From NCBI GenBank assembly GCA_900543485.1, contig UQRM01000002.1:1-64000 (forward strand): a DNA stretch of 64,000 bases, written 5' to 3'. The translations under genes were made by a program, and so were the position numbers. This document shows, piece after piece, positions 1 to 64,000 of this stretch (positions within the stretch are counted from its first letter, which is position 1; every line of letters begins with the position of its first letter). The notes beneath the pieces were generated by a model. It saw nothing but the letters and a program-made list of their open reading frames with translations. It was not told the origin of the DNA and did no database searches. This DNA comes from an uncultured Eubacterium sp. (GTDB lineage Bacteria > Bacillota > Clostridia > Peptostreptococcales > Anaerovoracaceae).

Positions 1-33
1 AAAGATGATAAAAGATATGGAGGTGGAGTGTAA
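1..33 (+). CDS. 3' end of an unidentified gene (partial)
   Basis: Frame 1 is open from the window edge for ten codons (reading K-D-D-K-R-Y-G-G-G-V) and stops at TAA 31-33. A terminator-like hairpin follows directly, which is the only reason to think the frame is real. Ten residues are too few to identify a family. Confidence 0.3.
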   Translation, partial: KDDKRYGGGV

Positions 34-34
34 G

Positions 35-69
35 ACTAAATTCAGCATGGATGTGGAATTTAGTTTTTC
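35..69 (+). terminator. Rho-independent terminator of the upstream gene
   Basis: ACTAAATTC (35-43) and GAATTTAGT (56-64) form a perfect 9-bp stem with a 12-nt loop, followed by a T run (63-67). It separates the upstream gene end from the SOS promoter that follows. Confidence 0.6.
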
Positions 70-82
70 ATTCAAGCCTTTA

Positions 83-96
83 CGAACAAATGTTTA
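83..96. promoter_or_regulatory. LexA (SOS) box 1
   Basis: CGAACAAATGTTTA matches the Gram-positive LexA operator (CGAAC-N4-GTTCG type) with one side degenerate. It lies just upstream of the -35 element of the yneA-like gene. Confidence 0.75.
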
Positions 97-104
97 TTTA
101 TGCA

Positions 105-133
105 TTGACAACGAACATGTATTCTGTTATACT
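105..133 (+). promoter_or_regulatory. Sigma-A promoter of the yneA-like gene
   Basis: TTGACA (105-110) and TATACT (128-133) are separated by exactly 17 bp, a near-consensus vegetative promoter. A LexA box fills the spacer and two more flank it, so expression should be tightly repressed until DNA damage. Confidence 0.85.
112..125. promoter_or_regulatory. LexA (SOS) box 2, inside the promoter spacer
   Basis: CGAACATGTATTCT is an imperfect LexA operator lying between the -35 and -10 elements. It is weaker than the neighbouring box 3, but its placement would block RNA polymerase directly. Confidence 0.6.
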
Positions 134-146
134 ATTCTCATCGAAG

Positions 147-160
147 CGAACAAATGTTTG
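147..160. promoter_or_regulatory. LexA (SOS) box 3
   Basis: CGAACAAATGTTTG is the best of the three sites and nearly palindromic. It lies about 14 bp past the -10 box, in the 5' untranslated region of the yneA-like gene. Confidence 0.8.
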
Positions 161-187
161 ATAGGGTAGGAAAGAGAGGTGTAACAC

Positions 188-520
188 ATGACATATACAA
201 ATACAGCAAGCTGCGGAAGGAAGAAAAAATACAGGATAACGTCGAAGTTCAGATTCATAGCATCTATAATCATAATGACAGGTCTTATTACAGCAGTTTT
301 CGGAGCAGTTTCCGGACTGAGCGTTTCACGCGCCATAACACAGCCTGAATATACTCAGGTCGAAATCTGTCACGGTGATACGCTGTGGGATATTGCCAAT
401 ACATATAAATCGGATGATACCGATACACGAAGAGCCATATACGAGATATGTGCTGTCAACGATATCGAAGCATCTGACCTGGTTCCCGGGATGACCATAT
501 CTGTGCCTGAAGATCTTTAG
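188..520 (+). CDS. yneA: YneA-like SOS cell-division suppressor, LysM protein
   Basis: This 110-residue protein has a basic N-terminus, one membrane segment (about residues 22-47) and a LysM domain (about 56-107, with the DTLWDIA motif) that should bind peptidoglycan outside the membrane. Length, anchor-plus-LysM layout and LexA control match Bacillus YneA, which delays septation during DNA repair. The ATG at 188 follows a GAGAGGTG ribosome site. The gene stands alone behind three LexA boxes. The function is inferred from architecture and regulation; LysM sequence alone is not diagnostic. The alternative is a generic LysM cell-wall protein. Confidence 0.8.
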   Translation: MTYTNTASCGRKKKYRITSKFRFIASIIIMTGLITAVFGAVSGLSVSRAITQPEYTQVEICHGDTLWDIANTYKSDDTDTRRAIYEICAVNDIEASDLVPGMTISVPEDL

Positions 521-991
521 AGCCATTCAAGGCATTTGAACCGGGATTTATCGGCAGAAAGGAGATAACGGTAAGATCCGGCATTAAACAGATGATATAA
601 GTAGTCGAAGGCGTCTGAAAAAATCGCTTAAATCGAAAAATAGAGGCTCGAAAAATCAGCCTCCGCAGAGAATGACATCAACGGCGAAAGAAAGGGAAAA
701 GCAGAAGTAATCAAATGGACAGATGCAGTGAACCGCAACGATGCCGGTCTAAAAGCGCAGCTGGTTGAAGAGCCGCGCGCATCAATAACGCGCATCAATA
801 ACAAGAGCGGCAAGCCAGACAACACAATTTATCCATGAATCGGGATGTATCGATGAGTCAGGTCTGGGAATCAGCATTAACTATTCCCATAATTATGATT
901 ATAGGAATAGTTATAAAGATCAAATCATCAACCTAATAATATATCACTTTCTATGTCCCTATAATCCAACATGATCTCCAGAGCTCCTCTC
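521..991. other. Gene-poor stretch with possible decayed reading frame and a palindrome
   Basis: I see no supported gene here. A plus-strand frame is open from 644 to the TGA at 836-838 (64 codons) and reads with protein-like composition, rich in Lys, Glu, Ala and Asn, but it has no start codon with a ribosome site and is cut by TAG at 641. This suggests a gene remnant. TAACTATTCC (878-887) and GGAATAGTTA (904-913) form a perfect 10-bp inverted repeat with no T run after it on either strand, so it is more likely a binding site or RNA hairpin than a terminator. Confidence 0.4.
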
Positions 992-1432
992 CTAATGCTT
1001 GTCTTTCAACAATGAATCCAGATATCCCTGTAATATTATAACGGCTGCCTGTTTGTCTATCACTTTTTTCCTCTTACCTCTGCGTACGTCAGCTTCTATG
1101 AGGACTTTCTCCGCCATCACTGTCGTCAGACGCTCATCGTAATATTCTATCTTGATATCAGCCATGCCGCTGCTGCGCATCTTGTTTTCCAGCATCCTTT
1201 TGAATTCATATACTTTTTCGGTCTGTGGACTGTCGCTTCCATCGAGTTTTTTAGGGAGGCCGATGACTACGGTATCGCATTCCAATTCCTTTATATAATC
1301 CATCACCTTGCCGGAATCCTTTCGTATTCCTACCCTCTCTATGGTAGTTACTCCCTGAGCGGTAATGTTGAGGGCATCGCTTACGGCAACGCCTATTGTC
1401 TTATCTCCTACATCTAATGCCAGTTTCTTCAT
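992..1432 (-). CDS. ruvX: RuvX/YqgF family RNase H-fold nuclease
   Basis: The 146-residue product is the usual size for YqgF. It has the RNase H-fold active-site pattern: Asp7 in LALDVG, the GLPKKLDG loop near 58-65, DERLTT (99-104) and Asp126 in VIDKQAA. Family members process the 5' end of pre-16S rRNA and are also described as Holliday-junction resolvases. The ATG at 1432 has a GGAG site 8 bp upstream. It lies 65 bp after ireB, with a hairpin and T run between them, so it may be expressed at a reduced level from the ireB promoter. The ireB-ruvX pairing is typical of Firmicutes. Confidence 0.93.
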   Translation of the reverse strand: MKKLALDVGDKTIGVAVSDALNITAQGVTTIERVGIRKDSGKVMDYIKELECDTVVIGLPKKLDGSDSPQTEKVYEFKRMLENKMRSSGMADIKIEYYDERLTTVMAEKVLIEADVRRGKRKKVIDKQAAVIILQGYLDSLLKDKH

Positions 1433-1457
1433 GTTCTCTGCTCCATCCTTATATCAT

Positions 1458-1483
1458 AAAAAAGGCGGACATTGCTGCCCGCC
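1458..1483 (-). terminator. Terminator or attenuator between ireB and ruvX
   Basis: On the minus strand GGCGG pairs with CCGCC around a 10-nt loop and is followed immediately by six T residues. It lies inside what looks like an operon, so partial termination is likely. Confidence 0.7.
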
Positions 1484-1497
1484 GGTCGTATCCTTCG

Positions 1498-1746
1498 CTA
1501 TCTGTGGAGGTATGCTCTGATGAGTTCTTCTACAAGATCATCTCTTTCGATTCTTCCCATGATGTTCCTTGCGTTGTTATGGCTGGTAATATAGGAAGGG
1601 TCTCCCGATAAAATGTATCCCACCATCTGGTCTATAGCATTATAGCCTCTCTCCTCCAGCGCGTCATATACTATATTTAAAATTTCTTCAATCGTTCGCT
1701 GTTCAACTTTGTCGAAATTATCATACATTCTGGTTTGCCTATCCAT
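1498..1746 (-). CDS. ireB: IreB (YrzL/DUF965) family regulatory phosphoprotein
   Basis: This 82-residue protein matches the DUF965/IreB family: ALEERGYN, Q-x-VGYxLSGDPxYI and NAR-x4-R-x-ER motifs are all present. In Enterococcus, IreB is a substrate of the Ser/Thr kinase IreK and affects cephalosporin resistance; in other Firmicutes its role is less clear. I chose the second of two adjacent ATG codons (1746) because ACGGAGG then sits 7 bp upstream; the first (1749) would leave only 4 bp. It has its own promoter (1777-1806) and precedes ruvX. Confidence 0.9.
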
Positions 1747-1776
1747 CATATAACCTCCGTTCATATATATATTGGA

Positions 1777-1806
1777 ATTATAACACTTCACACCTTGTTA
1801 TTACAA
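1777..1806 (-). promoter_or_regulatory. Promoter of ireB-ruvX
   Basis: On the minus strand TTGTAA (1806-1801) and TATAAT (1782-1777) are spaced by 18 bp. It lies between the end of alaS and ireB, so ireB-ruvX need not depend on alaS transcription. Confidence 0.6.
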
Positions 1807-1844
1807 GGGCAAAAGTATAATTACACGAAAATATCACATGCATT

Positions 1845-4463
1845 TTACAGCAATGTCTCCGCCTTGGCAAATGCATCAGCTATCTTGCCAGGATCTTTTG
1901 CTCCGGCTTGAGCCATATCAGCTTTGCCGCCGCCGCCACCGCCGGCTGCCGCAGCGATTTCCTTTATCATCTTACCGGCATGATATCCCTTTTCGACTAC
2001 ATCGTCAGTCAGAGAAACCAGGAACGTCACTTTTCCGCCGGAGACTGCCGCCAATACCATGGCAACACCGCTGTTTCCGCTTTTTATCTCATCCGATAAA
2101 GCTCGGAGATCGTTGATGTTGAAATCGTCAAACTGCTTGGTTATCAGCTTGATTCCGTTTATCTCCTTTGCTTCATCCATGATGCTCCCCAGTGATTTGC
2201 TCATCTCCGCTTTTTTCAATTCTTCTATCTCCTTCTTGAGGTTTTTCACCTCTTCTGAGATAGATGCGGCTCTGTCTATCATATTGTCCTTATTGGTCTT
2301 CAGGACACCTGCAGTTCTGTTTATAACATCTTCGTCATCGTTGAGCTTCCTCAGCACGCCCTGCCCGGTTATGGCTTCTATCCTTCTGACGCCTGATGCG
2401 ATCCCTGATTCACTGAGTATTTTAAACAGTCCTATCTGTCCGATGTTCTTTACATGAGTGCCGCCGCAGAATTCCTTGCTGTAATCACCGATGGAAACTA
2501 TCCTCACCATATCACCGTATTTTTCATCGAAAAGCGCTGTAGCGCCTTCCTTCATGGCGTCATCTATAGCCATCACTCTGGTCGTCACATCGATGAACCG
2601 ACTGATCTTATCGTTGACGATAGCTTCCACCTCTGCTATTTCTTCTCCAGTCATGGCCTGGAAGTGATTGAAGTCAAACCTCAGACCATCGCTGGTTACT
2701 GCCGATCCCGCCTGCTTTACATGATCTCCCAGTACATCCTTGAGAGCCTGATGAAGCAGATGTGTAGCCGTATGATTTGCCGCCGTCATATTCCTCAACG
2801 GTACGTCAGGCTTGCATATCACCGTATCTCCCTTTTTCACAGTCCCCTTTGTTACCTTCACCTTATGGATGAAGACATTGTGGTTCTTGGTCACTTCAGT
2901 TACATCAGCGGAAAAGCCATCATTTTCCATCACACCCGTATCATATATCTGGCCGCCGCTCTCAGCATAGAAGGACGTCTTGTCCAACACGATCCTGCAG
3001 ACGGATCCTTCCCCGCAAAAGTCAGCCGGGCCATCATCATTCAGGATGGCCATCACGACGCCTTCCTGCACCATCGTATCATATCCGGTAAACTCAGTCT
3101 CACCGTCCAGCGAGATATCAGAAGTGGCTTCGTCCCAGCCTGCTCCCTCCATCTCCTGTTCTACCTGAGAACGTTTCTTCTGACGTTCCATGGCAGCTTC
3201 GAATCCATTCAGATCCACGGTATACCCCGACTCCTCCATGATCTCTTTTGTAAGATCTATCGGAAAACCGTACGTATCGTGGAGCTTGAACGCTTTTTCA
3301 CCGTCAAGGATCTTATCTCCGGATTTCTCAAGGTCGGCCGTGTATTCACCAATTATCTTCATACCCTGATCTATGGTAGAAGCAAATTTTTCCTCCTCGG
3401 CCGCAACCACCTTTTTTATCATTTCGCGGCGAGTCTTCAATTCAGGATAAGCATCTCCCGAAGCGTCGATGACTCTGTCGCAGAGCTCCGAAAGGAATGG
3501 CCCTTCGATCCCCAGCATCCTGCCATGTCTCGCAGCACGTCTGATGAGACGTCTGAGCACGTATTCTCTTCCTTCGTTGCCCGGCAGGATAGTATCACCT
3601 ATCATGAAGGTCATAGACCGCAGATGATCGGTTATTATCCTTATTGAAACGTCCGAAGGCGCCGCACCGCTTTCATATTTCACGCCAGACACTTCAACTA
3701 CACCGTCCAGTATGTACTTTATCGTATCGATATCGAAGATGGAGTCTACCCCCTGCATGATGCAGGCCAGACGTTCTATCCCCATGCCTGTGTCGATATT
3801 TGGATGAGCCAGATCTGTATAATTTCCCTCCTCATCTCTGTTGAACTGAGTGAACACGTGATTCCAGAATTCCACGTATCTGTCGCAATCACAGCCCGGC
3901 TTGCAGTCAGAATCATCGCATCCATACTGTTCACCCCGGTCAAAATATATCTCGGAACATGGGCCGCACGGACCTGTTCCTATTTCCCAGAAATTATCAT
4001 CCTTGCCGAGGCGTACGATCCTTTCCTCCGGAATCCCTATGATATCTTTCCAGATGCCATAAGCCTCGTCATCATCTTCGTATACTGTGGCCCAGAGCCT
4101 GTCCGTAGGCATCTTGAGGACCTGCGTTATGAATTCCCATCCCCAAGTCAGGGATTCCTTTTTGAAATAATCACCAAAGGAAAAACTGCCCAGCATCTCA
4201 AAGAAAGTACCGTGTCTGGACGTATAACCTACGTTCTCAATATCTCCCGTCCTGATGCACTTCTGACACGTGGTCATGCGCTTGCTCGGCGGTGTCTCCA
4301 GACCAGCGAAATATGGCTTCAGCGGAGCCATTCCCGAATTTATCAACAGCAGGCTCTTGTCTTTTTCAGGAATAAGCGAAAAGCTCTGCCTCCTGTAATG
4401 ATCCTTTGACTGATAAAAGCTGAGAAACAGTTCTCTTATATCGTTCAAACCAAGTTTTTCCAT
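1845..4463 (-). CDS. alaS: Alanyl-tRNA synthetase
   Basis: This enzyme charges tRNA-Ala in the cytoplasm. The 872 residues carry the full architecture: class II aminoacylation core (SGMAPLKPYFAG, TCQKCIRTGDIENVG, FEMLGSFSFGDYFK), the editing domain with zinc-type motifs HTATHLLHQ and CGGTH, and the C-Ala domain ending in a Gly-rich stretch of six consecutive glycines. The start is the ATG at 4463 (reading MEKLGLNDIRE), 11 bp after AGGAGG; an in-frame ATG at 4472 is only 2 bp from that site. A promoter lies at 4528-4556. The leader is too short for a T-box riboswitch. Confidence 0.97.
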   Translation of the reverse strand: MEKLGLNDIRELFLSFYQSKDHYRRQSFSLIPEKDKSLLLINSGMAPLKPYFAGLETPPSKRMTTCQKCIRTGDIENVGYTSRHGTFFEMLGSFSFGDYFKKESLTWGWEFITQVLKMPTDRLWATVYEDDDEAYGIWKDIIGIPEERIVRLGKDDNFWEIGTGPCGPCSEIYFDRGEQYGCDDSDCKPGCDCDRYVEFWNHVFTQFNRDEEGNYTDLAHPNIDTGMGIERLACIMQGVDSIFDIDTIKYILDGVVEVSGVKYESGAAPSDVSIRIITDHLRSMTFMIGDTILPGNEGREYVLRRLIRRAARHGRMLGIEGPFLSELCDRVIDASGDAYPELKTRREMIKKVVAAEEEKFASTIDQGMKIIGEYTADLEKSGDKILDGEKAFKLHDTYGFPIDLTKEIMEESGYTVDLNGFEAAMERQKKRSQVEQEMEGAGWDEATSDISLDGETEFTGYDTMVQEGVVMAILNDDGPADFCGEGSVCRIVLDKTSFYAESGGQIYDTGVMENDGFSADVTEVTKNHNVFIHKVKVTKGTVKKGDTVICKPDVPLRNMTAANHTATHLLHQALKDVLGDHVKQAGSAVTSDGLRFDFNHFQAMTGEEIAEVEAIVNDKISRFIDVTTRVMAIDDAMKEGATALFDEKYGDMVRIVSIGDYSKEFCGGTHVKNIGQIGLFKILSESGIASGVRRIEAITGQGVLRKLNDDEDVINRTAGVLKTNKDNMIDRAASISEEVKNLKKEIEELKKAEMSKSLGSIMDEAKEINGIKLITKQFDDFNINDLRALSDEIKSGNSGVAMVLAAVSGGKVTFLVSLTDDVVEKGYHAGKMIKEIAAAAGGGGGGKADMAQAGAKDPGKIADAFAKAETLL

Positions 4464-4527
4464 GATGTACATATCCTCCTGAAAATTACACACGATTTCG
4501 CGCGACACGGCAAAGCCGCACTGATTT

Positions 4528-4556
4528 ATTATACCAGAAAACCTTCGTCATTACAA
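4528..4556 (-). promoter_or_regulatory. Promoter of alaS
   Basis: On the minus strand TTGTAA (4556-4551) and a consensus TATAAT (4533-4528) are spaced by 17 bp. Transcription would start near 4522, about 60 bp before the alaS start codon. Confidence 0.75.
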
Positions 4557-4599
4557 CAAAATAGACGCCTTACAGCTGCCTGTCGGTTCTTTGTGCGTC

Positions 4600-4673
4600 A
4601 AAAAACAGATATGCGTCTGAGGCCTGCTCCGAAACCGATCTTACGGCGAGCAAACATCAGACGCAGATTTTTT
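4600..4673. terminator. Bidirectional hairpin terminator between alaS and the 54-residue ORF
   Basis: TGCGTCTGA (4612-4620) pairs perfectly with TCAGACGCA (4657-4665), with GCTC/GAGC pairing inside. On the plus strand six Ts follow two bases after the stem; on the minus strand a six-T run (4605-4600) follows with a short gap. It would end the minus-strand transcript of the 4683-4847 gene. Confidence 0.65.
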
Positions 4674-4682
4674 CTCAGCAGG

Positions 4683-4847
4683 TTAAGCCATCAGTTTTTC
4701 GGCAGCTCTTTTTATATCATCGATAGCATCTGCCACTTCTTCCTTCACGTTATGCCTGCTCTTGCTGTCCAGACACATGTACACATGCATCCCCACGATG
4801 GCCCCCGCAAGGCCTATCCCCAGTATCGTATTGCAAGCCTTTCCCAT
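4683..4847 (-). CDS. Small membrane-anchored protein (54 aa), unrecognised
   Basis: This short gene has an excellent ribosome site (GGAGGTG, 8 bp before the ATG at 4847) and a terminator right after its stop. The product has one hydrophobic segment (about residues 7-25, Gly and Ala rich), then a charged helix-like tail rich in Lys, Glu, Asp and Ala that ends in KLMA. I do not recognise a family; size and layout resemble small YtxH-like membrane proteins, but no specific motif supports that. It lies between the pyr operon terminator and alaS and could be its own short transcript. Confidence 0.65.
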   Translation of the reverse strand: MGKACNTILGIGLAGAIVGMHVYMCLDSKSRHNVKEEVADAIDDIKRAAEKLMA

Positions 4848-4863
4848 ATAAAACACCTCCCAT

Positions 4864-4915
4864 AAAAAAGACTGTCCGATATCGATCCCGAAGGACCACT
4901 TTTTCGTGACAGCCT
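4864..4915 (-). terminator. Terminator of the pyr operon
   Basis: On the minus strand GGCTGTC (about 4914-4908) pairs with GACAGTC (about 4876-4870) around a long loop, followed by TTTTTT (4869-4864). It lies 40 bp after the pyrI stop. Confidence 0.65.
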
Positions 4916-4955
4916 TTATTTTACGCGATTTTATGAAATATATTCGAAAATGGCT

Positions 4956-5372
4956 CTATTTAGCCTTGCTCTCGCAGTAGATACATCTGTATATCCTGTT
5001 TTCTCTGTCGGTGAGCCTGAACACATGAGGAAGCTCCTGCTCGGTGGTGGTGATGCATCTCGGATTTTTACACTTTATCACGTCTACGATCTCATCAGGC
5101 GGGTCGATATGGCTCCTTTTGGCCAGCTTGCCGTTTTCGATGATGTTGACGGTGATACCAGGATCTACATAACCGATAGCATCCAGGTTCACATCGATGA
5201 GTCTGTCGATTTTGATTATATCCTTCCTGCCCATCTTCTGACTTTCGGCGTTCTTGATAAGAGCTACCTGGCAATCCAGAGAATCCAGTCCCAGGATACC
5301 GTAGAGACGCATCCCCTCTCCGGCCTTTATATGGTCAAGTACGATGCCGTTCTGTATCTTTCCTATTATCAT
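4956..5372 (-). CDS. pyrI: Aspartate carbamoyltransferase regulatory chain
   Basis: The 138-residue regulatory subunit binds nucleotide effectors and holds PyrB trimers together. The N-terminal allosteric domain is followed by a zinc domain with four cysteines in the classic pattern: Cys101, Cys106, Cys130 and Cys133 (C-x4-C-x23-C-x2-C). It follows pyrB after 3 bp, so the two subunits are co-translated. A separate PyrI is typical of enterobacteria, archaea and some Clostridia rather than Bacilli, which helps place the organism. It is the last gene of the pyr operon. Confidence 0.96.
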   Translation of the reverse strand: MIIGKIQNGIVLDHIKAGEGMRLYGILGLDSLDCQVALIKNAESQKMGRKDIIKIDRLIDVNLDAIGYVDPGITVNIIENGKLAKRSHIDPPDEIVDVIKCKNPRCITTTEQELPHVFRLTDRENRIYRCIYCESKAK

Positions 5373-5375
5373 CTT

Positions 5376-6290
5376 CTATTTCACCTCCAGAAGCTTAAGG
5401 ATGAGAGCCATCCTTATAAATTTGCCATTGAGAACCTGTTCGAAATACTTAGCCCTCGGATCGTCGTCCACAGCCACCGATATTTCATTGACACGAGGTA
5501 ACGGATGGAGTATGGACAGATCTTCCTTGGCGTTTTCAAGCTTGTCGGGCGTCAGGATATAGCTGTCCTTCAGTCTTATATAGTCCTGCTCGTTGAAGAA
5601 ACGCTCTCTCTGAACTCTTGTCATGTAAAGTATATCCAGCTGTGGCATAGCGTCCTCCAGATCCGTCGTCTCCACGTATTCCTGCCTGTTCTTCTCCAAC
5701 ACCTCGTGCTTGAGATATTCAGGGATCTTCAGTTCATCCGGAGATATGAGTATGAATCGCACCCTTTCATATCTTGACATAGCGCCTATGAGAGAATGGA
5801 CAGTCCTGCCGAATTTCAGATCGCCGCAGAATCCGATGGTCAGATCGCTGAACCGTCCTTTTTCCCTGCTTATTGTCAGCAGATCGGTCAGTGTCTGAGT
5901 AGGATGATTGTGGCCGCCGTCCCCGGCATTTATGATAGGAACTGTGGATTTTCTCGACGCCACCATGGGAGCACCTTCTTTAGGATGCCTCATGGCAATG
6001 ATATCCGCATATGCTCCCACCGTCCTGATAGTGTCTGAAACGCTTTCGCCTTTAGCCGCTGACGAGCTCTGAGCTTCAGAAAAGCCTAATACATTGCCCC
6101 CCAGCTCATACATTGCCGCCTCGAAGCTGAGTCTGGTCCTTGTTGACGGCTCGAAGAACAGGGTCGCCAGTTTTTTACCCCTGCATTTCTCCGCATATCT
6201 GTCAGGATGAGCGATGATGTCCTTGGCCACTGTTATCATCTCATCGATCTCCTCTGTAGTCAGCTCCATAATGTCGATTAGATGTTTCAT
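5376..6290 (-). CDS. pyrB: Aspartate carbamoyltransferase catalytic chain
   Basis: This enzyme joins carbamoyl phosphate and aspartate, the committed step of pyrimidine synthesis. The 304 residues contain the carbamoyl-phosphate loop S49-T-R-T-R53, the HPTQTLTD motif and the C-terminal LHPLPRV motif, all intact. Length is normal for the family. It follows pyrE after 52 bp and precedes pyrI by 3 bp. With PyrI present, the enzyme should be the dodecameric class B form and allosterically controlled. Confidence 0.97.
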
Positions 6291-6342
6291 TCTTACCTCC
6301 CATATTCGATCAAATTTCCAACCGCCTTATCTGTTCTGTTTT

Positions 6343-6975
6343 CTATCTGTCTATCCAGCTTTCGTCCTGCGGATCGTTCCTGAACGCCGTCAGCTTCTCC
6401 ACGTCTGACTCTTCGATATATCCGGTCTCTGCAGCAGCTTCTGTCACAGCATCAAAATCCGTCAGGCTGATGTTTTTCACGTTGGCAGCCGCCAGTCTTT
6501 CCAACCCCTTCTTCATGCCGTAGGTGAAGATGCTGACGATCCCCAGCACCTGCGCGCCGGCTTCCCTGAGAGCTTCCACCACGTCGATGACGCTTCCGGC
6601 GGTAGAGATAAGATCCTCTATCACGACCACCTTCTGCCCTTTCTCCAGGCGTCCTTCTATCCTGTTCTCACGGCCATGATCCTTGGCTCCTGAACGTACG
6701 TATCCCATAGGGATCCCCATGATATGAGCGGCAATGGCTGCGTGGGCAATTCCCGCAGTGCTGGTTCCCATCAGTACTTCCGCATCGGGGTAATGCTCTT
6801 TTACCGTGTCAGCGATAGCCTGTTCCACCTTATTTCTGATATCAGGCGCGGTCAGTATCAGTCTGTTGTCACAATATATAGGACTCTTTATACCACTGGC
6901 CCATGTAAAAGGCTTTTTCGGGCTAAGAAAAACGGCTTCTATCTCCAGCAATCCTTTTGCTATTTCCTTTCTCAT
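6343..6975 (-). CDS. pyrE: Orotate phosphoribosyltransferase
   Basis: The enzyme converts orotate and PRPP to OMP. The 210-residue product carries the PRPP-binding motif [13 protein letters not shown] (about 116-128) with the acidic pair, and the basic flexible loop region near 96-106. It lies 47 bp after pyrF and 52 bp before pyrB. The gaps inside this part of the operon are larger than elsewhere, but no promoter or terminator is obvious in them. Confidence 0.96.
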
Positions 6976-7022
6976 ATGCTACCTTCCTCTCTGAATACTC
7001 ATCATATCAGTCTATCGCGCCT

Positions 7023-7733
7023 TCAGCCGACAAATTCCCTGACACAACGCTCGTAAGCTGCTTGCGGATCTTCTGCTCCTGTTATGCTTCTTCCCACAAC
7101 TATATAATCGGAGCCCAGCTCCTTTGCCCTGGCAGGCGTCGTCACTCTGGCCTGATCGCCCTTATCGTCATCAGCGAACCTCACACCCGGTGTCACTGTC
7201 AGGAACCCGGATCCGCAGGTCTCGTGGACCGCCTTCGATTCCAGCGGAGAACATACGACTCCGTCCAGGCCTGCCTCCTTCGCATTGAACGCATAGTGAG
7301 CTACCACTTTCTCCATATCCTCATCTATCAACAGATCACGTCTCATCCGCTCTTCGGTGGTAGACGTCAACTGGGTGACAGCTATCAACAGTGGTCTCTC
7401 TCCACCCTTTTCGGCGCTTCCTTCCGCCAGTCCTTCCAGCGCGGCCTTCATCATATCCACGGTCCCTCCGGCATGGACGTTGCACATGTCCACACCAAGA
7501 CCAGCCAGCACCTTCATAGCCTTCTTGACCGTATTGGGGATATCATGGAGCTTCAAATCCAGAAACACCTTATGGCCTCTCAGCTTGAGCATTTTGACGA
7601 TGGCGGGACCTTCCGCATAATAGAGCTCCATACCTATCTTCACATATGGCCTCTTGTCCCCCATCTTTTCCAGGAACTCCAGCGTCTCCTCGCTGCTGCT
7701 GAAATCGCATGCTATGATAACATCCTTGCTCAT
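7023..7733 (-). CDS. pyrF: Orotidine 5'-phosphate decarboxylase
   Basis: This 236-residue TIM-barrel enzyme makes UMP from OMP. The catalytic DxKxxD motif is present as Asp59, Lys61 and Asp64 within [12 protein letters not shown], and the C-terminal phosphate-binding VVGRSI motif is intact. It is the group I type by length and motif. Its start codon overlaps the pyrD stop as TGATG, so translation is coupled. Confidence 0.96.
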
Positions 7734-8644
7734 CAGTGCGCACCTCCTATTATATCTGAAAGACTTCCTATACCATACTTTTCCATCGTTATCGGCAGCT
7801 GTTCCACGATCTCCTTACAAATGTACGGATCCACCAGGTTCATCGCTCCGATCTGGACAGCTGTGGCTCCAGCCAGCATCATCTCTATCACATCCTCAGC
7901 TGTGGATATGCCGCCGATGCCGATGACAGGAACCTTCACGGCCTCGTAGACCTGATACACCATTCTCAGAGCCACCGGAAATACGGCCGGCCCCGAAAAT
8001 CCGCCCATTTTGTTGGCGACTACAGGCTTTCTCTTCTTCAGATCTATCCTCATGCCCAGCATGGTATTTATCATGGAGATCCCGTCAGCGCCAGCTTTTT
8101 CACAGGCTTTCGCTATGGCGACGATATCGGTCACATTGGGAGAAAGCTTTACTATCACCGGTTTGCTGACATGCTCCTTCACCGCTGCGACTACCTGAGC
8201 GGCGGCATCGGCATCTGTCCCGAAGGCTATCCCTCCGCCATGGACATTGGGACATGATACGTTTATCTCCAGCCAGCCGACCTGATCACATTTGTCCAGT
8301 CGCCGGCTCACCTCCACGTACTCCTCCACTGAAAAGCCTCCTATGTTTGCCATAACTTTTTTATGTAAACATTTTGCCAGCTTCGACAATTCTTCATCGA
8401 TGACCCGCTCGACTCCCGGGTTCTGCAAGCCAATAGAATTTATCATCCCTTCCCGGCATTCGGCTATTCTCGGCGTCGGGTTGCCGAATCTCGGTTCCAG
8501 CGTCGTCCCTTTAAAAGAGAATGTCCCCAGCATATTTATATCGAATAGCTCCGCGAACTCGTACCCATATCCAAAGGTGCCGCTGGCGGCCATCACCGGG
8601 TTATCGAGAGTCGTCCCGCAGAGATCCACTTTTGTACTTACCAT
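7733..8644 (-). CDS. pyrD: Dihydroorotate dehydrogenase, class 1B catalytic subunit
   Basis: The FMN subunit oxidises dihydroorotate to orotate. The 303-residue TIM barrel has the class 1 active-site base Cys131 in NVSCPN and the FMN-phosphate GIGGI motif. Class 1B is shown by the neighbouring pyrK, which carries FAD and an iron-sulfur cluster and passes electrons to NAD+. pyrK overlaps the pyrD start by 7 bp. It is cytoplasmic, in keeping with an anaerobe that does not need quinone. Confidence 0.96.
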
Positions 8645-9402
8645 ATTATCTCACCTCTCTCCAGTACCGGTCCTTCCTTGCAGATACGCTTGCTGCCGTA
8701 CTTTGTCTCGCAGGAGCATCCCATACATGCTCCGAAGCCACATCCCATTCTCTCTTCAAAACTGAACTGTCCGCCCACCTCTCCGGAAACGGTTTCATCT
8801 ATAGCCCGCAGCATCCCTTCCGGTCCACAAGCGCAGATGTATCCGCAATCGACGTCAGCCAGGGCGTCCGTCACAAATCCCTTTCGGCCCACACTGCCAT
8901 CTGCTGTGGTCACCATCACGTCGGCCCCCAGTTCTTTGAATTCATCTATATAAAAGCATTCGTTTTCACTGTTGAATCCCAGTATCACCATCGGCCTTTC
9001 TCCCCGGGCCAGCAGCTCCCGGCACAACCCGTACATAGGAGGCACACCGGCGCCTCCTCCTACGAGGACAGGTCTCTTGCAGGCCGCTGCCGTCGCAGTT
9101 TCCACGGCATCCACGTCGAAACCGTTGCCAAGCGGCGTCAGTATATCCAGTCTTTCTCCCTGCTGCATCTGACTCATGGCTTCTGTTCCCGCCCCCACCG
9201 TCTTATATATGATGGTCAGCCCCGTTTCCGTCCATTCGCAGACCGATATGGGCCGTCTTAAAAAGAAACCGTCAAGCCTGATGTTTATAAACTGTCCAGG
9301 TCTGGTGACGCCATGGCTGTTGTCCGGACAGGTCAGCTTCATTTCGTAAGTCCTGTCAGCCAGCCGGTCATTTTCCTTTATCTCAAAATAAGCTCTCTTC
9401 AT
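8638..9402 (-). CDS. pyrK: Dihydroorotate dehydrogenase electron transfer subunit
   Basis: PyrK is the FAD/2Fe-2S partner of PyrD. The 254-residue protein shows the FAD-binding RPISV motif, an NAD-binding GGGAGVPP region, and a C-terminal cysteine cluster (CGFGACMGCSC, then a fourth Cys in RIC) for the 2Fe-2S centre. The ATG at 9402 is preferred over the one at 9414 because GGAG lies 6 bp upstream of it. It follows pyrC after 35 bp. Confidence 0.95.
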   Translation of the reverse strand: MKRAYFEIKENDRLADRTYEMKLTCPDNSHGVTRPGQFINIRLDGFFLRRPISVCEWTETGLTIIYKTVGAGTEAMSQMQQGERLDILTPLGNGFDVDAVETATAAACKRPVLVGGGAGVPPMYGLCRELLARGERPMVILGFNSENECFYIDEFKELGADVMVTTADGSVGRKGFVTDALADVDCGYICACGPEGMLRAIDETVSGEVGGQFSFEERMGCGFGACMGCSCETKYGSKRICKEGPVLERGEIIW

Positions 9403-9437
9403 ATCGTTCTCCATATATCTTCATGTATCTCTATGTA

Positions 9438-10619
9438 TCAGTATCTCCATACCACCTTGCCGTCTACTGCGGTCAGGAGGCACCTTCCCGTTACCGTCCA
9501 GCCTTCGAAAGGACAGCTCCTGCCCATAGACTGGAATCCTTCGGGATCTATACGGTATCTGCTGTCCAGATCCCATATGGCAAATGTCGGCGCTGCGGAC
9601 GAAAGCTCGCTGGCGATGGACGTGCCGGGGAGCCCGAATCTTTTTCGCGGTCCATCACACATCAGCTGGATGAGCCTGTCAGCCGTGATGGTACCCGTCT
9701 CCACCAGCTTCGTGTACATCACAGGAAAGGCGGTCTCCATCCCCACGATGCCAAAGGCACTGTCCGCAAAGCCTCTGCTCTTTTCATCCCTGCTGTGGGG
9801 AGCATGGTCCGTCGCTATCATATCTATAGTCCCGTCGGCGATGGCTTCCAGAAGGACTTCCCTGTCTTCAGGCCCCTTTATCGGCGGATTCATCTTGAAC
9901 CTGCCGTCGTCCTCCACCTGGTCATTGGAAATGGTCAGATAATGAGGTGCCGTTTCGCAGGTTATATCCAGACCTTCCTCCTTGGCCTTTCGGACCAGCT
10001 CTATGGACTCTCTGGTGGAAACATGGCACACATGATAGCTGCATCCTGTCTCACGGATCAGCCGGATATCCCGCTCAAGCTGCTTCCATTCACTCTCGGA
10101 GCTTTCCTTTGGAAAGTTCTCGTCTTCACAGTGAGCCACGATAAGCTTTCCCAGGGCTTTCGCCCTCTTCATGGCCTCTCTCATCATCTCCTCTGACGCC
10201 ACGCCCCGGCCGTCGTCGGTAAAGGCTATCACATGATCGGCCAGCCTTTCCATATCGGAAAGCTCCTGACCCCTCTCTCCCATTGTGATGGCTCCATAAG
10301 GGTAGACCCTGACACAGGCATCCCGCTCTATGGCCGCCAGCTGGATCTCGAGGTTTTCCACAGTATCAGGGCATGGATCCAGGTTCGGCATGGAAAATAT
10401 GTCGGTGAACCCTCCCGCGGCGGCTGACAAGGTCCCGGTCTTCATGGTCTCCTTATATAAAAAACCCGGCTCTCTCAAATGTACATGTACATCTGTAAGA
10501 CCGGGTAAAATATAACAGTTTGAAAAATGAGAAATATCAATACCGAAGGAGCCCAGGCGCTCTCTGCCGGCGATATCAACGTCTTCTGTCTTGATGAACT
10601 TCTCAGGGTATTCTCTCAT
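9438..10619 (-). CDS. pyrC: Dihydroorotase
   Basis: This zinc amidohydrolase interconverts carbamoyl-aspartate and dihydroorotate. The 393-residue class I form has the metal ligands in DVHVHLREPG, the AGGFTDIFSMPN motif and a DHAPHS motif. The start at 10619 (ATG) has GGAG 6 bp upstream; the frame is open further upstream, but that part overlaps the promoter. It is the first gene of the pyr operon. The predicted transcript start is only about 34 bp upstream, which leaves no room for a PyrR attenuator. Confidence 0.95.
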   Translation of the reverse strand: MREYPEKFIKTEDVDIAGRERLGSFGIDISHFSNCYILPGLTDVHVHLREPGFLYKETMKTGTLSAAAGGFTDIFSMPNLDPCPDTVENLEIQLAAIERDACVRVYPYGAITMGERGQELSDMERLADHVIAFTDDGRGVASEEMMREAMKRAKALGKLIVAHCEDENFPKESSESEWKQLERDIRLIRETGCSYHVCHVSTRESIELVRKAKEEGLDITCETAPHYLTISNDQVEDDGRFKMNPPIKGPEDREVLLEAIADGTIDMIATDHAPHSRDEKSRGFADSAFGIVGMETAFPVMYTKLVETGTITADRLIQLMCDGPRKRFGLPGTSIASELSSAAPTFAIWDLDSRYRIDPEGFQSMGRSCPFEGWTVTGRCLLTAVDGKVVWRY

Positions 10620-10659
10620 AGCACTCTCCAAAATCCACATCCGAAATAGCATCCTATTG

Positions 10660-10688
10660 TTTATATCATACCACAAAACTCGTGTCAA
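10660..10688 (-). promoter_or_regulatory. Promoter of the pyr operon
   Basis: On the minus strand TTGACA (10688-10683) and TATAAA (10665-10660) are spaced by 17 bp. The short predicted leader has no terminator hairpin, so control probably acts at initiation, start-site choice or elsewhere. Confidence 0.75.
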
Positions 10689-10703
10689 TAGTGAATTTTT
10701 GAA

Positions 10704-10732
10704 AGCCTGCTGTCCGAAAATCGCCACAGGCT
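10704..10732 (-). terminator. Weak hairpin after the amino-acid ABC ATPase gene
   Basis: AGCCTG (10704-10709) pairs with CAGGCT (10727-10732) just past the stop of the ATPase gene and upstream of the pyr promoter. The tail is not a pure T run, so it may terminate poorly. Confidence 0.35.
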
Positions 10733-10734
10733 GA

Positions 10735-11433
10735 CTATGCCCGAAGCATGGATCCCAGGAATGAAATGAGGCGCTCGTTTTTCGGTTCATCGAATATCTG
10801 ATGAGGCGTCCCCTCCTCGACGATGACTCCGCCGTCCATGAATATGACCCTGTCGGCTACCTCCTTGGCAAATCCCATCTCATGAGTCACCACTATCATG
10901 GTGGTGTGCTCCTTGGCCAACAGCTTCATGACATTGAGGACTTCGCCTGTTATCTCCGGATCAAGCGCCGATGTAGGTTCGTCAAACAACATCAGATCCG
11001 GTTTCATAGCCAGTGCTCTTGCAATGGCTATGCGCTGCTTCTGCCCTCCCGACAGATGAGCCGGATACACGTCGGCTTTGTCTTCAAGGCCCACCATCTT
11101 CAGAAGTTTCCGAGCTTCCTGATAGGCGTCTTCCTTCTTTTCCTTTTTCACTTTGATAGGCGCATAGGTGATATTCTCGATGCACGTCATGTGAGGAAAA
11201 AGGTTAAAATGCTGGAACACCATCCCTGTTTCCCCATGGAGATCTATTTCACCTGACGTAATGGTGTTGAGTCCGTTGATACACCGGAGCAACGTGCTCT
11301 TGCCGGAACCTGAAGGCCCGATGATTGCCACCGTCTCACCTTTCGATATGGAAAAATCCACACCGTTCACAGCTTTGAGCCCCGAAAAATCCTTGACGAT
11401 ATCTTTCATTTCCAGTACTACTTGTCCGCTCAT
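10735..11433 (-). CDS. Polar amino-acid ABC importer, ATPase
   Basis: This 232-residue protein is a GlnQ/ArtM-type ATPase that powers uptake of a polar amino acid. Walker A (GPSGSGKST), the signature LSGGQKQR, Walker B (LMLFDEP) and the switch His (VVTHE) are intact. The ATG at 11433 overlaps the permease stop by one base and has GGGGG 7 bp upstream; the alternative ATG at 11439 lies too close to it. The gene order SBP-permease-ATPase is a complete importer. The substrate cannot be read from the ATPase. Confidence 0.92.
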
Positions 11434-12092
11434 CACCATTCCCCCTTAGCATCATATCTGGAAAAATGTCTTTCCAGTCTTCCGGCTATAACGGTCAGCA
11501 CGAAGGTCATGATAAGATATATGATGGCAGCGAAGAAAAACGGAGTCATGTCCGTCATCCTGTTGACCGCGCTGTTGGTGGCTTTCATCAGCTCTATCAC
11601 AGGCAGGGATGAAGCCAGCGCTGTATCCTTAACCAACGTGATAGCCTCATTGACCACCGGCGGCAATATGGCCTTCATGGTCTGAGGCAGGATGATGTCT
11701 CCCATGGTCTGACGCCTGGACAGGCCCAGAGCATGAGCTGCCTCATATTGTCCTCTGTCGATGCTGTTGATCCCGCCTCTGTATATCTCCGCGAAATAGG
11801 CCGCATAATTGAGGACATATGTGAATACTACCGTGATAAAGGCGTTCATCTGTATATCCAGCACCAGCGGGAAAAAGAAATAAAAGAAGAACAGCTGCAA
11901 CAGCAGCGGCGTTCCTCTGAATATCCACACATATACCTTGCATAAAAAGCTGAGAGGCTTTATCCGGCTGTTGCTGCCCAGCGCGATGGGAAGTCCCAAC
12001 GGCAGGGATATGACCAGCGTCAGCACGAAAAGCTCCACAGTGACGACCGCTCCCTCCAACATGAAGGGCAAAAACTCCATTAACTTATCCAT
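11433..12092 (-). CDS. Polar amino-acid ABC importer, permease
   Basis: The 219-residue protein belongs to the HisM/GlnP permease family. It has about five hydrophobic segments and the EAA coupling loop, seen as [21 protein letters not shown], which contacts the ATPase. A single permease gene implies a homodimer. It follows the binding-protein gene after 121 bp that contain a strong hairpin, and overlaps the ATPase gene by one base. Confidence 0.92.
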
Positions 12093-12154
12093 ATCGATAT
12101 CCTTACTGCGAATCTGTTTTCAACAGGCTTGTTTCATAGCCTTACCCGAAAATT

Positions 12155-12176
12155 CCGGCCGGATCTCTCCGGCCGG
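12155..12176. other. GC-rich inverted repeat between binding-protein and permease genes
   Basis: CCGGCCGG (12155-12162) is repeated at 12169-12176 with a 6-nt loop, so either strand forms an 8-bp GC-only stem. There is no long T run. Such hairpins after a binding-protein gene often protect its mRNA or thin out transcription, raising binding protein over permease. Confidence 0.55.
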
Positions 12177-12213
12177 TCATACTTTGATCATTAAACGTTC
12201 TGCTTGTCCCGTC

Positions 12214-13023
12214 CTATTCATCCAGAGGCTCGAACACTACGATATTTCTTCCGAACCAGTCCTCGCTTATCTGAGCGGCTGTACCATCGTCGATGAGAGC
12301 CTGGATAGCGTCATTGACACTGTCTCTCAGATCAGTGTTGTCCTTGGCGAATCCGATAACGTAATAGTCATCTCCCAGTGAATATGTGCATTCCTTCATC
12401 TCTCCTCCCAGGTTGTTGTTAGTATATTCTCCCAGCACCTGGTCCACAGCGATGACATCCACTCTGCCGGCCCTCAGATCCATGATGGCAGTGTCATATG
12501 TATCATACTCGCTGATATTGTCTTTAAAGGAATCATATGCCTCGTTGGCTTCCAGCATCTGGAGCGCCGAGGAATCCACCTGAGTACCTATGGCGAGGTC
12601 AGCCAGCTGTGAAGCGTCTGTCACATCCAGATCAGAATCGGCCAGCGTCATCAACACGATCTTGTTGTTGAGGTACTTGTTGGAAAGCGCCATGTTTTCC
12701 TGTCTCTCAGGCGTTATGGACATTCCGTTCCATACGCAGTCTATAGTTCCTGCTTCCAGCTCAGTCTCCTTAGCGTTCCAATCGATCGGCTTGAATTCAA
12801 CAGTCATTCCCAGCTCTTCTCCTACAGCGTTGGCCAGATCGATATCAAAACCTACCAGGTTCCCTTCTTCATCTCTGAAACCCATAGGCGCAAAAGTATC
12901 ATCCAGGCCTACGACCAGCGTATCACTTTCAGCCGAGTCATCCGAACCGCCGCAGCCAGTCAGTGCAAACACACCGAAAGCCATGACCATGATCATCATA
13001 AGAGATAAAAATTTCTTCTTCAT
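12214..13023 (-). CDS. Amino-acid ABC importer, substrate-binding lipoprotein
   Basis: The 269-residue protein has a lipoprotein signal peptide with lipobox LTGC (lipidated Cys24), a short acidic linker and a family 3 (SBP_bac_3) periplasmic-type binding domain beginning near residue 33 (VVGLDDTFAPMGF). It is held outside the membrane and hands a polar amino acid to the permease. Motifs such as GFDIDLANAVGEELG are typical of Gln/cystine/His-type binders; the exact ligand is uncertain. A GGAGG site lies upstream of the ATG at 13023. Confidence 0.92.
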   Translation of the reverse strand: MKKKFLSLMMIMVMAFGVFALTGCGGSDDSAESDTLVVGLDDTFAPMGFRDEEGNLVGFDIDLANAVGEELGMTVEFKPIDWNAKETELEAGTIDCVWNGMSITPERQENMALSNKYLNNKIVLMTLADSDLDVTDASQLADLAIGTQVDSSALQMLEANEAYDSFKDNISEYDTYDTAIMDLRAGRVDVIAVDQVLGEYTNNNLGGEMKECTYSLGDDYYVIGFAKDNTDLRDSVNDAIQALIDDGTAAQISEDWFGRNIVVFEPLDE

Positions 13024-13119
13024 TAGTAACCCTCCATATCTTCTCTCTACGTACGTTTCCGGCTCTCTGCTTATGCGCTTCGTTATCGCTTTATTGCATT
13101 AAAACCGGACGCTTCTTTC

Positions 13120-13148
13120 ACTTTATACTATTATGGCTTCATTGTCAA
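13120..13148 (-). promoter_or_regulatory. Promoter of the amino-acid importer operon
   Basis: On the minus strand TTGACA (13148-13143) is followed after 17 bp by TAAAGT (13125-13120), which overlaps TATAAA at 15 bp spacing. The leader of about 95 bp shows no recognisable riboswitch. Confidence 0.6.
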
Positions 13149-13287
13149 TCCTTTTGAGGTATAAACACTCTGATGCAAAACACCTGTCCTTTATACGTCC
13201 AAAACAGTCCTGGATATCCTGAAGGCTATCCATTTATCAGGTTCGCGATAATCACCTGTCGACACCGCTCATTAATACCCCCCCCTA

Positions 13288-13316
13288 TTGCAAATACAGC
13301 CTTTTGATGGTATACT
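13288..13316 (+). promoter_or_regulatory. Promoter of the ABC exporter pair
   Basis: TTGCAA (13288-13293) and TATACT (13311-13316) are spaced by 17 bp, about 50 bp before the ATPase start codon. Confidence 0.7.
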
Positions 13317-13365
13317 CCGAATGCGGTATATAACCGCCGAATAAATAAAGAAAGGTCAATATCCA

Positions 13366-14070
13366 ATGATGAAATTAACGATACAAGGCCTGAAAAAGGC
13401 CTTCGATAAAAAAGAAGTCCTCAGGGGCATAGATTTCCAGTTCCGGCAGGGAAAGATATACGGACTGCTGGGGAGGAACGGAGCCGGGAAGACTACCTTT
13501 TTCAACTGCATAAACGAAGATATCCCCGTAGATGAGGGCCAGTTCCTCATCGAGACCGCGGACGGAGAAAAGAGAAAGCCTGAAGCGGAGGACATCGGTT
13601 ATGTACTTTCCACGCCCAACGTCCCCGAATTCCTTACAGGAAGGGAGTTTCTCAAGTTTTTCATTGAAATAAACCAGGACAGGATAAAAGATCCGCGCAC
13701 TATAGACGAATATTTCGACTTCATGAAGATAGAAGAGGAAGACCGGGATAAATTGATGAAGGACTACTCCCACGGTATGAAAAACAAGATGCAGATGTTA
13801 GTCAACATCATCGCCGGTCCCGCTATCCTGCTGCTGGACGAGCCGTTGACTTCTTTCGATGTAGTCGTGGCCGAGGAGATGAAACAGATGCTGAGGACCA
13901 TAAAGGAGGATCACATCATCATTTTCTCCACCCATATCATGGAACTGGCACTTGATCTGTGTGACGATATCGTCATACTCAACAGAGGCATCCTGGAAAG
14001 GATAGATAAGAGCGATCTGGACAGCAGTCATTTCAAGGACAAGATAATCGAAGCGCTGAAGGAGGAATAG
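13366..14070 (+). CDS. ABC exporter ATPase
   Basis: This 234-residue ATPase has Walker A (GLLGRNGAGKTT), Walker B (ILLLDEP) and a switch His (FSTHI). The signature motif is degenerate, reading YSHGMKNKM instead of LSGGQ, as in several exporters of the BcrA/EcsA type. Two ATG codons occur in tandem at 13366; AAAGG lies upstream. It is followed 3 bp later by its membrane partner. Substrate unknown. Confidence 0.88.
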   Translation: MMKLTIQGLKKAFDKKEVLRGIDFQFRQGKIYGLLGRNGAGKTTFFNCINEDIPVDEGQFLIETADGEKRKPEAEDIGYVLSTPNVPEFLTGREFLKFFIEINQDRIKDPRTIDEYFDFMKIEEEDRDKLMKDYSHGMKNKMQMLVNIIAGPAILLLDEPLTSFDVVVAEEMKQMLRTIKEDHIIIFSTHIMELALDLCDDIVILNRGILERIDKSDLDSSHFKDKIIEALKEE

Positions 14071-14073
14071 ATC

Positions 14074-15654
14074 ATGCTGGATACATTCATCACGTCTTTC
14101 AGGCTAAAGAACACCTATAGGACAAATACCATCATCTACTCCATCAGATGCCTGCCGATCATCGGTAAACTGCTGCCTGCCTCTCTCTACGGCAGCGGCG
14201 GACTCAAGACCTTCGCCAATGTGATCAGTGTCTTGTGGGAAATAGCCGGCACCTTTATCGGCAAGATACTTTACATGCTGCTGATGATAATGCTGATGCT
14301 GGCCGTCTATGATACAGAACCATCCGATACATACCTGCACATTTTCACAGCGCTGACCGTCGCCGGAGGCCTGACCAACACATATATGTTCAATCCGACA
14401 AAGGATAAATATTACGCCATTGTGATAATGGGCATGGACGCCAGGAAGTTCGCCACATCAAACTACTGCTATTCCATGATAAAGGTGGTGGTGGGCTTCC
14501 TGCCTCTCACCATCATGCTGGGATGGTTCCTCGGCGTGCCTCTGTGGACATCCGTACTGATGCCCTTTTTCGTAGTAGCTGTAAAGATGGCTTTCATCGC
14601 CTACGACATATGGAAATTCAGGGCTAAAGGCATCGCCACCAGTGAAAACATGCTGGGGAAGGCCTCATGGATCGGTCTCGGGGTGCTGCTCATCATCGCC
14701 TATGGACCTCCGTTCCTTGGTCTTTCCATGAATCTGACCGTGTTCACTGCGGCCATGGCCGTCTCCTTTGCCCTCGGCATCGCCGGTCTGATTTCCATTT
14801 CCAGATTCAGCGACTACAGGAGGCTCTACAGACTGCTGCTGACCACTGACAACGTGTTCGCTTTAAAAAAGGCCACCGGTACGGAGGCCCTGAAGGAAAG
14901 CTTCGCAAAGAAGATAGAATACGACGGATCCTTTACCAGCAGCAAACAGGGTTTTGCTTATTTCCATCAATTGTTCGTGAAAAGGCACGGCAAATTGCTG
15001 ACCAAGTCGGTAAAAAAGCAGGCCTACGTCATCACAGGAGCTGCTGTCCTGGCCATCGCCGTATCTATCGCCAGGCCGGAATTCAACCCGATCCTCAACC
15101 GGATAACCCTCACATACCTGCCTTACTTTGTATTCATCATGTATCTGCTGAACAGGGGCACCACCATTACTCAGGCTATGTTCATGAATTGCGATCACAG
15201 CATGTTGACTTACAGGTTCTACCGGACCCCTAAAGTGATACTGGGTATGTTCAGAGAGAGGCTCAAAACACTGATCCTTCTCAACCTGCTGCCGTCATCA
15301 TTGCTGGGGCTGGGGCTGGCCGCGCTGCTTTACACTACAGGAGGCACCGACAACCCCCTCAACTACGCCGTGATATTCGTTTCCATCAATGCCATCAGCG
15401 TGTTCTTTTCGGTCCACTATCTGGTGATGTACTATCTGCTGCAGCCTTACACCCGTGAGACCAAGGTGAAGAACAGCACCTACATAGTGGTGCAGTACCT
15501 GACATACGGTATCTGCTTCGCCATGATGTACGTCCATCTGCCGACCTTCTCCTTCGGCATCGCCACTATTATATTCAGTGTCGCCTACTGCGCCGTGTCG
15601 TTGATGCTGATATACAGACTGGCGCCTAAGACCTTCAGGATAAGGATGGGATGA
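14074..15654 (+). CDS. ABC exporter membrane subunit (526 aa)
   Basis: The 526-residue protein is mostly hydrophobic, with about ten to twelve predicted membrane segments in two groups separated by a soluble stretch near 250-320. The layout fits large ABC-2-type exporter permeases that act with a single ATPase. GGAGG, overlapping the end of the ATPase gene, sits 8 bp before the ATG. I do not recognise a specific family member, so the substrate is open. No gene of the NRPS cluster is near. Confidence 0.8.
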   Translation: MLDTFITSFRLKNTYRTNTIIYSIRCLPIIGKLLPASLYGSGGLKTFANVISVLWEIAGTFIGKILYMLLMIMLMLAVYDTEPSDTYLHIFTALTVAGGLTNTYMFNPTKDKYYAIVIMGMDARKFATSNYCYSMIKVVVGFLPLTIMLGWFLGVPLWTSVLMPFFVVAVKMAFIAYDIWKFRAKGIATSENMLGKASWIGLGVLLIIAYGPPFLGLSMNLTVFTAAMAVSFALGIAGLISISRFSDYRRLYRLLLTTDNVFALKKATGTEALKESFAKKIEYDGSFTSSKQGFAYFHQLFVKRHGKLLTKSVKKQAYVITGAAVLAIAVSIARPEFNPILNRITLTYLPYFVFIMYLLNRGTTITQAMFMNCDHSMLTYRFYRTPKVILGMFRERLKTLILLNLLPSSLLGLGLAALLYTTGGTDNPLNYAVIFVSINAISVFFSVHYLVMYYLLQPYTRETKVKNSTYIVVQYLTYGICFAMMYVHLPTFSFGIATIIFSVAYCAVSLMLIYRLAPKTFRIRMG

Positions 15655-15805
15655 CAGAGGTTATAAGGTCAACCCATAAGCTCATATTTTACACGGATTT
15701 AACCGAAAGCGGATAGCCGCTTCCTGCTGCCTGCCATATAATTAATAATACCGTTATTTTTTAACAAAGGAGAAGCCAGCCTGTGAAGGCAGCAGGAGAG
15801 TGATC
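15655..15805 (+). promoter_or_regulatory. Leader with ribosome-site-masking repeat and mini-ORF
   Basis: TCCTGCTGCC (15722-15731) is perfectly complementary to GGCAGCAGGA (15788-15797), which contains the ribosome site of the flavodoxin-like gene. A six-codon frame GTG..TGA (15783-15803) with its own AGGAG site ends two bases before the flavodoxin ATG. AAGCGG/CCGCTT (about 15704-15721) forms another small hairpin. Translational control is possible but unproven. Confidence 0.35.
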
Positions 15806-16357
15806 ATGGAACACATTATCGTTTACGGCAGCCAGTATGGAAGTACACGTCGGTATGGGGAAAAGCTGTCCGAAGAAACCGGGATCCCCGCAGTCGGCTA
15901 CAGAGACGCGCCGGATCTTTCCGGCATGAAGACCATTGTCTATCTGGGCGGTCTGTATGCCGGCGGCGTTCTGGGCCTGACGAAAACCCTGCGAAACCTT
16001 TCCCTCCGGGGCGGACAAAAGCTGATCCTCGTTACCGTAGGGCTGGCTGACCCTGACGAGCCGGAAAACCGGCACAATATCCGCACTTCTCTGCAAAGGC
16101 AGCTTCCGGCAGAGCTGCTCGACCGGGCGAAGATTTTTCATCTTCGCGGCGGGATCAATTATCAAAAGCTCTCTTTCGGCCACCGGACAGTGATGAAGCT
16201 GTTATACCAGTCCCTGCGAAGGACGCCGTTTGAAAAGCAAACGGCGGAGAACCAGGCGCTCATAGAAACCTACGGCAAGCAGGTGGATTTCACAGATTTC
16301 AGCGCGTTGGAGCCGATCCTTAAGGAAATACGGGAAAAACAGAGGGAAACAATATGA
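15806..16357 (+). CDS. Flavodoxin-domain protein
   Basis: The 183-residue protein has a flavodoxin fold of the HemG-like (flavodoxin_5) type: the FMN-phosphate loop GSQYGSTRRYG starts near residue 8, and YLGGLYAGGV follows near 47. Members reduce partners or act as quinone/porphyrinogen oxidoreductases; the substrate here is unknown. The ATG at 15806 has AGGAGAG 5 bp upstream. Its stop overlaps the next start (ATGA), so the two are coupled. Arginine codons are often CGN, unlike the AGA/AGG-rich neighbouring genes, suggesting transfer from elsewhere. Confidence 0.85.
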   Translation: MEHIIVYGSQYGSTRRYGEKLSEETGIPAVGYRDAPDLSGMKTIVYLGGLYAGGVLGLTKTLRNLSLRGGQKLILVTVGLADPDEPENRHNIRTSLQRQLPAELLDRAKIFHLRGGINYQKLSFGHRTVMKLLYQSLRRTPFEKQTAENQALIETYGKQVDFTDFSALEPILKEIREKQRETI

Positions 16358-17208
16358 ACGGAGCTGTTAAAAATATCTTGAAAATCTTTCTGGTCGGGCT
16401 TGCCACCACCATCGTCCGCATTATAGGTCAGCTTTCCATCCCGGCCGGCGAGCAGACGGTCCTGGGACCCAGCGTTTTCGCGCAAAACGGCACCATGCCG
16501 CTGGCCTTCACTGTCTATGGGATCTTCGCCTACTCCCTGATCGCCTCGCTGTTCCTGCTCATCCGCAGCGATTTGGGCGGGAATCGGATCTTGCAGGGGC
16601 TGAAATACGGCCTTTCCTGCTGCGTAGTATGGATCGTTTATCTCCTGGAGCCTCTGCCGCATGTAGCGGGCATTGATCGGATCACTTACCCGGTAGCCGA
16701 CAGCCTGGCGCTGATCGTCATGGGGCTGCTGCTGGGATGGCTGTTTGGGAACCCTGCACGACAGGCAGATAAAGCAAAGCCGCCTTTTCCCATCCTTCCG
16801 GTGCTGGCTGTCACGGGAAGCTTCTTTGCCGGGCGGATGATACAATATCTCGTCTTTGGCATTTACTCTTCCTTTGATGAGAAGCTGCTGGAAACGGTAC
16901 TGTGGTGCCTGCTGACAGGCGTCGCCATCTCCTGTGTGATGGCATGGCTGGCTCGTTATATCCGCAGCGGAAACCGGATCTTGCAGGCGTTCATCCTTGG
17001 CAGCCTGCTGTTTGGAGTGGATCTGCTCCTCTTCAACTTCTTTATGCCGCTGGTTTTTGACGCCGACATCCCCGATTTGATCCTCCGTACCTTCATCGAT
17101 ATCCTGGCAGTGACGGTCGGATGTCTGGCATTTTCAGATTTTAAAACTGCCGACGCTCGTTCCGGCCGGCAGAATGTATGTGGCGCAGAATCAAAAAACT
17201 CCCGATAA
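16354..17208 (+). CDS. Eight-helix membrane protein, unrecognised
   Basis: The 284-residue protein has about eight hydrophobic segments arranged as two similar sets of four, and a short hydrophilic tail. No known motif stands out. It overlaps the flavodoxin gene by 4 bp and shares its CGN-rich codon use, so the two probably moved and function together, perhaps as a membrane partner for the flavoprotein. Its stop codon lies inside the terminator hairpin shared with the tRNA gene. Confidence 0.75.
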   Translation: MNGAVKNILKIFLVGLATTIVRIIGQLSIPAGEQTVLGPSVFAQNGTMPLAFTVYGIFAYSLIASLFLLIRSDLGGNRILQGLKYGLSCCVVWIVYLLEPLPHVAGIDRITYPVADSLALIVMGLLLGWLFGNPARQADKAKPPFPILPVLAVTGSFFAGRMIQYLVFGIYSSFDEKLLETVLWCLLTGVAISCVMAWLARYIRSGNRILQAFILGSLLFGVDLLLFNFFMPLVFDADIPDLILRTFIDILAVTVGCLAFSDFKTADARSGRQNVCGAESKNSR

Positions 17209-17222
17209 CCCGGGAGTTTTCT
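17193..17222. terminator. Bidirectional terminator between the membrane protein and tRNA-Gly
   Basis: ACTCCCG and CGGGAGT form a strong stem with A runs on the left and T runs on the right, so it can terminate both the plus-strand gene pair and the minus-strand tRNA. The membrane-protein stop codon falls in its loop. Confidence 0.85.
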
Positions 17223-17256
17223 TCGCGCCACTTTGTCTCCAAATCGACGTCATTTC

Positions 17257-17330
17257 TGGAGCGGATGATGGGAATCGAACCCACAACTTCAGCTTGGGAA
17301 GCTGAGGTTTTGCCACTAAACTACATCCGC
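17257..17330 (-). tRNA. tRNA-Gly (anticodon CCC), CCA encoded
   Basis: On the minus strand the acceptor stem GCGGATG/CATCCGC, a TCAGC/GCTGA anticodon stem with loop TTCCCAA (anticodon CCC), the GGTTCGATTCC T-arm and an encoded CCA end are all present. Length is 74 nt. It reads GGG codons. Confidence 0.96.
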
Positions 17331-17350
17331 CTGTCTGAAATCTGTATATA

Positions 17351-17379
17351 AGTATACCATTTCGCCGACGGTTTGTAAA
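17351..17379 (-). promoter_or_regulatory. Promoter of tRNA-Gly
   Basis: On the minus strand TTTACA (17379-17374) and TATACT (17356-17351) are spaced by 17 bp, about 20 bp before the mature tRNA. Confidence 0.8.
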
Positions 17380-17408
17380 CGTTTTTCGCCGGGAAATTAA
17401 GCAGCCCC

Positions 17409-18194
17409 TCACAGCGGCAGGTCCTTTCGCTGAAACCACACTATCCCCAGAGCGTACAGACAGACGGCAATCGCGGCCATGGCTGCAAACTGCCCTTCGT
17501 AACCGCTGCCGTCGATTATCTTCTGAGTATCGAACAGCGTGTTCAGGGTCACGTATTTCAGAAAATCCAGGCTGTCCGACAGCTTGATGAACAGGCTGAT
17601 GACGAAGAAGTACAGCGGTATCCCGGCTCCGAATATCAGCGAGTTTTTGGAGCTGTTGAATATGCAGGAAGAACAGAAGCAGATGCTGCTGATGGCCAGA
17701 TGATAGAGAAACACCCCCAGATTCATCGTCAGAAAAACATCGCGGTCCAGCGCACCGGGCTGGAAGGCTTCAGCCGCCGCCAGTCCCGCCAGCGATGATA
17801 TTCCCCACATCACCACCAGGGAAAGGACGAAATACACGGCGTCGGAGACGGTAAGCTGCCACCTGGCCACAGGCGTCGAGAGAAACCCGGCCATATTTCC
17901 CTTGTCCACCTTTTCCGCCACCATCCTGTTGCCTACAAGTATGGAATACACCATGGGAAACAGTATGGCCATCAGCGCGTAGAAGGAGTTGGCCATGAAG
18001 CCGATGAGTGTTCCGTTTCCCGTCAGTATGTTGGAGGCGATGGTCCCTTCCGTGGCGTACTGCAGCTCCGTAACGGTCTCAGGGGTGAACACGTTTATCA
18101 TCACCGCCAGAAAGACGCACAGCACCAGCGTGAAGACCGCCAGAAACTTGACGTTTGATTTCACCGTCTGAAGGAAATAAGGTATGTTTATCAT
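17409..18194 (-). CDS. ABC-2 type exporter permease
   Basis: The 261-residue protein has the six-segment ABC-2 permease layout: a first membrane segment near residues 18-38, then a loop, then clusters near 60-80, 110-135, 150-175, 180-200 and 235-255. It pairs with the ATPase encoded immediately upstream, whose stop overlaps its start by 4 bp. Likely role is export of a drug, peptide or lipid; the sequence does not tell which. Confidence 0.85.
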   Translation of the reverse strand: MINIPYFLQTVKSNVKFLAVFTLVLCVFLAVMINVFTPETVTELQYATEGTIASNILTGNGTLIGFMANSFYALMAILFPMVYSILVGNRMVAEKVDKGNMAGFLSTPVARWQLTVSDAVYFVLSLVVMWGISSLAGLAAAEAFQPGALDRDVFLTMNLGVFLYHLAISSICFCSSCIFNSSKNSLIFGAGIPLYFFVISLFIKLSDSLDFLKYVTLNTLFDTQKIIDGSGYEGQFAAMAAIAVCLYALGIVWFQRKDLPL

Positions 18195-19105
18195 TTCTCG
18201 CTGCCTCCCCTCTCATCTCCTCCGTAGAACTTCATGAAGTATTCTTCCAGAGTATGCTTCTTCTCTTCCAGCGAACCGACTCTGCATCCCGCAAGCACGG
18301 CTATCAGTCCGTTTATCTCATCGTCGCCGACGGATACCAGCAGCCGCAGAGGCGTCTCGCCCTCTTCTTCCTCCGCGCCGGGGAAAGCCTTTCTCAGCCT
18401 TTCCGCGCTTTCCACGTCCATAAGCTGTATCCTGTAGGTCTTGAGGCGGGAGCGGCGAAGCTGGTCTACCGTCACCTGCCTGATGAGCCTTCCGTTCTTT
18501 ATCATTCCTATCCTGTCGCAGGTCTTCTCCACCTCGTCGAAGATGTGAGATGACAGCAGTATGGTCTTTCCCCGCGCCTTCTCCTGCTCCACCAGCTCTA
18601 TGAAGCGGTTCTGCATGAGAGGGTCGAGACCGCTGCTGGGTTCATCCAGCAGCAGGATGTCCGGGTCGTCCATGAAAGCCGCGACGATGGCCGTCTTCTG
18701 CTTCATGCCCTTTGACATTCGTTTCAGGCTGGCGTCCGGGTCCAACTCCAGCATTTCCAGCAGCTCCCTGGCCCGGGAAAAGTCCTTCATCTTCCTCATC
18801 CTGCCTATCAGCCTGAGATAGGCCTTCCCGGTCATGTCCTCGGGGAATGCTATCTCGCCGGGAAGATATCCCACCTTCTTCTGGATGACTCGCCGTTCTT
18901 TCCAGCAGTCGCGGCCCTCCACCAGTACCTGCCCCGACTGAGGCCTCATAAAACCCATCAGATGACGTATTGTGGTGGATTTCCCTGCCCCGTTGGGCCC
19001 CAGATACCCGTATACTTCTCCCGGCTCGACTTTCAGGGTAACGTCGAAGACGCCCCTGCCCGAGCCGTAATCCTTGGTCAGGTTCCTGATATCGATGGCA
19101 TTCAT
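18191..19105 (-). CDS. ABC exporter ATPase (BcrA/NatA type)
   Basis: The 304-residue ATPase has Walker A (GPNGAGKST), a modified signature (MSKGMKQKT), Walker B (ILLLDEPSSGLDP) and a switch His (LLSSHI), plus an 85-residue C-terminal extension usual in BcrA-like drug and bacteriocin exporters. GGAGGAG lies upstream of the ATG. It is co-transcribed with the ABC-2 permease from the promoter at 19128-19156. Confidence 0.9.
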   Translation of the reverse strand: MNAIDIRNLTKDYGSGRGVFDVTLKVEPGEVYGYLGPNGAGKSTTIRHLMGFMRPQSGQVLVEGRDCWKERRVIQKKVGYLPGEIAFPEDMTGKAYLRLIGRMRKMKDFSRARELLEMLELDPDASLKRMSKGMKQKTAIVAAFMDDPDILLLDEPSSGLDPLMQNRFIELVEQEKARGKTILLSSHIFDEVEKTCDRIGMIKNGRLIRQVTVDQLRRSRLKTYRIQLMDVESAERLRKAFPGAEEEEGETPLRLLVSVGDDEINGLIAVLAGCRVGSLEEKKHTLEEYFMKFYGGDERGGSEK

Positions 19106-19127
19106 GATGTCTCCTCCTTATGTAACG

Positions 19128-19156
19128 AGTATATTCCCTGCCGCGCCGTCTTTCAA
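19128..19156 (-). promoter_or_regulatory. Promoter of the ABC-2 exporter pair
   Basis: On the minus strand TTGAAA (19156-19151) and TATACT (19133-19128) are spaced by 17 bp, about 23 bp before the start codon. Confidence 0.7.
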
Positions 19157-19271
19157 CCAACAATCAGGTGAAAAGTGTCTATTTTTATGATATGATTATC
19201 ACATGCAAAAGAGATATTCGATGAAAAAACGCGATACGGAAACTGAAGGAACGATTGAGGAGGAACGACAC

Positions 19272-20246
19272 ATGAAAAAGAACAGACTTGGAAATACGGA
19301 CATATACGTCACGCCCGTCGCCTTCGGCGTGCTGACGATAGGCAACACTCAGCTCGACCTTTCTGTCAGTAAAGGCGCGGAGCTGATAAGATACGCCATT
19401 TCAAAGGGCATAAACTTCTTCGACACAGCCCAGTACTACCAGACCTACAAATATCTCCGGCAAGCTCTCAAAACTGTGGACATGTCGGCCAACGCCCCCG
19501 ACAGGCCCGTCATCTGTACCAAGAGCCTCGATTTCACCTACAGCGCGATGGAGTACGCCATCAGGGAAGCCCTCTACGAGATGAGACTGGAGGTCATCGA
19601 TATCTTCCTCCTTCACGAAGTCCGTCAGGACCCCGACTGGGAAATGCGCATCGGCGCCTGGCAGTGCCTGCAGGACTATAAGGAGAAAGGCGTCATAAAG
19701 GCCATCGGCGTCTCCACCCACCACGTGGATGTGGTGGAAAAGATGGCCGGCGTTCCCGAATGCGACGTGGTGTTCCCGCTGATAAACTTCGCCGGGCTGG
19801 GCATAAGGAAAGGCGACGGTCCCGGAACGGCCGGTGAGATGAAGACCGCCATCGAAAAATGCGCCGCTGCCGGCAAGGGCATCTTCGCCATGAAGGCCTT
19901 CGGAGGCGGAAATCTTACGGGGAGCTACATGAAAGCCCTCGATTACGTCAACTCCATCGACGGCGTGGATTCCATCATGGTAGGCATAGGAAAGAAAGAA
20001 GAAGTCGATAACCTGGTGGCCTTCGCCGAAGGAACGCTGCCCGCCGATTTTCAGCCGGATGTCAGCCACAAGAAGATACGCATCGACCAGGGCGACTGCG
20101 AAGGCTGCGGAGCCTGTATCGACAGGTGTCCCAACAAGGCCATCTCCCGCAACAAAAAAGGCCTGGCACAGGTTGACCACGACGTATGCCTCACCTGCGG
20201 CTACTGCGCGCCGGTCTGTCCCGTGCGGGCCATAATAATGTACTGA
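19272..20246 (+). CDS. Aldo/keto reductase with two C-terminal 4Fe-4S motifs
   Basis: The 324-residue protein combines an aldo/keto reductase barrel (DTAQYY with Asp51 and Tyr55, Lys84 in CTKS, LLHEV) with a ferredoxin tail. The tail has two C-x2-C-x2-C-x3-C motifs, CEGCGACIDRC and CLTCGYCAPVC, each able to hold a 4Fe-4S cluster. Such fusions are common in anaerobes and may use ferredoxin as electron donor; the substrate is unknown. The ATG at 19272 follows GAGGAGG; the frame extends 23 codons upstream without a good site. It converges on the NRPS/PKS operon and is probably not part of it. Confidence 0.88.
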   Translation: MKKNRLGNTDIYVTPVAFGVLTIGNTQLDLSVSKGAELIRYAISKGINFFDTAQYYQTYKYLRQALKTVDMSANAPDRPVICTKSLDFTYSAMEYAIREALYEMRLEVIDIFLLHEVRQDPDWEMRIGAWQCLQDYKEKGVIKAIGVSTHHVDVVEKMAGVPECDVVFPLINFAGLGIRKGDGPGTAGEMKTAIEKCAAAGKGIFAMKAFGGGNLTGSYMKALDYVNSIDGVDSIMVGIGKKEEVDNLVAFAEGTLPADFQPDVSHKKIRIDQGDCEGCGACIDRCPNKAISRNKKGLAQVDHDVCLTCGYCAPVCPVRAIIMY

Positions 20247-20267
20247 TTTTCCAGCCATCGCCCCCGT

Positions 20268-20966
20268 TTACTTTATGCTTTCCGCGATCCTGAGACCGAG
20301 TTCTGTGAACCCGGTCTCATTCATGTATTCGATATCGATCTTTTCATATCTTTCTGCCAGACATACTGAGAATATATATCCTCCATACTCCCATGTATGC
20401 AGCTTTTCTGCGCGATCGTCGTCAAGCAGATTTACACCCGTCATCGTTTCCGACAGACCTTCTCCTGTATATTTGCCGTATGCCTCTTTTCTCGTCCATA
20501 CTTCAAAAAAGCGGCGGCAGCGCTGCTGACCACTCTCCGAAGCGTCGACGTATGCGATTTCGTCTTTATGGAAAGCCAGCTCCATAACATCAAAAGGCGG
20601 GGTATCGTTTTTTTCCACATCCGCCCCTACCATCCCTTCGGAGGATGATGCGCATATCACGCATTTTCTCGTATGCGACCAATTGAAGTGCAGTCCGTAA
20701 TCGTGCGAAAAATGCGGTTTTCCGTATTTCCCCGGACATATATCGACCGGCAGCTCCGCATCGCCGCGCAGTTGCCTCAGCTGCACGGCGCAGAGAAGCT
20801 CCGCGTACAGCGAAAGCTTTCTGTCTATGTCGTATCTATAGCGCTTGATCTTTTCTCTGCGCTTTTCCGAGACGCATCTCATCAGAAGCCTGTCGCGCTC
20901 TGTAAAAATATCGTTTTCAGCAAAAACGCAGCAAATATTTACCGTCATCATATCCCCCGGTGTCAT
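20268..20966 (-). CDS. Sfp-type 4'-phosphopantetheinyl transferase
   Basis: This 232-residue enzyme attaches the phosphopantetheine arm from CoA to carrier domains. The two diagnostic motifs are present: VGADVEK with metal ligands Asp116 and Glu118, and FFEVWTRKEAYGKYTGEGL with Glu155, Lys160 and Glu161. Length and motifs fit the broad-range Sfp group used for NRPS/PKS. It is the last gene of the operon, coupled to the KS-ACP-C gene by TGATG. An alternative ATG at 20948 has a GGGGG site and would give 226 residues. It should activate the eight carrier domains encoded upstream. Confidence 0.95.
   Translation of the reverse strand: MTPGDMMTVNICCVFAENDIFTERDRLLMRCVSEKRREKIKRYRYDIDRKLSLYAELLCAVQLRQLRGDAELPVDICPGKYGKPHFSHDYGLHFNWSHTRKCVICASSSEGMVGADVEKNDTPPFDVMELAFHKDEIAYVDASESGQQRCRRFFEVWTRKEAYGKYTGEGLSETMTGVNLLDDDRAEKLHTWEYGGYIFSVCLAERYEKIDIEYMNETGFTELGLRIAESIK
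20291..20319. other. Long hairpin inside the 3' end of the phosphopantetheinyl transferase gene
   Basis: TGAGACCG (20291-20298) pairs with CGGTCTCA (20312-20319), and GTTC pairs with GAAC inside, with a single A-C mismatch and a TGT loop. It has no T run. It lies in the convergent zone with the aldo/keto reductase gene, where no ordinary terminator is visible. Confidence 0.5.
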
Positions 20967-23900
20967 CAGTAAAACCTGAACGAATCTGCGCTGTCAGCGC
21001 TGTCATCCGCAGGTTCTGTCCGCTGCAGACTTCCTGCTGTCTCTTCCGGGCTATGGACGATCTGAGAGAGTATGTTCACATACTGTTCAGTGAAATCATC
21101 TATCGTACTCTCAAAGAACAGATCGGTGTTGTATTCCGCCATGATTTCCAGTTCATTTTCCTTCTCCACTAAATTATACGTCATTTCAAAATGTGAAGTC
21201 GACGGAAGCAGCGACTCCACCTGTGCGAAGCCTATGTCTTCAAGCGTCTTTCCCTGCCTTCCGTAATTCTGCATCACGAACGAATACTGGAACAGGGGCG
21301 AAAAGCCGGGAAGCCGTTCAAACTGCGTCCTGCTCACGACTTCTTCAAACGGAAGCTGCGTGTTCTGATATACATCTGCGATCCTTTCTGCATTCGCCTC
21401 TATGAAAGCCTCAAGGGTCTGCTGTCTGTCGATCCGGCTGCGTATGACCACCGTATTCGAGAAGAACCCTATCAGGCCCTGTGCTTCTGCCTGCGTACGA
21501 TTTGCTACGGGAACGCCTACACCTATGTCAGTCTGCCCTGTATAGAGGCACAGGTTCAGTGCATATGCCGATTCAAGCACCATGAACAGCGAAACAGCAT
21601 GCTTTCTGCTCCATCGCCTCAGCTCCTCCACGAGATTTTCCGGCACGCTGTAATGCTTGACGCTGCCGCTGAAGGTCTGAGCCGAAGGCCTTTTCTTATC
21701 CGTCGGGAATTTCAGAATGCCTGAAAAGCCGTCCAGTTCATCGTTCCAAAACCGCATCTGCTTCGCTGCTTCCTCCCCTTCAAGGAATCCGTTTTCCCAT
21801 GCAGAGTAATCCGCATACTGTATCTCCGGTATTTCCGGTCTGAGCTCCTTTTCCTGCATATACCCCTCGTAGTATTCGATGAATTCCTTCATGAATATGC
21901 CTACGGACCAGCCATCTGCCGCAATGTGGTGTACATTTACGAACCAGAACGCCGAATCTCCCGCATTTATCAGGCGATGCCTTACAGGCGGCTCTTCGTC
22001 CAGACGGAACGAGTACCTGCAGTCCTTCGCGAATTCCCTCATCAGCTCGCTCTCTCCTGCGTCCGGCCTGTCTTCATGCAGAAACGGAATCCTGTGATCC
22101 TCCCGTACCTTCTGATAATACTCACCATCCTCTTTTTTATAGACAGTGCGCAGTATTTCATGATTCGCCGCTATACGGTCTACCGATGCCCTGAAGGCTT
22201 CCGGATCGACCGGACCCTCTATGCGGAATAAATTGGGCATATTATACACGGAACCGTCCGGAATGCTCTCCAAGAGAAACAGCATTCTCCGCTGATTGTA
22301 CGACACCGGCATCCATTCACGCCTTGCCGCCGGATGAATTCTGTATACGTCAGCGATATCCTCCATATGCGCCTTGCCTTCGGAGCTGTTCAGAATACCG
22401 CAGATATGTTCTTCAAGCAGTTCTACAGTGCAGCAGTCAAATATCACGTCGAAATCCAGCTCTATCCCGAATCTCTTCTCAATGCTGCTGAGGATATTCA
22501 TCCCCATGAGTGAATTGGCCCCGAGATCGAACACATCTTCATCATCTCTCAGCGAATCGATATCCAGCTCTCTCATCCAGAGCTTTCTCAGAAACTCCTT
22601 AACGCTCAGTTCCTCATCCTCCGCCGCTTCCTCTCCTGTCTCCGCTCCGTTTACGGACTTCATCTTCCCCGGCCACACTTTGGTCTTGCTGAAAGGATAT
22701 GTAGGCAGATGACAGCGCCTGTGCTCCCCGGATCCATAATATCTGCTCCAGTCTATATCCGCCCCGCATTCATAGATAAAGGGCAGTATGCGGTCAACAG
22801 CGCGTTCCGGATCACCCGCAGCAGCAGGAACGAAGATCTTGTTCCTGCTGTCAACATGCGGGAGCAGCACTTCCTCTCCGCCCGTCTCTATATAGATGAT
22901 ATCTTCCTGCTCCTGGATTTTGGCGACGTAGCTTTTGAAGCCTTCACAGTCGAAGCTGTCGTCTCTGCTTTTCATGGATTCGATAGCTTCTCCGAAAGTC
23001 ACACCAGCCGTAATGCATGCCATCGCCGCGTTGCCTTTTCCCGCTCCGATAACCTTCCATAAGGATACTCCTTTTTCCTGCAGGCACCTGGCGAAGTCCA
23101 CTGCAAACTCAAGCTCCGCCTCATCGGATATCTTCGAGCACAACAGCACTGCTCTGCGCGCCGCCGCCTTTTGAACCTTTCCCACATCGGACAGCTTGCG
23201 TATCAGTTCATCGCGGTCGGACGCGTTGAAGGCCCGCCTGTAATCATAATCATCCCTTCCGCGGTTCAGTGTGTAGGAAACAGATCCGAGCGACGCTTCC
23301 CATGAGGCAGCAGACTCCGCGATCCTGCTGCAGTATCTGAGGAGTCCATCTTCCGTCTTTGCACTTACTGTAAACAGGTATGTTTCCGGCATCCTGTCTT
23401 CGTCAGCATCGCGCTCATACTCTTCCATAATCAGATGCACATTGGTACCGCTGATTCCGAACGCGCTTACCGCTCCCAGCTTCTTTCTCCCCCGCGGCCA
23501 CGAATCCTCTTCCACGGCCGGGTATACCATGGAATGTTCAAAATCGATGAAAGGATTTGGCGACTGAAAATCCCTCAGCGGGTATCGTCTGTCGTTTTTC
23601 ATCGATACGATCAGCTTTATCAGGCTGGCAATTCCGGCAGCAGCGCCCATATGTGCATAATTCGTCTTCAGGCTCCCCACGGGACAGATGCTCACCGCAT
23701 CCGTATACTCCCTGCATGCATCCGTGATCGCTGATATTTCTATAGGGTCTCCCAGCTTCGTCCCCGTGCCGTGGGCCTCGTAATAGCCTATTTCCTCCGG
23801 ATTTATGCCGCCTTTCTTCCACGTTCTGAGCAGCAGCTCCTTCTGCGCATCGCCGCTCGGCGCCGCCACGCTGTTTGACCTGCCTCCGTCCTGATTTGCC

Positions 23901-24667
23901 GCCGCCGATTTTATCACCGCCAGTATGGGATCATTATCCTTTTCCGCGTCCGCAAGCCTCTTTAAAAATACTATTCCTCCGCCTTCTCCGCCGTTGATGC
24001 CGTCTGCTCTCTGATCGAAAGCCCTGCAGTGCCCGTCCGGAGACGACAGTCCGTCATCTTCTCCCGTATCTTCGTATAGCTGAAGATCCAGAGTGACTCC
24101 GCCTGCGAGAGCCATATCGCATTCACCTGCGTTGAGCTGCATACATCCGTGATATACGGCATATAAGGAAGATGAGCATGCCGTTTCAAACACTGCAGCA
24201 TCGGCTCTCAGATCCAGAAGATAGGAAATCCTTCCGGCCATAGTGTCCTTGAGATTCCCCATTACGGAAAGCCCGCTGTTATCATCGAGCCAGTCGGCAT
24301 ATCTGCTGCTGTGGGCTCCCAGATATACTCCCGTACGGCTTCCCCTGATTTCCGAAAGGCTGTACCCGCTGTCTTCCACGGCGCCGCATGCCAGTTCCGC
24401 CGCTATCCTGTTCTGAGGGTCCATAAGGACTGCTTCGTGCTTTGAAATGTTGAAAAACTCGTGATCGAAATATTCTATTCCATCGAGATATGCCCTGCTC
24501 TTCACAGCCAGCTCATCCGGAATCCCAAACAGCGCCCTGCGTTCTTCGCTCATGGGACGCACGGCGTCGACTCTGCCGGAGAGGATTCGGTCAAGATCGT
24601 ATGCGTCTTCCGCCATGGGAAAGCGACCGCTCATTCCAATAACTGCAATCGGTTCAAAATTATGCAT
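20966..24667 (-). CDS. Hybrid PKS-NRPS subunit: KS-AT(degenerate)-ACP-C
   Basis: Domain order over 1233 residues: ketosynthase 5-430 (Cys164 in TACSSS, His299 in AHGTGT, His339 in TNYAH, where the usual Gly before His is Ala); a shrunken acyltransferase-like region about 505-640, in which the GHSxG serine motif has become GAGKGN (541-546) and cannot be catalytic; ACP 690-760 (Ser719 in DLGANS); condensation domain 785-1210 (HHIAADG, 913-919, intact). It should extend an acyl chain by one unit and then pass it to an amine or hydroxyl on another carrier. With its own AT dead, malonyl loading must come in trans, perhaps from the KS-AT-ACP subunit. It starts 16 bp after the C-A*-T gene. Confidence 0.92.
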   Translation of the reverse strand: MHNFEPIAVIGMSGRFPMAEDAYDLDRILSGRVDAVRPMSEERRALFGIPDELAVKSRAYLDGIEYFDHEFFNISKHEAVLMDPQNRIAAELACGAVEDSGYSLSEIRGSRTGVYLGAHSSRYADWLDDNSGLSVMGNLKDTMAGRISYLLDLRADAAVFETACSSSLYAVYHGCMQLNAGECDMALAGGVTLDLQLYEDTGEDDGLSSPDGHCRAFDQRADGINGGEGGGIVFLKRLADAEKDNDPILAVIKSAAANQDGGRSNSVAAPSGDAQKELLLRTWKKGGINPEEIGYYEAHGTGTKLGDPIEISAITDACREYTDAVSICPVGSLKTNYAHMGAAAGIASLIKLIVSMKNDRRYPLRDFQSPNPFIDFEHSMVYPAVEEDSWPRGRKKLGAVSAFGISGTNVHLIMEEYERDADEDRMPETYLFTVSAKTEDGLLRYCSRIAESAASWEASLGSVSYTLNRGRDDYDYRRAFNASDRDELIRKLSDVGKVQKAAARRAVLLCSKISDEAELEFAVDFARCLQEKGVSLWKVIGAGKGNAAMACITAGVTFGEAIESMKSRDDSFDCEGFKSYVAKIQEQEDIIYIETGGEEVLLPHVDSRNKIFVPAAAGDPERAVDRILPFIYECGADIDWSRYYGSGEHRRCHLPTYPFSKTKVWPGKMKSVNGAETGEEAAEDEELSVKEFLRKLWMRELDIDSLRDDEDVFDLGANSLMGMNILSSIEKRFGIELDFDVIFDCCTVELLEEHICGILNSSEGKAHMEDIADVYRIHPAARREWMPVSYNQRRMLFLLESIPDGSVYNMPNLFRIEGPVDPEAFRASVDRIAANHEILRTVYKKEDGEYYQKVREDHRIPFLHEDRPDAGESELMREFAKDCRYSFRLDEEPPVRHRLINAGDSAFWFVNVHHIAADGWSVGIFMKEFIEYYEGYMQEKELRPEIPEIQYADYSAWENGFLEGEEAAKQMRFWNDELDGFSGILKFPTDKKRPSAQTFSGSVKHYSVPENLVEELRRWSRKHAVSLFMVLESAYALNLCLYTGQTDIGVGVPVANRTQAEAQGLIGFFSNTVVIRSRIDRQQTLEAFIEANAERIADVYQNTQLPFEEVVSRTQFERLPGFSPLFQYSFVMQNYGRQGKTLEDIGFAQVESLLPSTSHFEMTYNLVEKENELEIMAEYNTDLFFESTIDDFTEQYVNILSQIVHSPEETAGSLQRTEPADDSADSADSFRFY

Positions 24668-24683
24668 AATCTCATATCCTTTC

Positions 24684-27008
24684 CTAAAAACTTACGCCTT
24701 CTGTTTCCCCTGAAGAAGCATCGCCGGCCTCCTCCTTAAAATACGCGGCCTGCTCCTGGATCGTATTGCATGAAAACAGCGCAGCTATATTTATATCTCT
24801 GTCAAACTCGCTGTTCAGCCTCTGAAACAGCTTGACAGCCAGCATCGAGTTTCCTCCCGCTTCGAAGAATTTATCGTATATCGAGAAATCATCCGACCCC
24901 AGGATATCGCTCCATATACTGTAGATCTTATCCTCGTCAGCGCTTCTCCTGCGCGCGGTATAAAACCGTATGCCCTCCCCGTGCGAACCTCCCGGCCTGA
25001 AGCCTATGGGAACGTTTTCGTTTCTTACGGCATGCCTTATATCCTCTATCGCATCGTCAGGCAGCGGCATATCCGATCCGGTGCAGAACACTACCCCGAA
25101 CCTTCCGTCATGTGCCTCCGCTATCTCGACAGCTGTGACGCCTTCTTCCTTTAAAATATGTTCTCTGATTTCCGCCGCCTTTAAGATATTTTCCCTTGCG
25201 CCTTCCCGTTCCCATCGATCCCTCGTCATCACCGCCAGCGGTTTTACAGGCAGCGTTCCGATATCTGCCTCCGTCCCGCTGCTGAGGATCACGTAGCCGC
25301 CCTTTGAAAGCCCTTCCGCTTTTACGAACACGCAGCGCGCATCGGGAACGTCGAGGGCTTCACGTACAGTCTCATTGAGCTCGCTGAGCGAAACCCTATG
25401 CCCGTCTATATCCACTGCATCCGACTTATCTTCATTTATCCTGAGCTGACCATCTTCCGTTATGCATCCGTACTGACCTGTATCTTCGAGACCGTTCTCT
25501 CCCATCATCACGATGCTGCCTTCAAACCCGTCCGGAAGCCGTCGTCCGGCCTCATCTGTGACTGCGATCTCCCCGGGCTTCATATCAGCCTGCTTCGTCG
25601 TCAGCTTTAAGTCCCTTACCTTTATATCCGGGGCTTCAAGAACCTGTCTGAGCATGAGCGTATATACATTCATCAGGGTTTTCATCCTCGCTTCATCATA
25701 CAGAGCTTCGTTGTATAAAAACTCCAGTTCTATTCTGTCCGGACTGTCATATACGGTAAAGCAGAAATCATATCTGAAGTCCTCATTTTCCCTTTCCTCA
25801 ATCGTTTCGACGGTGTACTCGGTGCCTCCTATGCTGATCGCTTCTCCCGAAGACACGCCGAGAAGGCTCCTGCTCTGAACTGCGAAGGAGATCTGGAACA
25901 GTGGATTGACTCCGTCCCTCCTCTTTATTTCCGCAGCTTCATACAGATCGCTCAGGGTTATATTCTGATGCTCTATTCCTGCAAAGAGCGTGTCCTGCGT
26001 CTTTTTCAGGTGCTGTTCGTACGTGTCGTCGGGGTCTATGTCGACCGGCAGCGCCACGGTGGTGGCAAAATCACCGATCGTCTCCATGTATTTCGGGTCT
26101 TCCCGTCCTGCCAGCGGCGTCCCTGTAATGAATGACGTGCTGCCTGTATATCTCCATATCAGCAGGCTGTATACCGACAGCAGCAGCGCGTGGACCGCGG
26201 TGCCCTTTTCCCTTGCCGCATCGTGAACTCTGCTGCTCAGGTCATCATCCACCATCGCTTTGAAAGGCCTCGCCGTCTGCGATAGCTTTCCTTTCCGCGG
26301 AAACACCGTCGGCGCCTCCAGGACATCCTCTCTGCCTCTTAAAATTCCTTTCCAGAATTCATAGTTTTCCCCATATCTCTCTCCTGCCTCTTCTGAACCG
26401 TTTGCCAGTACAAAGCTGCTGTATGGCTCATAACGCTTCACCTTCTGTTCCCGTCTGTCGAGATACGTAAAAAACTGTTTCAGAAAGACGCCTGCCGACC
26501 ATCCGTCGCATATGATATGGTGGATCGATACGAGAAGCAGCGCTTCATCTGCATTTTTCCGGATCAGCATAAAGCGCGCAGGCAGCTCTCTCCTCAGATC
26601 AAAGGGCCTTCGTATGAACTCGTCTTTCTTTATCCTCACATCTTCTTCCGTCCCGGCCTGCGACTCATCCAGATATTCGAATGAGATCTGCCCTTCTCTG
26701 TCTGTATACTGATATACGTTCCCGTCGAGTTCAGCGAATCTGTAACGAAACACATCGTGATCCTCCACGGTCTTCATGACGGCATCCCTGCAGGCCTGGC
26801 AGTCTACGCTGTTCTTCATATTGATCCGGAACATTATATTGTAGTACGGGTTCTCCCCTTCCTTTTCAAGACAGTATGACCACCACACTCCCTGCTGCTG
26901 CTTTGACAGCGGGTATATTCCATACTCCGCTCCGCTGGCGTTTATCCTCTCTATTGCGATCTTTTTCTTTTCCTCTGTAAGCGATCGGTACTTTTCGATT
27001 ATATCCAT
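24684..27008 (-). CDS. NRPS subunit: C-A(degenerate)-T
   Basis: This 774-residue protein has a condensation domain (about 30-455, HHIICDG at 163-169 intact) and a C-terminal carrier domain (690-757, Ser721 in EAGGNS). Between them, instead of a 500-residue adenylation domain, are about 215 residues that keep only A-domain-like C-terminal pieces (LPDGFEGSIV, then DGQLRINEDKSDAVDIDGH); the ATP-binding motifs are gone. So this module can form a bond but cannot activate its own amino acid; its carrier must be loaded in trans. I chose the ATG at 27008 (GGGGG upstream), 2 bp after the preceding gene; the frame is also open to 27035. Confidence 0.88.
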   Translation of the reverse strand: MDIIEKYRSLTEEKKKIAIERINASGAEYGIYPLSKQQQGVWWSYCLEKEGENPYYNIMFRINMKNSVDCQACRDAVMKTVEDHDVFRYRFAELDGNVYQYTDREGQISFEYLDESQAGTEEDVRIKKDEFIRRPFDLRRELPARFMLIRKNADEALLLVSIHHIICDGWSAGVFLKQFFTYLDRREQKVKRYEPYSSFVLANGSEEAGERYGENYEFWKGILRGREDVLEAPTVFPRKGKLSQTARPFKAMVDDDLSSRVHDAAREKGTAVHALLLSVYSLLIWRYTGSTSFITGTPLAGREDPKYMETIGDFATTVALPVDIDPDDTYEQHLKKTQDTLFAGIEHQNITLSDLYEAAEIKRRDGVNPLFQISFAVQSRSLLGVSSGEAISIGGTEYTVETIEERENEDFRYDFCFTVYDSPDRIELEFLYNEALYDEARMKTLMNVYTLMLRQVLEAPDIKVRDLKLTTKQADMKPGEIAVTDEAGRRLPDGFEGSIVMMGENGLEDTGQYGCITEDGQLRINEDKSDAVDIDGHRVSLSELNETVREALDVPDARCVFVKAEGLSKGGYVILSSGTEADIGTLPVKPLAVMTRDRWEREGARENILKAAEIREHILKEEGVTAVEIAEAHDGRFGVVFCTGSDMPLPDDAIEDIRHAVRNENVPIGFRPGGSHGEGIRFYTARRRSADEDKIYSIWSDILGSDDFSIYDKFFEAGGNSMLAVKLFQRLNSEFDRDINIAALFSCNTIQEQAAYFKEEAGDASSGETEGVSF

Positions 27009-27010
27009 TG

Positions 27011-30000
27011 CTATCTGTCCCCCGGGTTTCTGCATTTTCGCCTGTTGCTCCTGTCCCTTGCGGACTCCATGTGTTCTTTCCTGCCAAAGCCTCGTCTTGC
27101 CTGCCCTGAATACATGTCCTCTGCGTCCTTTCCGGATTTATCCTCCGCAATATGCGCGGCCAGCTCCGAAATGCTCGTATACGTCATGAGATCCACAGGC
27201 TTTACCGACACATCCAGCTCGTCTGTCATTCTGCTGGCGATTCCGTATATGCTCAGGGAATTTCCTCCCAGATCAAATATGCTGTCGGACCTGCCGATGT
27301 CTTTCACTCCCAGAACCTCTTCCCATATGCACCTTATTCTGTTCTCAAGTTCTTCATCCTTTTCATCCTGCGCCGCAAAAGGGATCCTGTTGACGCTGCA
27401 TGATATCCTGCCGTTCCAACGGGAAAGCTCGTCCGACATGATTTTCTCCACAGCAGCTCTGTCTTCTTCGGAAGCTACCTGGACCAGGTAATGGATCGCG
27501 TATTCATCCAGACATATGCGTCTCATCGGCTCCGCGTTGCGGTCGATACCTATCAGGGGATTTCCCGCCCCCGTCTCTACGGCAAATGCGATGTATTCTA
27601 CTCCTTCCTCTCTCTCAAGCTCGAGAAAGCCTCTGTTTCGGGAAGACGCCTCGCTCGCCTGCGCATCGCTGTTCATTCCGGTCTGTTTCCACATGCTCAT
27701 GCCGACGGTGTTGATATTGTCTCCGGACGAAGCCAGAAAGCGCCCATACTGCTCCTGCCAGGCGTTCGCTGCTGCATATGCACCTATGGAAGTCCCTCCA
27801 AACTGGGAAGTTATCGAGTAGAAGATCCACAGATCGGCCTTCCGGCTTTCGCTCACCTTTGCCAGGTTGTAAGTCCCTTTGAGCCTTATCTCTGACAACA
27901 GCTCATATGCACTCAGCTTTTCATTCACGATGGTATGTCTCACAATATCGGAAAAATATCCGGCGCTCTCTTCATCGGCGCTGAGTTTTCCTGCAAAGTC
28001 GAAAATGCAGGCTATATTCCCGCTCCACCTTTTCTCAGCCTGTGCCGCAGCCTTCATAAGTGCGCCAAAATCGCGGACGTCTGCAGTACAGTACATGATA
28101 TCGTCCGATATCTCCTGAAGTCTGTGCAGCGCATCCGCATGCGCCTCTGCCGGCGAAGAACCTGTTATCAGCAGCCTTGCCTGCTTTTCCTCGAGAAGAT
28201 ATTCCGATACGAGGCTTCCTATTCCTCCAAGACCGCCAGCGATCATGACTATATCGCCGGCCTCGATCCTGCGCATCCTTCTGTCGGTATCAGCAACGGG
28301 CATCGTCCTTATCCGCGGCAGATATCTCACGCCCTTTCTGTAGACGGTCACCACCTCAAAATCCTCTGCATACTGCTCTGCAGAGATGAGCTTTTCATCC
28401 GCCTGATCAAAATCGATCATCCGCACCTTCACGTCCTGATGCTCGAGATTGAACGAACTCAACGCGCCCCACATGCATCCCCAGTTGACGTTGAAACTCG
28501 TCTCCATGCCGGCAGATATGCTGTTTTCCGTGATGAATATCACTTCATCGGCTCCGCTGCCTTCCGCCGCCGCAAGCTCTGAACGGAGTATGGTGCATAT
28601 TTGACGGATATCCGTCTTTCCTGCATCATGCTGGCGGTATCTCAGGAATTTTCTGTTTACAAGGACATTTTTTCCCCTGTCACCACTGGTCAATTGGCAG
28701 GGCACCCATAGCTGTTCCGTAAAATACCTGCTTTTCTTCTCGCCCAGCCTTTCTATCAGGGTGTCATACTCGCCGTCTTTAAACTTTTCGCGGTAATAAT
28801 TTCTCTGCTTTTTGCCTATATTGGTCCTCCTGCTCTCATCCGCGGAAATGGGAATGACGTATTTAGGGTCTATTCTGCAGCTCCTGCGGATCTTCCCTCT
28901 CACTCTGCTGCATAGCTGACGCAGCCTGTGTACATCCGACGTTTCCAGCAGGCTCTCATCCTGAGGGCAGAAGAACACCAGTATTGTTTCCGCGCCGTCT
29001 TCATTGCGGACGGATGCGGCTACCGTATACGAGCTTTTCACGCCTTCCAGCTCATCCACCGCGGCTTCGAAGTCCTGAACATAGTAATTGAGTCCATTTA
29101 CGATGATCACATCCTTCTGCCGCCCTGTGAGCACCAGCTGCCCGTTTTCGATATATCCCAGATCTCCTGTGATGAGCCATCCGTCCTCCGTAAAGGACTC
29201 TTCATTGGCCTTCTCATTGTGATAATACCCCTTCGTAACGGTCTCGCCTCTGAGCTCTACGCTGCCTGTTTCACATTCCCCGCAAAGCGCCCCGTCACTG
29301 CCGCGCACTCTTATCTCGATTCCCGCCATAGGATATCCCACAGGGATGAACTCGTCCGAATCCGAGCTGCTTTCGAGGGAAAAATCCTCATAATACGTTA
29401 TGCAGGATGACGTTTCCGTCATGCCGAAAGCAGGGATGACCGCGCCGTTTCTGAGACCATAGGGCTCAAAGGTTTTGAGAAAACCGCGCAGTGTCCTGCT
29501 TACATTGGCCTCTCCTCCGGAAAACGCAAGGCGCAGCGAAGACAGATCCCAATCGTCTTTTTCCGTTTCCTCCGCAGCTTTCGCCTGCTCCTGCACAAGG
29601 GAATAGGCAAAATTAGGAGCCCACGTCACAGTGGCCTTATGATGGCTCAGAAGTTCTATCCACCTCAGGGGCGACTTGAGCACGTACCCGGACTGGGCCT
29701 GCACCTGCGGGATATCGAGGTACAGGTCACGTATGTGCGACCATATCAGCCCTGCAGCATGTGTAAATGTCATCCAGTTGCAGTCGACATCCCTGTCCGT
29801 AAGGCCGAACCTCTGTATTTCCCCCAGCGTCCTTGCAAAGATATTGCGCTGCGTCAGCTCGACGGCCTTCGGCACGCCCGTGCTTCCGGAAGTGAAGAAA
29901 AAAACGCTCGTCTCATCCATGCTCCACGAATACAGCTCGCTGCCGTCAAGGGGCCTGTCGCAGCCGGAGCAGTCCACATCCACAGTATCGAAAGCGACAC

Positions 30001-30610
30001 CCCCGTAATACCTGCCCGTTTTCTCCAGCCCTGACGCGATCTGCCCCGTTGTCAGGATCACCGGTCTGTCAAGGAGCTGCCATATATGATACAGCTTGTC
30101 GGACGCCATGCTTTTGCCGTCGAACTGATCCGGTATCTCCAGCAGAGCCGGGACAGCGCCTGCAAACATACACGCCCAAAAGGTCTGGAGAAACATTTTC
30201 TTATAGGGTATCAGCATGATGACCTTTGACCCCGGACTTATTCCCGACGCCCTGAGAAGCCCTGCGGTGCTCCTCGAATCGTCGAAAAGCTGTCCGTATG
30301 TTTCTTCCTCTGCGGAGTCCATTTCGTAATAATACAGTTTATTCCTGCTTTTTCTCCTGCTGCGAAACAGCTCAACAAGGTTTCTTTCCCTTAGGGTATT
30401 CCAATCCAGCTTTCCTCCTGAAACAAAAGCTTTCGCATCTCCTAAGATCCCCGTCTCTTTGCTCTCCTTACGCCGACGGCTCGCTGCAGCCTGCCCGAAT
30501 CCGCCGTCAGCGATATCCTCGTACAACACTTTTATCTCGTTCTCAATGCCCGCTTTTTCCAGAACATCGCGGATCTCCGAAACGTTATCCTTTGTCAATA
30601 TGCCGCTCAT
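27011..30610 (-). CDS. Acyl ligase-KR-ACP subunit
   Basis: The 1199-residue protein begins with a short charged region, then an AMP-forming acyl ligase (about 68-605; FTSGSTGVPKA 239-249, FGMTET near 395-400, TGRQKD near 495-500, Lys600 in NIGKK), a full ketoreductase (structural half about 630-780; NADPH loop AGGLGGIGS 791-799; Tyr945 and Asn949 in AYAAAN), and an ACP (1085-1155, Ser1118). The C-terminal 44 residues are highly charged. The ligase is closer in motif style to PksJ/FAAL-like ligases of PKS systems than to amino-acid A domains. Ligase plus KR suggests loading and reduction of a keto acid, or KR service to a neighbour. It is a paralogue of the central part of the 2002-residue subunit. 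Confidence 0.9.
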   Translation of the reverse strand: MSGILTKDNVSEIRDVLEKAGIENEIKVLYEDIADGGFGQAAASRRRKESKETGILGDAKAFVSGGKLDWNTLRERNLVELFRSRRKSRNKLYYYEMDSAEEETYGQLFDDSRSTAGLLRASGISPGSKVIMLIPYKKMFLQTFWACMFAGAVPALLEIPDQFDGKSMASDKLYHIWQLLDRPVILTTGQIASGLEKTGRYYGGVAFDTVDVDCSGCDRPLDGSELYSWSMDETSVFFFTSGSTGVPKAVELTQRNIFARTLGEIQRFGLTDRDVDCNWMTFTHAAGLIWSHIRDLYLDIPQVQAQSGYVLKSPLRWIELLSHHKATVTWAPNFAYSLVQEQAKAAEETEKDDWDLSSLRLAFSGGEANVSRTLRGFLKTFEPYGLRNGAVIPAFGMTETSSCITYYEDFSLESSSDSDEFIPVGYPMAGIEIRVRGSDGALCGECETGSVELRGETVTKGYYHNEKANEESFTEDGWLITGDLGYIENGQLVLTGRQKDVIIVNGLNYYVQDFEAAVDELEGVKSSYTVAASVRNEDGAETILVFFCPQDESLLETSDVHRLRQLCSRVRGKIRRSCRIDPKYVIPISADESRRTNIGKKQRNYYREKFKDGEYDTLIERLGEKKSRYFTEQLWVPCQLTSGDRGKNVLVNRKFLRYRQHDAGKTDIRQICTILRSELAAAEGSGADEVIFITENSISAGMETSFNVNWGCMWGALSSFNLEHQDVKVRMIDFDQADEKLISAEQYAEDFEVVTVYRKGVRYLPRIRTMPVADTDRRMRRIEAGDIVMIAGGLGGIGSLVSEYLLEEKQARLLITGSSPAEAHADALHRLQEISDDIMYCTADVRDFGALMKAAAQAEKRWSGNIACIFDFAGKLSADEESAGYFSDIVRHTIVNEKLSAYELLSEIRLKGTYNLAKVSESRKADLWIFYSITSQFGGTSIGAYAAANAWQEQYGRFLASSGDNINTVGMSMWKQTGMNSDAQASEASSRNRGFLELEREEGVEYIAFAVETGAGNPLIGIDRNAEPMRRICLDEYAIHYLVQVASEEDRAAVEKIMSDELSRWNGRISCSVNRIPFAAQDEKDEELENRIRCIWEEVLGVKDIGRSDSIFDLGGNSLSIYGIASRMTDELDVSVKPVDLMTYTSISELAAHIAEDKSGKDAEDMYSGQARRGFGRKEHMESARDRSNRRKCRNPGDR

Positions 30611-30619
30611 TAAACTCTC

Positions 30620-33616
30620 CTATAAATCTTCAAACAGATCATCTATCGATTTGCGTTCTTCCACAGGAGTCTGCGTCTCACCTTTTTCGTGAGATCTGCT
30701 GATATCGGAAACATTTTTTCCCGATACCTTTGCCGAAAGGATATCCGATATCTCCTGTATCGTCGTCACGCTGTACATCTCGTTTAAGGATATCTTTTCG
30801 CCTGTGATCATCTCTATCCTGGAAGATATGAGCAGCGTCGAAAGAGAGTCAAATCCCAGCTCGTACAGGTCTTCATATATGCTTATGTGCGGTATTGCGA
30901 GAACTTCCTGAAAAATCATCCCGACGGTCTTGTCCATATCGTTGCGCCAGTAGTTTTGAGCGGCCTTTTCCGCTTCCGCCGTCTGCGCTGCCCCGATGTC
31001 ATCCTGCAGTTCAAAGGAATCGCCTCTGTGGTTTATCTTCCTGTATCTCCAGAAGGACTTTCTCTGGAACGCATATGTGGGAAGCGAAACTCTGTACGGC
31101 TGCGATTCATAAAGCTCATCCCAGATGATGCTCCTTCCCGTTTCCCACACATTTCCGACCGCAGTGAGGAACGATGTGACATCGCCGCCTTTTTTTACTT
31201 CTGCAAGTGAAGAAAATGCGTACTGCCTGCGGTTTCTGTCCAGGCTTTTTCTTATCAGCATGCTCATCTGGTTCGATGCTCCGATCTCGACAAAGCATAT
31301 GTCGTCTTCCTTTGCCAGCTGCTCCACGGAATCGTAGAACAGCACCGGGCCGCTCATCTGATCGAGCCAGTATTCACAGCTTTCCATCGCGCCGTCTTCT
31401 GCCGGCGCCGCCAGATATGTGGAGAACAGTGGTGTTTCGGCAGCCGAAAACCTGACATCCTCCAGCGCCCGCCTGAAATCTTCTCTGATCGTGTTGACGG
31501 TGTCGCAGTGACCTGCCCTGTTCACCCCCAGCTGAGAATATGCGATCCCCTTCTCCTCGAGTATTGCCGCCATCTTTTCCATATCTTCGCTGCTTCCGGA
31601 AAGCGTTACCCTTCTGCTTCCGTTTACAGCTCCTACAGATACCCCTTCCACGAGGAGCTTCTCAATATCCTCCCTTCCTGCCGCCACATTGAACATGCGG
31701 CCCCCAGGCAGCTTCTGAAACAGCTCTGCCCTTCTCACGATCAGGCCTATCGCATCTTCTGCGCTGAAAACCCCGGCCACGCAGGCTCCTATGTATTCTC
31801 CCAGGCTGTGTCCCATGATCAGATCCGGCCCCACTCCGAAGGATTTCCACAGGCCGGCCAGCGCGTATCCCAGTATGAACGTGAGGACCATTCCCTTCCG
31901 GGGATTCTCTTTAAGACTGCTTTCATCGCCGCCGTAATTCAGAAAATCATCTCTGAGACTTTCGCCGAGGGCCTTTTCCGCAATATCAAAGCACTCGTCC
32001 GCAGCATCGCGAAATGCGGCAAATTTTTCATAGCAGCCCCTTCCCATGGAAAGCCCCTGGCTTCCCGCTCCTGAAAAGACGAACACGATTTTACCGCCCG
32101 CGGAGGATCTTCTGCCGTTCCTGTGTCTGCGCAGCGCTTCTGCAAGGCCTTCCGCCGTTCCGGCCACGAAGCTCCTCCTGTACTGATGCTCTCCCCGCCC
32201 CACCTGGAGCGTATATGCCATATCTTCCGGATTCACGGCGTTCTTTTCCACATGCTTCAGCAGATTCTCACAGTTATCGGAAAGCGCCTTCTGGGTCTTT
32301 CCACTTACGACGAACACATAATCTCCGGAAGCGGAAGTCGTGGACGCTTCCTTTTCAGGCGCCCGGCTCATGATCGCAATGGCGTTTGCACCACCCAGCC
32401 CGAAGGCGCTCACTCCCGCTGTCGCACGTTTGTTCTTTCCCGGCCACGGCATCACGCAATCGGCCACTTTCAGCGGAACGTCATCGCCCTCCAGCTCGTC
32501 ATTGGGCTTATCGAAGTAAATCGACGGCACCAGGCTGCCATGGTGCATCATCAGCGCCACCTTTATCACGTTGGCGATGCCCGAAGCCACATTGGTATGC
32601 CCTATGTTGGGTTTAACCGAACCTATATACACTTTGTCCTGAGATGTCCTGTCTCTCAATGCGCTTTTCAGCGCCCTGAGTTCCACCGAATCTCCCAGGA
32701 CCGTGGCCGTGCCGTGAGACTCAAAATAATCTATATCATCGGCCGTCACCTCTGCCAGATCCATCGCATCCAGGATCGCCTCCTCCTGTCCCTGCACGCT
32801 TGGTGCCGGAAGCCCGGCCTTGCGGTTGCCGTCGTTATTCACATTGGTACTCTTGATGACCGCATATATGTGGTCGTGATCTTTAATGGCATCCTCCGCC
32901 CGCTTGAGGATTATGACCCCCTGCCCTCCACCCGGGACGAATCCGTCGGCGCTTTCATCGAAGGTCCTGGTGTACCCGCTTCTCGACGCGGTGGCATCCA
33001 GGCACCAGTACCCCTCCTGTTCAGGCTCGATGCTCACGCCGCCAGTCACTGCCATATCGCACTCAAAGTTAATCAGTCCCTGATACGCATAATGCACCGC
33101 CGCCAGCGAAGATGCGCAGGCGTATTTGAACAGCACTGCCGGCCCCTGAAGGTTCAGCTTGTACGCTATCTGCGTATTGAAGGTGCCGTCCGCATATATC
33201 TTCGAGAGCTGATAATTCGTATACCAGCTCCCCTGCTCCTGGTGAATGCAGTTCCACACGTAGAGATGCTCGTCACAGCTGGTGTAAAGCCCTATCCTCC
33301 CCTGATACCGCAGGCTGTCATAGCCTGCGTCCTCCAGCGCTTCATATATGCCTTCCATGAGAAACCGCTGCTGCGGATCCGTAATCAGAGCTTCCCGCTG
33401 ATTCATCCTGAAAAAATCCGCATCGAATCTGTCTATGTCGTCGACTTTTCCGTATGCCGCGACGTAATTCTGATCGTTTTTATCCGGCTCTCTCGTGATG
33501 CAGTCGGCTCCTCTTTTAAGATTTTCCCAGAAGGCATGTATGTCAGGCGATTTCGGGTACCTGGCAGACATGCCGACTATTGCCACATCGTAATTACAGT
33601 TCGTATTATCTGTCAT
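30620..33616 (-). CDS. PKS module: KS-AT-ACP
   Basis: This 998-residue module has an active ketosynthase (8-425; Cys167, His301, His340), an acyltransferase (505-800; GHSLG with Ser604, catalytic His703) and an ACP (900-965; Ser924 in GFDSL). The AT specificity motif reads R-A-G-H (700-703), neither malonyl HAFH nor methylmalonyl YASH; xAGH motifs are known from ethylmalonyl-type ATs. With a CCR homologue in the same operon, an alkylmalonyl extender is the best guess. The KS active-site context is CASS rather than CSSS, and HGTAT replaces HGTGT. No reductive domain is present. AAGGAG lies 8 bp before the ATG; the gene overlaps the free ACP gene by 11 bp. Confidence 0.92.
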   Translation of the reverse strand: MTDNTNCNYDVAIVGMSARYPKSPDIHAFWENLKRGADCITREPDKNDQNYVAAYGKVDDIDRFDADFFRMNQREALITDPQQRFLMEGIYEALEDAGYDSLRYQGRIGLYTSCDEHLYVWNCIHQEQGSWYTNYQLSKIYADGTFNTQIAYKLNLQGPAVLFKYACASSLAAVHYAYQGLINFECDMAVTGGVSIEPEQEGYWCLDATASRSGYTRTFDESADGFVPGGGQGVIILKRAEDAIKDHDHIYAVIKSTNVNNDGNRKAGLPAPSVQGQEEAILDAMDLAEVTADDIDYFESHGTATVLGDSVELRALKSALRDRTSQDKVYIGSVKPNIGHTNVASGIANVIKVALMMHHGSLVPSIYFDKPNDELEGDDVPLKVADCVMPWPGKNKRATAGVSAFGLGGANAIAIMSRAPEKEASTTSASGDYVFVVSGKTQKALSDNCENLLKHVEKNAVNPEDMAYTLQVGRGEHQYRRSFVAGTAEGLAEALRRHRNGRRSSAGGKIVFVFSGAGSQGLSMGRGCYEKFAAFRDAADECFDIAEKALGESLRDDFLNYGGDESSLKENPRKGMVLTFILGYALAGLWKSFGVGPDLIMGHSLGEYIGACVAGVFSAEDAIGLIVRRAELFQKLPGGRMFNVAAGREDIEKLLVEGVSVGAVNGSRRVTLSGSSEDMEKMAAILEEKGIAYSQLGVNRAGHCDTVNTIREDFRRALEDVRFSAAETPLFSTYLAAPAEDGAMESCEYWLDQMSGPVLFYDSVEQLAKEDDICFVEIGASNQMSMLIRKSLDRNRRQYAFSSLAEVKKGGDVTSFLTAVGNVWETGRSIIWDELYESQPYRVSLPTYAFQRKSFWRYRKINHRGDSFELQDDIGAAQTAEAEKAAQNYWRNDMDKTVGMIFQEVLAIPHISIYEDLYELGFDSLSTLLISSRIEMITGEKISLNEMYSVTTIQEISDILSAKVSGKNVSDISRSHEKGETQTPVEERKSIDDLFEDL

Positions 33617-33902
33617 TTCTGCGTCTCCTTCTCCTCACCGCGTTCCTGCCCGAATCGTCGCTTCCCGCAGCGCCGTCTGCTTCCGGCGGCCTGTCAAGCT
33701 GTTCGGCGATCTTGTTTATACTCGGATACATCATCAGCTCGATGGGCTTTATCTGTATCCTGAACCGTTCCTTTGCCTGCTGGCATATCCTGTAGATCAT
33801 CAGGGAGTTGCCGCCCAGATCGAATATATTTTCGTTTTCGTCCACATGCTCTCTCCCGAGGTTTTCGGAAAAGAGGATCTGCATGGCCTCCTTCGTGTTC
33901 AT
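33606..33902 (-). CDS. Stand-alone acyl/peptidyl carrier protein
   Basis: A single carrier domain of 98 residues with the attachment serine Ser33 in FDLGGNS, followed by a disordered tail ending in a run of arginines. The ATG at 33902 is preferred (GAGG 8 bp upstream); a GTG at 33911 is also in frame. The free carrier may be the loading site for a trans-acting ligase or A domain, or may shuttle an acyl group between the PKS and NRPS subunits. It is sandwiched between the reductase-ended subunit and the KS-AT-ACP gene and is translationally coupled to the latter. Confidence 0.88.
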   Translation of the reverse strand: MNTKEAMQILFSENLGREHVDENENIFDLGGNSLMIYRICQQAKERFRIQIKPIELMMYPSINKIAEQLDRPPEADGAAGSDDSGRNAVRRRRRRNDR

Positions 33903-33920
33903 ATGTATCACCTCGCTCCT

Positions 33921-36900
33921 CTAGTCAAAAAATCCTGTCCTCTCCAAATAACCATAAGTCCGTGTGAAATTGTCCAGGTCCATGGTCTGCCTCGTCAGTC
34001 CCAGGGCCTTCATCGTATCTGCCGTATGGGAATCATCCACTTCCGGCTCCTCCCACTCTATCCTGTCGGTGAATACGGAAAGCGCAGACAGTATGGCCGT
34101 ATCCTGCGTGTTCTCCGCGTACTTTCTGAGAGCTTCTATCCACAGCTCATAGCTGGTGCACTCCATATCCTCGTCTATCGTCCTGAGCCATCCTACTACC
34201 GCGTCGATGCTTATATCGTCAAATCCCAGCGTATATGCATCTTCACCCGTCCTGTACGGTTTCATCGAAAGCCCCACGATGGCATCCGCCATTATGTCGA
34301 CGGGGATGAGATTGAACCTCATATCGACCAGAGGGACTTTTCTCAGCCTTAGACATATCTTTATCAGGATCCAGAAGAAGTCCCTTATCTGGCAGTGCCC
34401 GCCGCCAGTGTCTCCCGTAGCTGTTCCTATCCTGTACCTTACGCACTCCAGCCCTTCTTCGGCCGCCTGTCCGCACATCGCATCCGCCGCCCATTTAGTC
34501 TCGTTGTACGCATTCCCCAGGGGCTGCTCCAGCGTGAGCCGGCTCCGTTCGTCAAGAGGGCGTTCCTGTTTTTCCGGCGCATAATATACCACGTAAGACG
34601 ATATGTGATGAACGGACTTCCTCCTTTCGGTGGCTGCAAACCTGAGGATGCGCCTCGTTCCGTCCACATTCGTCTCCGCTACATTCCTGTAGGGCGAAAC
34701 AAAATTCACATCTGCCGCGGAATGATATACCGTGCTGACTTTCGCAGCCAGCTCCCTGTATTCTTCCGCCTTCAGACCGAACTGATCCTTCGTAATGTCT
34801 CCGCAGATGAATTCAAACCTGCTGCTTCTGCTGAATTCTCCGAGGCCGTATGTCGACAGAGTCTGTGCCACCCTGGCCGCGGCCTTCTCCCTGTCTTCCG
34901 CACGCACCATCAGAACGATATTCCTGTCCGTGTGCTTCAGGAGCGAAACGCTGATAAAGGCTCCGAGAAAGCCTGTGACGCCTGTCAGCATTATGCTCCC
35001 TTCGTCGTCATATTCCGCGGTTTTTCTCAGCATGCTCTCGACAGGGACTCTCAGCACAGCATCTTCTTCGATGACGTTTTTATCGGTCGTAAAGGCGAGC
35101 TGCCCCTTCTCCTGTCTGCCGGAGGCTATCTTTTCCGCCAGCGCTCTCAGAGTGCTGTTTTCCAGAAGATCCTGAAACGATATGTTTACGTCGAAATGCT
35201 TCATGATCCTTATGCTCAGCTTCGATATCAGTATGGAGTTGCCGCCCAGGTCAAAGAAGTCGTCGCCCGGAGCTACAGACGACACCTTCAGCACGTCCTT
35301 CCATATCTCCGAAAGCTGCTTCATTTCATCCGACATGACTTCGTTGTTGCCGGCCCCTTCTATGCTCAGAGCATCCCTGTACAGAGTCTTGAAGTCCGTA
35401 TATCCCTCCGTTCCTCCTGTGACCGGTATGGACTTCACCTTTCTGTACTGTATCTTCACATCATGGTCTGCCCTCGCCGCTATGCGCTCTTTGCTTTCCT
35501 GCGACAATGCTTCAGTATAGAAAATGTCGAGGACCTTTTCATATTCGCCTACGATCCTGCTCTGATAGTTTCTGCTGTGTATATCCACCCCTATCCATAC
35601 ATCAGGCAGATCATAGTGCCTCAGGGTTTCCAGATATCCTATGTAATCCTGCGTCTCCGCACTTTCGAATCCGCTCCTCGCAGATGCCTTTATCACCGCA
35701 TCAGGTATCCTCGCGCTTATGCCTGTTTCCTTCCAGTTGCTCCAGTTAAAGCATCTCACATTCCTGCCGGCGCTGTTCCGGAATCTGCAGTACGCTTCCG
35801 CAAAGCTGTTCCCCATGGAATAGGATGCCAGCGACGCCCCTCCGAAATATCCGTTCACGGATCCGAACACATACGTCTGCGACCCTTCCCTCTCATCCGC
35901 TATCCTGCATATGTTCTCGGTTCCTGCGGCCTTCCCCGCCATGACCTGGAGAATGCTGTGATCCGACTCATTTAAGATCCTGTGTTCTTCAAAATTCGAC
36001 CAGTGATCCGTGTCGTCCTCTGAAGCGGATATCTGACCTGCCAGATGGAAGAACAGCGTTGCCTTTCTGCCGAGCTCATCTTCCCCCTGGGTTACGGCGC
36101 GTTTCAATTCCTCATAATCGGAAACGTCCGACTCCACATACAGGATCCTTCCGGAAAACTCCTTCATCTCCTCCATCCAGAGCTTCTTTTCGTCATCCAG
36201 CGCAGACCGGCCTGTCAGGATCAGGTCCATATCGTAATTCCTGACGAGATGCTGAGCCAGGTTTCGCCCGATGCCGCCCATTCCTCCGGTGATCATGCAG
36301 AGCCTGCCGTTCCAGTCATCATCTTCTGTTTTATCTGCCGCGGGTTCCGCTGTTCTGAAATAAGCTGCGTACCGCAGACCTCTGCGATATGCCGTCTCCT
36401 CTTCCGTATCCCGACAGCATATTTCATCCATCAGCAGCTTCGTATCTATCTCATCAAAATCCACCGTCCTGCATCTCTTCTCGGGGAACTCTATGTTAAA
36501 GCTCTTTATCAGTCCGCGCAGCACGCCGCATTTCTTATCCCATGCGATATCTCCTTCCAGCATGTGCATATGCTTCGCAGGCACGATGATCCTCCGCACC
36601 TTCTGCTGCTTTGCCCACATTCTGGCATGAGCCGCAGCCTTCACCGCAAAATCTTCCACGGAAACAGAGTCGCCATCCGCCTCCAGCGCCAGAAAGTCCA
36701 CCAGAACTTCAGTTTCCGCCGTCGGCGTATCCGCTCCATCGAATTCGATACGAAGCTCCTGCGGTATCATGTCTAAAATTTCCTCGGGAACGCTGCTTTC
36801 GGATTCCGTGATCGCGCTGCACGGCGTATTTTCTTCGATGATGCCTTTCACCGGCTGCGGATACCACGTCTCGACAAGTACGCTCTGAGATGTCCTCTTG

Positions 36901-39900
36901 CCCATGCCGAGCTGCTGTATCATATCGTCGTATTCGCCTCTGTAGAAGGCCTGTCTGTATTTGTTCCGCTGCTTCTTGCCCAGCTCCGTCCTTATGGACC
37001 TGCCTGACGGTACGGGAATGACATACGTAGGGAAAATATTGCACTTTTCCCTTACGGCTCTCTTGATCGCACCTGTCAACGAATGGAGCGCCCCGTTGTC
37101 CTCCATGATATCCTCATCCTGAGGAGTAAAGAGTATGAGGATCTCTTCCTCTGACTTTGAATTCTGAACGGATGTCGCTACCGTGTACGACGCGTGGACC
37201 TCCGGCAGCTCATCAACTACGCTTTCGATATCCTGGACATAGTAATTGAGCCCGTTGATGATGATGATATCCTTCTCTCTCCCCGTAAGCGTCACCACAT
37301 CGCCTTCTATATAGCCCAAATCCCCGGTAATAAAGTAGCCGTCCGGTGTAAAGCTCTCCGCGTTTACCTCCGGATTCTCATAGTATCCGGGCATTACCGT
37401 ATCGCCTCTTTCCTGAATATGGCCTGTCTGCCCCTTCCTGCATACGTTTCCCTCGTCGTCGACGATACGGAACGCGTGGCCTTCCACAGGTGTTCCTATC
37501 GGCACGAATTCATCGTTATCGCTGGTGGTATCGTATGCGAATCCGTCGTAATATATATTGACCGATGCCGTTTCCGTCATGCCAAAGCACGGCTTGACCG
37601 CATCCTGCGGCAGCCCGTAAGGCCTCAGCTTTTTCAGAAAGCCGCGAAGCGTCTTGCTGACATTCGCTTCGGCAGTCGCAAACACGTATTTCAGTTCTGA
37701 CAGATCCCAATCGTAATGAACGTCGTCATCCGCTTCTTCGTTTATCATGGAAAAGGCGAAGTTTGGCGCCCAGGTTACATTGGCTCTGTAACGGCTCAGA
37801 AGCTCTATCCACTCCAGAGGCTCGCCGAGTATATATTCAGGCTTGACCTGTACCTGGAAGCAGTCCAGATATATATCTCTCACATTTGTCCACACCAGTC
37901 CCGCCGCGTGGGTAAGGGTCATCCAGTTGACGTCTACAAGGGTCTTATCAAAACCGTAGAGCGCGATTTCACCCAGCGTTCTGGCGAATATGTTTTTCTG
38001 CGTAAGCATTACGCCCTTTGGCAGTCCTGTGCTTCCGGATGTGAACAGCAGCAGTGTAGTCTCCTCCCATCCCCAGTCGTACATATCGCTTTCTGCAATA
38101 GGCTCTCCTCCCTCGAGATCCTCAAAACAGATGACCGCGCCGTAAAGCTTCTCTATGGCAGGTCTGAGTCCTTCCGATGTCAGTATGAACGGATTCTCGA
38201 GCAGCCTGCATATATTCTGCAGCTTATCGGTATTCAGGTTCGTCGTGCCGTAATCGTCGAGGACCGCCAGCGGTGCAGGTACGATCCCGGCCAGCATGCA
38301 GCCCCAGAAAGCTTCTATATACGCCTTGTTATCCGTCAGCTGCAGCACCAGCTTGCTGCCCGGAACAAGTCCCATGCTCCGCAGGCTGCCGGCGATCAGC
38401 CTCGCCCTGTCATAGAGCTGGGAATACGTCTGTTCTCTTTCGCCGCTGTCATCTACATATATGAGCTTCTGACTGCTGTTCTTTCTCAGCTTTAAAAGCT
38501 CGGTGAGAGATGCGGCACAGAGGTCCTCGTAGCTGAGCGTTCCCCTGTCTACAACAGCATCCTCAGATGACTGCTCCACGCCGGTTTCCGGCGCGAGACA
38601 ACGTTCGAATTCCGCCATGCCCTGATCTCTGTTCTCGAATGCCACGTTGACAGCGCAGTGCAGCTCGTCTGTCTCGCCTGAAATATCCCTTATATCGAAG
38701 TCTGCTTTTACCGCCATGGCCGAGAGCCTTCTGATGTCTGCCGCACCGCTGCGCTCTCTTGGAATATATGGCACCTTGTAGAAGTCCAGCGGAAACAATT
38801 GTGCAGGCAGCCGTTCTTTCAGCCCGGCTTCCAGAAGCTTCGGAGGCGTTATATCCTTTTCCGAATAATATACGCTCTTTCCTTCGACTGCAAAGTCGGC
38901 AACGGTGTCCATATCCAAAAGGCTGTCTTCTATTTCGCACCTGCGCACGTATACGCCGTTGCAGTACACTCCCGGTGTCCTTCTGCCAAGCACATATATC
39001 CTGCCGTCCTCCTGCAGGATGCCTCTGTATATGCCGGTCCCGCTTCCTTCCGCCGATCCACAGGCGACGATTCCCGGAATCCTGCTGCCCTGTCTGCCTC
39101 CATCTTCGTTTTCTATGCAAAGCTTTTCTCCGTCTGTCGGGCGGATTTCATGCGCCTTTACGGCCTCTCCCGTAACCAGTATCTCTCTGCATGCGCTCAG
39201 CCACAATTTATCGGGAAAACCGAAATAGTTATACCATTGCACATTGGCGGCGACGAGAAAATCTCTGACCTCTTCCAGCATCACCTCTTCTTCTCCGAAG
39301 GTAACTGCGCTGCACTGCTGCAGCCAGCCTTTTTCCACAAGCTCACAGATGTATCTTTCCGGCATGAACCACGCGTCAGCATCCTCTATCTGCCGTATCT
39401 CATTTATTATCACGATTTCATCGTAATTGAGGCATGCATGTATCCACATCATCCCCGCCAGATCTGTCTCGCTGCCGATTACAACGACGGCCTTTTTTCC
39501 ATGCAGCTTCAGCGTTTCGCGGTTAAAGTCCATCCAGCCTTCGATTCTGCTGCCGTGGATTTTCACCGCACGCCCTTCCATATCGACGAAAAAATCGCCT
39601 GCTCTGAAATCCGCCGCTCCTCCCTGATCTTCACAGGCTCCCGCTGTCCTTTCCTCAGCGATGATCATATCCGGCTCAAAGAGAGCCGCTTCTCTTTCCC
39701 TGAGCAGCTTTCCCGCCGTGCTGTCGACGGGGCAGAGGACGGCGCCCGACTGAAAAACTGCAAAGGCTGCCGCTATCCATGACACCGGATCCGGAACCGA
39801 TATTCCTATCTTCCTGCACGACTGCTGAGGATGCTCGCTGTAAAAATCCTCGATGGTCCTCTTATAACTATCCGTCATTTTTTTCAGTTCAAATGCCGTT

Positions 39901-39929
39901 ACCGTTTCACCGTTGTATATAATCTTCAA
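33921..39929 (-). CDS. A(degenerate)-acyl ligase-KR-ACP-thioester reductase subunit
   Basis: Five regions over 2002 residues. 1-405: a decayed adenylation domain; the fold is traceable (GISVPDPVSWIAAAFAVFQSG; LPAQLFPLDF), but the ATP loop and catalytic lysine are missing. 465-1005: acyl ligase with FTSGSTGLPKG (629-639) and FGMTET. 1015-1400: ketoreductase with TGGMGGIG (1214-1221), Ser1357, Tyr1370, Asn1374. 1535-1600: ACP (Ser1565). 1645-2000: thioester reductase with TGVTGFLG (1649-1656) and YxxxK Tyr1808/Lys1812, which would release the chain as aldehyde or alcohol. It follows the NRPS, whose last domain is a C domain, so that C may work on this ACP. The start is TTG at 39929, 7 bp after GGAGG. 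Confidence 0.9.
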   Translation of the reverse strand: MKIIYNGETVTAFELKKMTDSYKRTIEDFYSEHPQQSCRKIGISVPDPVSWIAAAFAVFQSGAVLCPVDSTAGKLLREREAALFEPDMIIAEERTAGACEDQGGAADFRAGDFFVDMEGRAVKIHGSRIEGWMDFNRETLKLHGKKAVVVIGSETDLAGMMWIHACLNYDEIVIINEIRQIEDADAWFMPERYICELVEKGWLQQCSAVTFGEEEVMLEEVRDFLVAANVQWYNYFGFPDKLWLSACREILVTGEAVKAHEIRPTDGEKLCIENEDGGRQGSRIPGIVACGSAEGSGTGIYRGILQEDGRIYVLGRRTPGVYCNGVYVRRCEIEDSLLDMDTVADFAVEGKSVYYSEKDITPPKLLEAGLKERLPAQLFPLDFYKVPYIPRERSGAADIRRLSAMAVKADFDIRDISGETDELHCAVNVAFENRDQGMAEFERCLAPETGVEQSSEDAVVDRGTLSYEDLCAASLTELLKLRKNSSQKLIYVDDSGEREQTYSQLYDRARLIAGSLRSMGLVPGSKLVLQLTDNKAYIEAFWGCMLAGIVPAPLAVLDDYGTTNLNTDKLQNICRLLENPFILTSEGLRPAIEKLYGAVICFEDLEGGEPIAESDMYDWGWEETTLLLFTSGSTGLPKGVMLTQKNIFARTLGEIALYGFDKTLVDVNWMTLTHAAGLVWTNVRDIYLDCFQVQVKPEYILGEPLEWIELLSRYRANVTWAPNFAFSMINEEADDDVHYDWDLSELKYVFATAEANVSKTLRGFLKKLRPYGLPQDAVKPCFGMTETASVNIYYDGFAYDTTSDNDEFVPIGTPVEGHAFRIVDDEGNVCRKGQTGHIQERGDTVMPGYYENPEVNAESFTPDGYFITGDLGYIEGDVVTLTGREKDIIIINGLNYYVQDIESVVDELPEVHASYTVATSVQNSKSEEEILILFTPQDEDIMEDNGALHSLTGAIKRAVREKCNIFPTYVIPVPSGRSIRTELGKKQRNKYRQAFYRGEYDDMIQQLGMGKRTSQSVLVETWYPQPVKGIIEENTPCSAITESESSVPEEILDMIPQELRIEFDGADTPTAETEVLVDFLALEADGDSVSVEDFAVKAAAHARMWAKQQKVRRIIVPAKHMHMLEGDIAWDKKCGVLRGLIKSFNIEFPEKRCRTVDFDEIDTKLLMDEICCRDTEEETAYRRGLRYAAYFRTAEPAADKTEDDDWNGRLCMITGGMGGIGRNLAQHLVRNYDMDLILTGRSALDDEKKLWMEEMKEFSGRILYVESDVSDYEELKRAVTQGEDELGRKATLFFHLAGQISASEDDTDHWSNFEEHRILNESDHSILQVMAGKAAGTENICRIADEREGSQTYVFGSVNGYFGGASLASYSMGNSFAEAYCRFRNSAGRNVRCFNWSNWKETGISARIPDAVIKASARSGFESAETQDYIGYLETLRHYDLPDVWIGVDIHSRNYQSRIVGEYEKVLDIFYTEALSQESKERIAARADHDVKIQYRKVKSIPVTGGTEGYTDFKTLYRDALSIEGAGNNEVMSDEMKQLSEIWKDVLKVSSVAPGDDFFDLGGNSILISKLSIRIMKHFDVNISFQDLLENSTLRALAEKIASGRQEKGQLAFTTDKNVIEEDAVLRVPVESMLRKTAEYDDEGSIMLTGVTGFLGAFISVSLLKHTDRNIVLMVRAEDREKAAARVAQTLSTYGLGEFSRSSRFEFICGDITKDQFGLKAEEYRELAAKVSTVYHSAADVNFVSPYRNVAETNVDGTRRILRFAATERRKSVHHISSYVVYYAPEKQERPLDERSRLTLEQPLGNAYNETKWAADAMCGQAAEEGLECVRYRIGTATGDTGGGHCQIRDFFWILIKICLRLRKVPLVDMRFNLIPVDIMADAIVGLSMKPYRTGEDAYTLGFDDISIDAVVGWLRTIDEDMECTSYELWIEALRKYAENTQDTAILSALSVFTDRIEWEEPEVDDSHTADTMKALGLTRQTMDLDNFTRTYGYLERTGFFD

Positions 39930-39944
39930 ATCTACGCCTCCCCT

Positions 39945-42900
39945 TTACAAATCGTAATCATTCCATGGCTTATCCGGCGCCTCGACCGCAGCGCTCAATA
40001 TGTCCTGAATCAGCCCGGCAAACTCCTCTATCTCATCCTCGGCAAAGAGTCTTTTCTTATAGTAAAACTGGAACTGAAACTCATCGTTCACAGATTGAAT
40101 GAACAGATCCAGATCCGCTGCCGAAAGCTGCCGCGTATACTCAAAATCGCCGAATATCCCGCGCCTGCTGTCGTCCTCCAGATCTATATAGTCGATGAGA
40201 AGTTTATAGGGCAAATCGCGGTACTCATAACTCAGGCATGCTCTTTCCGCCACTTTCTCGAAAGGCAGCGACTGATGAGCATATGCCCCGTCCATAGTCT
40301 CTTTGACTCTCCGCGCCAGCGAGGAAAAGCTGTCGTCAGGCCTCACCGTTGTCCTCAGCAGCAGCACATTGGCGAAATTTCCCACGGTACTCCTTATTTC
40401 GCTGCGGACACGTCCCGAAGATGCCGAGCCCAGACATATGTCATCCGCGCCGCAGAGCCACGCCAGAAACATGTAATATATCGTGGTAAGACCCGCGAAT
40501 ACCGTCATTTCCATATTGCTGCACAATTCCTTAAGCCTGCTCAGCTCGTCTGCGTCAAGCGGCAGATCGCAGACGCCGCCTTCAAAGTGATCCCATGTGC
40601 TCAGCTCCGTCTCCGAGAGCTCTATGCGCGTCAGTTCCCCGGCAAGCTTTTCCTTCCAGTAATCTATATCCCCGTCAAAAAGGCCATCCCGGTACGCGTC
40701 TGTCTGCCACGAGGCGAAGTCCTGAAACGAGACGTCTTCTGCATATTCCCGGTTTCGCCCTTCTTCCAGATCGAAGTATATCTCCTTTATCTTCCTGAGG
40801 ATGAGGTTTACCGAATAGGCATCGACGAGGATATGATGTATACCCATCGTGAATACGTATATCCCTTCTTCCGCCCTGCCAAGCCGGAAGTTAAACAGCG
40901 GAGCTTTTTCCAGGACATACCTGCGGCGCATCTCCTCGTCTTCAAAACTGCGCCTTACATCTTCCGCAGATTCTCCGCTCCTGTCTTCGCACGTCAGATC
41001 TATCGTCAGTTCATCCACCGTTCGCTGATACGGCCTGTAGTCGTCTTCGTATATTTCGGCTCTCAGCCCCCGGCAGCAGTCCACGGTTTTATTTATCGCT
41101 TCTGCGAAGTTTTCAACATCCAGCGATGCCCCGATCTCCATGCTGCCGACCAGGTTGTATCTCTGACCGCAGTCCTGATCCTCTACGCTCCTGTTCACAA
41201 ACCATATTCCCTCCTGGGCCAGTCCGAGAGGTATGCCGCCGGTATCCTGGCATTTGCGGATCGTCAGCTTATCCATATCTTCCTCTGATATCGTCTGTAT
41301 ATATGAGGCCAGCCCCCGTACCGACGGATTGTTGAATATGTCCGTAAGGGTGAGCGCCGTATTGAATTCGCTGTTTACCTCGTACAGGAGCTTTATGGCT
41401 TTAAGAGAATCCCCTCCCAGAGAGAAGAAATTGCTCTCCGGCATCGTCCGCTGTGTTCCGATGACCCTGTTATACAATGCGATCAGCTTCCGCTCCCCGT
41501 CGGTGACGTATTCGTCATCACGAGTGACTTCAGCCGCAGCATTGCTTATCCTTATCTGCGCGAGAGCCTTTCTGTCCACCTTGCCGTTTCTGCTGAGGGG
41601 AACGCTCTCTATGAAGGTGATGTACTTTGGCAGCATGTAGTCGGGAAGCTTCTTCTCCAGTTCCTTTCTGACATCCTCCTCCCTGATATCCGAGATGCAT
41701 CTGCAGTACAGGGATATTGCATTTTCCTCCCGCAGCAGCACCGCGGCGGCAAAGGCGATGTCTTTGTTCTCATATACGACCTGCTCTATCTCTTCGAGTT
41801 CTATTCTCTTTCCGTTTATCTTTATCTGGAGATCATCCCTTCCGATGATATCTATTTCTCCCGATTCCAGATATCTGCCCACATCTCCCGTGCAGTACAT
41901 GCGGTTGCCCGTATACGGGTTCGTTATATACTTTGCCGCCGTCTGTTCCTCATCATTGAGATACCCTCTGGTCACGCCGACGCCTTCCACATACATGATC
42001 CCTTCCGTATACACAGGGCATATTTCGAGGATCTCGTTCAGAATATAGTATTTCGTATTGGCCATAGGGAGGCCGTAAGGTATCCTGTTTCTCTCCAGGT
42101 CCTCTCTCGTAACTTCATGGTGAATGTTCCAGAGGGTCGTTTCCGTGGGGCCTCCTACGTTTACAACCTTCATGTCGGGATTGTGCTTCCACAGCGACGC
42201 CGGAACAGTCTTCCGCATGACGTCCCCTCCCATTATGGCGAGGCGTACGGTCTGCAGGCCCGAGATGTTTTCGAGGCTCATTATCTCCAGCATCATTTCC
42301 ATCAGAGCCGGAGCGCTGTTCCAGATCGATACGCCGTGACGGTTTATCAGCTCTATCCAGTGCTTCGGATTCTTGACATCCCTTTTATCAGGCAGCACTA
42401 TGCACCCTCCCGCTATGAGCATCCCGAACAGATCGTACATGGACATATCGTGACTGAGATTCGTCACTGTCAGCACCTTATCGTCCTCCGTCACGTCATA
42501 GTATCTGTTCGTGTAAAGCAGGGCGTTTATGAGGCCTCGCTGCTGTATCATCACTCCTTTAGGCCTTCCTGTGGAGCCGGAAGTGTATATGATGCAGAAA
42601 AGGTCGTCCATGGTCCTGCTTTCAACGTGCAGTTCGCACCCGCCATCCGGCGGCGTCACTTCATCAGCATTGTAACTGCGGACATTCTCCGAAATGTTCT
42701 TCATCAGATGCTTCGTGTCACTGTCGAATACCGCCGCCTTGCTTCCCGCCTCCTCGATGCAATATCTGATCCTCTCTTCGTTCAGATGCACGTCCAGCGG
42801 CAGATAGACCGCTCCCGTCATGACGGCTGCTACCGTCGCAGCCAGTTGATCGAAGCTTTTTTCTATCGCGATGGCGACGACATCGCCGGGCTTAACCCCT

Positions 42901-45900
42901 GCCCTTTTCATCTCAGCCGCATGCCCCCTTACGAGGTCGTAGAACATGTCGTATGTCAACGCATCATTGCCCTGGACCGCAGCGATACGGCTCCCGAATT
43001 TTCGCCTTCCCTCCGCCAGCAGTTGGCCCAGTGTCATGTTTCCCAAATCCATCCTCACGTTATTGATGCGTTCCGCGGCCTCTCTGGCTTCCGGTACATC
43101 GAGCCCCGCCGCCTCGTGCCACGCTTCCTCCCTTTCGCCAAGCTGCTTCAGCCGCGATACGAAGGCCCTGACCATATTCTCCGCCACCCCGTCTTCAAAC
43201 AGGTTATCGACGCAGTCCCAGCTGAACTCTATCCGGTCATTGCAGTACTGCGCGACGGCATCTATCCATACCTGACTCGTATGGGTCATGACAAAGGTCT
43301 TTTTGAAGTGCTTCTGCTCCACCGCCGGAATGTCAAGCAGACTTGTAAATACCACGGGGATCGAATAATCCCCTACGCTGCCCTTCATCTGTGAGATCTT
43401 TCTCTGCACGTCTATCCCCGTATAGCTGTCGTGTTCCATGAGCAGCGCCAGCTCTCTCCGGTTTCTCTCAGCTTTTTCTATGAAGCTGCTCCTGCTGTGC
43501 TCCATAGCGAACAGGAAAAAGGAGGCGCACTCTCCCACCGTATTGTCCGCCATTCCTCCGGCTGCCATCCTGTTAAAGGTCGGCACGTTGATGCAGAAAT
43601 CCTTTTTTTTGCTCCAGGCTCCGACCACCTCTCCGAATGCAGTCAGAAGGCCTGTAAAGGACGTGAACCCGAATTTCCTGCACGCGGCTTCAAACCTGTT
43701 CCACTCATCCTTCGACAGGGTCCCCGTATGCTTGCACACTTCTATGGTCTCTGCGCCTTTTCCCGTCTGCTTCATCGGAAGCGCAGGCGCCTCCGGAAGC
43801 TCCGGGATTTTTTTCAGCCAGAAAGCCTCGCTTTTCCTGTATTCAGCCGTATGCCTTCTGCTCTCCATAAATTCCACGTAGTTTCTGAACAGAAGCGGAG
43901 TATCCGGCATGTCACGCGCAATGTCTTCGTAAAAATACTCCATGTCGCGCATGAGCAATTCCAGGCTCCATCCGTCGATAATGAGACCATCGGAGTAAAA
44001 GTGTATCAGAGCTCTTTCGCCTCCCAGAAGCGAGACCCTTACAGTCACGAGGGATTCCCTGAAACAGTCCCTCGCCATGCCGCTCATCTCTCTGCGGATT
44101 TCCTCGACTCTGCGCTGCTGCTCTTCCTGCGGCAGGGAAGACAGATCTTCCTCATCGATCCTGACATCGTAATGTTCCATGACGAACTGCCTTCCGTCTT
44201 CGAGAAATCTCGCATGGAGCATATCGTGACGCTCCATCAGCTTTTTTACGGCGCAGAGAAATCTCGAAGAGTCGTAGTCTTCGCATGTGAATTCGATATA
44301 GCTGTGGGTCGGCACCTGCCCCAGGTGCATTTCCCCTCTCCTTCCGACGAAATAGGCCTGCTGCATCTGACTGAGGTTGAAAGGCTCGTATCTCTCTTTG
44401 AGATCGAGGGCGGGAACACGTCGCTCGTCGCCTTCCGGCGTTTCGTCATTGTGCGCTCTCTCTGCGATTTTCATGCACATGGCCCTTACCGATGGCTCCG
44501 CCGTCATCTCGGAAAAAGCGATCGCAGGCTCTCCGCTCCTGTTCCACTCCGAAATCAGCCTCATGGCCTGAATCGAATTGCCGCCTGCCTGGAAGAAATC
44601 GTCCGTAACGCCGAATTTGTCAGTCCCAAGTACATCTCTCCACAGCCTCCACATTTTCTCTTCCCGCTCGTTTTCCGGTTTGAGCAGCTCGGAAGCGCGG
44701 ATGCCGGGAACCGGGAGCTTTCTGTAGTCTATCTTGCCGTTGAGGGTGAGAGGTATTTCCTGCAGATGTACGAAATATTTCGGTATCATAAACGGAGGCA
44801 GCGTTCTTTTCAGTTCATCTCTCAGCCATGCTTCAGACAGCTCCGGATTCCCGGTATAGTAGGCGCACAGAGCCTTCTGTCCGTCGTTTCCGGAGATCGC
44901 GCTGACCACCGTGCTTTCAACGCCCCCGATTGCGGACATCACCGCTTCGACTTCTTCCGTCTCGATACGAAAAGCGGAAATCTTCACCTGATTGTCGATC
45001 CTTCCCGCAAAGTCGAGGTTTCCGTCGGGAAGCCATCTTGCGATATCCCCGGAACGATAGACTCTTTTCTCCTCCAGAAGGTCGCTGGAAAAGAATACGC
45101 TGTCTGTAAGCTCTCTGTTATTGATATATCCCTCGGCAAGCCTGCCGCCGCCGATCCACAGTTCCCCCGGGACGCCTTCCGCCTGCCTCCTTCCGTACTG
45201 ATCTACGATGTATACCGCCGTATTGCCAAAAGGTCTTCCGATCGGTATGCTCTTATACCCCCTGTCCACTTCGAATATAGTGGTGGACACCGTATTCTCC
45301 GTCGGCCCGTAATTGTTGAGGAGCCTGTACGGGCTTGTTTTCCTGAAGGCTTTAAGCTTATCTCCTCCTGTGATCATCACCTTCAGAAACTCATTGTCAT
45401 ATCCCTGCATCTGCTCGCATACCTGGGTAGGCAAGGTCACATGCGTGATGCGCTTTTCACGCATGAAATCGCTGAGGCCGTCCAGATCGGTTCTCAGCTC
45501 TCCGGGCATATTGACTACCGCAGCTCCCCTCATCCAGAAAGGGAATACTTCCAGTACCGACGGATCGAATCCCACTTTGACGTAACGCAGACTTCTGCTT
45601 GTTTCATCTATATCGTATATATCGCTGCTGCTGCAGAGTTCCATCAGAGCCCCGTGGGACACCGCCACGCCTTTGGGCTTTCCCGTCGTCCCCGATGTGT
45701 ATATCGCATACGCTGTATCTTCAGGGCCTACGACTGCACCGACCGGCTGTTTCGAAAGCTCCTCCGTCCTGTATCCGCTGCTGTCCATGCATATGATTTC
45801 CCTGAGATTTGCGCATGCCTGTTGAAGCTTCAAGAGCTCTGCCATGTTTTTCTCAAGGCAAAAGACCACCGAAACATCCGCATCCTCTATGATCTGTCTC

Positions 45901-46883
45901 GTTCTCTCTGCCGGAAGCTCTTCATCTATCGGAATGTACGCACAACCTGCCTTCTGGATCCCCACGATCGCCACGGCCTGATCTATGCAGTTATCCATAT
46001 ACACTCCGACATATCCGCCTCTCACCCCCAGATGGCTGTACAGCTTCTGCGCGACCTGATTAGTCCTTTCGTCAAATTCACGATATGTGAGCCTGACATC
46101 TCCTTCCTCGACGGCCGTATTGGAAGCGTAAGCAACTGCGTGCTCTCTCATGACATCTATTACCGTCCCGCTGATACAGCCATGCGGCTCGCCATGCTCC
46201 ATCCCTTTTATCCTTTGGATCTCGCTGTCTGACAGCACCTCCACTTCGGACAGCCTCGCACTGCCGTCACAGGCCATGAATTTTCTTATCTGCGAAGCGA
46301 TGCTGTCGATCGTGCCTTCGTCATACAGTTCTTCTGCAAAACCGCATCTGACGCTCCCCTTCTCGCTGCATAAGTAAAACACCACATCGGCATCATACGT
46401 ATCCTGCGCTTCCGGATAGAGCCCATCCTCCCGTATTATTGTCTTCAGCCCCGGGACGTATTCGTTTCCCTTCATTTCAAAATGCTCGAGAGCTTCGCTG
46501 AAAGTTTCGCTGTGGTTCAGCGCTTCTTCCCTCCTGGCTGCGATCTGTCGCTTCAATTCCGCAACCTGCATATCCGCCGACAGATTTGCCACATATCCTG
46601 TAAGCGCCGCTCCCTTTTGACTTTCTTTTCCTGCCGACAGACCGATCATGACATCGTTCTTCATCAGGTTTTTAGACATCACAAAGCTGACGGCCGCGGC
46701 GAAGCTGACAGCAAAGGGCCACTTCCCATCTGAAGCGAAATCGCCTCCGCCCGTACCGAGGTCGATATACGTCTGTGTTCTTTCCCTCAACGGCGTCACC
46801 CTCGGCCTGTCCGTATAAAATCCATCCGATTCATACGTTTCGCCCAACACCGTATTCCAGTATTCCAAATCTTCTCTTCTCAT
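39945..46883 (-). CDS. NRPS: C(truncated)-A1-T1-Cy-A2-T2-C
   Basis: This 2312-residue synthetase starts with only the C-terminal lobe of a condensation domain (1-225, no HHxxxDG), typical of an initiation module. A1 240-725 (YTSGTTGKPKG near 395-405, NYGPTEN); pocket residues by eye D-P-L-T-I-G-N-V, substrate unassigned. T1 735-805 (Ser770). Heterocyclization domain 830-1255 with DGLIIDGWS (965-973), the DxxxxDxxS signature. A2 1285-1775; pocket by eye D-M-Y-N-I-G-V-L-W, close to cysteine-type pockets. T2 1790-1860 (Ser1826). C 1885-2300, HHILVDA (2016-2022; Gly replaced by Ala, His and Asp kept). It should make an aminoacyl-thiazoline (oxazoline if A2 picks Ser/Thr) and hand it on. Confidence 0.93.
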   Translation of the reverse strand: MRREDLEYWNTVLGETYESDGFYTDRPRVTPLRERTQTYIDLGTGGGDFASDGKWPFAVSFAAAVSFVMSKNLMKNDVMIGLSAGKESQKGAALTGYVANLSADMQVAELKRQIAARREEALNHSETFSEALEHFEMKGNEYVPGLKTIIREDGLYPEAQDTYDADVVFYLCSEKGSVRCGFAEELYDEGTIDSIASQIRKFMACDGSARLSEVEVLSDSEIQRIKGMEHGEPHGCISGTVIDVMREHAVAYASNTAVEEGDVRLTYREFDERTNQVAQKLYSHLGVRGGYVGVYMDNCIDQAVAIVGIQKAGCAYIPIDEELPAERTRQIIEDADVSVVFCLEKNMAELLKLQQACANLREIICMDSSGYRTEELSKQPVGAVVGPEDTAYAIYTSGTTGKPKGVAVSHGALMELCSSSDIYDIDETSRSLRYVKVGFDPSVLEVFPFWMRGAAVVNMPGELRTDLDGLSDFMREKRITHVTLPTQVCEQMQGYDNEFLKVMITGGDKLKAFRKTSPYRLLNNYGPTENTVSTTIFEVDRGYKSIPIGRPFGNTAVYIVDQYGRRQAEGVPGELWIGGGRLAEGYINNRELTDSVFFSSDLLEEKRVYRSGDIARWLPDGNLDFAGRIDNQVKISAFRIETEEVEAVMSAIGGVESTVVSAISGNDGQKALCAYYTGNPELSEAWLRDELKRTLPPFMIPKYFVHLQEIPLTLNGKIDYRKLPVPGIRASELLKPENEREEKMWRLWRDVLGTDKFGVTDDFFQAGGNSIQAMRLISEWNRSGEPAIAFSEMTAEPSVRAMCMKIAERAHNDETPEGDERRVPALDLKERYEPFNLSQMQQAYFVGRRGEMHLGQVPTHSYIEFTCEDYDSSRFLCAVKKLMERHDMLHARFLEDGRQFVMEHYDVRIDEEDLSSLPQEEQQRRVEEIRREMSGMARDCFRESLVTVRVSLLGGERALIHFYSDGLIIDGWSLELLMRDMEYFYEDIARDMPDTPLLFRNYVEFMESRRHTAEYRKSEAFWLKKIPELPEAPALPMKQTGKGAETIEVCKHTGTLSKDEWNRFEAACRKFGFTSFTGLLTAFGEVVGAWSKKKDFCINVPTFNRMAAGGMADNTVGECASFFLFAMEHSRSSFIEKAERNRRELALLMEHDSYTGIDVQRKISQMKGSVGDYSIPVVFTSLLDIPAVEQKHFKKTFVMTHTSQVWIDAVAQYCNDRIEFSWDCVDNLFEDGVAENMVRAFVSRLKQLGEREEAWHEAAGLDVPEAREAAERINNVRMDLGNMTLGQLLAEGRRKFGSRIAAVQGNDALTYDMFYDLVRGHAAEMKRAGVKPGDVVAIAIEKSFDQLAATVAAVMTGAVYLPLDVHLNEERIRYCIEEAGSKAAVFDSDTKHLMKNISENVRSYNADEVTPPDGGCELHVESRTMDDLFCIIYTSGSTGRPKGVMIQQRGLINALLYTNRYYDVTEDDKVLTVTNLSHDMSMYDLFGMLIAGGCIVLPDKRDVKNPKHWIELINRHGVSIWNSAPALMEMMLEIMSLENISGLQTVRLAIMGGDVMRKTVPASLWKHNPDMKVVNVGGPTETTLWNIHHEVTREDLERNRIPYGLPMANTKYYILNEILEICPVYTEGIMYVEGVGVTRGYLNDEEQTAAKYITNPYTGNRMYCTGDVGRYLESGEIDIIGRDDLQIKINGKRIELEEIEQVVYENKDIAFAAAVLLREENAISLYCRCISDIREEDVRKELEKKLPDYMLPKYITFIESVPLSRNGKVDRKALAQIRISNAAAEVTRDDEYVTDGERKLIALYNRVIGTQRTMPESNFFSLGGDSLKAIKLLYEVNSEFNTALTLTDIFNNPSVRGLASYIQTISEEDMDKLTIRKCQDTGGIPLGLAQEGIWFVNRSVEDQDCGQRYNLVGSMEIGASLDVENFAEAINKTVDCCRGLRAEIYEDDYRPYQRTVDELTIDLTCEDRSGESAEDVRRSFEDEEMRRRYVLEKAPLFNFRLGRAEEGIYVFTMGIHHILVDAYSVNLILRKIKEIYFDLEEGRNREYAEDVSFQDFASWQTDAYRDGLFDGDIDYWKEKLAGELTRIELSETELSTWDHFEGGVCDLPLDADELSRLKELCSNMEMTVFAGLTTIYYMFLAWLCGADDICLGSASSGRVRSEIRSTVGNFANVLLLRTTVRPDDSFSSLARRVKETMDGAYAHQSLPFEKVAERACLSYEYRDLPYKLLIDYIDLEDDSRRGIFGDFEYTRQLSAADLDLFIQSVNDEFQFQFYYKKRLFAEDEIEEFAGLIQDILSAAVEAPDKPWNDYDL

Positions 46884-46901
46884 TATTCCATTTACCTTGT
46901 C

Positions 46902-47663
46902 TCATCTGAGATGCGTTTCTATTCTCCGCTTTAAATCTCTGCAGAGCTCTTCTTTCCTGTCTTTGATAAAAAAATGCCCGCCTGCGAATTCCATCATGCT
47001 GAATTCCGAAAGGGTGTATTTTTCCCAGCTTCTCGCCTGGGTACTGCCTGCCATCCTGTCTTCGGTCCCGTAATACACGTGGACGGGAGCCTCGATACGC
47101 CGGCTTCTGTTTATACTGTAGCTTTCAATCAGCTTAAAATCCTGTCTCAGGATCCTGATATACAGGTCCAGATATTCCGGATAATCCCAGAGCTCCTTTT
47201 CCAGACCGCCATACCTGTTTACTTCTTCTATAAATTCATCCTCGGGGAGGCTGCTGATTCCCGCCTCCGATATATCTTCATCAAGGCTTGTGGCCGATAC
47301 GAACACCTTCTCCGCCTGCAGTCCCATTCTGTCTTCTATCGTCTGTTCAAACTTGTATGCCAGCATACCGCCCATGCTGTGTCCGAACAGAAAGAAGGGT
47401 ATGTCTCTCAACAGCGGTTCCAGGCCTTTGAAAAGGCTTTCCGTAAGAACCTCCGCATCGGTAACAAAGTCTTCGTTTATACGGTTTTCCCTTCCCGGCA
47501 GCTGTACCGGAACCACCTCTATGCTGTCTCCCATCAGGCTTTTCCAGGCTGCATACTGACTGGCGCCTCCACCTGCGAAAGGAAAACATATCAGCCGGCA
47601 CTGCGGGCAGCGTTTCGGGGTCCTGAACTGAACCCATCCGTCGAATTCACTTTTTGCCGCCAT
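46902..47663 (-). CDS. Type II thioesterase
   Basis: This 253-residue alpha/beta hydrolase is a free-standing editing thioesterase that clears wrong or stalled groups from carrier domains. It has the oxyanion-side motif FPFAGGGAS (27-35), the nucleophile Ser96 in GHSMGG, an Asp-containing GTEDRM and the His in GGHFF near the C-terminus, the order of the GrsT/TE II family. GAGG lies 9 bp before the ATG. It sits 4 bp after the CCR gene and 18 bp before the NRPS. No subunit carries a fused terminal TE; release is more likely by the reductase domain. Confidence 0.94.
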   Translation of the reverse strand: MAAKSEFDGWVQFRTPKRCPQCRLICFPFAGGGASQYAAWKSLMGDSIEVVPVQLPGRENRINEDFVTDAEVLTESLFKGLEPLLRDIPFFLFGHSMGGMLAYKFEQTIEDRMGLQAEKVFVSATSLDEDISEAGISSLPEDEFIEEVNRYGGLEKELWDYPEYLDLYIRILRQDFKLIESYSINRSRRIEAPVHVYYGTEDRMAGSTQARSWEKYTLSEFSMMEFAGGHFFIKDRKEELCRDLKRRIETHLR

Positions 47664-47667
47664 GAGT

Positions 47668-48915
47668 CTACGCCTCTTTCCCCGCGGCTCCGATCAGCGC
47701 CACTGCGTTTCCACTGGTGGTATTGTTCTCATACATGGACTGCTGGCATTTTGATATTTCGTCGAAGGTGACTATTTCGCCTACTGAGACAGGCAGCCCC
47801 TTTTCCACCAGAAGCCTGAGATACTCCTTTCCCTCCTCCAGCACTGCCGCGTGGGAACCCTGAAGACGTTTGAGGTTGAGCCACAGATATCTCAGATCCA
47901 GCGTCCCTAAGAATCCCGTTGTCGCTCCGCAGATGACCACCATGCCCTTCTCGGCGCACAGAAACATCGATGTGGGCAGAGTGTCCCTCCCCGGATGCTC
48001 GAGAATTATGTCCGGATTTCTCTCCTCTCCGACCACTTCCCATATTCTTTTCCTCATCTTCAGGACATTGCGTATCCATCTGTTGTAGGCCTTTTTATCA
48101 CCGTAGAGGTCCTCTGTCAGCATACCCCAGTGATCATAGTCGCTTCTGTTTATGAACCCCTTAGCTCCCAGCTCCATGCACTGTCTTCCTCTGTCATCGG
48201 AGGATACTACCGCCACAGGGATGCCGCCCATTGCCTTTACGATGGGAATGGCGCTGCTGCCGAGTCCGCCCGCTCCGCCCCATATCAGCACGACATCGCC
48301 TTCTTTGATCCTGTTGCCCTCCCAGTGCGTAAGCATGCTGTATATCGTTCCGCCTGTCGCCGTGCATCCTGCAGCCTGTACCCATGTCAGCTCTTCAGGC
48401 TTGATAAGGCACTGCACGTCTTTAACTTTCGAGAACTGAGCGAAAGCGCCGAAGTTGCCTTCGTATCCCCAGATTCTGAATGTGGGGCTCACTCTCGGGT
48501 CTCTGGTCTTCCTGTATACCGGGCATGTTTTATCATACTGGATGCCCGTGCATATTACCTCATCTCCCACGTTAAAATCCGTCACATTCTTCCCCGTTTT
48601 ATATACGATCCCGCTCGATTCGCTTCCGCATATGAGGAATCCCCGTTTTTTCTCGTACCGCTGATGCGCATATATTACGTTTCGCGGCGTTCCCAGCGCC
48701 GCCCAGACTCCGTTGTAATTTATCCCGCAGGCCATATTGCACACCAGCATCTCGTCATCGCCTATTTCCGGCACATCTACTATCTCTTTTCTGAAAGCAT
48801 GCTCCGGCTCGCCAAGCCTGTCTTCCCGCAGAGTCCATGCGTACATTTTTTTCGGAATCACCCCGAGAGGCGGTACCTGTCCCACCTCATACAATTCTTT
48901 CGCTTTTTCTCTCAT
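47668..48915 (-). CDS. ccr: Crotonyl-CoA carboxylase/reductase family enzyme
   Basis: The 415-residue medium-chain reductase has the CCR hallmarks RIWGYEGNFGAFAQF, AAGCTATGGTIYSML, the NADPH loop GGAGGLGS (213-220), NRSDYDHWG and EHPGRDT. Aligned by eye to the CO2-holding residues described for Kitasatospora CCR (Asn81, Phe170, Glu171, His365) are Asn68, Tyr151, Glu152 and His307; only the Phe is changed, to Tyr. CCRs reductively carboxylate enoyl-CoAs to alkylmalonyl-CoA extenders. It is encoded between the exporter and the thioesterase, so it most likely supplies the PKS AT. It might instead only reduce enoyl thioesters. CCRs are unusual in Clostridia as far as I know. Confidence 0.88.
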   Translation of the reverse strand: MREKAKELYEVGQVPPLGVIPKKMYAWTLREDRLGEPEHAFRKEIVDVPEIGDDEMLVCNMACGINYNGVWAALGTPRNVIYAHQRYEKKRGFLICGSESSGIVYKTGKNVTDFNVGDEVICTGIQYDKTCPVYRKTRDPRVSPTFRIWGYEGNFGAFAQFSKVKDVQCLIKPEELTWVQAAGCTATGGTIYSMLTHWEGNRIKEGDVVLIWGGAGGLGSSAIPIVKAMGGIPVAVVSSDDRGRQCMELGAKGFINRSDYDHWGMLTEDLYGDKKAYNRWIRNVLKMRKRIWEVVGEERNPDIILEHPGRDTLPTSMFLCAEKGMVVICGATTGFLGTLDLRYLWLNLKRLQGSHAAVLEEGKEYLRLLVEKGLPVSVGEIVTFDEISKCQQSMYENNTTSGNAVALIGAAGKEA

Positions 48916-48935
48916 TTTAACTATCCTTCTGTCCC

Positions 48936-51158
48936 CTATTCCGTTCTTTCCTTTAACTCCGAAACCATATTCACACGCGTCACCTTGCCTTTAAGCACGG
49001 ACAGCGAAGCGAAATATGCGAAACACAGCAGTACCAGACAGATCAGCAGGCTCATCGGTGCGATATGCGCTTCAATGTACATGGAAAAGCTCTCGACCGT
49101 GTCCGCAAGAGCTGCCGTGCAGATTGCAAGCCCGAAAGGTATGCTCAGCAAAAATCCTATCGGAACAAGTATATGGTTCATGTTCAGCAGCATGCCGTTG
49201 ATCTCCTTCTTTCTGAACCCCAGTATCTTGAGCATGGTGATCGTGTAGCGGTTTTCCTCTATGATCATATTTACCGTAAGATATGTCACCGTGAAGCCAA
49301 TGGCGATACCGAGGATGATAAGTATATACATTACCATCATGACCGGCCCCAGGTAGTTTTCCAGCGATGTCCGCATGGAATCCTTGGAACGCTCCGAGAG
49401 GATCTCGCTTTCCGGATAATCCAGTTCCCTGTCGGACATGACAGCGGTGTAGAACCCGGCGTCAAGACCCAGGATCTCAGCCGCATTGTCAAGGCTCGTA
49501 TACAGCGCCACCTGCGTATTGTCGTCGATAATATCGCTTACAGTAACTGTCGTCTTCTCCATAGTTGCCGGATTGAAAAATGTGAATTTATCTCCCGCCT
49601 CTACTCCGTAGGTAGTTGCCGCCGCCATCGTCATATAATAACCGCCGTATTCCGCATCGTTTCCGGATACGGTGTTCAGGTTCACGAATTTCGAATCCTC
49701 CTCTATCCCGCTTAATCCGAATGAGACGTCGCTGCCTTCCACCTCAAAGGTTCCCGAAACGAAAGGCTCGCCATCCTCTATCTCTTCGCTCCTTGGCGAT
49801 GTGAAGTAATACTGGTACTGATACGAACCTGCGTTTTCAAGCCCCTTCTCTATGATATATTCGCAGGAATCCTTCATGACGAAGCCTGCGATCAACGATG
49901 TTCCCGCAATCATAAGCCCCAGGCACGCTATTATCGTTCTTCCGGGGTTGAGCAGCAGTCCGCGGATCTTAAACTTCGTTCGTGCCCGGATGTTTGAATG
50001 AGACAGCGCTTTCTTCATCTTGCTCAGATTCAGCCCCACATTTCCCCGCAGCAGCTCCTTGCTTGGATTTCTGAGCATTTTCATGACGACGAAATACGCT
50101 GTCAGCACGTATAAGACCGTAGGGATCAGAAGTCCTGCCAGCATGCTGGCCGTGTTGTATGCCATTTCATACGGTACCGGTTCGAAATCGGTGAAAGTCA
50201 TATATGTATATCCCCTGGCAAAAGGGATGCCGGCTGCTATTCCCAAAAGGCTTCCTGCAATACCTGGGACCGCGGCAAACTTCATATAGTGCGCTGCGAT
50301 CTCCCTCTTCCTGTATCCGAGAGCCATGAGAACGCCGATCTGCTTCTGCTCACGTTTAAGCGTCCTCCCCAGGGTCAGTGTGATGATCAGCATAATGAGA
50401 ACGAACAGCACTGCGGAAATCATAACCCCCATGCTGCTGTAATTCTCACCCTGCACCTCGGTGTATTTTATCCTGGTGTTCGCATAGTCCGCAGTATAGC
50501 TGGTCATGTCGTATTCATCGTGCAGGCATTTTCTCACTTCCTGAGCGTTGTCTTCGCCATATCGTATGGAATAATACAATCCCGGGTTATCGAATTTGTC
50601 GAATGCCTCTTTGCTCACGATGGCCAGACCGAAGTCCTTGTTGTTGACATATGTCTCCTGCCCGTTTTCAAGCATATAGACGTAATCGCCGCGGATGCAG
50701 TATCCCGTGATCCTGTACTCATCGCCTTCGATCTCTATGCTGTCGCCTATGTCGTATCCGTTTTCCTTCGCAAAGTTTTCAGTCAGCAGTATCTCATCTG
50801 CTCCATCCGCGTCCTGCCCTTCAGTAACGACATATCTGTTGACCTTCTCCGTTTTCTGAAATACGCGGACAGTCTTGTCATTTTCGCCGCTCTCTATATA
50901 TTTCTGTTCTTCAATGGTGACATTATATTTATCTTCCACGTCTCTGATGTCATCGCTGTTCATGGGCACAGCCGTATAATACTTGCCCTGCTCCACCTTC
51001 GTGCCCTTGAGGAATTCGTCCATGGTGTTGTTCAGAGTATCTCCCGTGGAAATGGATGCGATCAGAAAGGAAACCGTGAAAACGGTCAGCAGTATGCTGG
51101 ATATATAGAATGATCTGTTATGTCCGATGTTTCGAATTATGCGTTTGTTTATCTTCAT
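48936..51158 (-). CDS. MacB/FtsX-type ABC permease (740 aa)
   Basis: The protein has an N-terminal membrane helix (about 17-36), a large extracellular region, an FtsX core of three helices (about 240-360), another helix near 405-430, a second extracellular region and a final FtsX core (about 615-720). This two-FtsX layout is typical of Gram-positive antimicrobial-peptide and lipopeptide transporters. Its ATG overlaps the ATPase stop by one base, and the CCR gene begins 20 bp after its end. It is probably the export or self-protection system for the cluster product. Confidence 0.9.
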   Translation of the reverse strand: MKINKRIIRNIGHNRSFYISSILLTVFTVSFLIASISTGDTLNNTMDEFLKGTKVEQGKYYTAVPMNSDDIRDVEDKYNVTIEEQKYIESGENDKTVRVFQKTEKVNRYVVTEGQDADGADEILLTENFAKENGYDIGDSIEIEGDEYRITGYCIRGDYVYMLENGQETYVNNKDFGLAIVSKEAFDKFDNPGLYYSIRYGEDNAQEVRKCLHDEYDMTSYTADYANTRIKYTEVQGENYSSMGVMISAVLFVLIMLIITLTLGRTLKREQKQIGVLMALGYRKREIAAHYMKFAAVPGIAGSLLGIAAGIPFARGYTYMTFTDFEPVPYEMAYNTASMLAGLLIPTVLYVLTAYFVVMKMLRNPSKELLRGNVGLNLSKMKKALSHSNIRARTKFKIRGLLLNPGRTIIACLGLMIAGTSLIAGFVMKDSCEYIIEKGLENAGSYQYQYYFTSPRSEEIEDGEPFVSGTFEVEGSDVSFGLSGIEEDSKFVNLNTVSGNDAEYGGYYMTMAAATTYGVEAGDKFTFFNPATMEKTTVTVSDIIDDNTQVALYTSLDNAAEILGLDAGFYTAVMSDRELDYPESEILSERSKDSMRTSLENYLGPVMMVMYILIILGIAIGFTVTYLTVNMIIEENRYTITMLKILGFRKKEINGMLLNMNHILVPIGFLLSIPFGLAICTAALADTVESFSMYIEAHIAPMSLLICLVLLCFAYFASLSVLKGKVTRVNMVSELKERTE

Positions 51159-51856
51159 TAGAATTCCAGCTCCTCAACACTTTTCTTATCATTATTGGCG
51201 GTGTTTGATATGACTTTTCCGTCTTTTATGCGCGTAATACGGTCGGCCATGTGCTGGATCTCCTCGTTATGTGTTACGATAATAACAGTGGTGCCGAACT
51301 GCTCGTTTACCCTGGCGATGTATTTAAGAACCTCCTTGGATGATCTCGTATCAAGGGCTCCCGTAAGCTCATCGCAGAGCAGCAGTTGGGGATTTTTGAT
51401 CAGCGCCCGGGCAATCGCCACCCTCTGCTGCTGTCCTCCCGAAAGCTCCCTTGGGAAACGGCTCACATACTGTCCCATCTCCAGCGCTGCAAGGACGTCT
51501 TCGACAGACAGCGGATTTTTGGAAATATCTGCCACTACCTCGATGTTCTCCCTGACTGTCAGATCAGGTATCAGATTGTACGACTGGAAGACAAAGCCTA
51601 TATCCGATCTTCTGTATTCCGTCAACTGCTTCTGGTCCGCATTTTCAAGAGCTTTGCCGTCGACGCGCAGCGTCCCCGAATCCATGGTGTCGAGGCCTCC
51701 TATGATATCCAGAAGGGTGCTTTTTCCCGATCCCGACGGGCCCAGTACCACGCATATCCCGCCTTTTTCCAACTGAAAGTCGGCCCCGTCGAGGGCGTAT
51801 ACCAGCGCGTCGCCTTTACCGTATTTTTTTACCGCATTCTTGATTTCTATAAACAT
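51158..51856 (-). CDS. MacB/LolD-type ABC ATPase
   Basis: First gene of the biosynthetic operon. The 232-residue ATPase has Walker A (GPSGSGKST), signature LSGGQQQR, Walker B (LLLCDELTGALD, with Leu where Pro is usual) and a switch His (VVTHNEE). The ATG at 51856 follows AGGTGG; a GTG-initiated extension to 51925 would read through a leader hairpin and is unlikely. It pairs with the adjacent FtsX permease. Confidence 0.93.
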   Translation of the reverse strand: MFIEIKNAVKKYGKGDALVYALDGADFQLEKGGICVVLGPSGSGKSTLLDIIGGLDTMDSGTLRVDGKALENADQKQLTEYRRSDIGFVFQSYNLIPDLTVRENIEVVADISKNPLSVEDVLAALEMGQYVSRFPRELSGGQQQRVAIARALIKNPQLLLCDELTGALDTRSSKEVLKYIARVNEQFGTTVIIVTHNEEIQHMADRITRIKDGKVISNTANNDKKSVEELEF

Positions 51857-51900
51857 ATTCCACCTGCATGATACATCATGCCCTCCGTTAACTTCGTGCA

Positions 51901-51919
51901 CGCCGGAAGGTTCCCGGCG
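51901..51919 (-). other. Leader hairpin of the biosynthetic operon
   Basis: CGCCGG (51901-51906) pairs with CCGGCG (51914-51919) around a 7-nt loop in the untranslated leader, about 45 bp before the first start codon. No T run follows. Confidence 0.45.
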
Positions 51920-51941
51920 CTTCACAGCTTTCTCAAAATAG

Positions 51942-51958
51942 TTAGTTGTTACAAATTA
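51942..51958. promoter_or_regulatory. Secondary imperfect operator of the biosynthetic operon
   Basis: TTAGTTGTTACAAATTA is an imperfect 17-bp palindrome centred on the middle T. It lies 2 bp from the stronger operator, so the two may bind a repressor cooperatively. Confidence 0.4.
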
Positions 51959-51960
51959 GA

Positions 51961-51974
51961 TTAGTGTACACTAA
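51961..51974. promoter_or_regulatory. Main operator of the biosynthetic operon
   Basis: TTAGTGTACACTAA is a perfect 14-bp palindrome just downstream of the -10 element, covering roughly +6 to +20 of the predicted transcript. Length and symmetry fit a dimeric TetR/MarR-type repressor. The regulator gene is not in the window. Confidence 0.75.
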
Positions 51975-51986
51975 CTCAACGGCGAC

Positions 51987-52015
51987 ATTATACTTCTTTC
52001 CCATATTGCGGTCAA
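51987..52015 (-). promoter_or_regulatory. Promoter of the biosynthetic operon
   Basis: On the minus strand TTGACC (52015-52010) and a consensus TATAAT (51992-51987) are spaced by 17 bp. All twelve downstream genes are separated by at most 20 bp or overlap, so this is probably the only promoter. Confidence 0.85.
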
Positions 52016-52048
52016 TACTCATCCGCTGTTCATGATAAATAATGTCAA

Positions 52049-52079
52049 CAGGGCTGCCTGAAAGTATCAGACAGCCCTG
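52049..52079 (-). terminator. Hairpin after ridA
   Basis: CAGGGCTG pairs with CAGCCCTG, with CTGA/TCAG continuing the stem inside. No long T run follows. It separates the iscS-iscU-mnmA-ridA transcript from the biosynthetic promoter. Confidence 0.6.
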
Positions 52080-52122
52080 CTCGCATTTTCTCCGGTTGTT
52101 CCTGCCGCATCCGCATTTTCCG

Positions 52123-52503
52123 TCAGCGGATCGCGATGACTTCTATCTCACAAAGCGCACCCTTAGGCAGCTCCTTCACCGCCACGCATGACCTGGCCGG
52201 CTTCCCGGTGAAATATCCGGCGTACACCTCATTGAAATCGGCGAAATCCCCCATGTCCGCCAGGAAGCACATGGTCTTTACCACCCTGTCGGCGCCGGTG
52301 CCGGCCTCTTCCAGCACCGCCAGCACATTTCTGATGGCTCTGTCGGCCTGCGCCTTTATGTCGCCGCCTACCAGCTGGCCGCTGGCCGGATCCAGCGGTA
52401 TCTGACCCGATGTGTAGATCATACCGTTTACTTCAACAGCCTGCGAATACGGCCCTACCGCCGCAGGCGCTTTTTCCGTGTGAATTTTTTTCATCTCGCT
52501 CAT
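52123..52503 (-). CDS. ridA: RidA family enamine/imine deaminase
   Basis: The 126-residue protein matches RidA: GPYSQAV, a YTSGQI strand, the catalytic Arg in PARSCVAV and the Glu of CEIEVIA. RidA destroys reactive 2-aminoacrylate and related imines released by PLP enzymes. Its start overlaps the mnmA stop by 4 bp, so it is the last gene of the iscS operon; a link with cysteine-using enzymes is reasonable but not proven. Confidence 0.95.
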
Positions 52504-53585
52504 CTTGAATCCTCCTTCTTACCGCGTGACGCGATGAATCCTCCCCCGACGACCAGGTCATCTTTATAGAATACGATGGACTGGCCCGGCGTCGCCGCCC
52601 TCTGAGGCTCATCGAAGCAGGCCTTTATCCTGTCGTCTCCCACCCGTTCCAGCCGCACGGGAGCCGGCTTCGACGCATATCGTATCTTAGCCGTGAGGCC
52701 CTCGTCCTCCAGCCATGATTCGTTCGTCAGCACATTTTCCTCCGAGAATATCTCCCGCCGGAACAGGTCTTCGTTGCTTCCCAGCACCACCCGGTTGGTA
52801 TCGCTGTCGATGGCCGTAACGAAGGCCGGTTTTCCCAGCGCTATCCCCAGCCCCTTCCGCTGTCCGATGGTAAAATCCAGTATACCGCCGTGCTGGCCCA
52901 GCACATTGCCGTCCCTGTCGACGAAATCCCCGCCGGGCGGCCTCAGCCCCCTTCTCCTGAGAAACTCCTTGTAGTCGTCTCCTTCAGGAATGAAGCATAT
53001 CTCCTGGCTGTCCCTTGCTTCGGAGTTTTCCAGTGCTCTGGCCCGGGCCATCTCCCGCACCTGCTCCTTGTCCTCCACGTTGCTGAGGGGCAGCAGCAGC
53101 CTCGATATGGCCTCCTGGCCCAGCCTGTAGAGCATGTAGGACTGATCCTTTCTGACGTTGTCGGCCTTCCTGATGTACCATTTTCCCGTCCCTTCGTCGT
53201 GGAAAGTGTCGGCGTAATGGCCTGTAGCTATGTAATGGGCTCCCAGGGAATCGGCCGCCTCCAGCAGCGTCCTGAACTTCACCTCCGGATTGCACACGAT
53301 ACAGGGGTTGGGCGTCCTGCCGCAGCCGTACTGGCGGCAGAAATCACCGATGACGATATCCTCGAAGTCACGGCTCACGTCCCTGTAGACAAAATCTATG
53401 GAAAGCTGCTCCGCCGCCTTCTCGGCCCTCCTTCGCCCCTCTCCCGATGCCGCCGCCTCCGGCGTCACGTCGAAGTAGAGACCTGTCACGTCGAAGCCCT
53501 TTTCCGCCAATATCAAAGCGGCGGCAGTGCTGTCCACTCCGCCGCTCAGTCCCAATATCACTTTATTCTTCTTCATCGATGTCAT
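52500..53585 (-). CDS. mnmA: tRNA-specific 2-thiouridylase
   Basis: MnmA thiolates U34 of Lys, Glu and Gln tRNAs with sulfur from IscS. The 361-residue protein has the ATP-pyrophosphatase loop SGGVDS, a first catalytic Cys in [11 protein letters not shown] and the second in SQEICFIP, plus the C-terminal beta-barrel. The ATG at 53585 has GAGG 9 bp upstream; the next ATG (53576) is also possible. It overlaps the end of iscU by 23 bp. Direct linkage to iscS is common in Firmicutes. Confidence 0.95.
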
Positions 53586-54015
53586 GGTGATGATCCTCTT
53601 CCGCATCAGGGTCGAATCCTTCAAGGCCCTTGTAGGTCTTGCCGTGCTTCTGCGCGTAATCGTATATCGCCGCCTTTATGGCGTGCTCCGCCAGGACGGA
53701 GCAGTGTACCTTCACGGCCGGGAGGCCTCCCAGCTCCTCGACGATCTTTTGGTTGGAGAGCTCCAGTGCCTCTTCCACGCTCATGCCTATTATCATGTCA
53801 GTAGCCATGCTGGATGAAGCTATAGCGCTCCCGCAGCCAAAGGTCTTGAACTTGGCGTCCGTTATCTTCTCATCGTCGTCCACCTTTATGGAGATCTGCA
53901 TCATGTCTCCGCAGACCGGGCTCCCGTAGGTACCCAGACCATCGGCGTTCTCTATTTCCCCGACGTTGTGGGGATTCATGAAATGTTCCATTACCTTATC
54001 GTTATACAGTGCCAT
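53563..54015 (-). CDS. iscU: Iron-sulfur cluster scaffold protein
   Basis: This 150-residue NifU-N/IscU scaffold has its three cluster ligands in GSPVCGD, FGCGSA and VHCSV. An acidic and histidine-rich tail (DAEEDHHH and following) is unusual and may bind metal. The ATG at 54015 lies 5 bp after the iscS stop; an ATG at 54027 has no room for a ribosome site. It acts with IscS to build clusters for enzymes such as PyrK and the ferredoxin-type reductase encoded nearby. Confidence 0.94.
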   Translation of the reverse strand: MALYNDKVMEHFMNPHNVGEIENADGLGTYGSPVCGDMMQISIKVDDDEKITDAKFKTFGCGSAIASSSMATDMIIGMSVEEALELSNQKIVEELGGLPAVKVHCSVLAEHAIKAAIYDYAQKHGKTYKGLEGFDPDAEEDHHHDIDEEE

Positions 54016-54020
54016 GTCAA

Positions 54021-55190
54021 TTACCATCCTTCCTGTCCCGTTACCGGAGACAATTCTCTGAGTCGTTCTACGACTTTTGTCAATACGTCAGCGACGTAAT
54101 CTATATCTTCCTTAGTAGTGAAATCTCCTATCGTGAATCTCACCGTACCGTTCATCTTCGTGATAGGAACGCCCAGCGCGTCCAGCACATGAGACGGGAC
54201 GAGAGATTTTGAGGAACATGCCGATCCGGTCGAAACGCTGATACCGCCCGCGTCCAGCATCAGCAGGATCGCTTCTCCCTCGATGTAGTCGAAGGAAACG
54301 TTGAGGTTTCCCGGGTGGCGCTTTTCAGCCGAACCGTTGAGCTGTACGCCGGTGATGTTAGTCCGGATCTTCTCCCAGAAGTAATCCCTCAGCTCCCGGA
54401 GGTCAGCCATATGGCTTTCGAGGTTCTGTCCCGCCAGCTCCGCCGCCTTGCCGAAGCCGACGATCCCGGCTACGTTTTCCGTACCGGCTCTGCGCTTGCT
54501 TTCCTGAGCGCCTCCGTGCATGTAATTGGTGATCCTCAGGCCTTTTCTCATGTAGAGAGCTCCCACTCCCTTAGGCCCGTATATCTTGTGAGCCGACATG
54601 GAGAGAAAATCCACGCCCAGATCCTTTACATCTATCGGGATATTACCCAGCGCCTGTACAGCGTCGGTGTGGAAAAGCACCCCTCTTGCCTTCGCCACAG
54701 CCGCCAGCTCTCTGATGGGCTCTATCGTTCCCACTTCGTTGTTCACCATCATTATGCTGACCAGGATCGTATCATCTCTGATGGCTTTTTCCAGCGCCTC
54801 AGGCGATACGAAGCCGTCGCTGTCCACATCCAGATACGTCACCTCGTAACCGTATTTTTCGAGATACTCGCATGTGTGGAGTATCGCGTGATGCTCTATC
54901 CTGCTGGTTATTATATGCTTTCCCTTGTCCTTCAGCGAGTCGGCGACCCCTTCCAGCACCCAGTTATCGGCCTCCGTTCCGCAGGAGGTGAAGAAGATCT
55001 CCTTCGGATCAGCCTTTATCAGATCAGCTACCCTCTTCCTGGCTTCGTCAAGACCTGCTTTTGCTTCAAGACCCGGCGAATAGAGGCTGGACGGATTGCC
55101 GTAAACTTCCGTATAATATGGCAACATCTCCCTGACAACTTCCTCCTTGACAGGTGTCGTCGCCGCATAATCGAGATATACCTGTTTCAT
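54021..55190 (-). CDS. iscS: Cysteine desulfurase
   Basis: This PLP enzyme releases sulfur from cysteine as a persulfide. The 389-residue protein has the PLP lysine in SAHKIYGPKGVGALY and the persulfide loop Cys in STGSACSSKS, the short-loop group I (NifS/IscS) type. The ATG at 55190 has AGGAG 9 bp upstream; a TTG at 55199 overlaps that site. It heads the iscS-iscU-mnmA-ridA operon. Its promoter lies at 55246-55274. Confidence 0.96.
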   Translation of the reverse strand: MKQVYLDYAATTPVKEEVVREMLPYYTEVYGNPSSLYSPGLEAKAGLDEARKRVADLIKADPKEIFFTSCGTEADNWVLEGVADSLKDKGKHIITSRIEHHAILHTCEYLEKYGYEVTYLDVDSDGFVSPEALEKAIRDDTILVSIMMVNNEVGTIEPIRELAAVAKARGVLFHTDAVQALGNIPIDVKDLGVDFLSMSAHKIYGPKGVGALYMRKGLRITNYMHGGAQESKRRAGTENVAGIVGFGKAAELAGQNLESHMADLRELRDYFWEKIRTNITGVQLNGSAEKRHPGNLNVSFDYIEGEAILLMLDAGGISVSTGSACSSKSLVPSHVLDALGVPITKMNGTVRFTIGDFTTKEDIDYVADVLTKVVERLRELSPVTGQEGW

Positions 55191-55245
55191 GTGATCCAAC
55201 TCCTTTTATATTCAAAATTATGTATGTTGTTTCTCTGATGTTTTT

Positions 55246-55274
55246 ATATTATACTATTTTGATGAAGATTGCAA
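55246..55274 (-). promoter_or_regulatory. Promoter of the iscS operon
   Basis: On the minus strand TTGCAA (55274-55269) is followed after 17 bp by TAATAT (55251-55246), which overlaps a perfect TATAAT at 15 bp spacing. No clear IscR/Rrf2 operator was recognised. Confidence 0.6.
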
Positions 55275-55393
55275 TACGTTTTGACAACAAAAAGAAATAT
55301 TTTCCTATTATTTTAGTAGGTTTAAATCGTGCGCAACGCATATCTTCACCGCCACACGTCACGTCACGACAGTTTAATGTTTGTCTCCATCCG

Positions 55394-55846
55394 TCAATTC
55401 CTCGCTTCGAAGGATATCAACCTGTACTCCCCATCCTCGGACGACACCCCTATATCGTACTCATATATCTCATCATACACACCTTCCATCCCGGAAATCG
55501 TCCATTTTATCTTGCCATAGAAGGACATCCTGTCGTAGACATGGCTCTTCTTTTCCAGCTCTATCACATCCATGGCTCTTGTCCTCTCCAGATCCGTATC
55601 CTCGAACTGAGTCAGAGCCTCCACATCATCTCTGTACAGCTTGTCCGCCTCCACTTCCTTGAGCTGTCTTTTTCCCTCATCATACGTTATCTCTCCGAAC
55701 AACGTCTTTTCCATGATGTTGCTACGCTTTTCCAGCAGCTGTCTCACCTGATAGACTTCCCTGTCAGCAGTGGCGCCCAGCAGCACCATGCCCAGCACGC
55801 ACGCCGCTGCCAATATGGCTATCCATTTAAAATATCTCCCTTTCAT
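55394..55846 (-). CDS. Membrane-anchored or secreted protein, unrecognised (150 aa)
   Basis: The N-terminus has a hydrophobic segment (about residues 8-26, with Ala, Val and Leu) that acts as an anchor or signal peptide, followed by a charged, probably helical region (30-105) and a short beta-rich end. I do not recognise a family. AAGGGG lies upstream of the ATG. It is transcribed after the DUF896 gene but is separated from it by a terminator. The 200-bp gap before iscS (55191-55393) holds only the iscS promoter. Confidence 0.7.
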   Translation of the reverse strand: MKGRYFKWIAILAAACVLGMVLLGATADREVYQVRQLLEKRSNIMEKTLFGEITYDEGKRQLKEVEADKLYRDDVEALTQFEDTDLERTRAMDVIELEKKSHVYDRMSFYGKIKWTISGMEGVYDEIYEYDIGVSSEDGEYRLISFEARN

Positions 55847-55925
55847 TCCCGTTCCCCTTTTCCCACCTTTTCTTCTTTATTTCAGAGCCGCCTTCTTCCC
55901 CTGACGTCTCTTCTCCATAATAGAA

Positions 55926-55958
55926 TAAAAAAGGCGAGAAAACTGGTGTTTCCCGCCG
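55926..55958 (-). terminator. Terminator of the DUF896 gene
   Basis: On the minus strand GGCGGGAAA pairs with TTTTCTCGCC around a short loop and is followed by TTTTTT. It sits right after the DUF896 stop codon. Confidence 0.8.
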
Positions 55959-55969
55959 TCGTCAAATCA

Positions 55970-56194
55970 CTAATTTTGTCTTTTTTTCTGTTCCTGTATC
56001 TCCGCCAATTCTTCTTCCGACAGATCCTCCACGAACTTCACTCTGTCCAGATGGCCTCTGAAATGTTCCCTGAACTTCTCTAAATATTCCTTACGCAACA
56101 GCTGCTGTTCAGCCTTTTCCTCCTCCGTAAGCCCCTCGCTCTTGGCCTTTCTTGCCAGATGGTTTATTCTGTCTATCTTTTCCTTCTTGAGCAT
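55970..56194 (-). CDS. DUF896 (YnzC-like) protein
   Basis: The 74-residue protein begins with the DUF896 core: KKEKIDRINHLARKAKSEGL, then a highly charged pair of helices containing EEKAEQQLLRKEYLEKFR. In Bacillus a relative (YnzC) is encoded in the SOS operon with yneA; here it lies far from the yneA-like gene and no LexA box was seen. The ATG at 56194 follows GGGAGGG by 4 bp; the frame is open upstream but overlaps the fabF promoter zone. Function unknown; RNA binding has been suggested for relatives. Confidence 0.9.
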   Translation of the reverse strand: MLKKEKIDRINHLARKAKSEGLTEEEKAEQQLLRKEYLEKFREHFRGHLDRVKFVEDLSEEELAEIQEQKKRQN

Positions 56195-56336
56195 GATACC
56201 CTCCCTCTGCCGTATATGTCCAATCATATCCGATACGACAGACCCTGTCAATAATTTTACACAATTAGCGATGACTTTTGCCCCTGTATATGTTAAAATA
56301 TTAATAATCGGCAAATTTCAGGAGGACTTTTACGAT

Positions 56337-57599
56337 ATGAAAAACTTGGTCATTACAGGCATGGGAGCTGTTACTCCCATAGGTATAGGAGTAGGTGACT
56401 ATTGGCAGGGAATACTCGATATGAAATGCGGCATCGAAAAGATCACCCGTTTTCACGACGATGATCTTCCCATCCAGATAGCCGGAGAAGTCAAGGAGTT
56501 CGATCCCAAGGATTACATGCCGTCCAAACTGAGTAAAGAGACCGGTATGTTCATGCAATTCGCCTACGCTTCTGCCAAAGAAGCCATCGAACAGAGCGGG
56601 ATAAATATAGATGCCGAAGCCGGACGCATCGGTATCGTCATGGCTACGGCCCTCAACGGTACTGCGGAAATAACAGAAACAGAAAAGCTTTACAGCGTAG
56701 ACGGCAAGAAGAAGGTCAGCCCTCGCTTTCTTCCCAAGATACTGGGGAATCTGGGAGCCGCCCACATCGCCATCTCATATGGCATACATGGCCCCAGCTT
56801 TACAGTGAGCACCGCGTGTTCCTCCGGCGGCGACGCTATCTGTATGGCTGCTATGCTGCTCAATGCGGGAGAAGCTGATGTGATGCTGGTAGTCGGCGGA
56901 GAGAGCGCCCATTGCCCTATCATAATATCCACACTGGCTCAGGCTAAGGCCCTTTCCAAAAACCCCGACCCCAAATCAGCCTGCCGTCCTTTCGATGCTG
57001 ACAGAGACGGATTCGTGATGGGCGAAGGCGGCGGCGCTATCATTCTGGAAACAGAAGAGCATGCAAAAAGACGCGGCGCCGGGATAATGTGCCGTCTGGC
57101 CGGATGGGGAAACAACACCGATGGCTATCATGTCACTTCACCGAGACCTGACGGCAGCGGAGCTGTAAAATGCATGTCAGACGCTCTGGCCAAGGCCGGC
57201 ATGAAGCCGGAAGATATAGATTACATAAACGCTCACGGTACATCGACGCCTCTGGGTGACCCAATAGAGACATTAGCTATCAAGACCCTGTTTGGATGGG
57301 ATGACCCTGAAGCTCCGATGCCGGAAGACCTGAAGGCAAAAATACCGCCTGTCAGCTCTACTAAGGCCAACACGGGACATTTGATGGGAGCCGGTGGTAT
57401 AACGGAAGTTATCGCATGCATCAAGGCGATACAGACAGGCATCATTCCTCCTACCCTCAACTACAGGACTCCCGATCCACGATGTGATCTGGATTTCGTA
57501 GCAGAAGGGCCAAGAAAAGTCAAGGTGGACACAGCTATGTCCAACGCACTGGGATTCGGTGGTCAGAATTCAAGCATAATAGTTACCAGATACGAATAA
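56337..57599 (+). CDS. fabF: 3-oxoacyl-ACP synthase II (KAS II)
   Basis: The 420-residue condensing enzyme elongates fatty acyl-ACP with malonyl-ACP. Its catalytic triad is present: Cys in STACSSGG, His in NAHGTSTPLGD and His in ANTGHLMGAGG. AGGAGG lies 11 bp before the ATG at 56337. It stands alone, outside a fab operon, followed by a strong terminator. It looks like a housekeeping FabF by length and sequence and not like the cluster KS domains. Confidence 0.93.
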   Translation: MKNLVITGMGAVTPIGIGVGDYWQGILDMKCGIEKITRFHDDDLPIQIAGEVKEFDPKDYMPSKLSKETGMFMQFAYASAKEAIEQSGINIDAEAGRIGIVMATALNGTAEITETEKLYSVDGKKKVSPRFLPKILGNLGAAHIAISYGIHGPSFTVSTACSSGGDAICMAAMLLNAGEADVMLVVGGESAHCPIIISTLAQAKALSKNPDPKSACRPFDADRDGFVMGEGGGAIILETEEHAKRRGAGIMCRLAGWGNNTDGYHVTSPRPDGSGAVKCMSDALAKAGMKPEDIDYINAHGTSTPLGDPIETLAIKTLFGWDDPEAPMPEDLKAKIPPVSSTKANTGHLMGAGGITEVIACIKAIQTGIIPPTLNYRTPDPRCDLDFVAEGPRKVKVDTAMSNALGFGGQNSSIIVTRYE

Positions 57600-57620
57600 G
57601 ACCTGATATGATATCTTTCA

Positions 57621-57651
57621 GGAGCTGCCGCGTGACGCGGCAGCTCCTTTT
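57621..57651 (+). terminator. Terminator of fabF
   Basis: GGAGCTGCCGCG and CGCGGCAGCTCC form a perfect 12-bp GC-rich stem with a TGA loop, followed by TTTT. Confidence 0.95.
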
Positions 57652-57961
57652 CACTTGCAGCGGTTTGCCAATAACCAATGATCGCAAAGCATTTTTAGCA
57701 AAAATAGATCATCGGCTGGCATTTTACTTGACCAATATGCCAACAACAAGTTTCACAGCAGACTTTTAGGCATTTTTTTCATGCAAGCTGAGGTGTTTTA
57801 TGCCTATAACACATATTTCTATAAAGCTTTAGGCAATTCGAAGGATCACAGGCAGCTCTCAGAAAGCTGATTATGCCTAAATCGCCCCATAAATCGCTGT
57901 GTTTGGCATATGTCGACCGGAATGAAACCGACACTTGACAGTGCTTGGTCGGATTTCGGAT
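57652..57961. other. Non-coding stretch with nested inverted repeats
   Basis: No gene is visible in this 310-bp stretch between two terminators. It holds three inverted repeats. TGCCA..CCAATGATC (57666-57683) pairs with GATCATCGG.TGGCA (57707-57721). TAGGCAT (57767-57773) pairs with ATGCCTA (57800-57806). TTTAGGCA (57828-57835) pairs with TGCCTAAA (57874-57881), enclosing CAGCT/AGCTG. TTGGCA or TAGGCA-like words recur about every 30-60 bp. This could be a structured RNA, tandem binding sites or a decayed element. Confidence 0.5.
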
Positions 57962-58003
57962 ATAAAAACACAGAGCCGATATCCACCGCGATATCGACCC
58001 TGT
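57962..58003 (-). terminator. Terminator of the pst-pho operon
   Basis: On the minus strand ACAGGGTCGATATC pairs with GATATCGGCTCTGT (two weak pairs) around a 6-nt loop, then GTTTTTAT follows. It lies 90 bp past the phoR stop. Confidence 0.8.
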
Positions 58004-58092
58004 ATCATGATATTTTATTCAAATCAAAAGCTTTTTCAGTTGACCGCGATCTGTTCCGCAGTCCGGTCTGAGATCGTCGCAGCTGTCCGCCC

Positions 58093-59751
58093 TTACTTCT
58101 GACGCGGGAATCTTACGATCATCTTCGTTCCGATGCCTTCAGCACTTTCCACTTCGATGGTCCCGCCCATATAAGATACGGCGTGCTTCACGATAGAAAG
58201 GCCAAGACCTGTTCCGTCCACTGTGGACGAATGGCTCTCATCTATCCTGAAGAATCTCTCGAATATCCTCTCTCTGTACTCGAACGGTATGCCGATACCT
58301 GTATCCTCGACAGTAACAGTAGCACCCTCATTGAGGTCGCTTACAGTTATCATGACGGAGCCATTTTCCTTGTTATACTTTATGGCGTTTTCACAGAGAT
58401 TATATATTATCTCGTTGCATAATGAAGGTATGCCTTTCACGAAAGCGTGCTCGCCATCCAAGTAGAGCTTTATACCTTGCTCCTCGGCTTTTCTGGAAAG
58501 ACGCTCTATCACGTCCTTTGACATATCGAAGAGATCTACCTGGGAATATTCTTCCGGGAACGAGTTCTCATCCAGTTTCGAAAGTTTTATGATATCGTCT
58601 ATGAGACTTATCATCCGTCCTGACTCTTCCTTGATATTCCTGCCAAAACTCTTGACGTCTGCCGGTTTCACTATACCTTCCGCCATCATGTCAGATACTC
58701 CGTATATGGTGGTAAGTGGCGTTTTAAGCTCGTGGGATACGTTGGAGGTGAATTCCCGTCTCAGCTTCTCCCGCTGCTCCTTTTCCGTCACATCGACGAT
58801 TATCACCACAGCGCCCACTATATCGGCCTTTTCGACTACCGGATTGGCCATGATGTTGTAGTATCTGTTCTTCGTCTCAAGCGGCTGCTGATTATGCTCA
58901 CCGCTAAGCGCTTTCTCTATGGCAGTTCTGAATCCTTCGCTCCTGTTGAGCTCAAAGGCTGTATGCGGGTTTTCTATCCCCGGATCGCCCAGCAGATCGA
59001 TTATTGCCGTATTGTAGGAGAGTATCTCCATATTCTTGTCTATCAGCAGGAAACCTTCGCTCATGTTTTCAGTGATAGCTGTGAATTCCTTCTGCTGTCG
59101 CTGCATCTCAGCCAGCTGCATATTGATATGCCTGCTCTGAGCCCTTATTTTGTCCATAAGAGGCGACAACTCAGGATATGGCTCCTCCGCATCATTATCG
59201 TTGAGATCCATACCATTGATCGGATCCACTATTTTCCTGGACAACAGCTTCGATATGACTATGGAAACGATGACGGCAATTATCAATATAACTACGAACG
59301 GACCTATCACACCTCTGAGAAGCAGTGCAACCATACTCTGTTCCTGAGATATCCTCAGTATGTTCCCGTCATCCAACTCCACGGCATAGTATATGGTCTT
59401 AGTGGAAAGAGTATCGGAATATCTGGTAACGAAAGATTCGCCATTTTCAGCCGCTGCCACTATCTCTTCCCTGCTGCCGTGGTTTTCCATATCGGCGGCA
59501 TTTTCAGCGGAGTCGAACAATACTGTCCCATCCGGAGCCACCAAAGTTATTCTGTTATCGGTATATCCCACTCTGTCGAGAAAGCCTTCATCCTCCTGTA
59601 CTTCATTGGAAATGAGCCTGGCTTCTTCCTTCAGCTCTCCTTCAACTATCCCCTCAAAGTACGCGTACAGCACAAAGGACACGCATAAAAAGCAGATCAC
59701 TGCTATCGCGACAGAGACGGTGAAAATGCTCTTGAATATCTTCTTAGTCAT
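58093..59751 (-). CDS. phoR: Phosphate-regulon sensor histidine kinase
   Basis: The 552-residue sensor has an N-terminal membrane helix (about 10-32), an extracellular domain (33-140), a second helix (145-168), a linker, a PAS domain (about 222-325), the phosphorylated His340 in VSHELKTPLT and an ATPase domain with DTGIGIP and GTGLGLSIVK. It belongs to the PhoR group by layout and context: it is last in pst-phoU-phoB-phoR and overlaps phoB by 8 bp. PhoU and the Pst transporter are expected to convey phosphate status to it. Confidence 0.93.
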   Translation of the reverse strand: MTKKIFKSIFTVSVAIAVICFLCVSFVLYAYFEGIVEGELKEEARLISNEVQEDEGFLDRVGYTDNRITLVAPDGTVLFDSAENAADMENHGSREEIVAAAENGESFVTRYSDTLSTKTIYYAVELDDGNILRISQEQSMVALLLRGVIGPFVVILIIAVIVSIVISKLLSRKIVDPINGMDLNDNDAEEPYPELSPLMDKIRAQSRHINMQLAEMQRQQKEFTAITENMSEGFLLIDKNMEILSYNTAIIDLLGDPGIENPHTAFELNRSEGFRTAIEKALSGEHNQQPLETKNRYYNIMANPVVEKADIVGAVVIIVDVTEKEQREKLRREFTSNVSHELKTPLTTIYGVSDMMAEGIVKPADVKSFGRNIKEESGRMISLIDDIIKLSKLDENSFPEEYSQVDLFDMSKDVIERLSRKAEEQGIKLYLDGEHAFVKGIPSLCNEIIYNLCENAIKYNKENGSVMITVSDLNEGATVTVEDTGIGIPFEYRERIFERFFRIDESHSSTVDGTGLGLSIVKHAVSYMGGTIEVESAEGIGTKMIVRFPRQK

Positions 59752-60421
59752 TACTGCCTCCTATCTTGTACCCCAGACCTCGCACGGTCTGTATCAGCTT
59801 GCCTGCACTTCCCAGCTTTGAGCGGAGCGTACGTATATGTACATCGACAGTACGGTTTTCGCCGTCGAATTCATACCCCCATATCTTGGTCAGTATCTCA
59901 TCCCTTGTCATAACGACGCCTTCATTCTTGAACAGGATGCACAGGAGCTCGAACTCCTTTAGGGTGAGCGTAATATCTTTATCGTCAACCTTAACTATGT
60001 GTTTTGACGGACAAAGGTAGAGATTTTCCTTTCTGTATTCCAGAGGCTCGTCGTTTTTTCCGGCTCTTCTGAGCAGCGCTTTTATCCTGGATATCAGCTC
60101 CATGGTACCGAAAGGTTTGGAGACATAGTCATCAGCGCCATTATCCAGTCCCATGACTTTATCGTACTCTGTCCCTTTGGCTGTCAGCATTATCACAGGC
60201 ATCGTCTTCGTAGCGTTATTGCTCCTTATCTTCTTAAGTATCGATATCCCGTCCTCTCCCGGGAGCATGATGTCCAACAGCAACAGATCCGGCTGTTTTT
60301 TCTTCATAGCTTCCCAGAAGGCGTCCGGATGGTCAAATCCCTCTGCTTCAAGTCCTGTATTGTTCAGCGCGTATATCACGAAATTTCTTATATTGTTGTC
60401 ATCCTCAAGAAAATAAATCAT
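59744..60421 (-). CDS. phoB: Phosphate-regulon response regulator (OmpR family)
   Basis: The 225-residue regulator has a receiver domain with the phospho-acceptor Asp50 in LLLDIMLPGEDG, Asp7/Asp8, Thr in MLTAKG and Lys in SKPFG, followed by a winged-helix domain (about 130-222) ending in RGLGYKI. It is named PhoP in Bacillus and PhoB in many Clostridia. It overlaps phoU by 4 bp and phoR by 8 bp. Confidence 0.93.
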   Translation of the reverse strand: MIYFLEDDNNIRNFVIYALNNTGLEAEGFDHPDAFWEAMKKKQPDLLLLDIMLPGEDGISILKKIRSNNATKTMPVIMLTAKGTEYDKVMGLDNGADDYVSKPFGTMELISRIKALLRRAGKNDEPLEYRKENLYLCPSKHIVKVDDKDITLTLKEFELLCILFKNEGVVMTRDEILTKIWGYEFDGENRTVDVHIRTLRSKLGSAGKLIQTVRGLGYKIGGSND

Positions 60422-61089
60422 ATCTTATCCTTTTCGATGTTCTTCTCATTGACATGCTCGCCAGTTATGGAGAATATTACCCATTCAGCTATATTGACGG
60501 CATGGTCGCTTATCCTTTCCAGATATTTTGCTATCATCAATATGTCTATGAAGTACTCGGCGCAGTCTTTGTCCTCGGTCACTGCCGTGATAAGGTCATC
60601 CTTTACCTTGTCGAAAAGTTCATCTACTATATCGTCCTTCAGTATGACCTTGTTGGCCAGATCCATATCTCTCTTGACGAAGGAATCAACGCTTTCTGTG
60701 ACCATCTGTATGGCCGTGTCCGCCATCACGCTTATGTGATCGTGGTTGAAGCTGCTCCTGTCCTCCTTTATGAATTTGGTTATCTCAGCTATATCATAAG
60801 CCTGATCGCCTATCCTCTCCATATCCGAGATCATCTTGAGAGCCGCGGATATGAGTCTCAGATCCTTTGCTACAGGCTGTTGCTGAAGCAGTAGTTTCAA
60901 ACACACGCTCTCTATCTCCCTCTCCCTGTCGTCGATAAGCTCATCGGCGCTGAATGTCTTTTTTCTCATCTCATCTTTGCCCGTCTCCAGAGCCTTTACC
61001 GCATATGTAATGGCTTCCTCGCAAAGGGCTCCCATATCTATCAGCATGACGTTGAGCCGTTCAAGCTGTTCATCAAATCTAACACGCAT
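60418..61089 (-). CDS. phoU: Phosphate signalling complex protein
   Basis: The 223-residue all-helical protein has two PhoU repeats with the E/D-x3-D metal-binding pattern (ELIDDRERE in the first, DDIVDELFDKVKDDL in the second). PhoU links the Pst transporter to PhoR and limits phosphate uptake. Its start overlaps the pstB stop by one base, and its stop overlaps phoB by 4 bp. Confidence 0.95.
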   Translation of the reverse strand: MRVRFDEQLERLNVMLIDMGALCEEAITYAVKALETGKDEMRKKTFSADELIDDREREIESVCLKLLLQQQPVAKDLRLISAALKMISDMERIGDQAYDIAEITKFIKEDRSSFNHDHISVMADTAIQMVTESVDSFVKRDMDLANKVILKDDIVDELFDKVKDDLITAVTEDKDCAEYFIDILMIAKYLERISDHAVNIAEWVIFSITGEHVNEKNIEKDKI

Positions 61090-61838
61090 CAGCCAAACCT
61101 CCCTGTAATGTAATCCTCTGTTCGCTTGTCTTCAGGCATCGAAAACAGTTTTTCCGTATCATTAAATTCTATCATATCTCCCAAAAGGAAGAAAGCTGTT
61201 TTGTCGGAAATCCTCGCGGCCTGCTGCATATTGTGAGTGACGATGATGATAGTGTACTTATCTTTCAGCTCTATGGCCAGATCCTCTATCTTAGATGTGG
61301 ATATAGGATCCAGCGCCGATGTCGGCTCATCCATCAGTATTACTTCCGGCTCCACTGCCAGTGCTCTCGCTATACAGAGACGCTGCTGCTGTCCTCCCGA
61401 AAGACCTAACGCACTTTTATTGAGTCTGTCCTTGACTTCATCCCATATGGCCACGTCCCTGAGGGACTTTTCCACTATCTCATTGAGCTTCGATTTTGCC
61501 CGCACACCATGGGTCCTCGGACCGTAGGCGATGTTGTCGAATATGCTCATCGGGAACGGATTTGGCTTCTGGAATACCATCCCGACACGCTTCCTCAGAT
61601 TGTTCACATCTATTTTTCCGTATATATCTTCACCGTCCAGCTTCACCGAGCCTGTTATCCGGCAGCCCTCCACCAGGTCGTTCATGCGGTTCAGAGTCTT
61701 GAGCAGTGTGGATTTACCGCAGCCTGACGGTCCAATGAAAGCGGTGATTTCCTTCTCCTGTATTTTCATGTTTATATTCTTCAGAGCTTTGAAATCACCG
61801 TAAAAAAGCTCCAGGTTTTCTATTGTGTATTTATCCAT
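61089..61838 (-). CDS. pstB: Phosphate ABC importer ATPase
   Basis: The 249-residue ATPase has Walker A (GPSGCGKST), the PstB-typical [20 protein letters not shown] stretch, signature LSGGQQQR, Walker B ([13 protein letters not shown]) and a switch His (VTHNMQQA). It powers high-affinity phosphate uptake and follows pstA after 4 bp. Confidence 0.97.
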
Positions 61839-61842
61839 ATCG

Positions 61843-62709
61843 CTACCTCGTCGCTAATTTCTTTGCTATGAATCCCGAAAGTCCGTTTATCAGTATTACC
61901 AGCACCAGCAGCACAACAGCCGTCGCGTAGGCTTCTTCAGTATAAAGACCTTCTGACAACAGCGCGTACATGTGTACCGACAGCGTTCTGGCTGACTCGA
62001 ACAGGCTTCCCGGCACCTGAGCGACCGTTCCGGCTGTAAATATCAACGCCGCGCTCTCTCCTACTATCCTTCCTATGGCCAGGATGACTCCCGCCAGTAT
62101 CCCCGGAACCGCGCAAGGCAGTATTATCTTGAACACAGTTCTCAGCTTCCCGGCTCCCAGTCCAAAGCTTCCTTCCCTGTACGAATCAGGGACCGATATA
62201 AGGGCCTCTTCCGTCGTCCTTATGATAAGTGGAAGTATCATGATAGCCAGCGTCACCGCTCCTGCCAGCAGGGAATAGCTCCACCCCAGGGTTATAACGA
62301 ACAGTATATATCCGAACAGACCATACACTATCGAAGGTATGCCCTGAAGAGTTTCTGTGGTAGTCCTGATGACTTTGACCAGCTTACTGCCTCTTTTTGC
62401 GTATTCCACCAGATATATAGCCGAGAATATACCTACGGGAACCGCCATCAGCAGCGATAACGCCGTGATGTAAACGGTACTTATGATGGCCGGCATCATA
62501 GACATGTTATCGGTATTGAACTCCCACTCGAAGAGTCTAGGGCTCAAATTCGCAACACCGTTCACAAGTATATATATGATCAGCGAGAACAATACGCCAA
62601 TAGTAAAGATCGCAGATATGAGTACCAAGATCCTCACGATCAGAGAGCCTGGCCTGTGCTTATATGTAAGCCAAAACAGATCCAGCGACCCGCTTTTTTT
62701 CTTCTTCAT
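61843..62709 (-). CDS. pstA: Phosphate ABC importer permease PstA
   Basis: The 288-residue permease has six hydrophobic segments (first about 22-50) and a coupling loop near [20 protein letters not shown] residues (here [21 protein letters not shown]). It forms the channel with PstC. Its start overlaps the pstC stop by one base. The N-terminal KKKKSGS is cytoplasmic. Confidence 0.96.
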
Positions 62710-63557
62710 CAGTCAGCCCTCCTTTTCAATGCCATAAATGAAAGATTTATTATCAATATGAACACGAAAAGCACTACCGCGGTAGCAATGAGAGCTTCTC
62801 TGTGGAGTCCGGAAGCGTAACCCATTTCCAAAACTATGTTGGCTGTCAGAGTCCTCACTCCAGCCGTTATGCTTTCCGGCATGATGGCCTGGTTCCCGCA
62901 GACCATTACCACTGCCATGGTCTCTCCGATGGCTCTTCCTATTCCCAGTATTATCCCTGCCAGTATACCCATCTTGGCAGCAGGAAGTATCACTCTGAAT
63001 ATACTTCGTTCCTTAGTGGCTCCCAGAGCCAGCGCACCTTCGTAATAATACTCAGGCACCGCTCTGATGTTGGATTCAGATACGCTTATTATGGTCGGCA
63101 GTATCATGATCCCCAGCAGGACCGACGACGTCAGCAGACATTTACCGCTTCCCCCCAGTGAATCCTGCACCAGAGGAACGATCACCATCAATCCGAAGAA
63201 TCCATATACGATGGATGGTATCCCTGCCAGCAGATCTACCGCCGGCTTCATTATCCTGTAAAGTCCCTTAGGACAGTAGCGAGCCATGAATACGGCGCAG
63301 AGCAGACCGATGGGAACTCCTACGATTATGGCACCTGCCGTGACATATATACTTCCTATTATCATAGGAAATATTCCGTACAGATCCTGATTAGGTTTCC
63401 ATGAATCGCCAAGAAGGAAATCGGAGAACCCGATTTCCTTTATGGCAGGTACGCCGCTCGCGAACAGGAATACACAGATGAGTACTACTGCTATTATCGA
63501 AACACATGCTGCTACAAGGAATACCACCTTCATGATATTTTCACTGTAATTTCGCAT
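62709..63557 (-). CDS. pstC: Phosphate ABC importer permease PstC
   Basis: The 282-residue permease has six hydrophobic segments, PstC-type loop KEIGFSDFLLGDSW and the coupling loop ALGATKERSIFRVILPAAKMG. It pairs with PstA. The gap to pstS is 61 bp, A-rich on the coding strand, with no terminator, so both are in one operon. Confidence 0.96.
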   Translation of the reverse strand: MRNYSENIMKVVFLVAACVSIIAVVLICVFLFASGVPAIKEIGFSDFLLGDSWKPNQDLYGIFPMIIGSIYVTAGAIIVGVPIGLLCAVFMARYCPKGLYRIMKPAVDLLAGIPSIVYGFFGLMVIVPLVQDSLGGSGKCLLTSSVLLGIMILPTIISVSESNIRAVPEYYYEGALALGATKERSIFRVILPAAKMGILAGIILGIGRAIGETMAVVMVCGNQAIMPESITAGVRTLTANIVLEMGYASGLHREALIATAVVLFVFILIINLSFMALKRRAD

Positions 63558-63618
63558 TTTCTGTACCTATTTTATTCTTTCTTGTCCTGTCTTTTATTTT
63601 TGTCGTTTGTTTTCTTTC

Positions 63619-64000
63619 TTACTCAGCAGTTACATCAGCCCAGTTAGTGATCTCACCGGTGAATATCTGTCTGATCTGCTCAGTAGCGAGATCCTCTACA
63701 GTGTTCTCAGTGTTTACGATAACTGCTATGCCGTCGAGAGCGATCACCTGACTCGTAAGACCTTCAGCTGCTTCTTCCTCTTCCAGCTCTCTTGAAGCCA
63801 TACCTATGTCACATACGCCTTCGATCGTGCTCTGGATACCAGCGCCGGAACCGGTCTGCTGGATCTCAACCTGAACTTTGTCATTGTGAAGAGCTTTGTA
63901 CTCGTCAGCAAGTACTTCCATTACAGGCGATACGGAAGTCGATCCTGCGCAAACGATGTTTCCTTCAACGTCAGCCATCTCGTATGCAGGAGCAGCGTCA
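63619..64000 (-). CDS. pstS: Phosphate-binding protein PstS, C-terminal part (runs off the window)
   Basis: The last 127 residues of a phosphate-binding protein; the 5' part lies beyond 64000. The visible part contains GNIVCAGSTSVSPVMEVLADEY, GSGAGIQSTIEGVCDIGMASREL and IFTGEITNW, which in ordinary PstS proteins lie at the N-terminus, yet here the stop codon follows TGEITNWADVTAE directly. This implies the two lobes are circularly permuted, a form I recall from Clostridia in which the first half carries the GSGTR motif. No lipobox can be seen because the N-terminus is missing. Confidence 0.9.
   Translation of the reverse strand, partial: DAAPAYEMADVEGNIVCAGSTSVSPVMEVLADEYKALHNDKVQVEIQQTGSGAGIQSTIEGVCDIGMASRELEEEEAAEGLTSQVIALDGIAVIVNTENTVEDLATEQIRQIFTGEITNWADVTAE

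Follow-up and report, generated by a model that had tools for sequence, protein, structure and literature searches.

The operon described here lies on the minus strand of the window (the whole 64,000-nucleotide stretch of DNA that was analysed) and is favoured, at slightly under even odds (probability ∼0.48), to encode an intact hybrid assembly line that makes a small depsipeptide-polyketide, releases it reductively and exports it, with the subunits acting in the order g5, g9, g8, g10, g11, g6. The product predicted from the sequence would contain two ester-linked α-hydroxy acids, a Cys-derived thiazoline, an alkylmalonyl ketide supplied through a crotonyl-CoA carboxylase/reductase (CCR), a second ketide and an aldehyde or alcohol end.

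All 12 open reading frames were present on the minus strand of the window at 20268–51925 (∼32 kb), with intergenic distances, read 5′ to 3′, of −1, 20, 4, 18, 15, 9, −11, 9, −25, 16 and −1 bp. These distances agree exactly with the gaps of at most 20 bp, or overlaps, claimed in an earlier sequence-only reading, and the description given there of a twelve-gene minus-strand hybrid NRPS/PKS operon of a Clostridia is supported. From the spacing we infer that the 12 genes are probably co-transcribed. The features are as follows.

52047..52081, minus strand: terminator-like hairpin of 15 pairs, separating the upstream genes from the operon
51987..52015, minus strand: promoter-like site, TTGACC-17-TATAAT, 11 of 12 consensus positions
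51158..51925, minus strand: g1, ABC transporter ATPase, listed with a GTG start
48936..51158, minus strand: g2, FtsX-type permease, 740 aa
47668..48915, minus strand: g3, CCR, nearest solved relative AntE
46902..47663, minus strand: g4, free-standing (type II) thioesterase
39945..46883, minus strand: g5, NRPS, psiC(1–225)-A1-T-Cy-A2-T-C; A1 code DPLTIGNVSK, A2 code DMYNIGVLWK (Cys-like)
33921..39929, minus strand: g6, psiA-(StsA/McyG-type ligase)-KR-T-R, terminal reductive module
33606..33911, minus strand: g7, free-standing carrier protein with an Arg-rich C-terminal tail
30620..33616, minus strand: g8, KS-AT-T, AT motif NRAGH
27011..30610, minus strand: g9, (StsA/McyG-type ligase)-KR-T, lacking a C domain
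24684..27035, minus strand: g10, C-psiA-T, AMP-binding domain not recognised
20966..24667, minus strand: g11, KS-psiAT-T-C, no AT recognised by Pfam
20268..20966, minus strand: g12, phosphopantetheinyl transferase (PPTase)

The promoter-like site directly follows the terminator-like hairpin, and position 52015, where the earlier reading had ended the operon, is the first base of its −35 box. The site itself is strong. Shuffled sequences, however, gave 0.8 promoter-like sites (sd 1.0) where the scan found 3, and 0.7 terminator-like sites (sd 0.7) where it found 1, so that the counts by themselves prove little. Our guess is that the true start of g1 is the ATG at 51856, MFIEIKNAVKKYG. Together, g1 and g2 probably form the exporter.

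Pfam and NCBIfam confirmed the ABC and FtsX proteins, the CCR, the thioesterase and the PPTase, and recognised two KS, one full AT, two KR, eight PP-binding and four AMP-binding domains and a thioester reductase. With the motifs included, every domain type listed in the sequence-only reading is present, but the name "acyl ligase" given there to two domains is probably wrong, and a decayed C remnant at the start of g5 (approximately residues 1–225, HHxxxD not found) was missing from the list. Seven carriers contain the Ser motif and the eighth (g8, LGFDSL) was read by eye, as were the KR and R motifs. The C domains of g10 and g11 carry HHxxxDG and that of g5 HHxxxDA; the Cy domain of g5 has the DxxxxDxxS motif (DGLIIDGWS), both KS retain Cys and the AT has GHSxG. 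Live KS, C, A and carrier motifs thus occur together with a PPTase in one cluster, as befits a hybrid NRPS/PKS. The C-terminal R domain of g6 scored 234.2 bits against TIGR01746 (cut-off 213.35) and contains Tyr-x3-Lys as YNETK, in agreement with the reductive release proposed earlier. The single-domain chemistry is fairly secure; the substrate of the ligases, the order of the modules and the loading of one carrier are not.

In the favoured reading, A1 and Cy-A2 of g5 would begin the chain and a Cys-derived thiazoline would be closed. A Cys-type A domain behind the Cy domain, as had been proposed, is suggested by the A2 code DMYNIGVLWK, to which two relatives correspond with DMFNIGVIWK and DMYNIGVIWK. 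The Cys code of A domains is DLYNLSLIWK, with which A2 has 5 of 10 letters in common; the other five are mostly like residues, with Gly in the place of Ser. This partial match counts against the predicted Cys assignment.

The extender unit can be addressed through g3 and the AT of g8. With g3, scores of 456.7 bits were obtained against TIGR01751 (NCBIfam cut-off 378.55) and of 417.7 bits, across almost its full length, against its best solved match, AntE, with which it has NYN, WGYE and GSH stretches in common; g3 is predicted to carboxylate as well as to reduce. When the GSH pattern was applied to 120 CCRs it matched other sites in some rows, and that count was not used. The AT motif is N(R/K)AGH in three of four clusters and RASH in the fourth. 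The AT motif matches neither HAFH nor YASH, and together with the CCR this suggests an alkylmalonyl extender, a point absent from the sequence-only interpretation. The CCR would supply alkylmalonyl-CoA (ethylmalonyl-CoA from crotonyl-CoA, or a bulkier unit), which the AT of g8 would load for one ketide extension. The protein-database cluster that contains the g3 CCR represents 33 contigs.

Comparison with solved structures bears most directly on the two ligase domains. For the whole of g9, the best match was StsA (6ULW; 412.5 bits in two stretches, with the KR contributing), followed by McyG (4R0M; 364.4 bits) and the StsA A domain (6ULX; 305.3 bits). Further down were 7R7E-G, entries named "Polyketide synthase" (170–172 bits), and the first entry named as a fatty acyl-adenylate ligase was 3PBK, at 122.6 bits; fatty acyl-AMP ligases are therefore not the nearest solved relatives of g9. 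With the ligase parts alone, McyG, 6ULW and 6ULX gave 350.0, 315.4 and 309.5 bits for g9 and 379.8, 318.8 and 309.9 bits for g6. Given this ranking, a fatty-acyl ligase is no longer the first choice, although the substrate may be McyG-like. Since the ligases are McyG/StsA-like and a KR follows each, the designation of two acyl ligases is probably wrong, and of the product predicted earlier the acyl cap becomes less likely, while the probable Cys-type A domain behind Cy and the reductase release stand. The same relatedness, with the KR after each ligase, makes ester-linked hydroxy acids likelier than a fatty-acyl cap.

PMC11253843 describes 6ULW as an A-KR-T initiation module and gives two marks of keto-acid activation: the residue in place of Asp235 is hydrophobic (I306 in StsA), and the Pro that follows Gly414 is replaced by Met. 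Both marks occur in the ligases of g9 and g6 (Ala for Asp235; Gly-Met, as FGM), but they are shared with McyG (Val, FGM) and so are not exclusive. Given that both ligases, when taken alone, match McyG best, and that McyG is listed in the same source for Phe activation and also has Gly-Met, a keto acid is not proven. In addition, according to PMC10949194, the choice of keto acid in HcaB is made by an A domain before the CAL domain, which may itself be non-functional. In g6 the A domain preceding the ligase is decayed and in g9 it is absent, but this view of CAL domains stands against a keto-acid ligase. It is unlikely that the two domains are instead ordinary acyl- or aminoacyl-AMP ligases with a fatty, aryl or McyG-like substrate, and that the product is a lipo- or arylpeptide with a cap, as the sequence-only reading had supposed. 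Both domains have McyG as their best solved match, and the best NCBIfam families for g9 are a long-chain ligase (260.9 bits, cut-off 572) and a fatty acyl-AMP ligase (244 bits, cut-off 600), albeit far below cut-off; against this, StsA is nearly equal, 3PBK is far lower, and the KR directly after each ligase would be unneeded for a fatty or amino acid starter. A ligase-domain tree, which had several long branches and 11 of 26 inner branches unresolved, was used for nearest neighbours only.

If the favoured chemistry holds, each ligase-KR-T unit (g9 and g6) would load an α-keto acid and reduce it to an α-hydroxy acid, and the hydroxyls would be acylated by the terminal C domains of g5 and g11, giving ester links. 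The KS of g11 would add the second ketide, with an activity in trans standing in for its decayed AT, and the R domain of g6 would release an aldehyde, possibly reduced further to an alcohol. Within the operon, no enzyme was found that would load T10 or T11 in trans, which counts against this reading.

The same chemistry could run in another order, with g9 starting, the C domain of g11 passing the chain to A1 of g5, that of g5 to g6, and R releasing, although this is doubtful. Consistent with it, 6ULW, which has a g9-like layout, is termed an initiation module in PMC11253843, psiC of g5 would be explained if the C domain of g11 takes over its role, and g5 lies beside g6, 15 bp apart. Adjacency makes transfer from the C domain of g5 to g6 the simplest join, which does count against the favoured order. 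By contrast, the related clusters G001, from a Clostridiales MAG (JAATFT010000080.1), and G003, from a Ruminococcus MAG (CALMUA010000070.1), argue that the g5 counterpart should start: in G003 the first A domain lacks a C domain, and G001 begins with a free-standing aryl-acid-type A domain (NFNSAGVICK), which cannot accept an upstream chain, and a Cy domain. The first module aside, every carrier unit seen in G003 other than ligase-KR-T has a C domain.

Of the 12 gene types, G001 has 11, in almost unchanged order, and many gene types, with the order nearly kept, were found in G003 and in a second Ruminococcus MAG, G002 (JAFYGE010000011.1). The front of G002 has A, MT-T and a Val-type A but no Cy; its g6 counterpart is without ligase and KR, and the counterpart of the g11 KS is split into two reading frames. 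G003 has a split KS-AT-T counterpart and two copies of C-psiA-T, of which one is without the carrier Ser motif; counterparts of the g11 KS and of R were not seen on its 27-kb contig. The absence of Cy, ligase and KR in G002, the split KS genes of G002 and G003 and the missing Ser motif in G003 count against the favoured reading.

Four decayed domains (psiC, two psiA and psiAT), with the split KS-bearing genes of two relatives, could also indicate a partly degenerate line whose product is no longer made. This is highly improbable, given that all 12 reading frames are open in the window, the live motifs are intact, and psiA and psiAT remnants persist in G001 beside the same neighbours, which argues that this decay is of long standing and tolerated. 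The structure model obtained for psiA6 was unusable (mean pLDDT 38.9). That of psiA10 with its carrier was moderate (mean pLDDT 73.3); A-carrier structures led its Foldseek matches (McyG first, E = 4.6e-11) with TM-scores of 0.17–0.32, and on a second look most top rows cover the carrier part only. An A-domain origin of the psiA10 remnant is thus supported by the model, but not proven.

The cluster belongs to a family, scattered through the Bacillota, whose gene order is almost fixed, and is rare but not a singleton: none of 390 other genomes sampled in the class of G001 has it, and several of its genes may also occur together in Paenibacillus, Clostridium saccharoperbutylacetonicum and Lachnospiraceae. 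Comparison with the genes of the window covers 11 of 79 loci (L001–L011); matches at L092–L094 (G530, G698) lie within reading frames of 2798–4990 aa. The operon may, at less than even odds, be one branch of an undescribed, patchy family making aldehyde-ended depsipeptide-polyketides. The back half (hydroxy acid, CCR-fed ketide, second ketide, hydroxy acid, reductase) would then be conserved and joined to a swappable cap at the front, which would be an amino acid-thiazoline in this operon, an aryl-thiazoline in G001 and a methylated peptide in G002. If so, a fixed warhead would be combined with exchangeable recognition heads. As the relatives include named isolates (C. saccharoperbutylacetonicum, Paenibacillus), ordinary gene deletion could be used to look for a product.

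The operon was matched to no known product and is apparently undescribed; the literature matches listed held no published description of such a cluster. To our knowledge, few polyketide or hybrid products from anaerobes are known. The best solved match of g3, AntE, is the CCR of the antimycin pathway, which is otherwise unlike this operon. Gut Clostridia NRPSs that make dipeptide aldehydes end, as here, in a thioester reductase, but we know of none with PKS, CCR or KR modules. A stretch of Tistrella mobilis pTM3, which we take to be the didemnin cluster, has KS..T-C, then ligase-KR-T, then KS..T, as in units of the operon, and its ligase matches that of g9 at 268.8 bits. The 43 kb of pTM3 that were profiled had no CCR or R match and do not share the gene order and domain set of the operon. 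Didemnin contains a hydroxyisovaleryl propionic acid unit (PMC5577590), and its line has 11 NRPS and two PKS modules (PMC10811503). The McyG structure 4R0M, from the microcystin pathway, comprises an A and a T domain, is reported for Phe (PMC11253843) and includes no KR. StsA, from the cereulide-type synthetase of Bacillus stratosphericus, is alike in its ligase-KR-carrier layout, hydrophobic replacement of Asp235 and Gly-Met. It belongs to a depsipeptide-type NRPS, whereas the operon has two such units, of predicted substrate, in a hybrid line, one of them reductase-ended. Such a line would combine an extender supplied by a CCR with two hydroxy-acid modules and a reductive release step, and could help settle the role of "CAL" domains beside KR, a question left open in PMC10949194.

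Among the RNA elements sought, only a tRNA-Gly was found. Carriage on a plasmid was considered, but a near-identity search of 20268–45267 (25 of ∼32 kb) against plasmids gave no match. Basic C-terminal tails were seen by eye in the g9 relatives (24 listed) and in both g7 relatives. A docking role for such tails was set aside: the tail in the window is encoded where a purine-rich stretch precedes the following gene, which overlaps, and the overlap alone may explain it. The neighbours of the operon resemble pyr, mnmA, nifS and pst-type genes.

The operon comprises 12 minus-strand genes (g1 to g12, numbered 5′ to 3′) at intergenic distances of −25 to +20 bp. The domain tally of the sequence-only reading, namely eight carriers, two KS, one live and one dead AT, two live and two decayed A domains, two ligases, two KR, one Cy, three C and one R domain, was reproduced in full, and one decayed C domain in g5 can be added to it. 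Motifs of the g8 carrier and of the KR and R domains were identified by visual inspection of the translations.

Features of the operon and its borders (psi, decayed domain; AL, ligase domain)
52081-52047, terminator-like hairpin
52015-51987, promoter-like site
51925-20268, minus strand, 12-gene operon
g1, ABC ATPase
g2, FtsX permease
g3, CCR
g4, TE
g5, psiC-A1-T-Cy-A2-T-C
g6, psiA-AL-KR-T-R
g7, T
g8, KS-AT-T
g9, AL-KR-T
g10, C-psiA-T
g11, KS-psiAT-T-C
g12, PPTase
19203-20246, plus strand, aldo/keto reductase with ferredoxin-type (4Fe-4S) domains, convergent, next beyond g12

The hairpin and promoter-like site divide the operon from upstream RidA-, MnmA- and NifS-type genes; in a shuffle control of the scan, three promoter-like sites compared with 0.8 expected and one terminator-like site with 0.7. 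At the other border, scanning of 19900-20500 gave no match to a promoter or terminator. Conceivably, the aldo/keto reductase might use an aldehyde as substrate. Upstream of the operon, at a distance of 4 kb, is a free-standing ketoacyl synthase (485 aa; 56142-57599, plus strand), and a KS-like gene was also found past the CCR of one relative, the Ruminococcus MAG G003.

Over its full length, the g9 protein shows 100% identity to P0001 of Gallibacter sp. Marseille-QA0791, and the window is assigned to this member of a Clostridia genus or to a near twin. One scan of genome contigs retained 79 loci, and among the eleven compared with the window genes, three Clostridia loci (L001-L003) held a matching gene set. 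The operon is one of a family rather than a singleton, with the Clostridiales MAG G001 and the Ruminococcus MAGs G002 and G003 as relatives. Pfam concurred for the eight front proteins that were submitted.

Gene order in the relatives
G001 (JAATFT010000080.1; L001): ABC, FtsX, CCR, A, Cy-T, Cy-A-T, TE, T-C, psiA-AL-KR-T-R, T, KS-AT-T, AL-KR-T, C-T, KS-psiAT-T-C
G002 (JAFYGE010000011.1): CCR through g11 counterparts in order; ABC and FtsX at the opposite end
G003 (CALMUA010000070.1; 27-kb contig): FtsX, KS and AT-T (two ORFs), AL-KR-T, two C-T genes, TE, A-T-Cy-A-T-C, TE, CCR

Eleven of the window's 12 gene types are present in G001, which has its TE among the NRPS genes; no PPTase match was found within the 39 kb read. 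The g6 counterpart of G002 lacks ligase and KR and its g11 counterpart is split into two ORFs, and one of the two C-T copies of G003 is missing the carrier Ser motif. From equal longest-contig values, we infer that two to four homologues of g6, g9, g11 and the CCR are co-located in each of Paenibacillus popilliae (785802), Paenibacillus sp. MER 180 (344519), Lachnospiraceae ZAX-1 (274992), C. saccharoperbutylacetonicum (6550301), Wukongibacter (6417986) and P. dendritiformis (42249). The operon type is rare: at E 1e-150, a g9 model matched G001 and no other of 391 genomes from its class, and G002 and no other of 297 genomes from its family. In the phylum it matched three of 398, namely G001 and two others whose matches lie inside much larger ORFs.

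Among the titles and abstract openings of the literature matches listed, neither the cluster nor a relative was described, subscription papers falling mostly outside this scope, where a printed mention of a relative is possible. The hybrid line is intact, conserved and apparently undescribed. Its component parts are of known kinds, and their combination is new to us; the product is testable, and the relatives include named isolates.

Against solved structures, whole g9 matched the StsA module 6ULW best (412.5 bits, a score to which the KR adds), a structure entitled “Adenylation, ketoreductase, and pseudo Asub multidomain structure of a keto acid-selecting NRPS module.” McyG of the microcystin pathway followed at 364.4 bits; entries named polyketide synthase scored 170-172, and of those named fatty acyl-adenylate ligase the highest-ranked reached 122.6. 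With the ligase part only, McyG came first for both g9 (350.0 versus 315.4 for 6ULW) and g6 (379.8 versus 318.8). Both keto-acid pocket marks given in PMC11253843 are present in g9 and g6, namely Ala at the place of Asp235 and Gly-Met. McyG, for which the same paper lists Phe, carries Val and Gly-Met at these places, so the marks are no proof of a keto acid. Nevertheless, the adjoining KR and the 6ULW layout make a keto acid the likeliest substrate of both ligases.

Behind the ATP loop, the pocket sequence is (S/A)GGEAN in g9 and in the majority of the 16 rows aligned with it. In g6 it is ATAEAN, as in 7 of the 13 rows of the g6 alignment (the window and its near-copy P0016 included), whereas the g6 ligases of G001 and ZAX-1 (P0023 and P0020) have GGEAN, as in g9. 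This difference within the window suggests that its ligases take two different acids, and the agreement in clusters such as G001 and ZAX-1 that one acid is perhaps used twice there. According to PMC10949194, CAL domains recur next to KR in depsipeptide clusters, and in its own case the A domain ahead of the CAL picks the keto acid and the CAL may be non-functional. That A domain has lost its core in g6 and is absent from g9, so by our reading, contrary to that view, only the CAL-like domain could activate a keto acid here.

A stretch of Tistrella plasmid pTM3, which turned up unprompted in a plasmid search, has the order KS..T-C, ligase-KR-T, KS..T. From strain and plasmid, we take this unannotated record to be the didemnin cluster. 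Didemnin contains a hydroxyisovaleryl propionic acid unit (PMC5577590), and the pTM3 layout offers a second hint on what the ligases are.

Two proteins, g5 and g11, end in a C domain, and two ligase-KR-T units, g9 and g6, lack one. Since g6 ends in R, it should come last. A scheme in which g5 would act first and g6 last is given a probability of just under one half. Were the C domain of g5 to serve g6 directly, g7-g11 would have to precede g5, an order that we consider rather unlikely: it agrees with the adjacency of g5 and g6, and the C domain of g11 would account well for the decayed C of g5, but G001 has an aryl-type free-standing A domain, and G003 pairs its one terminal C with AL-KR-T, the sole C-less unit besides the first module. 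Both of the latter features favor the order beginning with g5. Neither the window nor G001, G002 or the two G003 copies provide an A domain for the g10 carrier, so trans-loading or a non-loading role would be needed.

Eight A domains were aligned with MAFFT, and specificity codes were read at positions set by motif. The first g5 code, DPLTIGNVSK, had no clear match. The second, DMYNIGVLWK, is identical at 5 of 10 positions to the Cys code DLYNLSLIWK, with most other positions alike, and is retained in G001 (DMFNIGVIWK) and G003 (DMYNIGVIWK). Of the solved A domains with a single-stretch score, 6LTA (299.9) and BmdB of bacillamide (291.9) led for this domain; both belong to Cy-containing modules. 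The free-standing A of G001 (NFNSAGVICK) is identical at 6 of 10 positions to a salicylate code.

The g8 AT motif is NRAGH, and xAGH is that of ethylmalonyl AT domains; N(R/K)AGH occurs in three of the four clusters examined and RASH in G003. PMC6164871 gives HAFH for malonyl and YASH for methylmalonyl ATs, and the term AGH was not found in it. The g3 protein exceeds the CCR equivalog cut-off, with AntE of the antimycin pathway nearest. Two AntE entries show one visible difference in the printed alignments, GSHVAS versus GSHAAS, and a V350 change widens the AntE substrate range (PMC6164871). If this site is V350, g3, which has Ala there, might accept bulkier enoyl-CoAs.

The KS active-site stretch of g8 (30620-33616) is an unusual YACASS, common to G001 and G002, and that of g11 is TACSSS. 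The overlaps g7/g8 (33606-33616) and g9/g10 (27011-27035) are also present in G001 and G002; the proteins ahead of them end in basic tails, which may represent either docking or a by-product of gene overlap. The front NRPS of G002 includes a methyltransferase-carrier protein (L088:3145-4965) whose IDDLF-type tail resembles that of g8. L004, L006 and L008, the loci profiled among L004-L010, are actinobacterial (Streptomyces and Kibdelosporangium); they combine KS-psiAT-T-C, C-A-TE and ligase-KR-T and are possibly distant depsipeptide lines.
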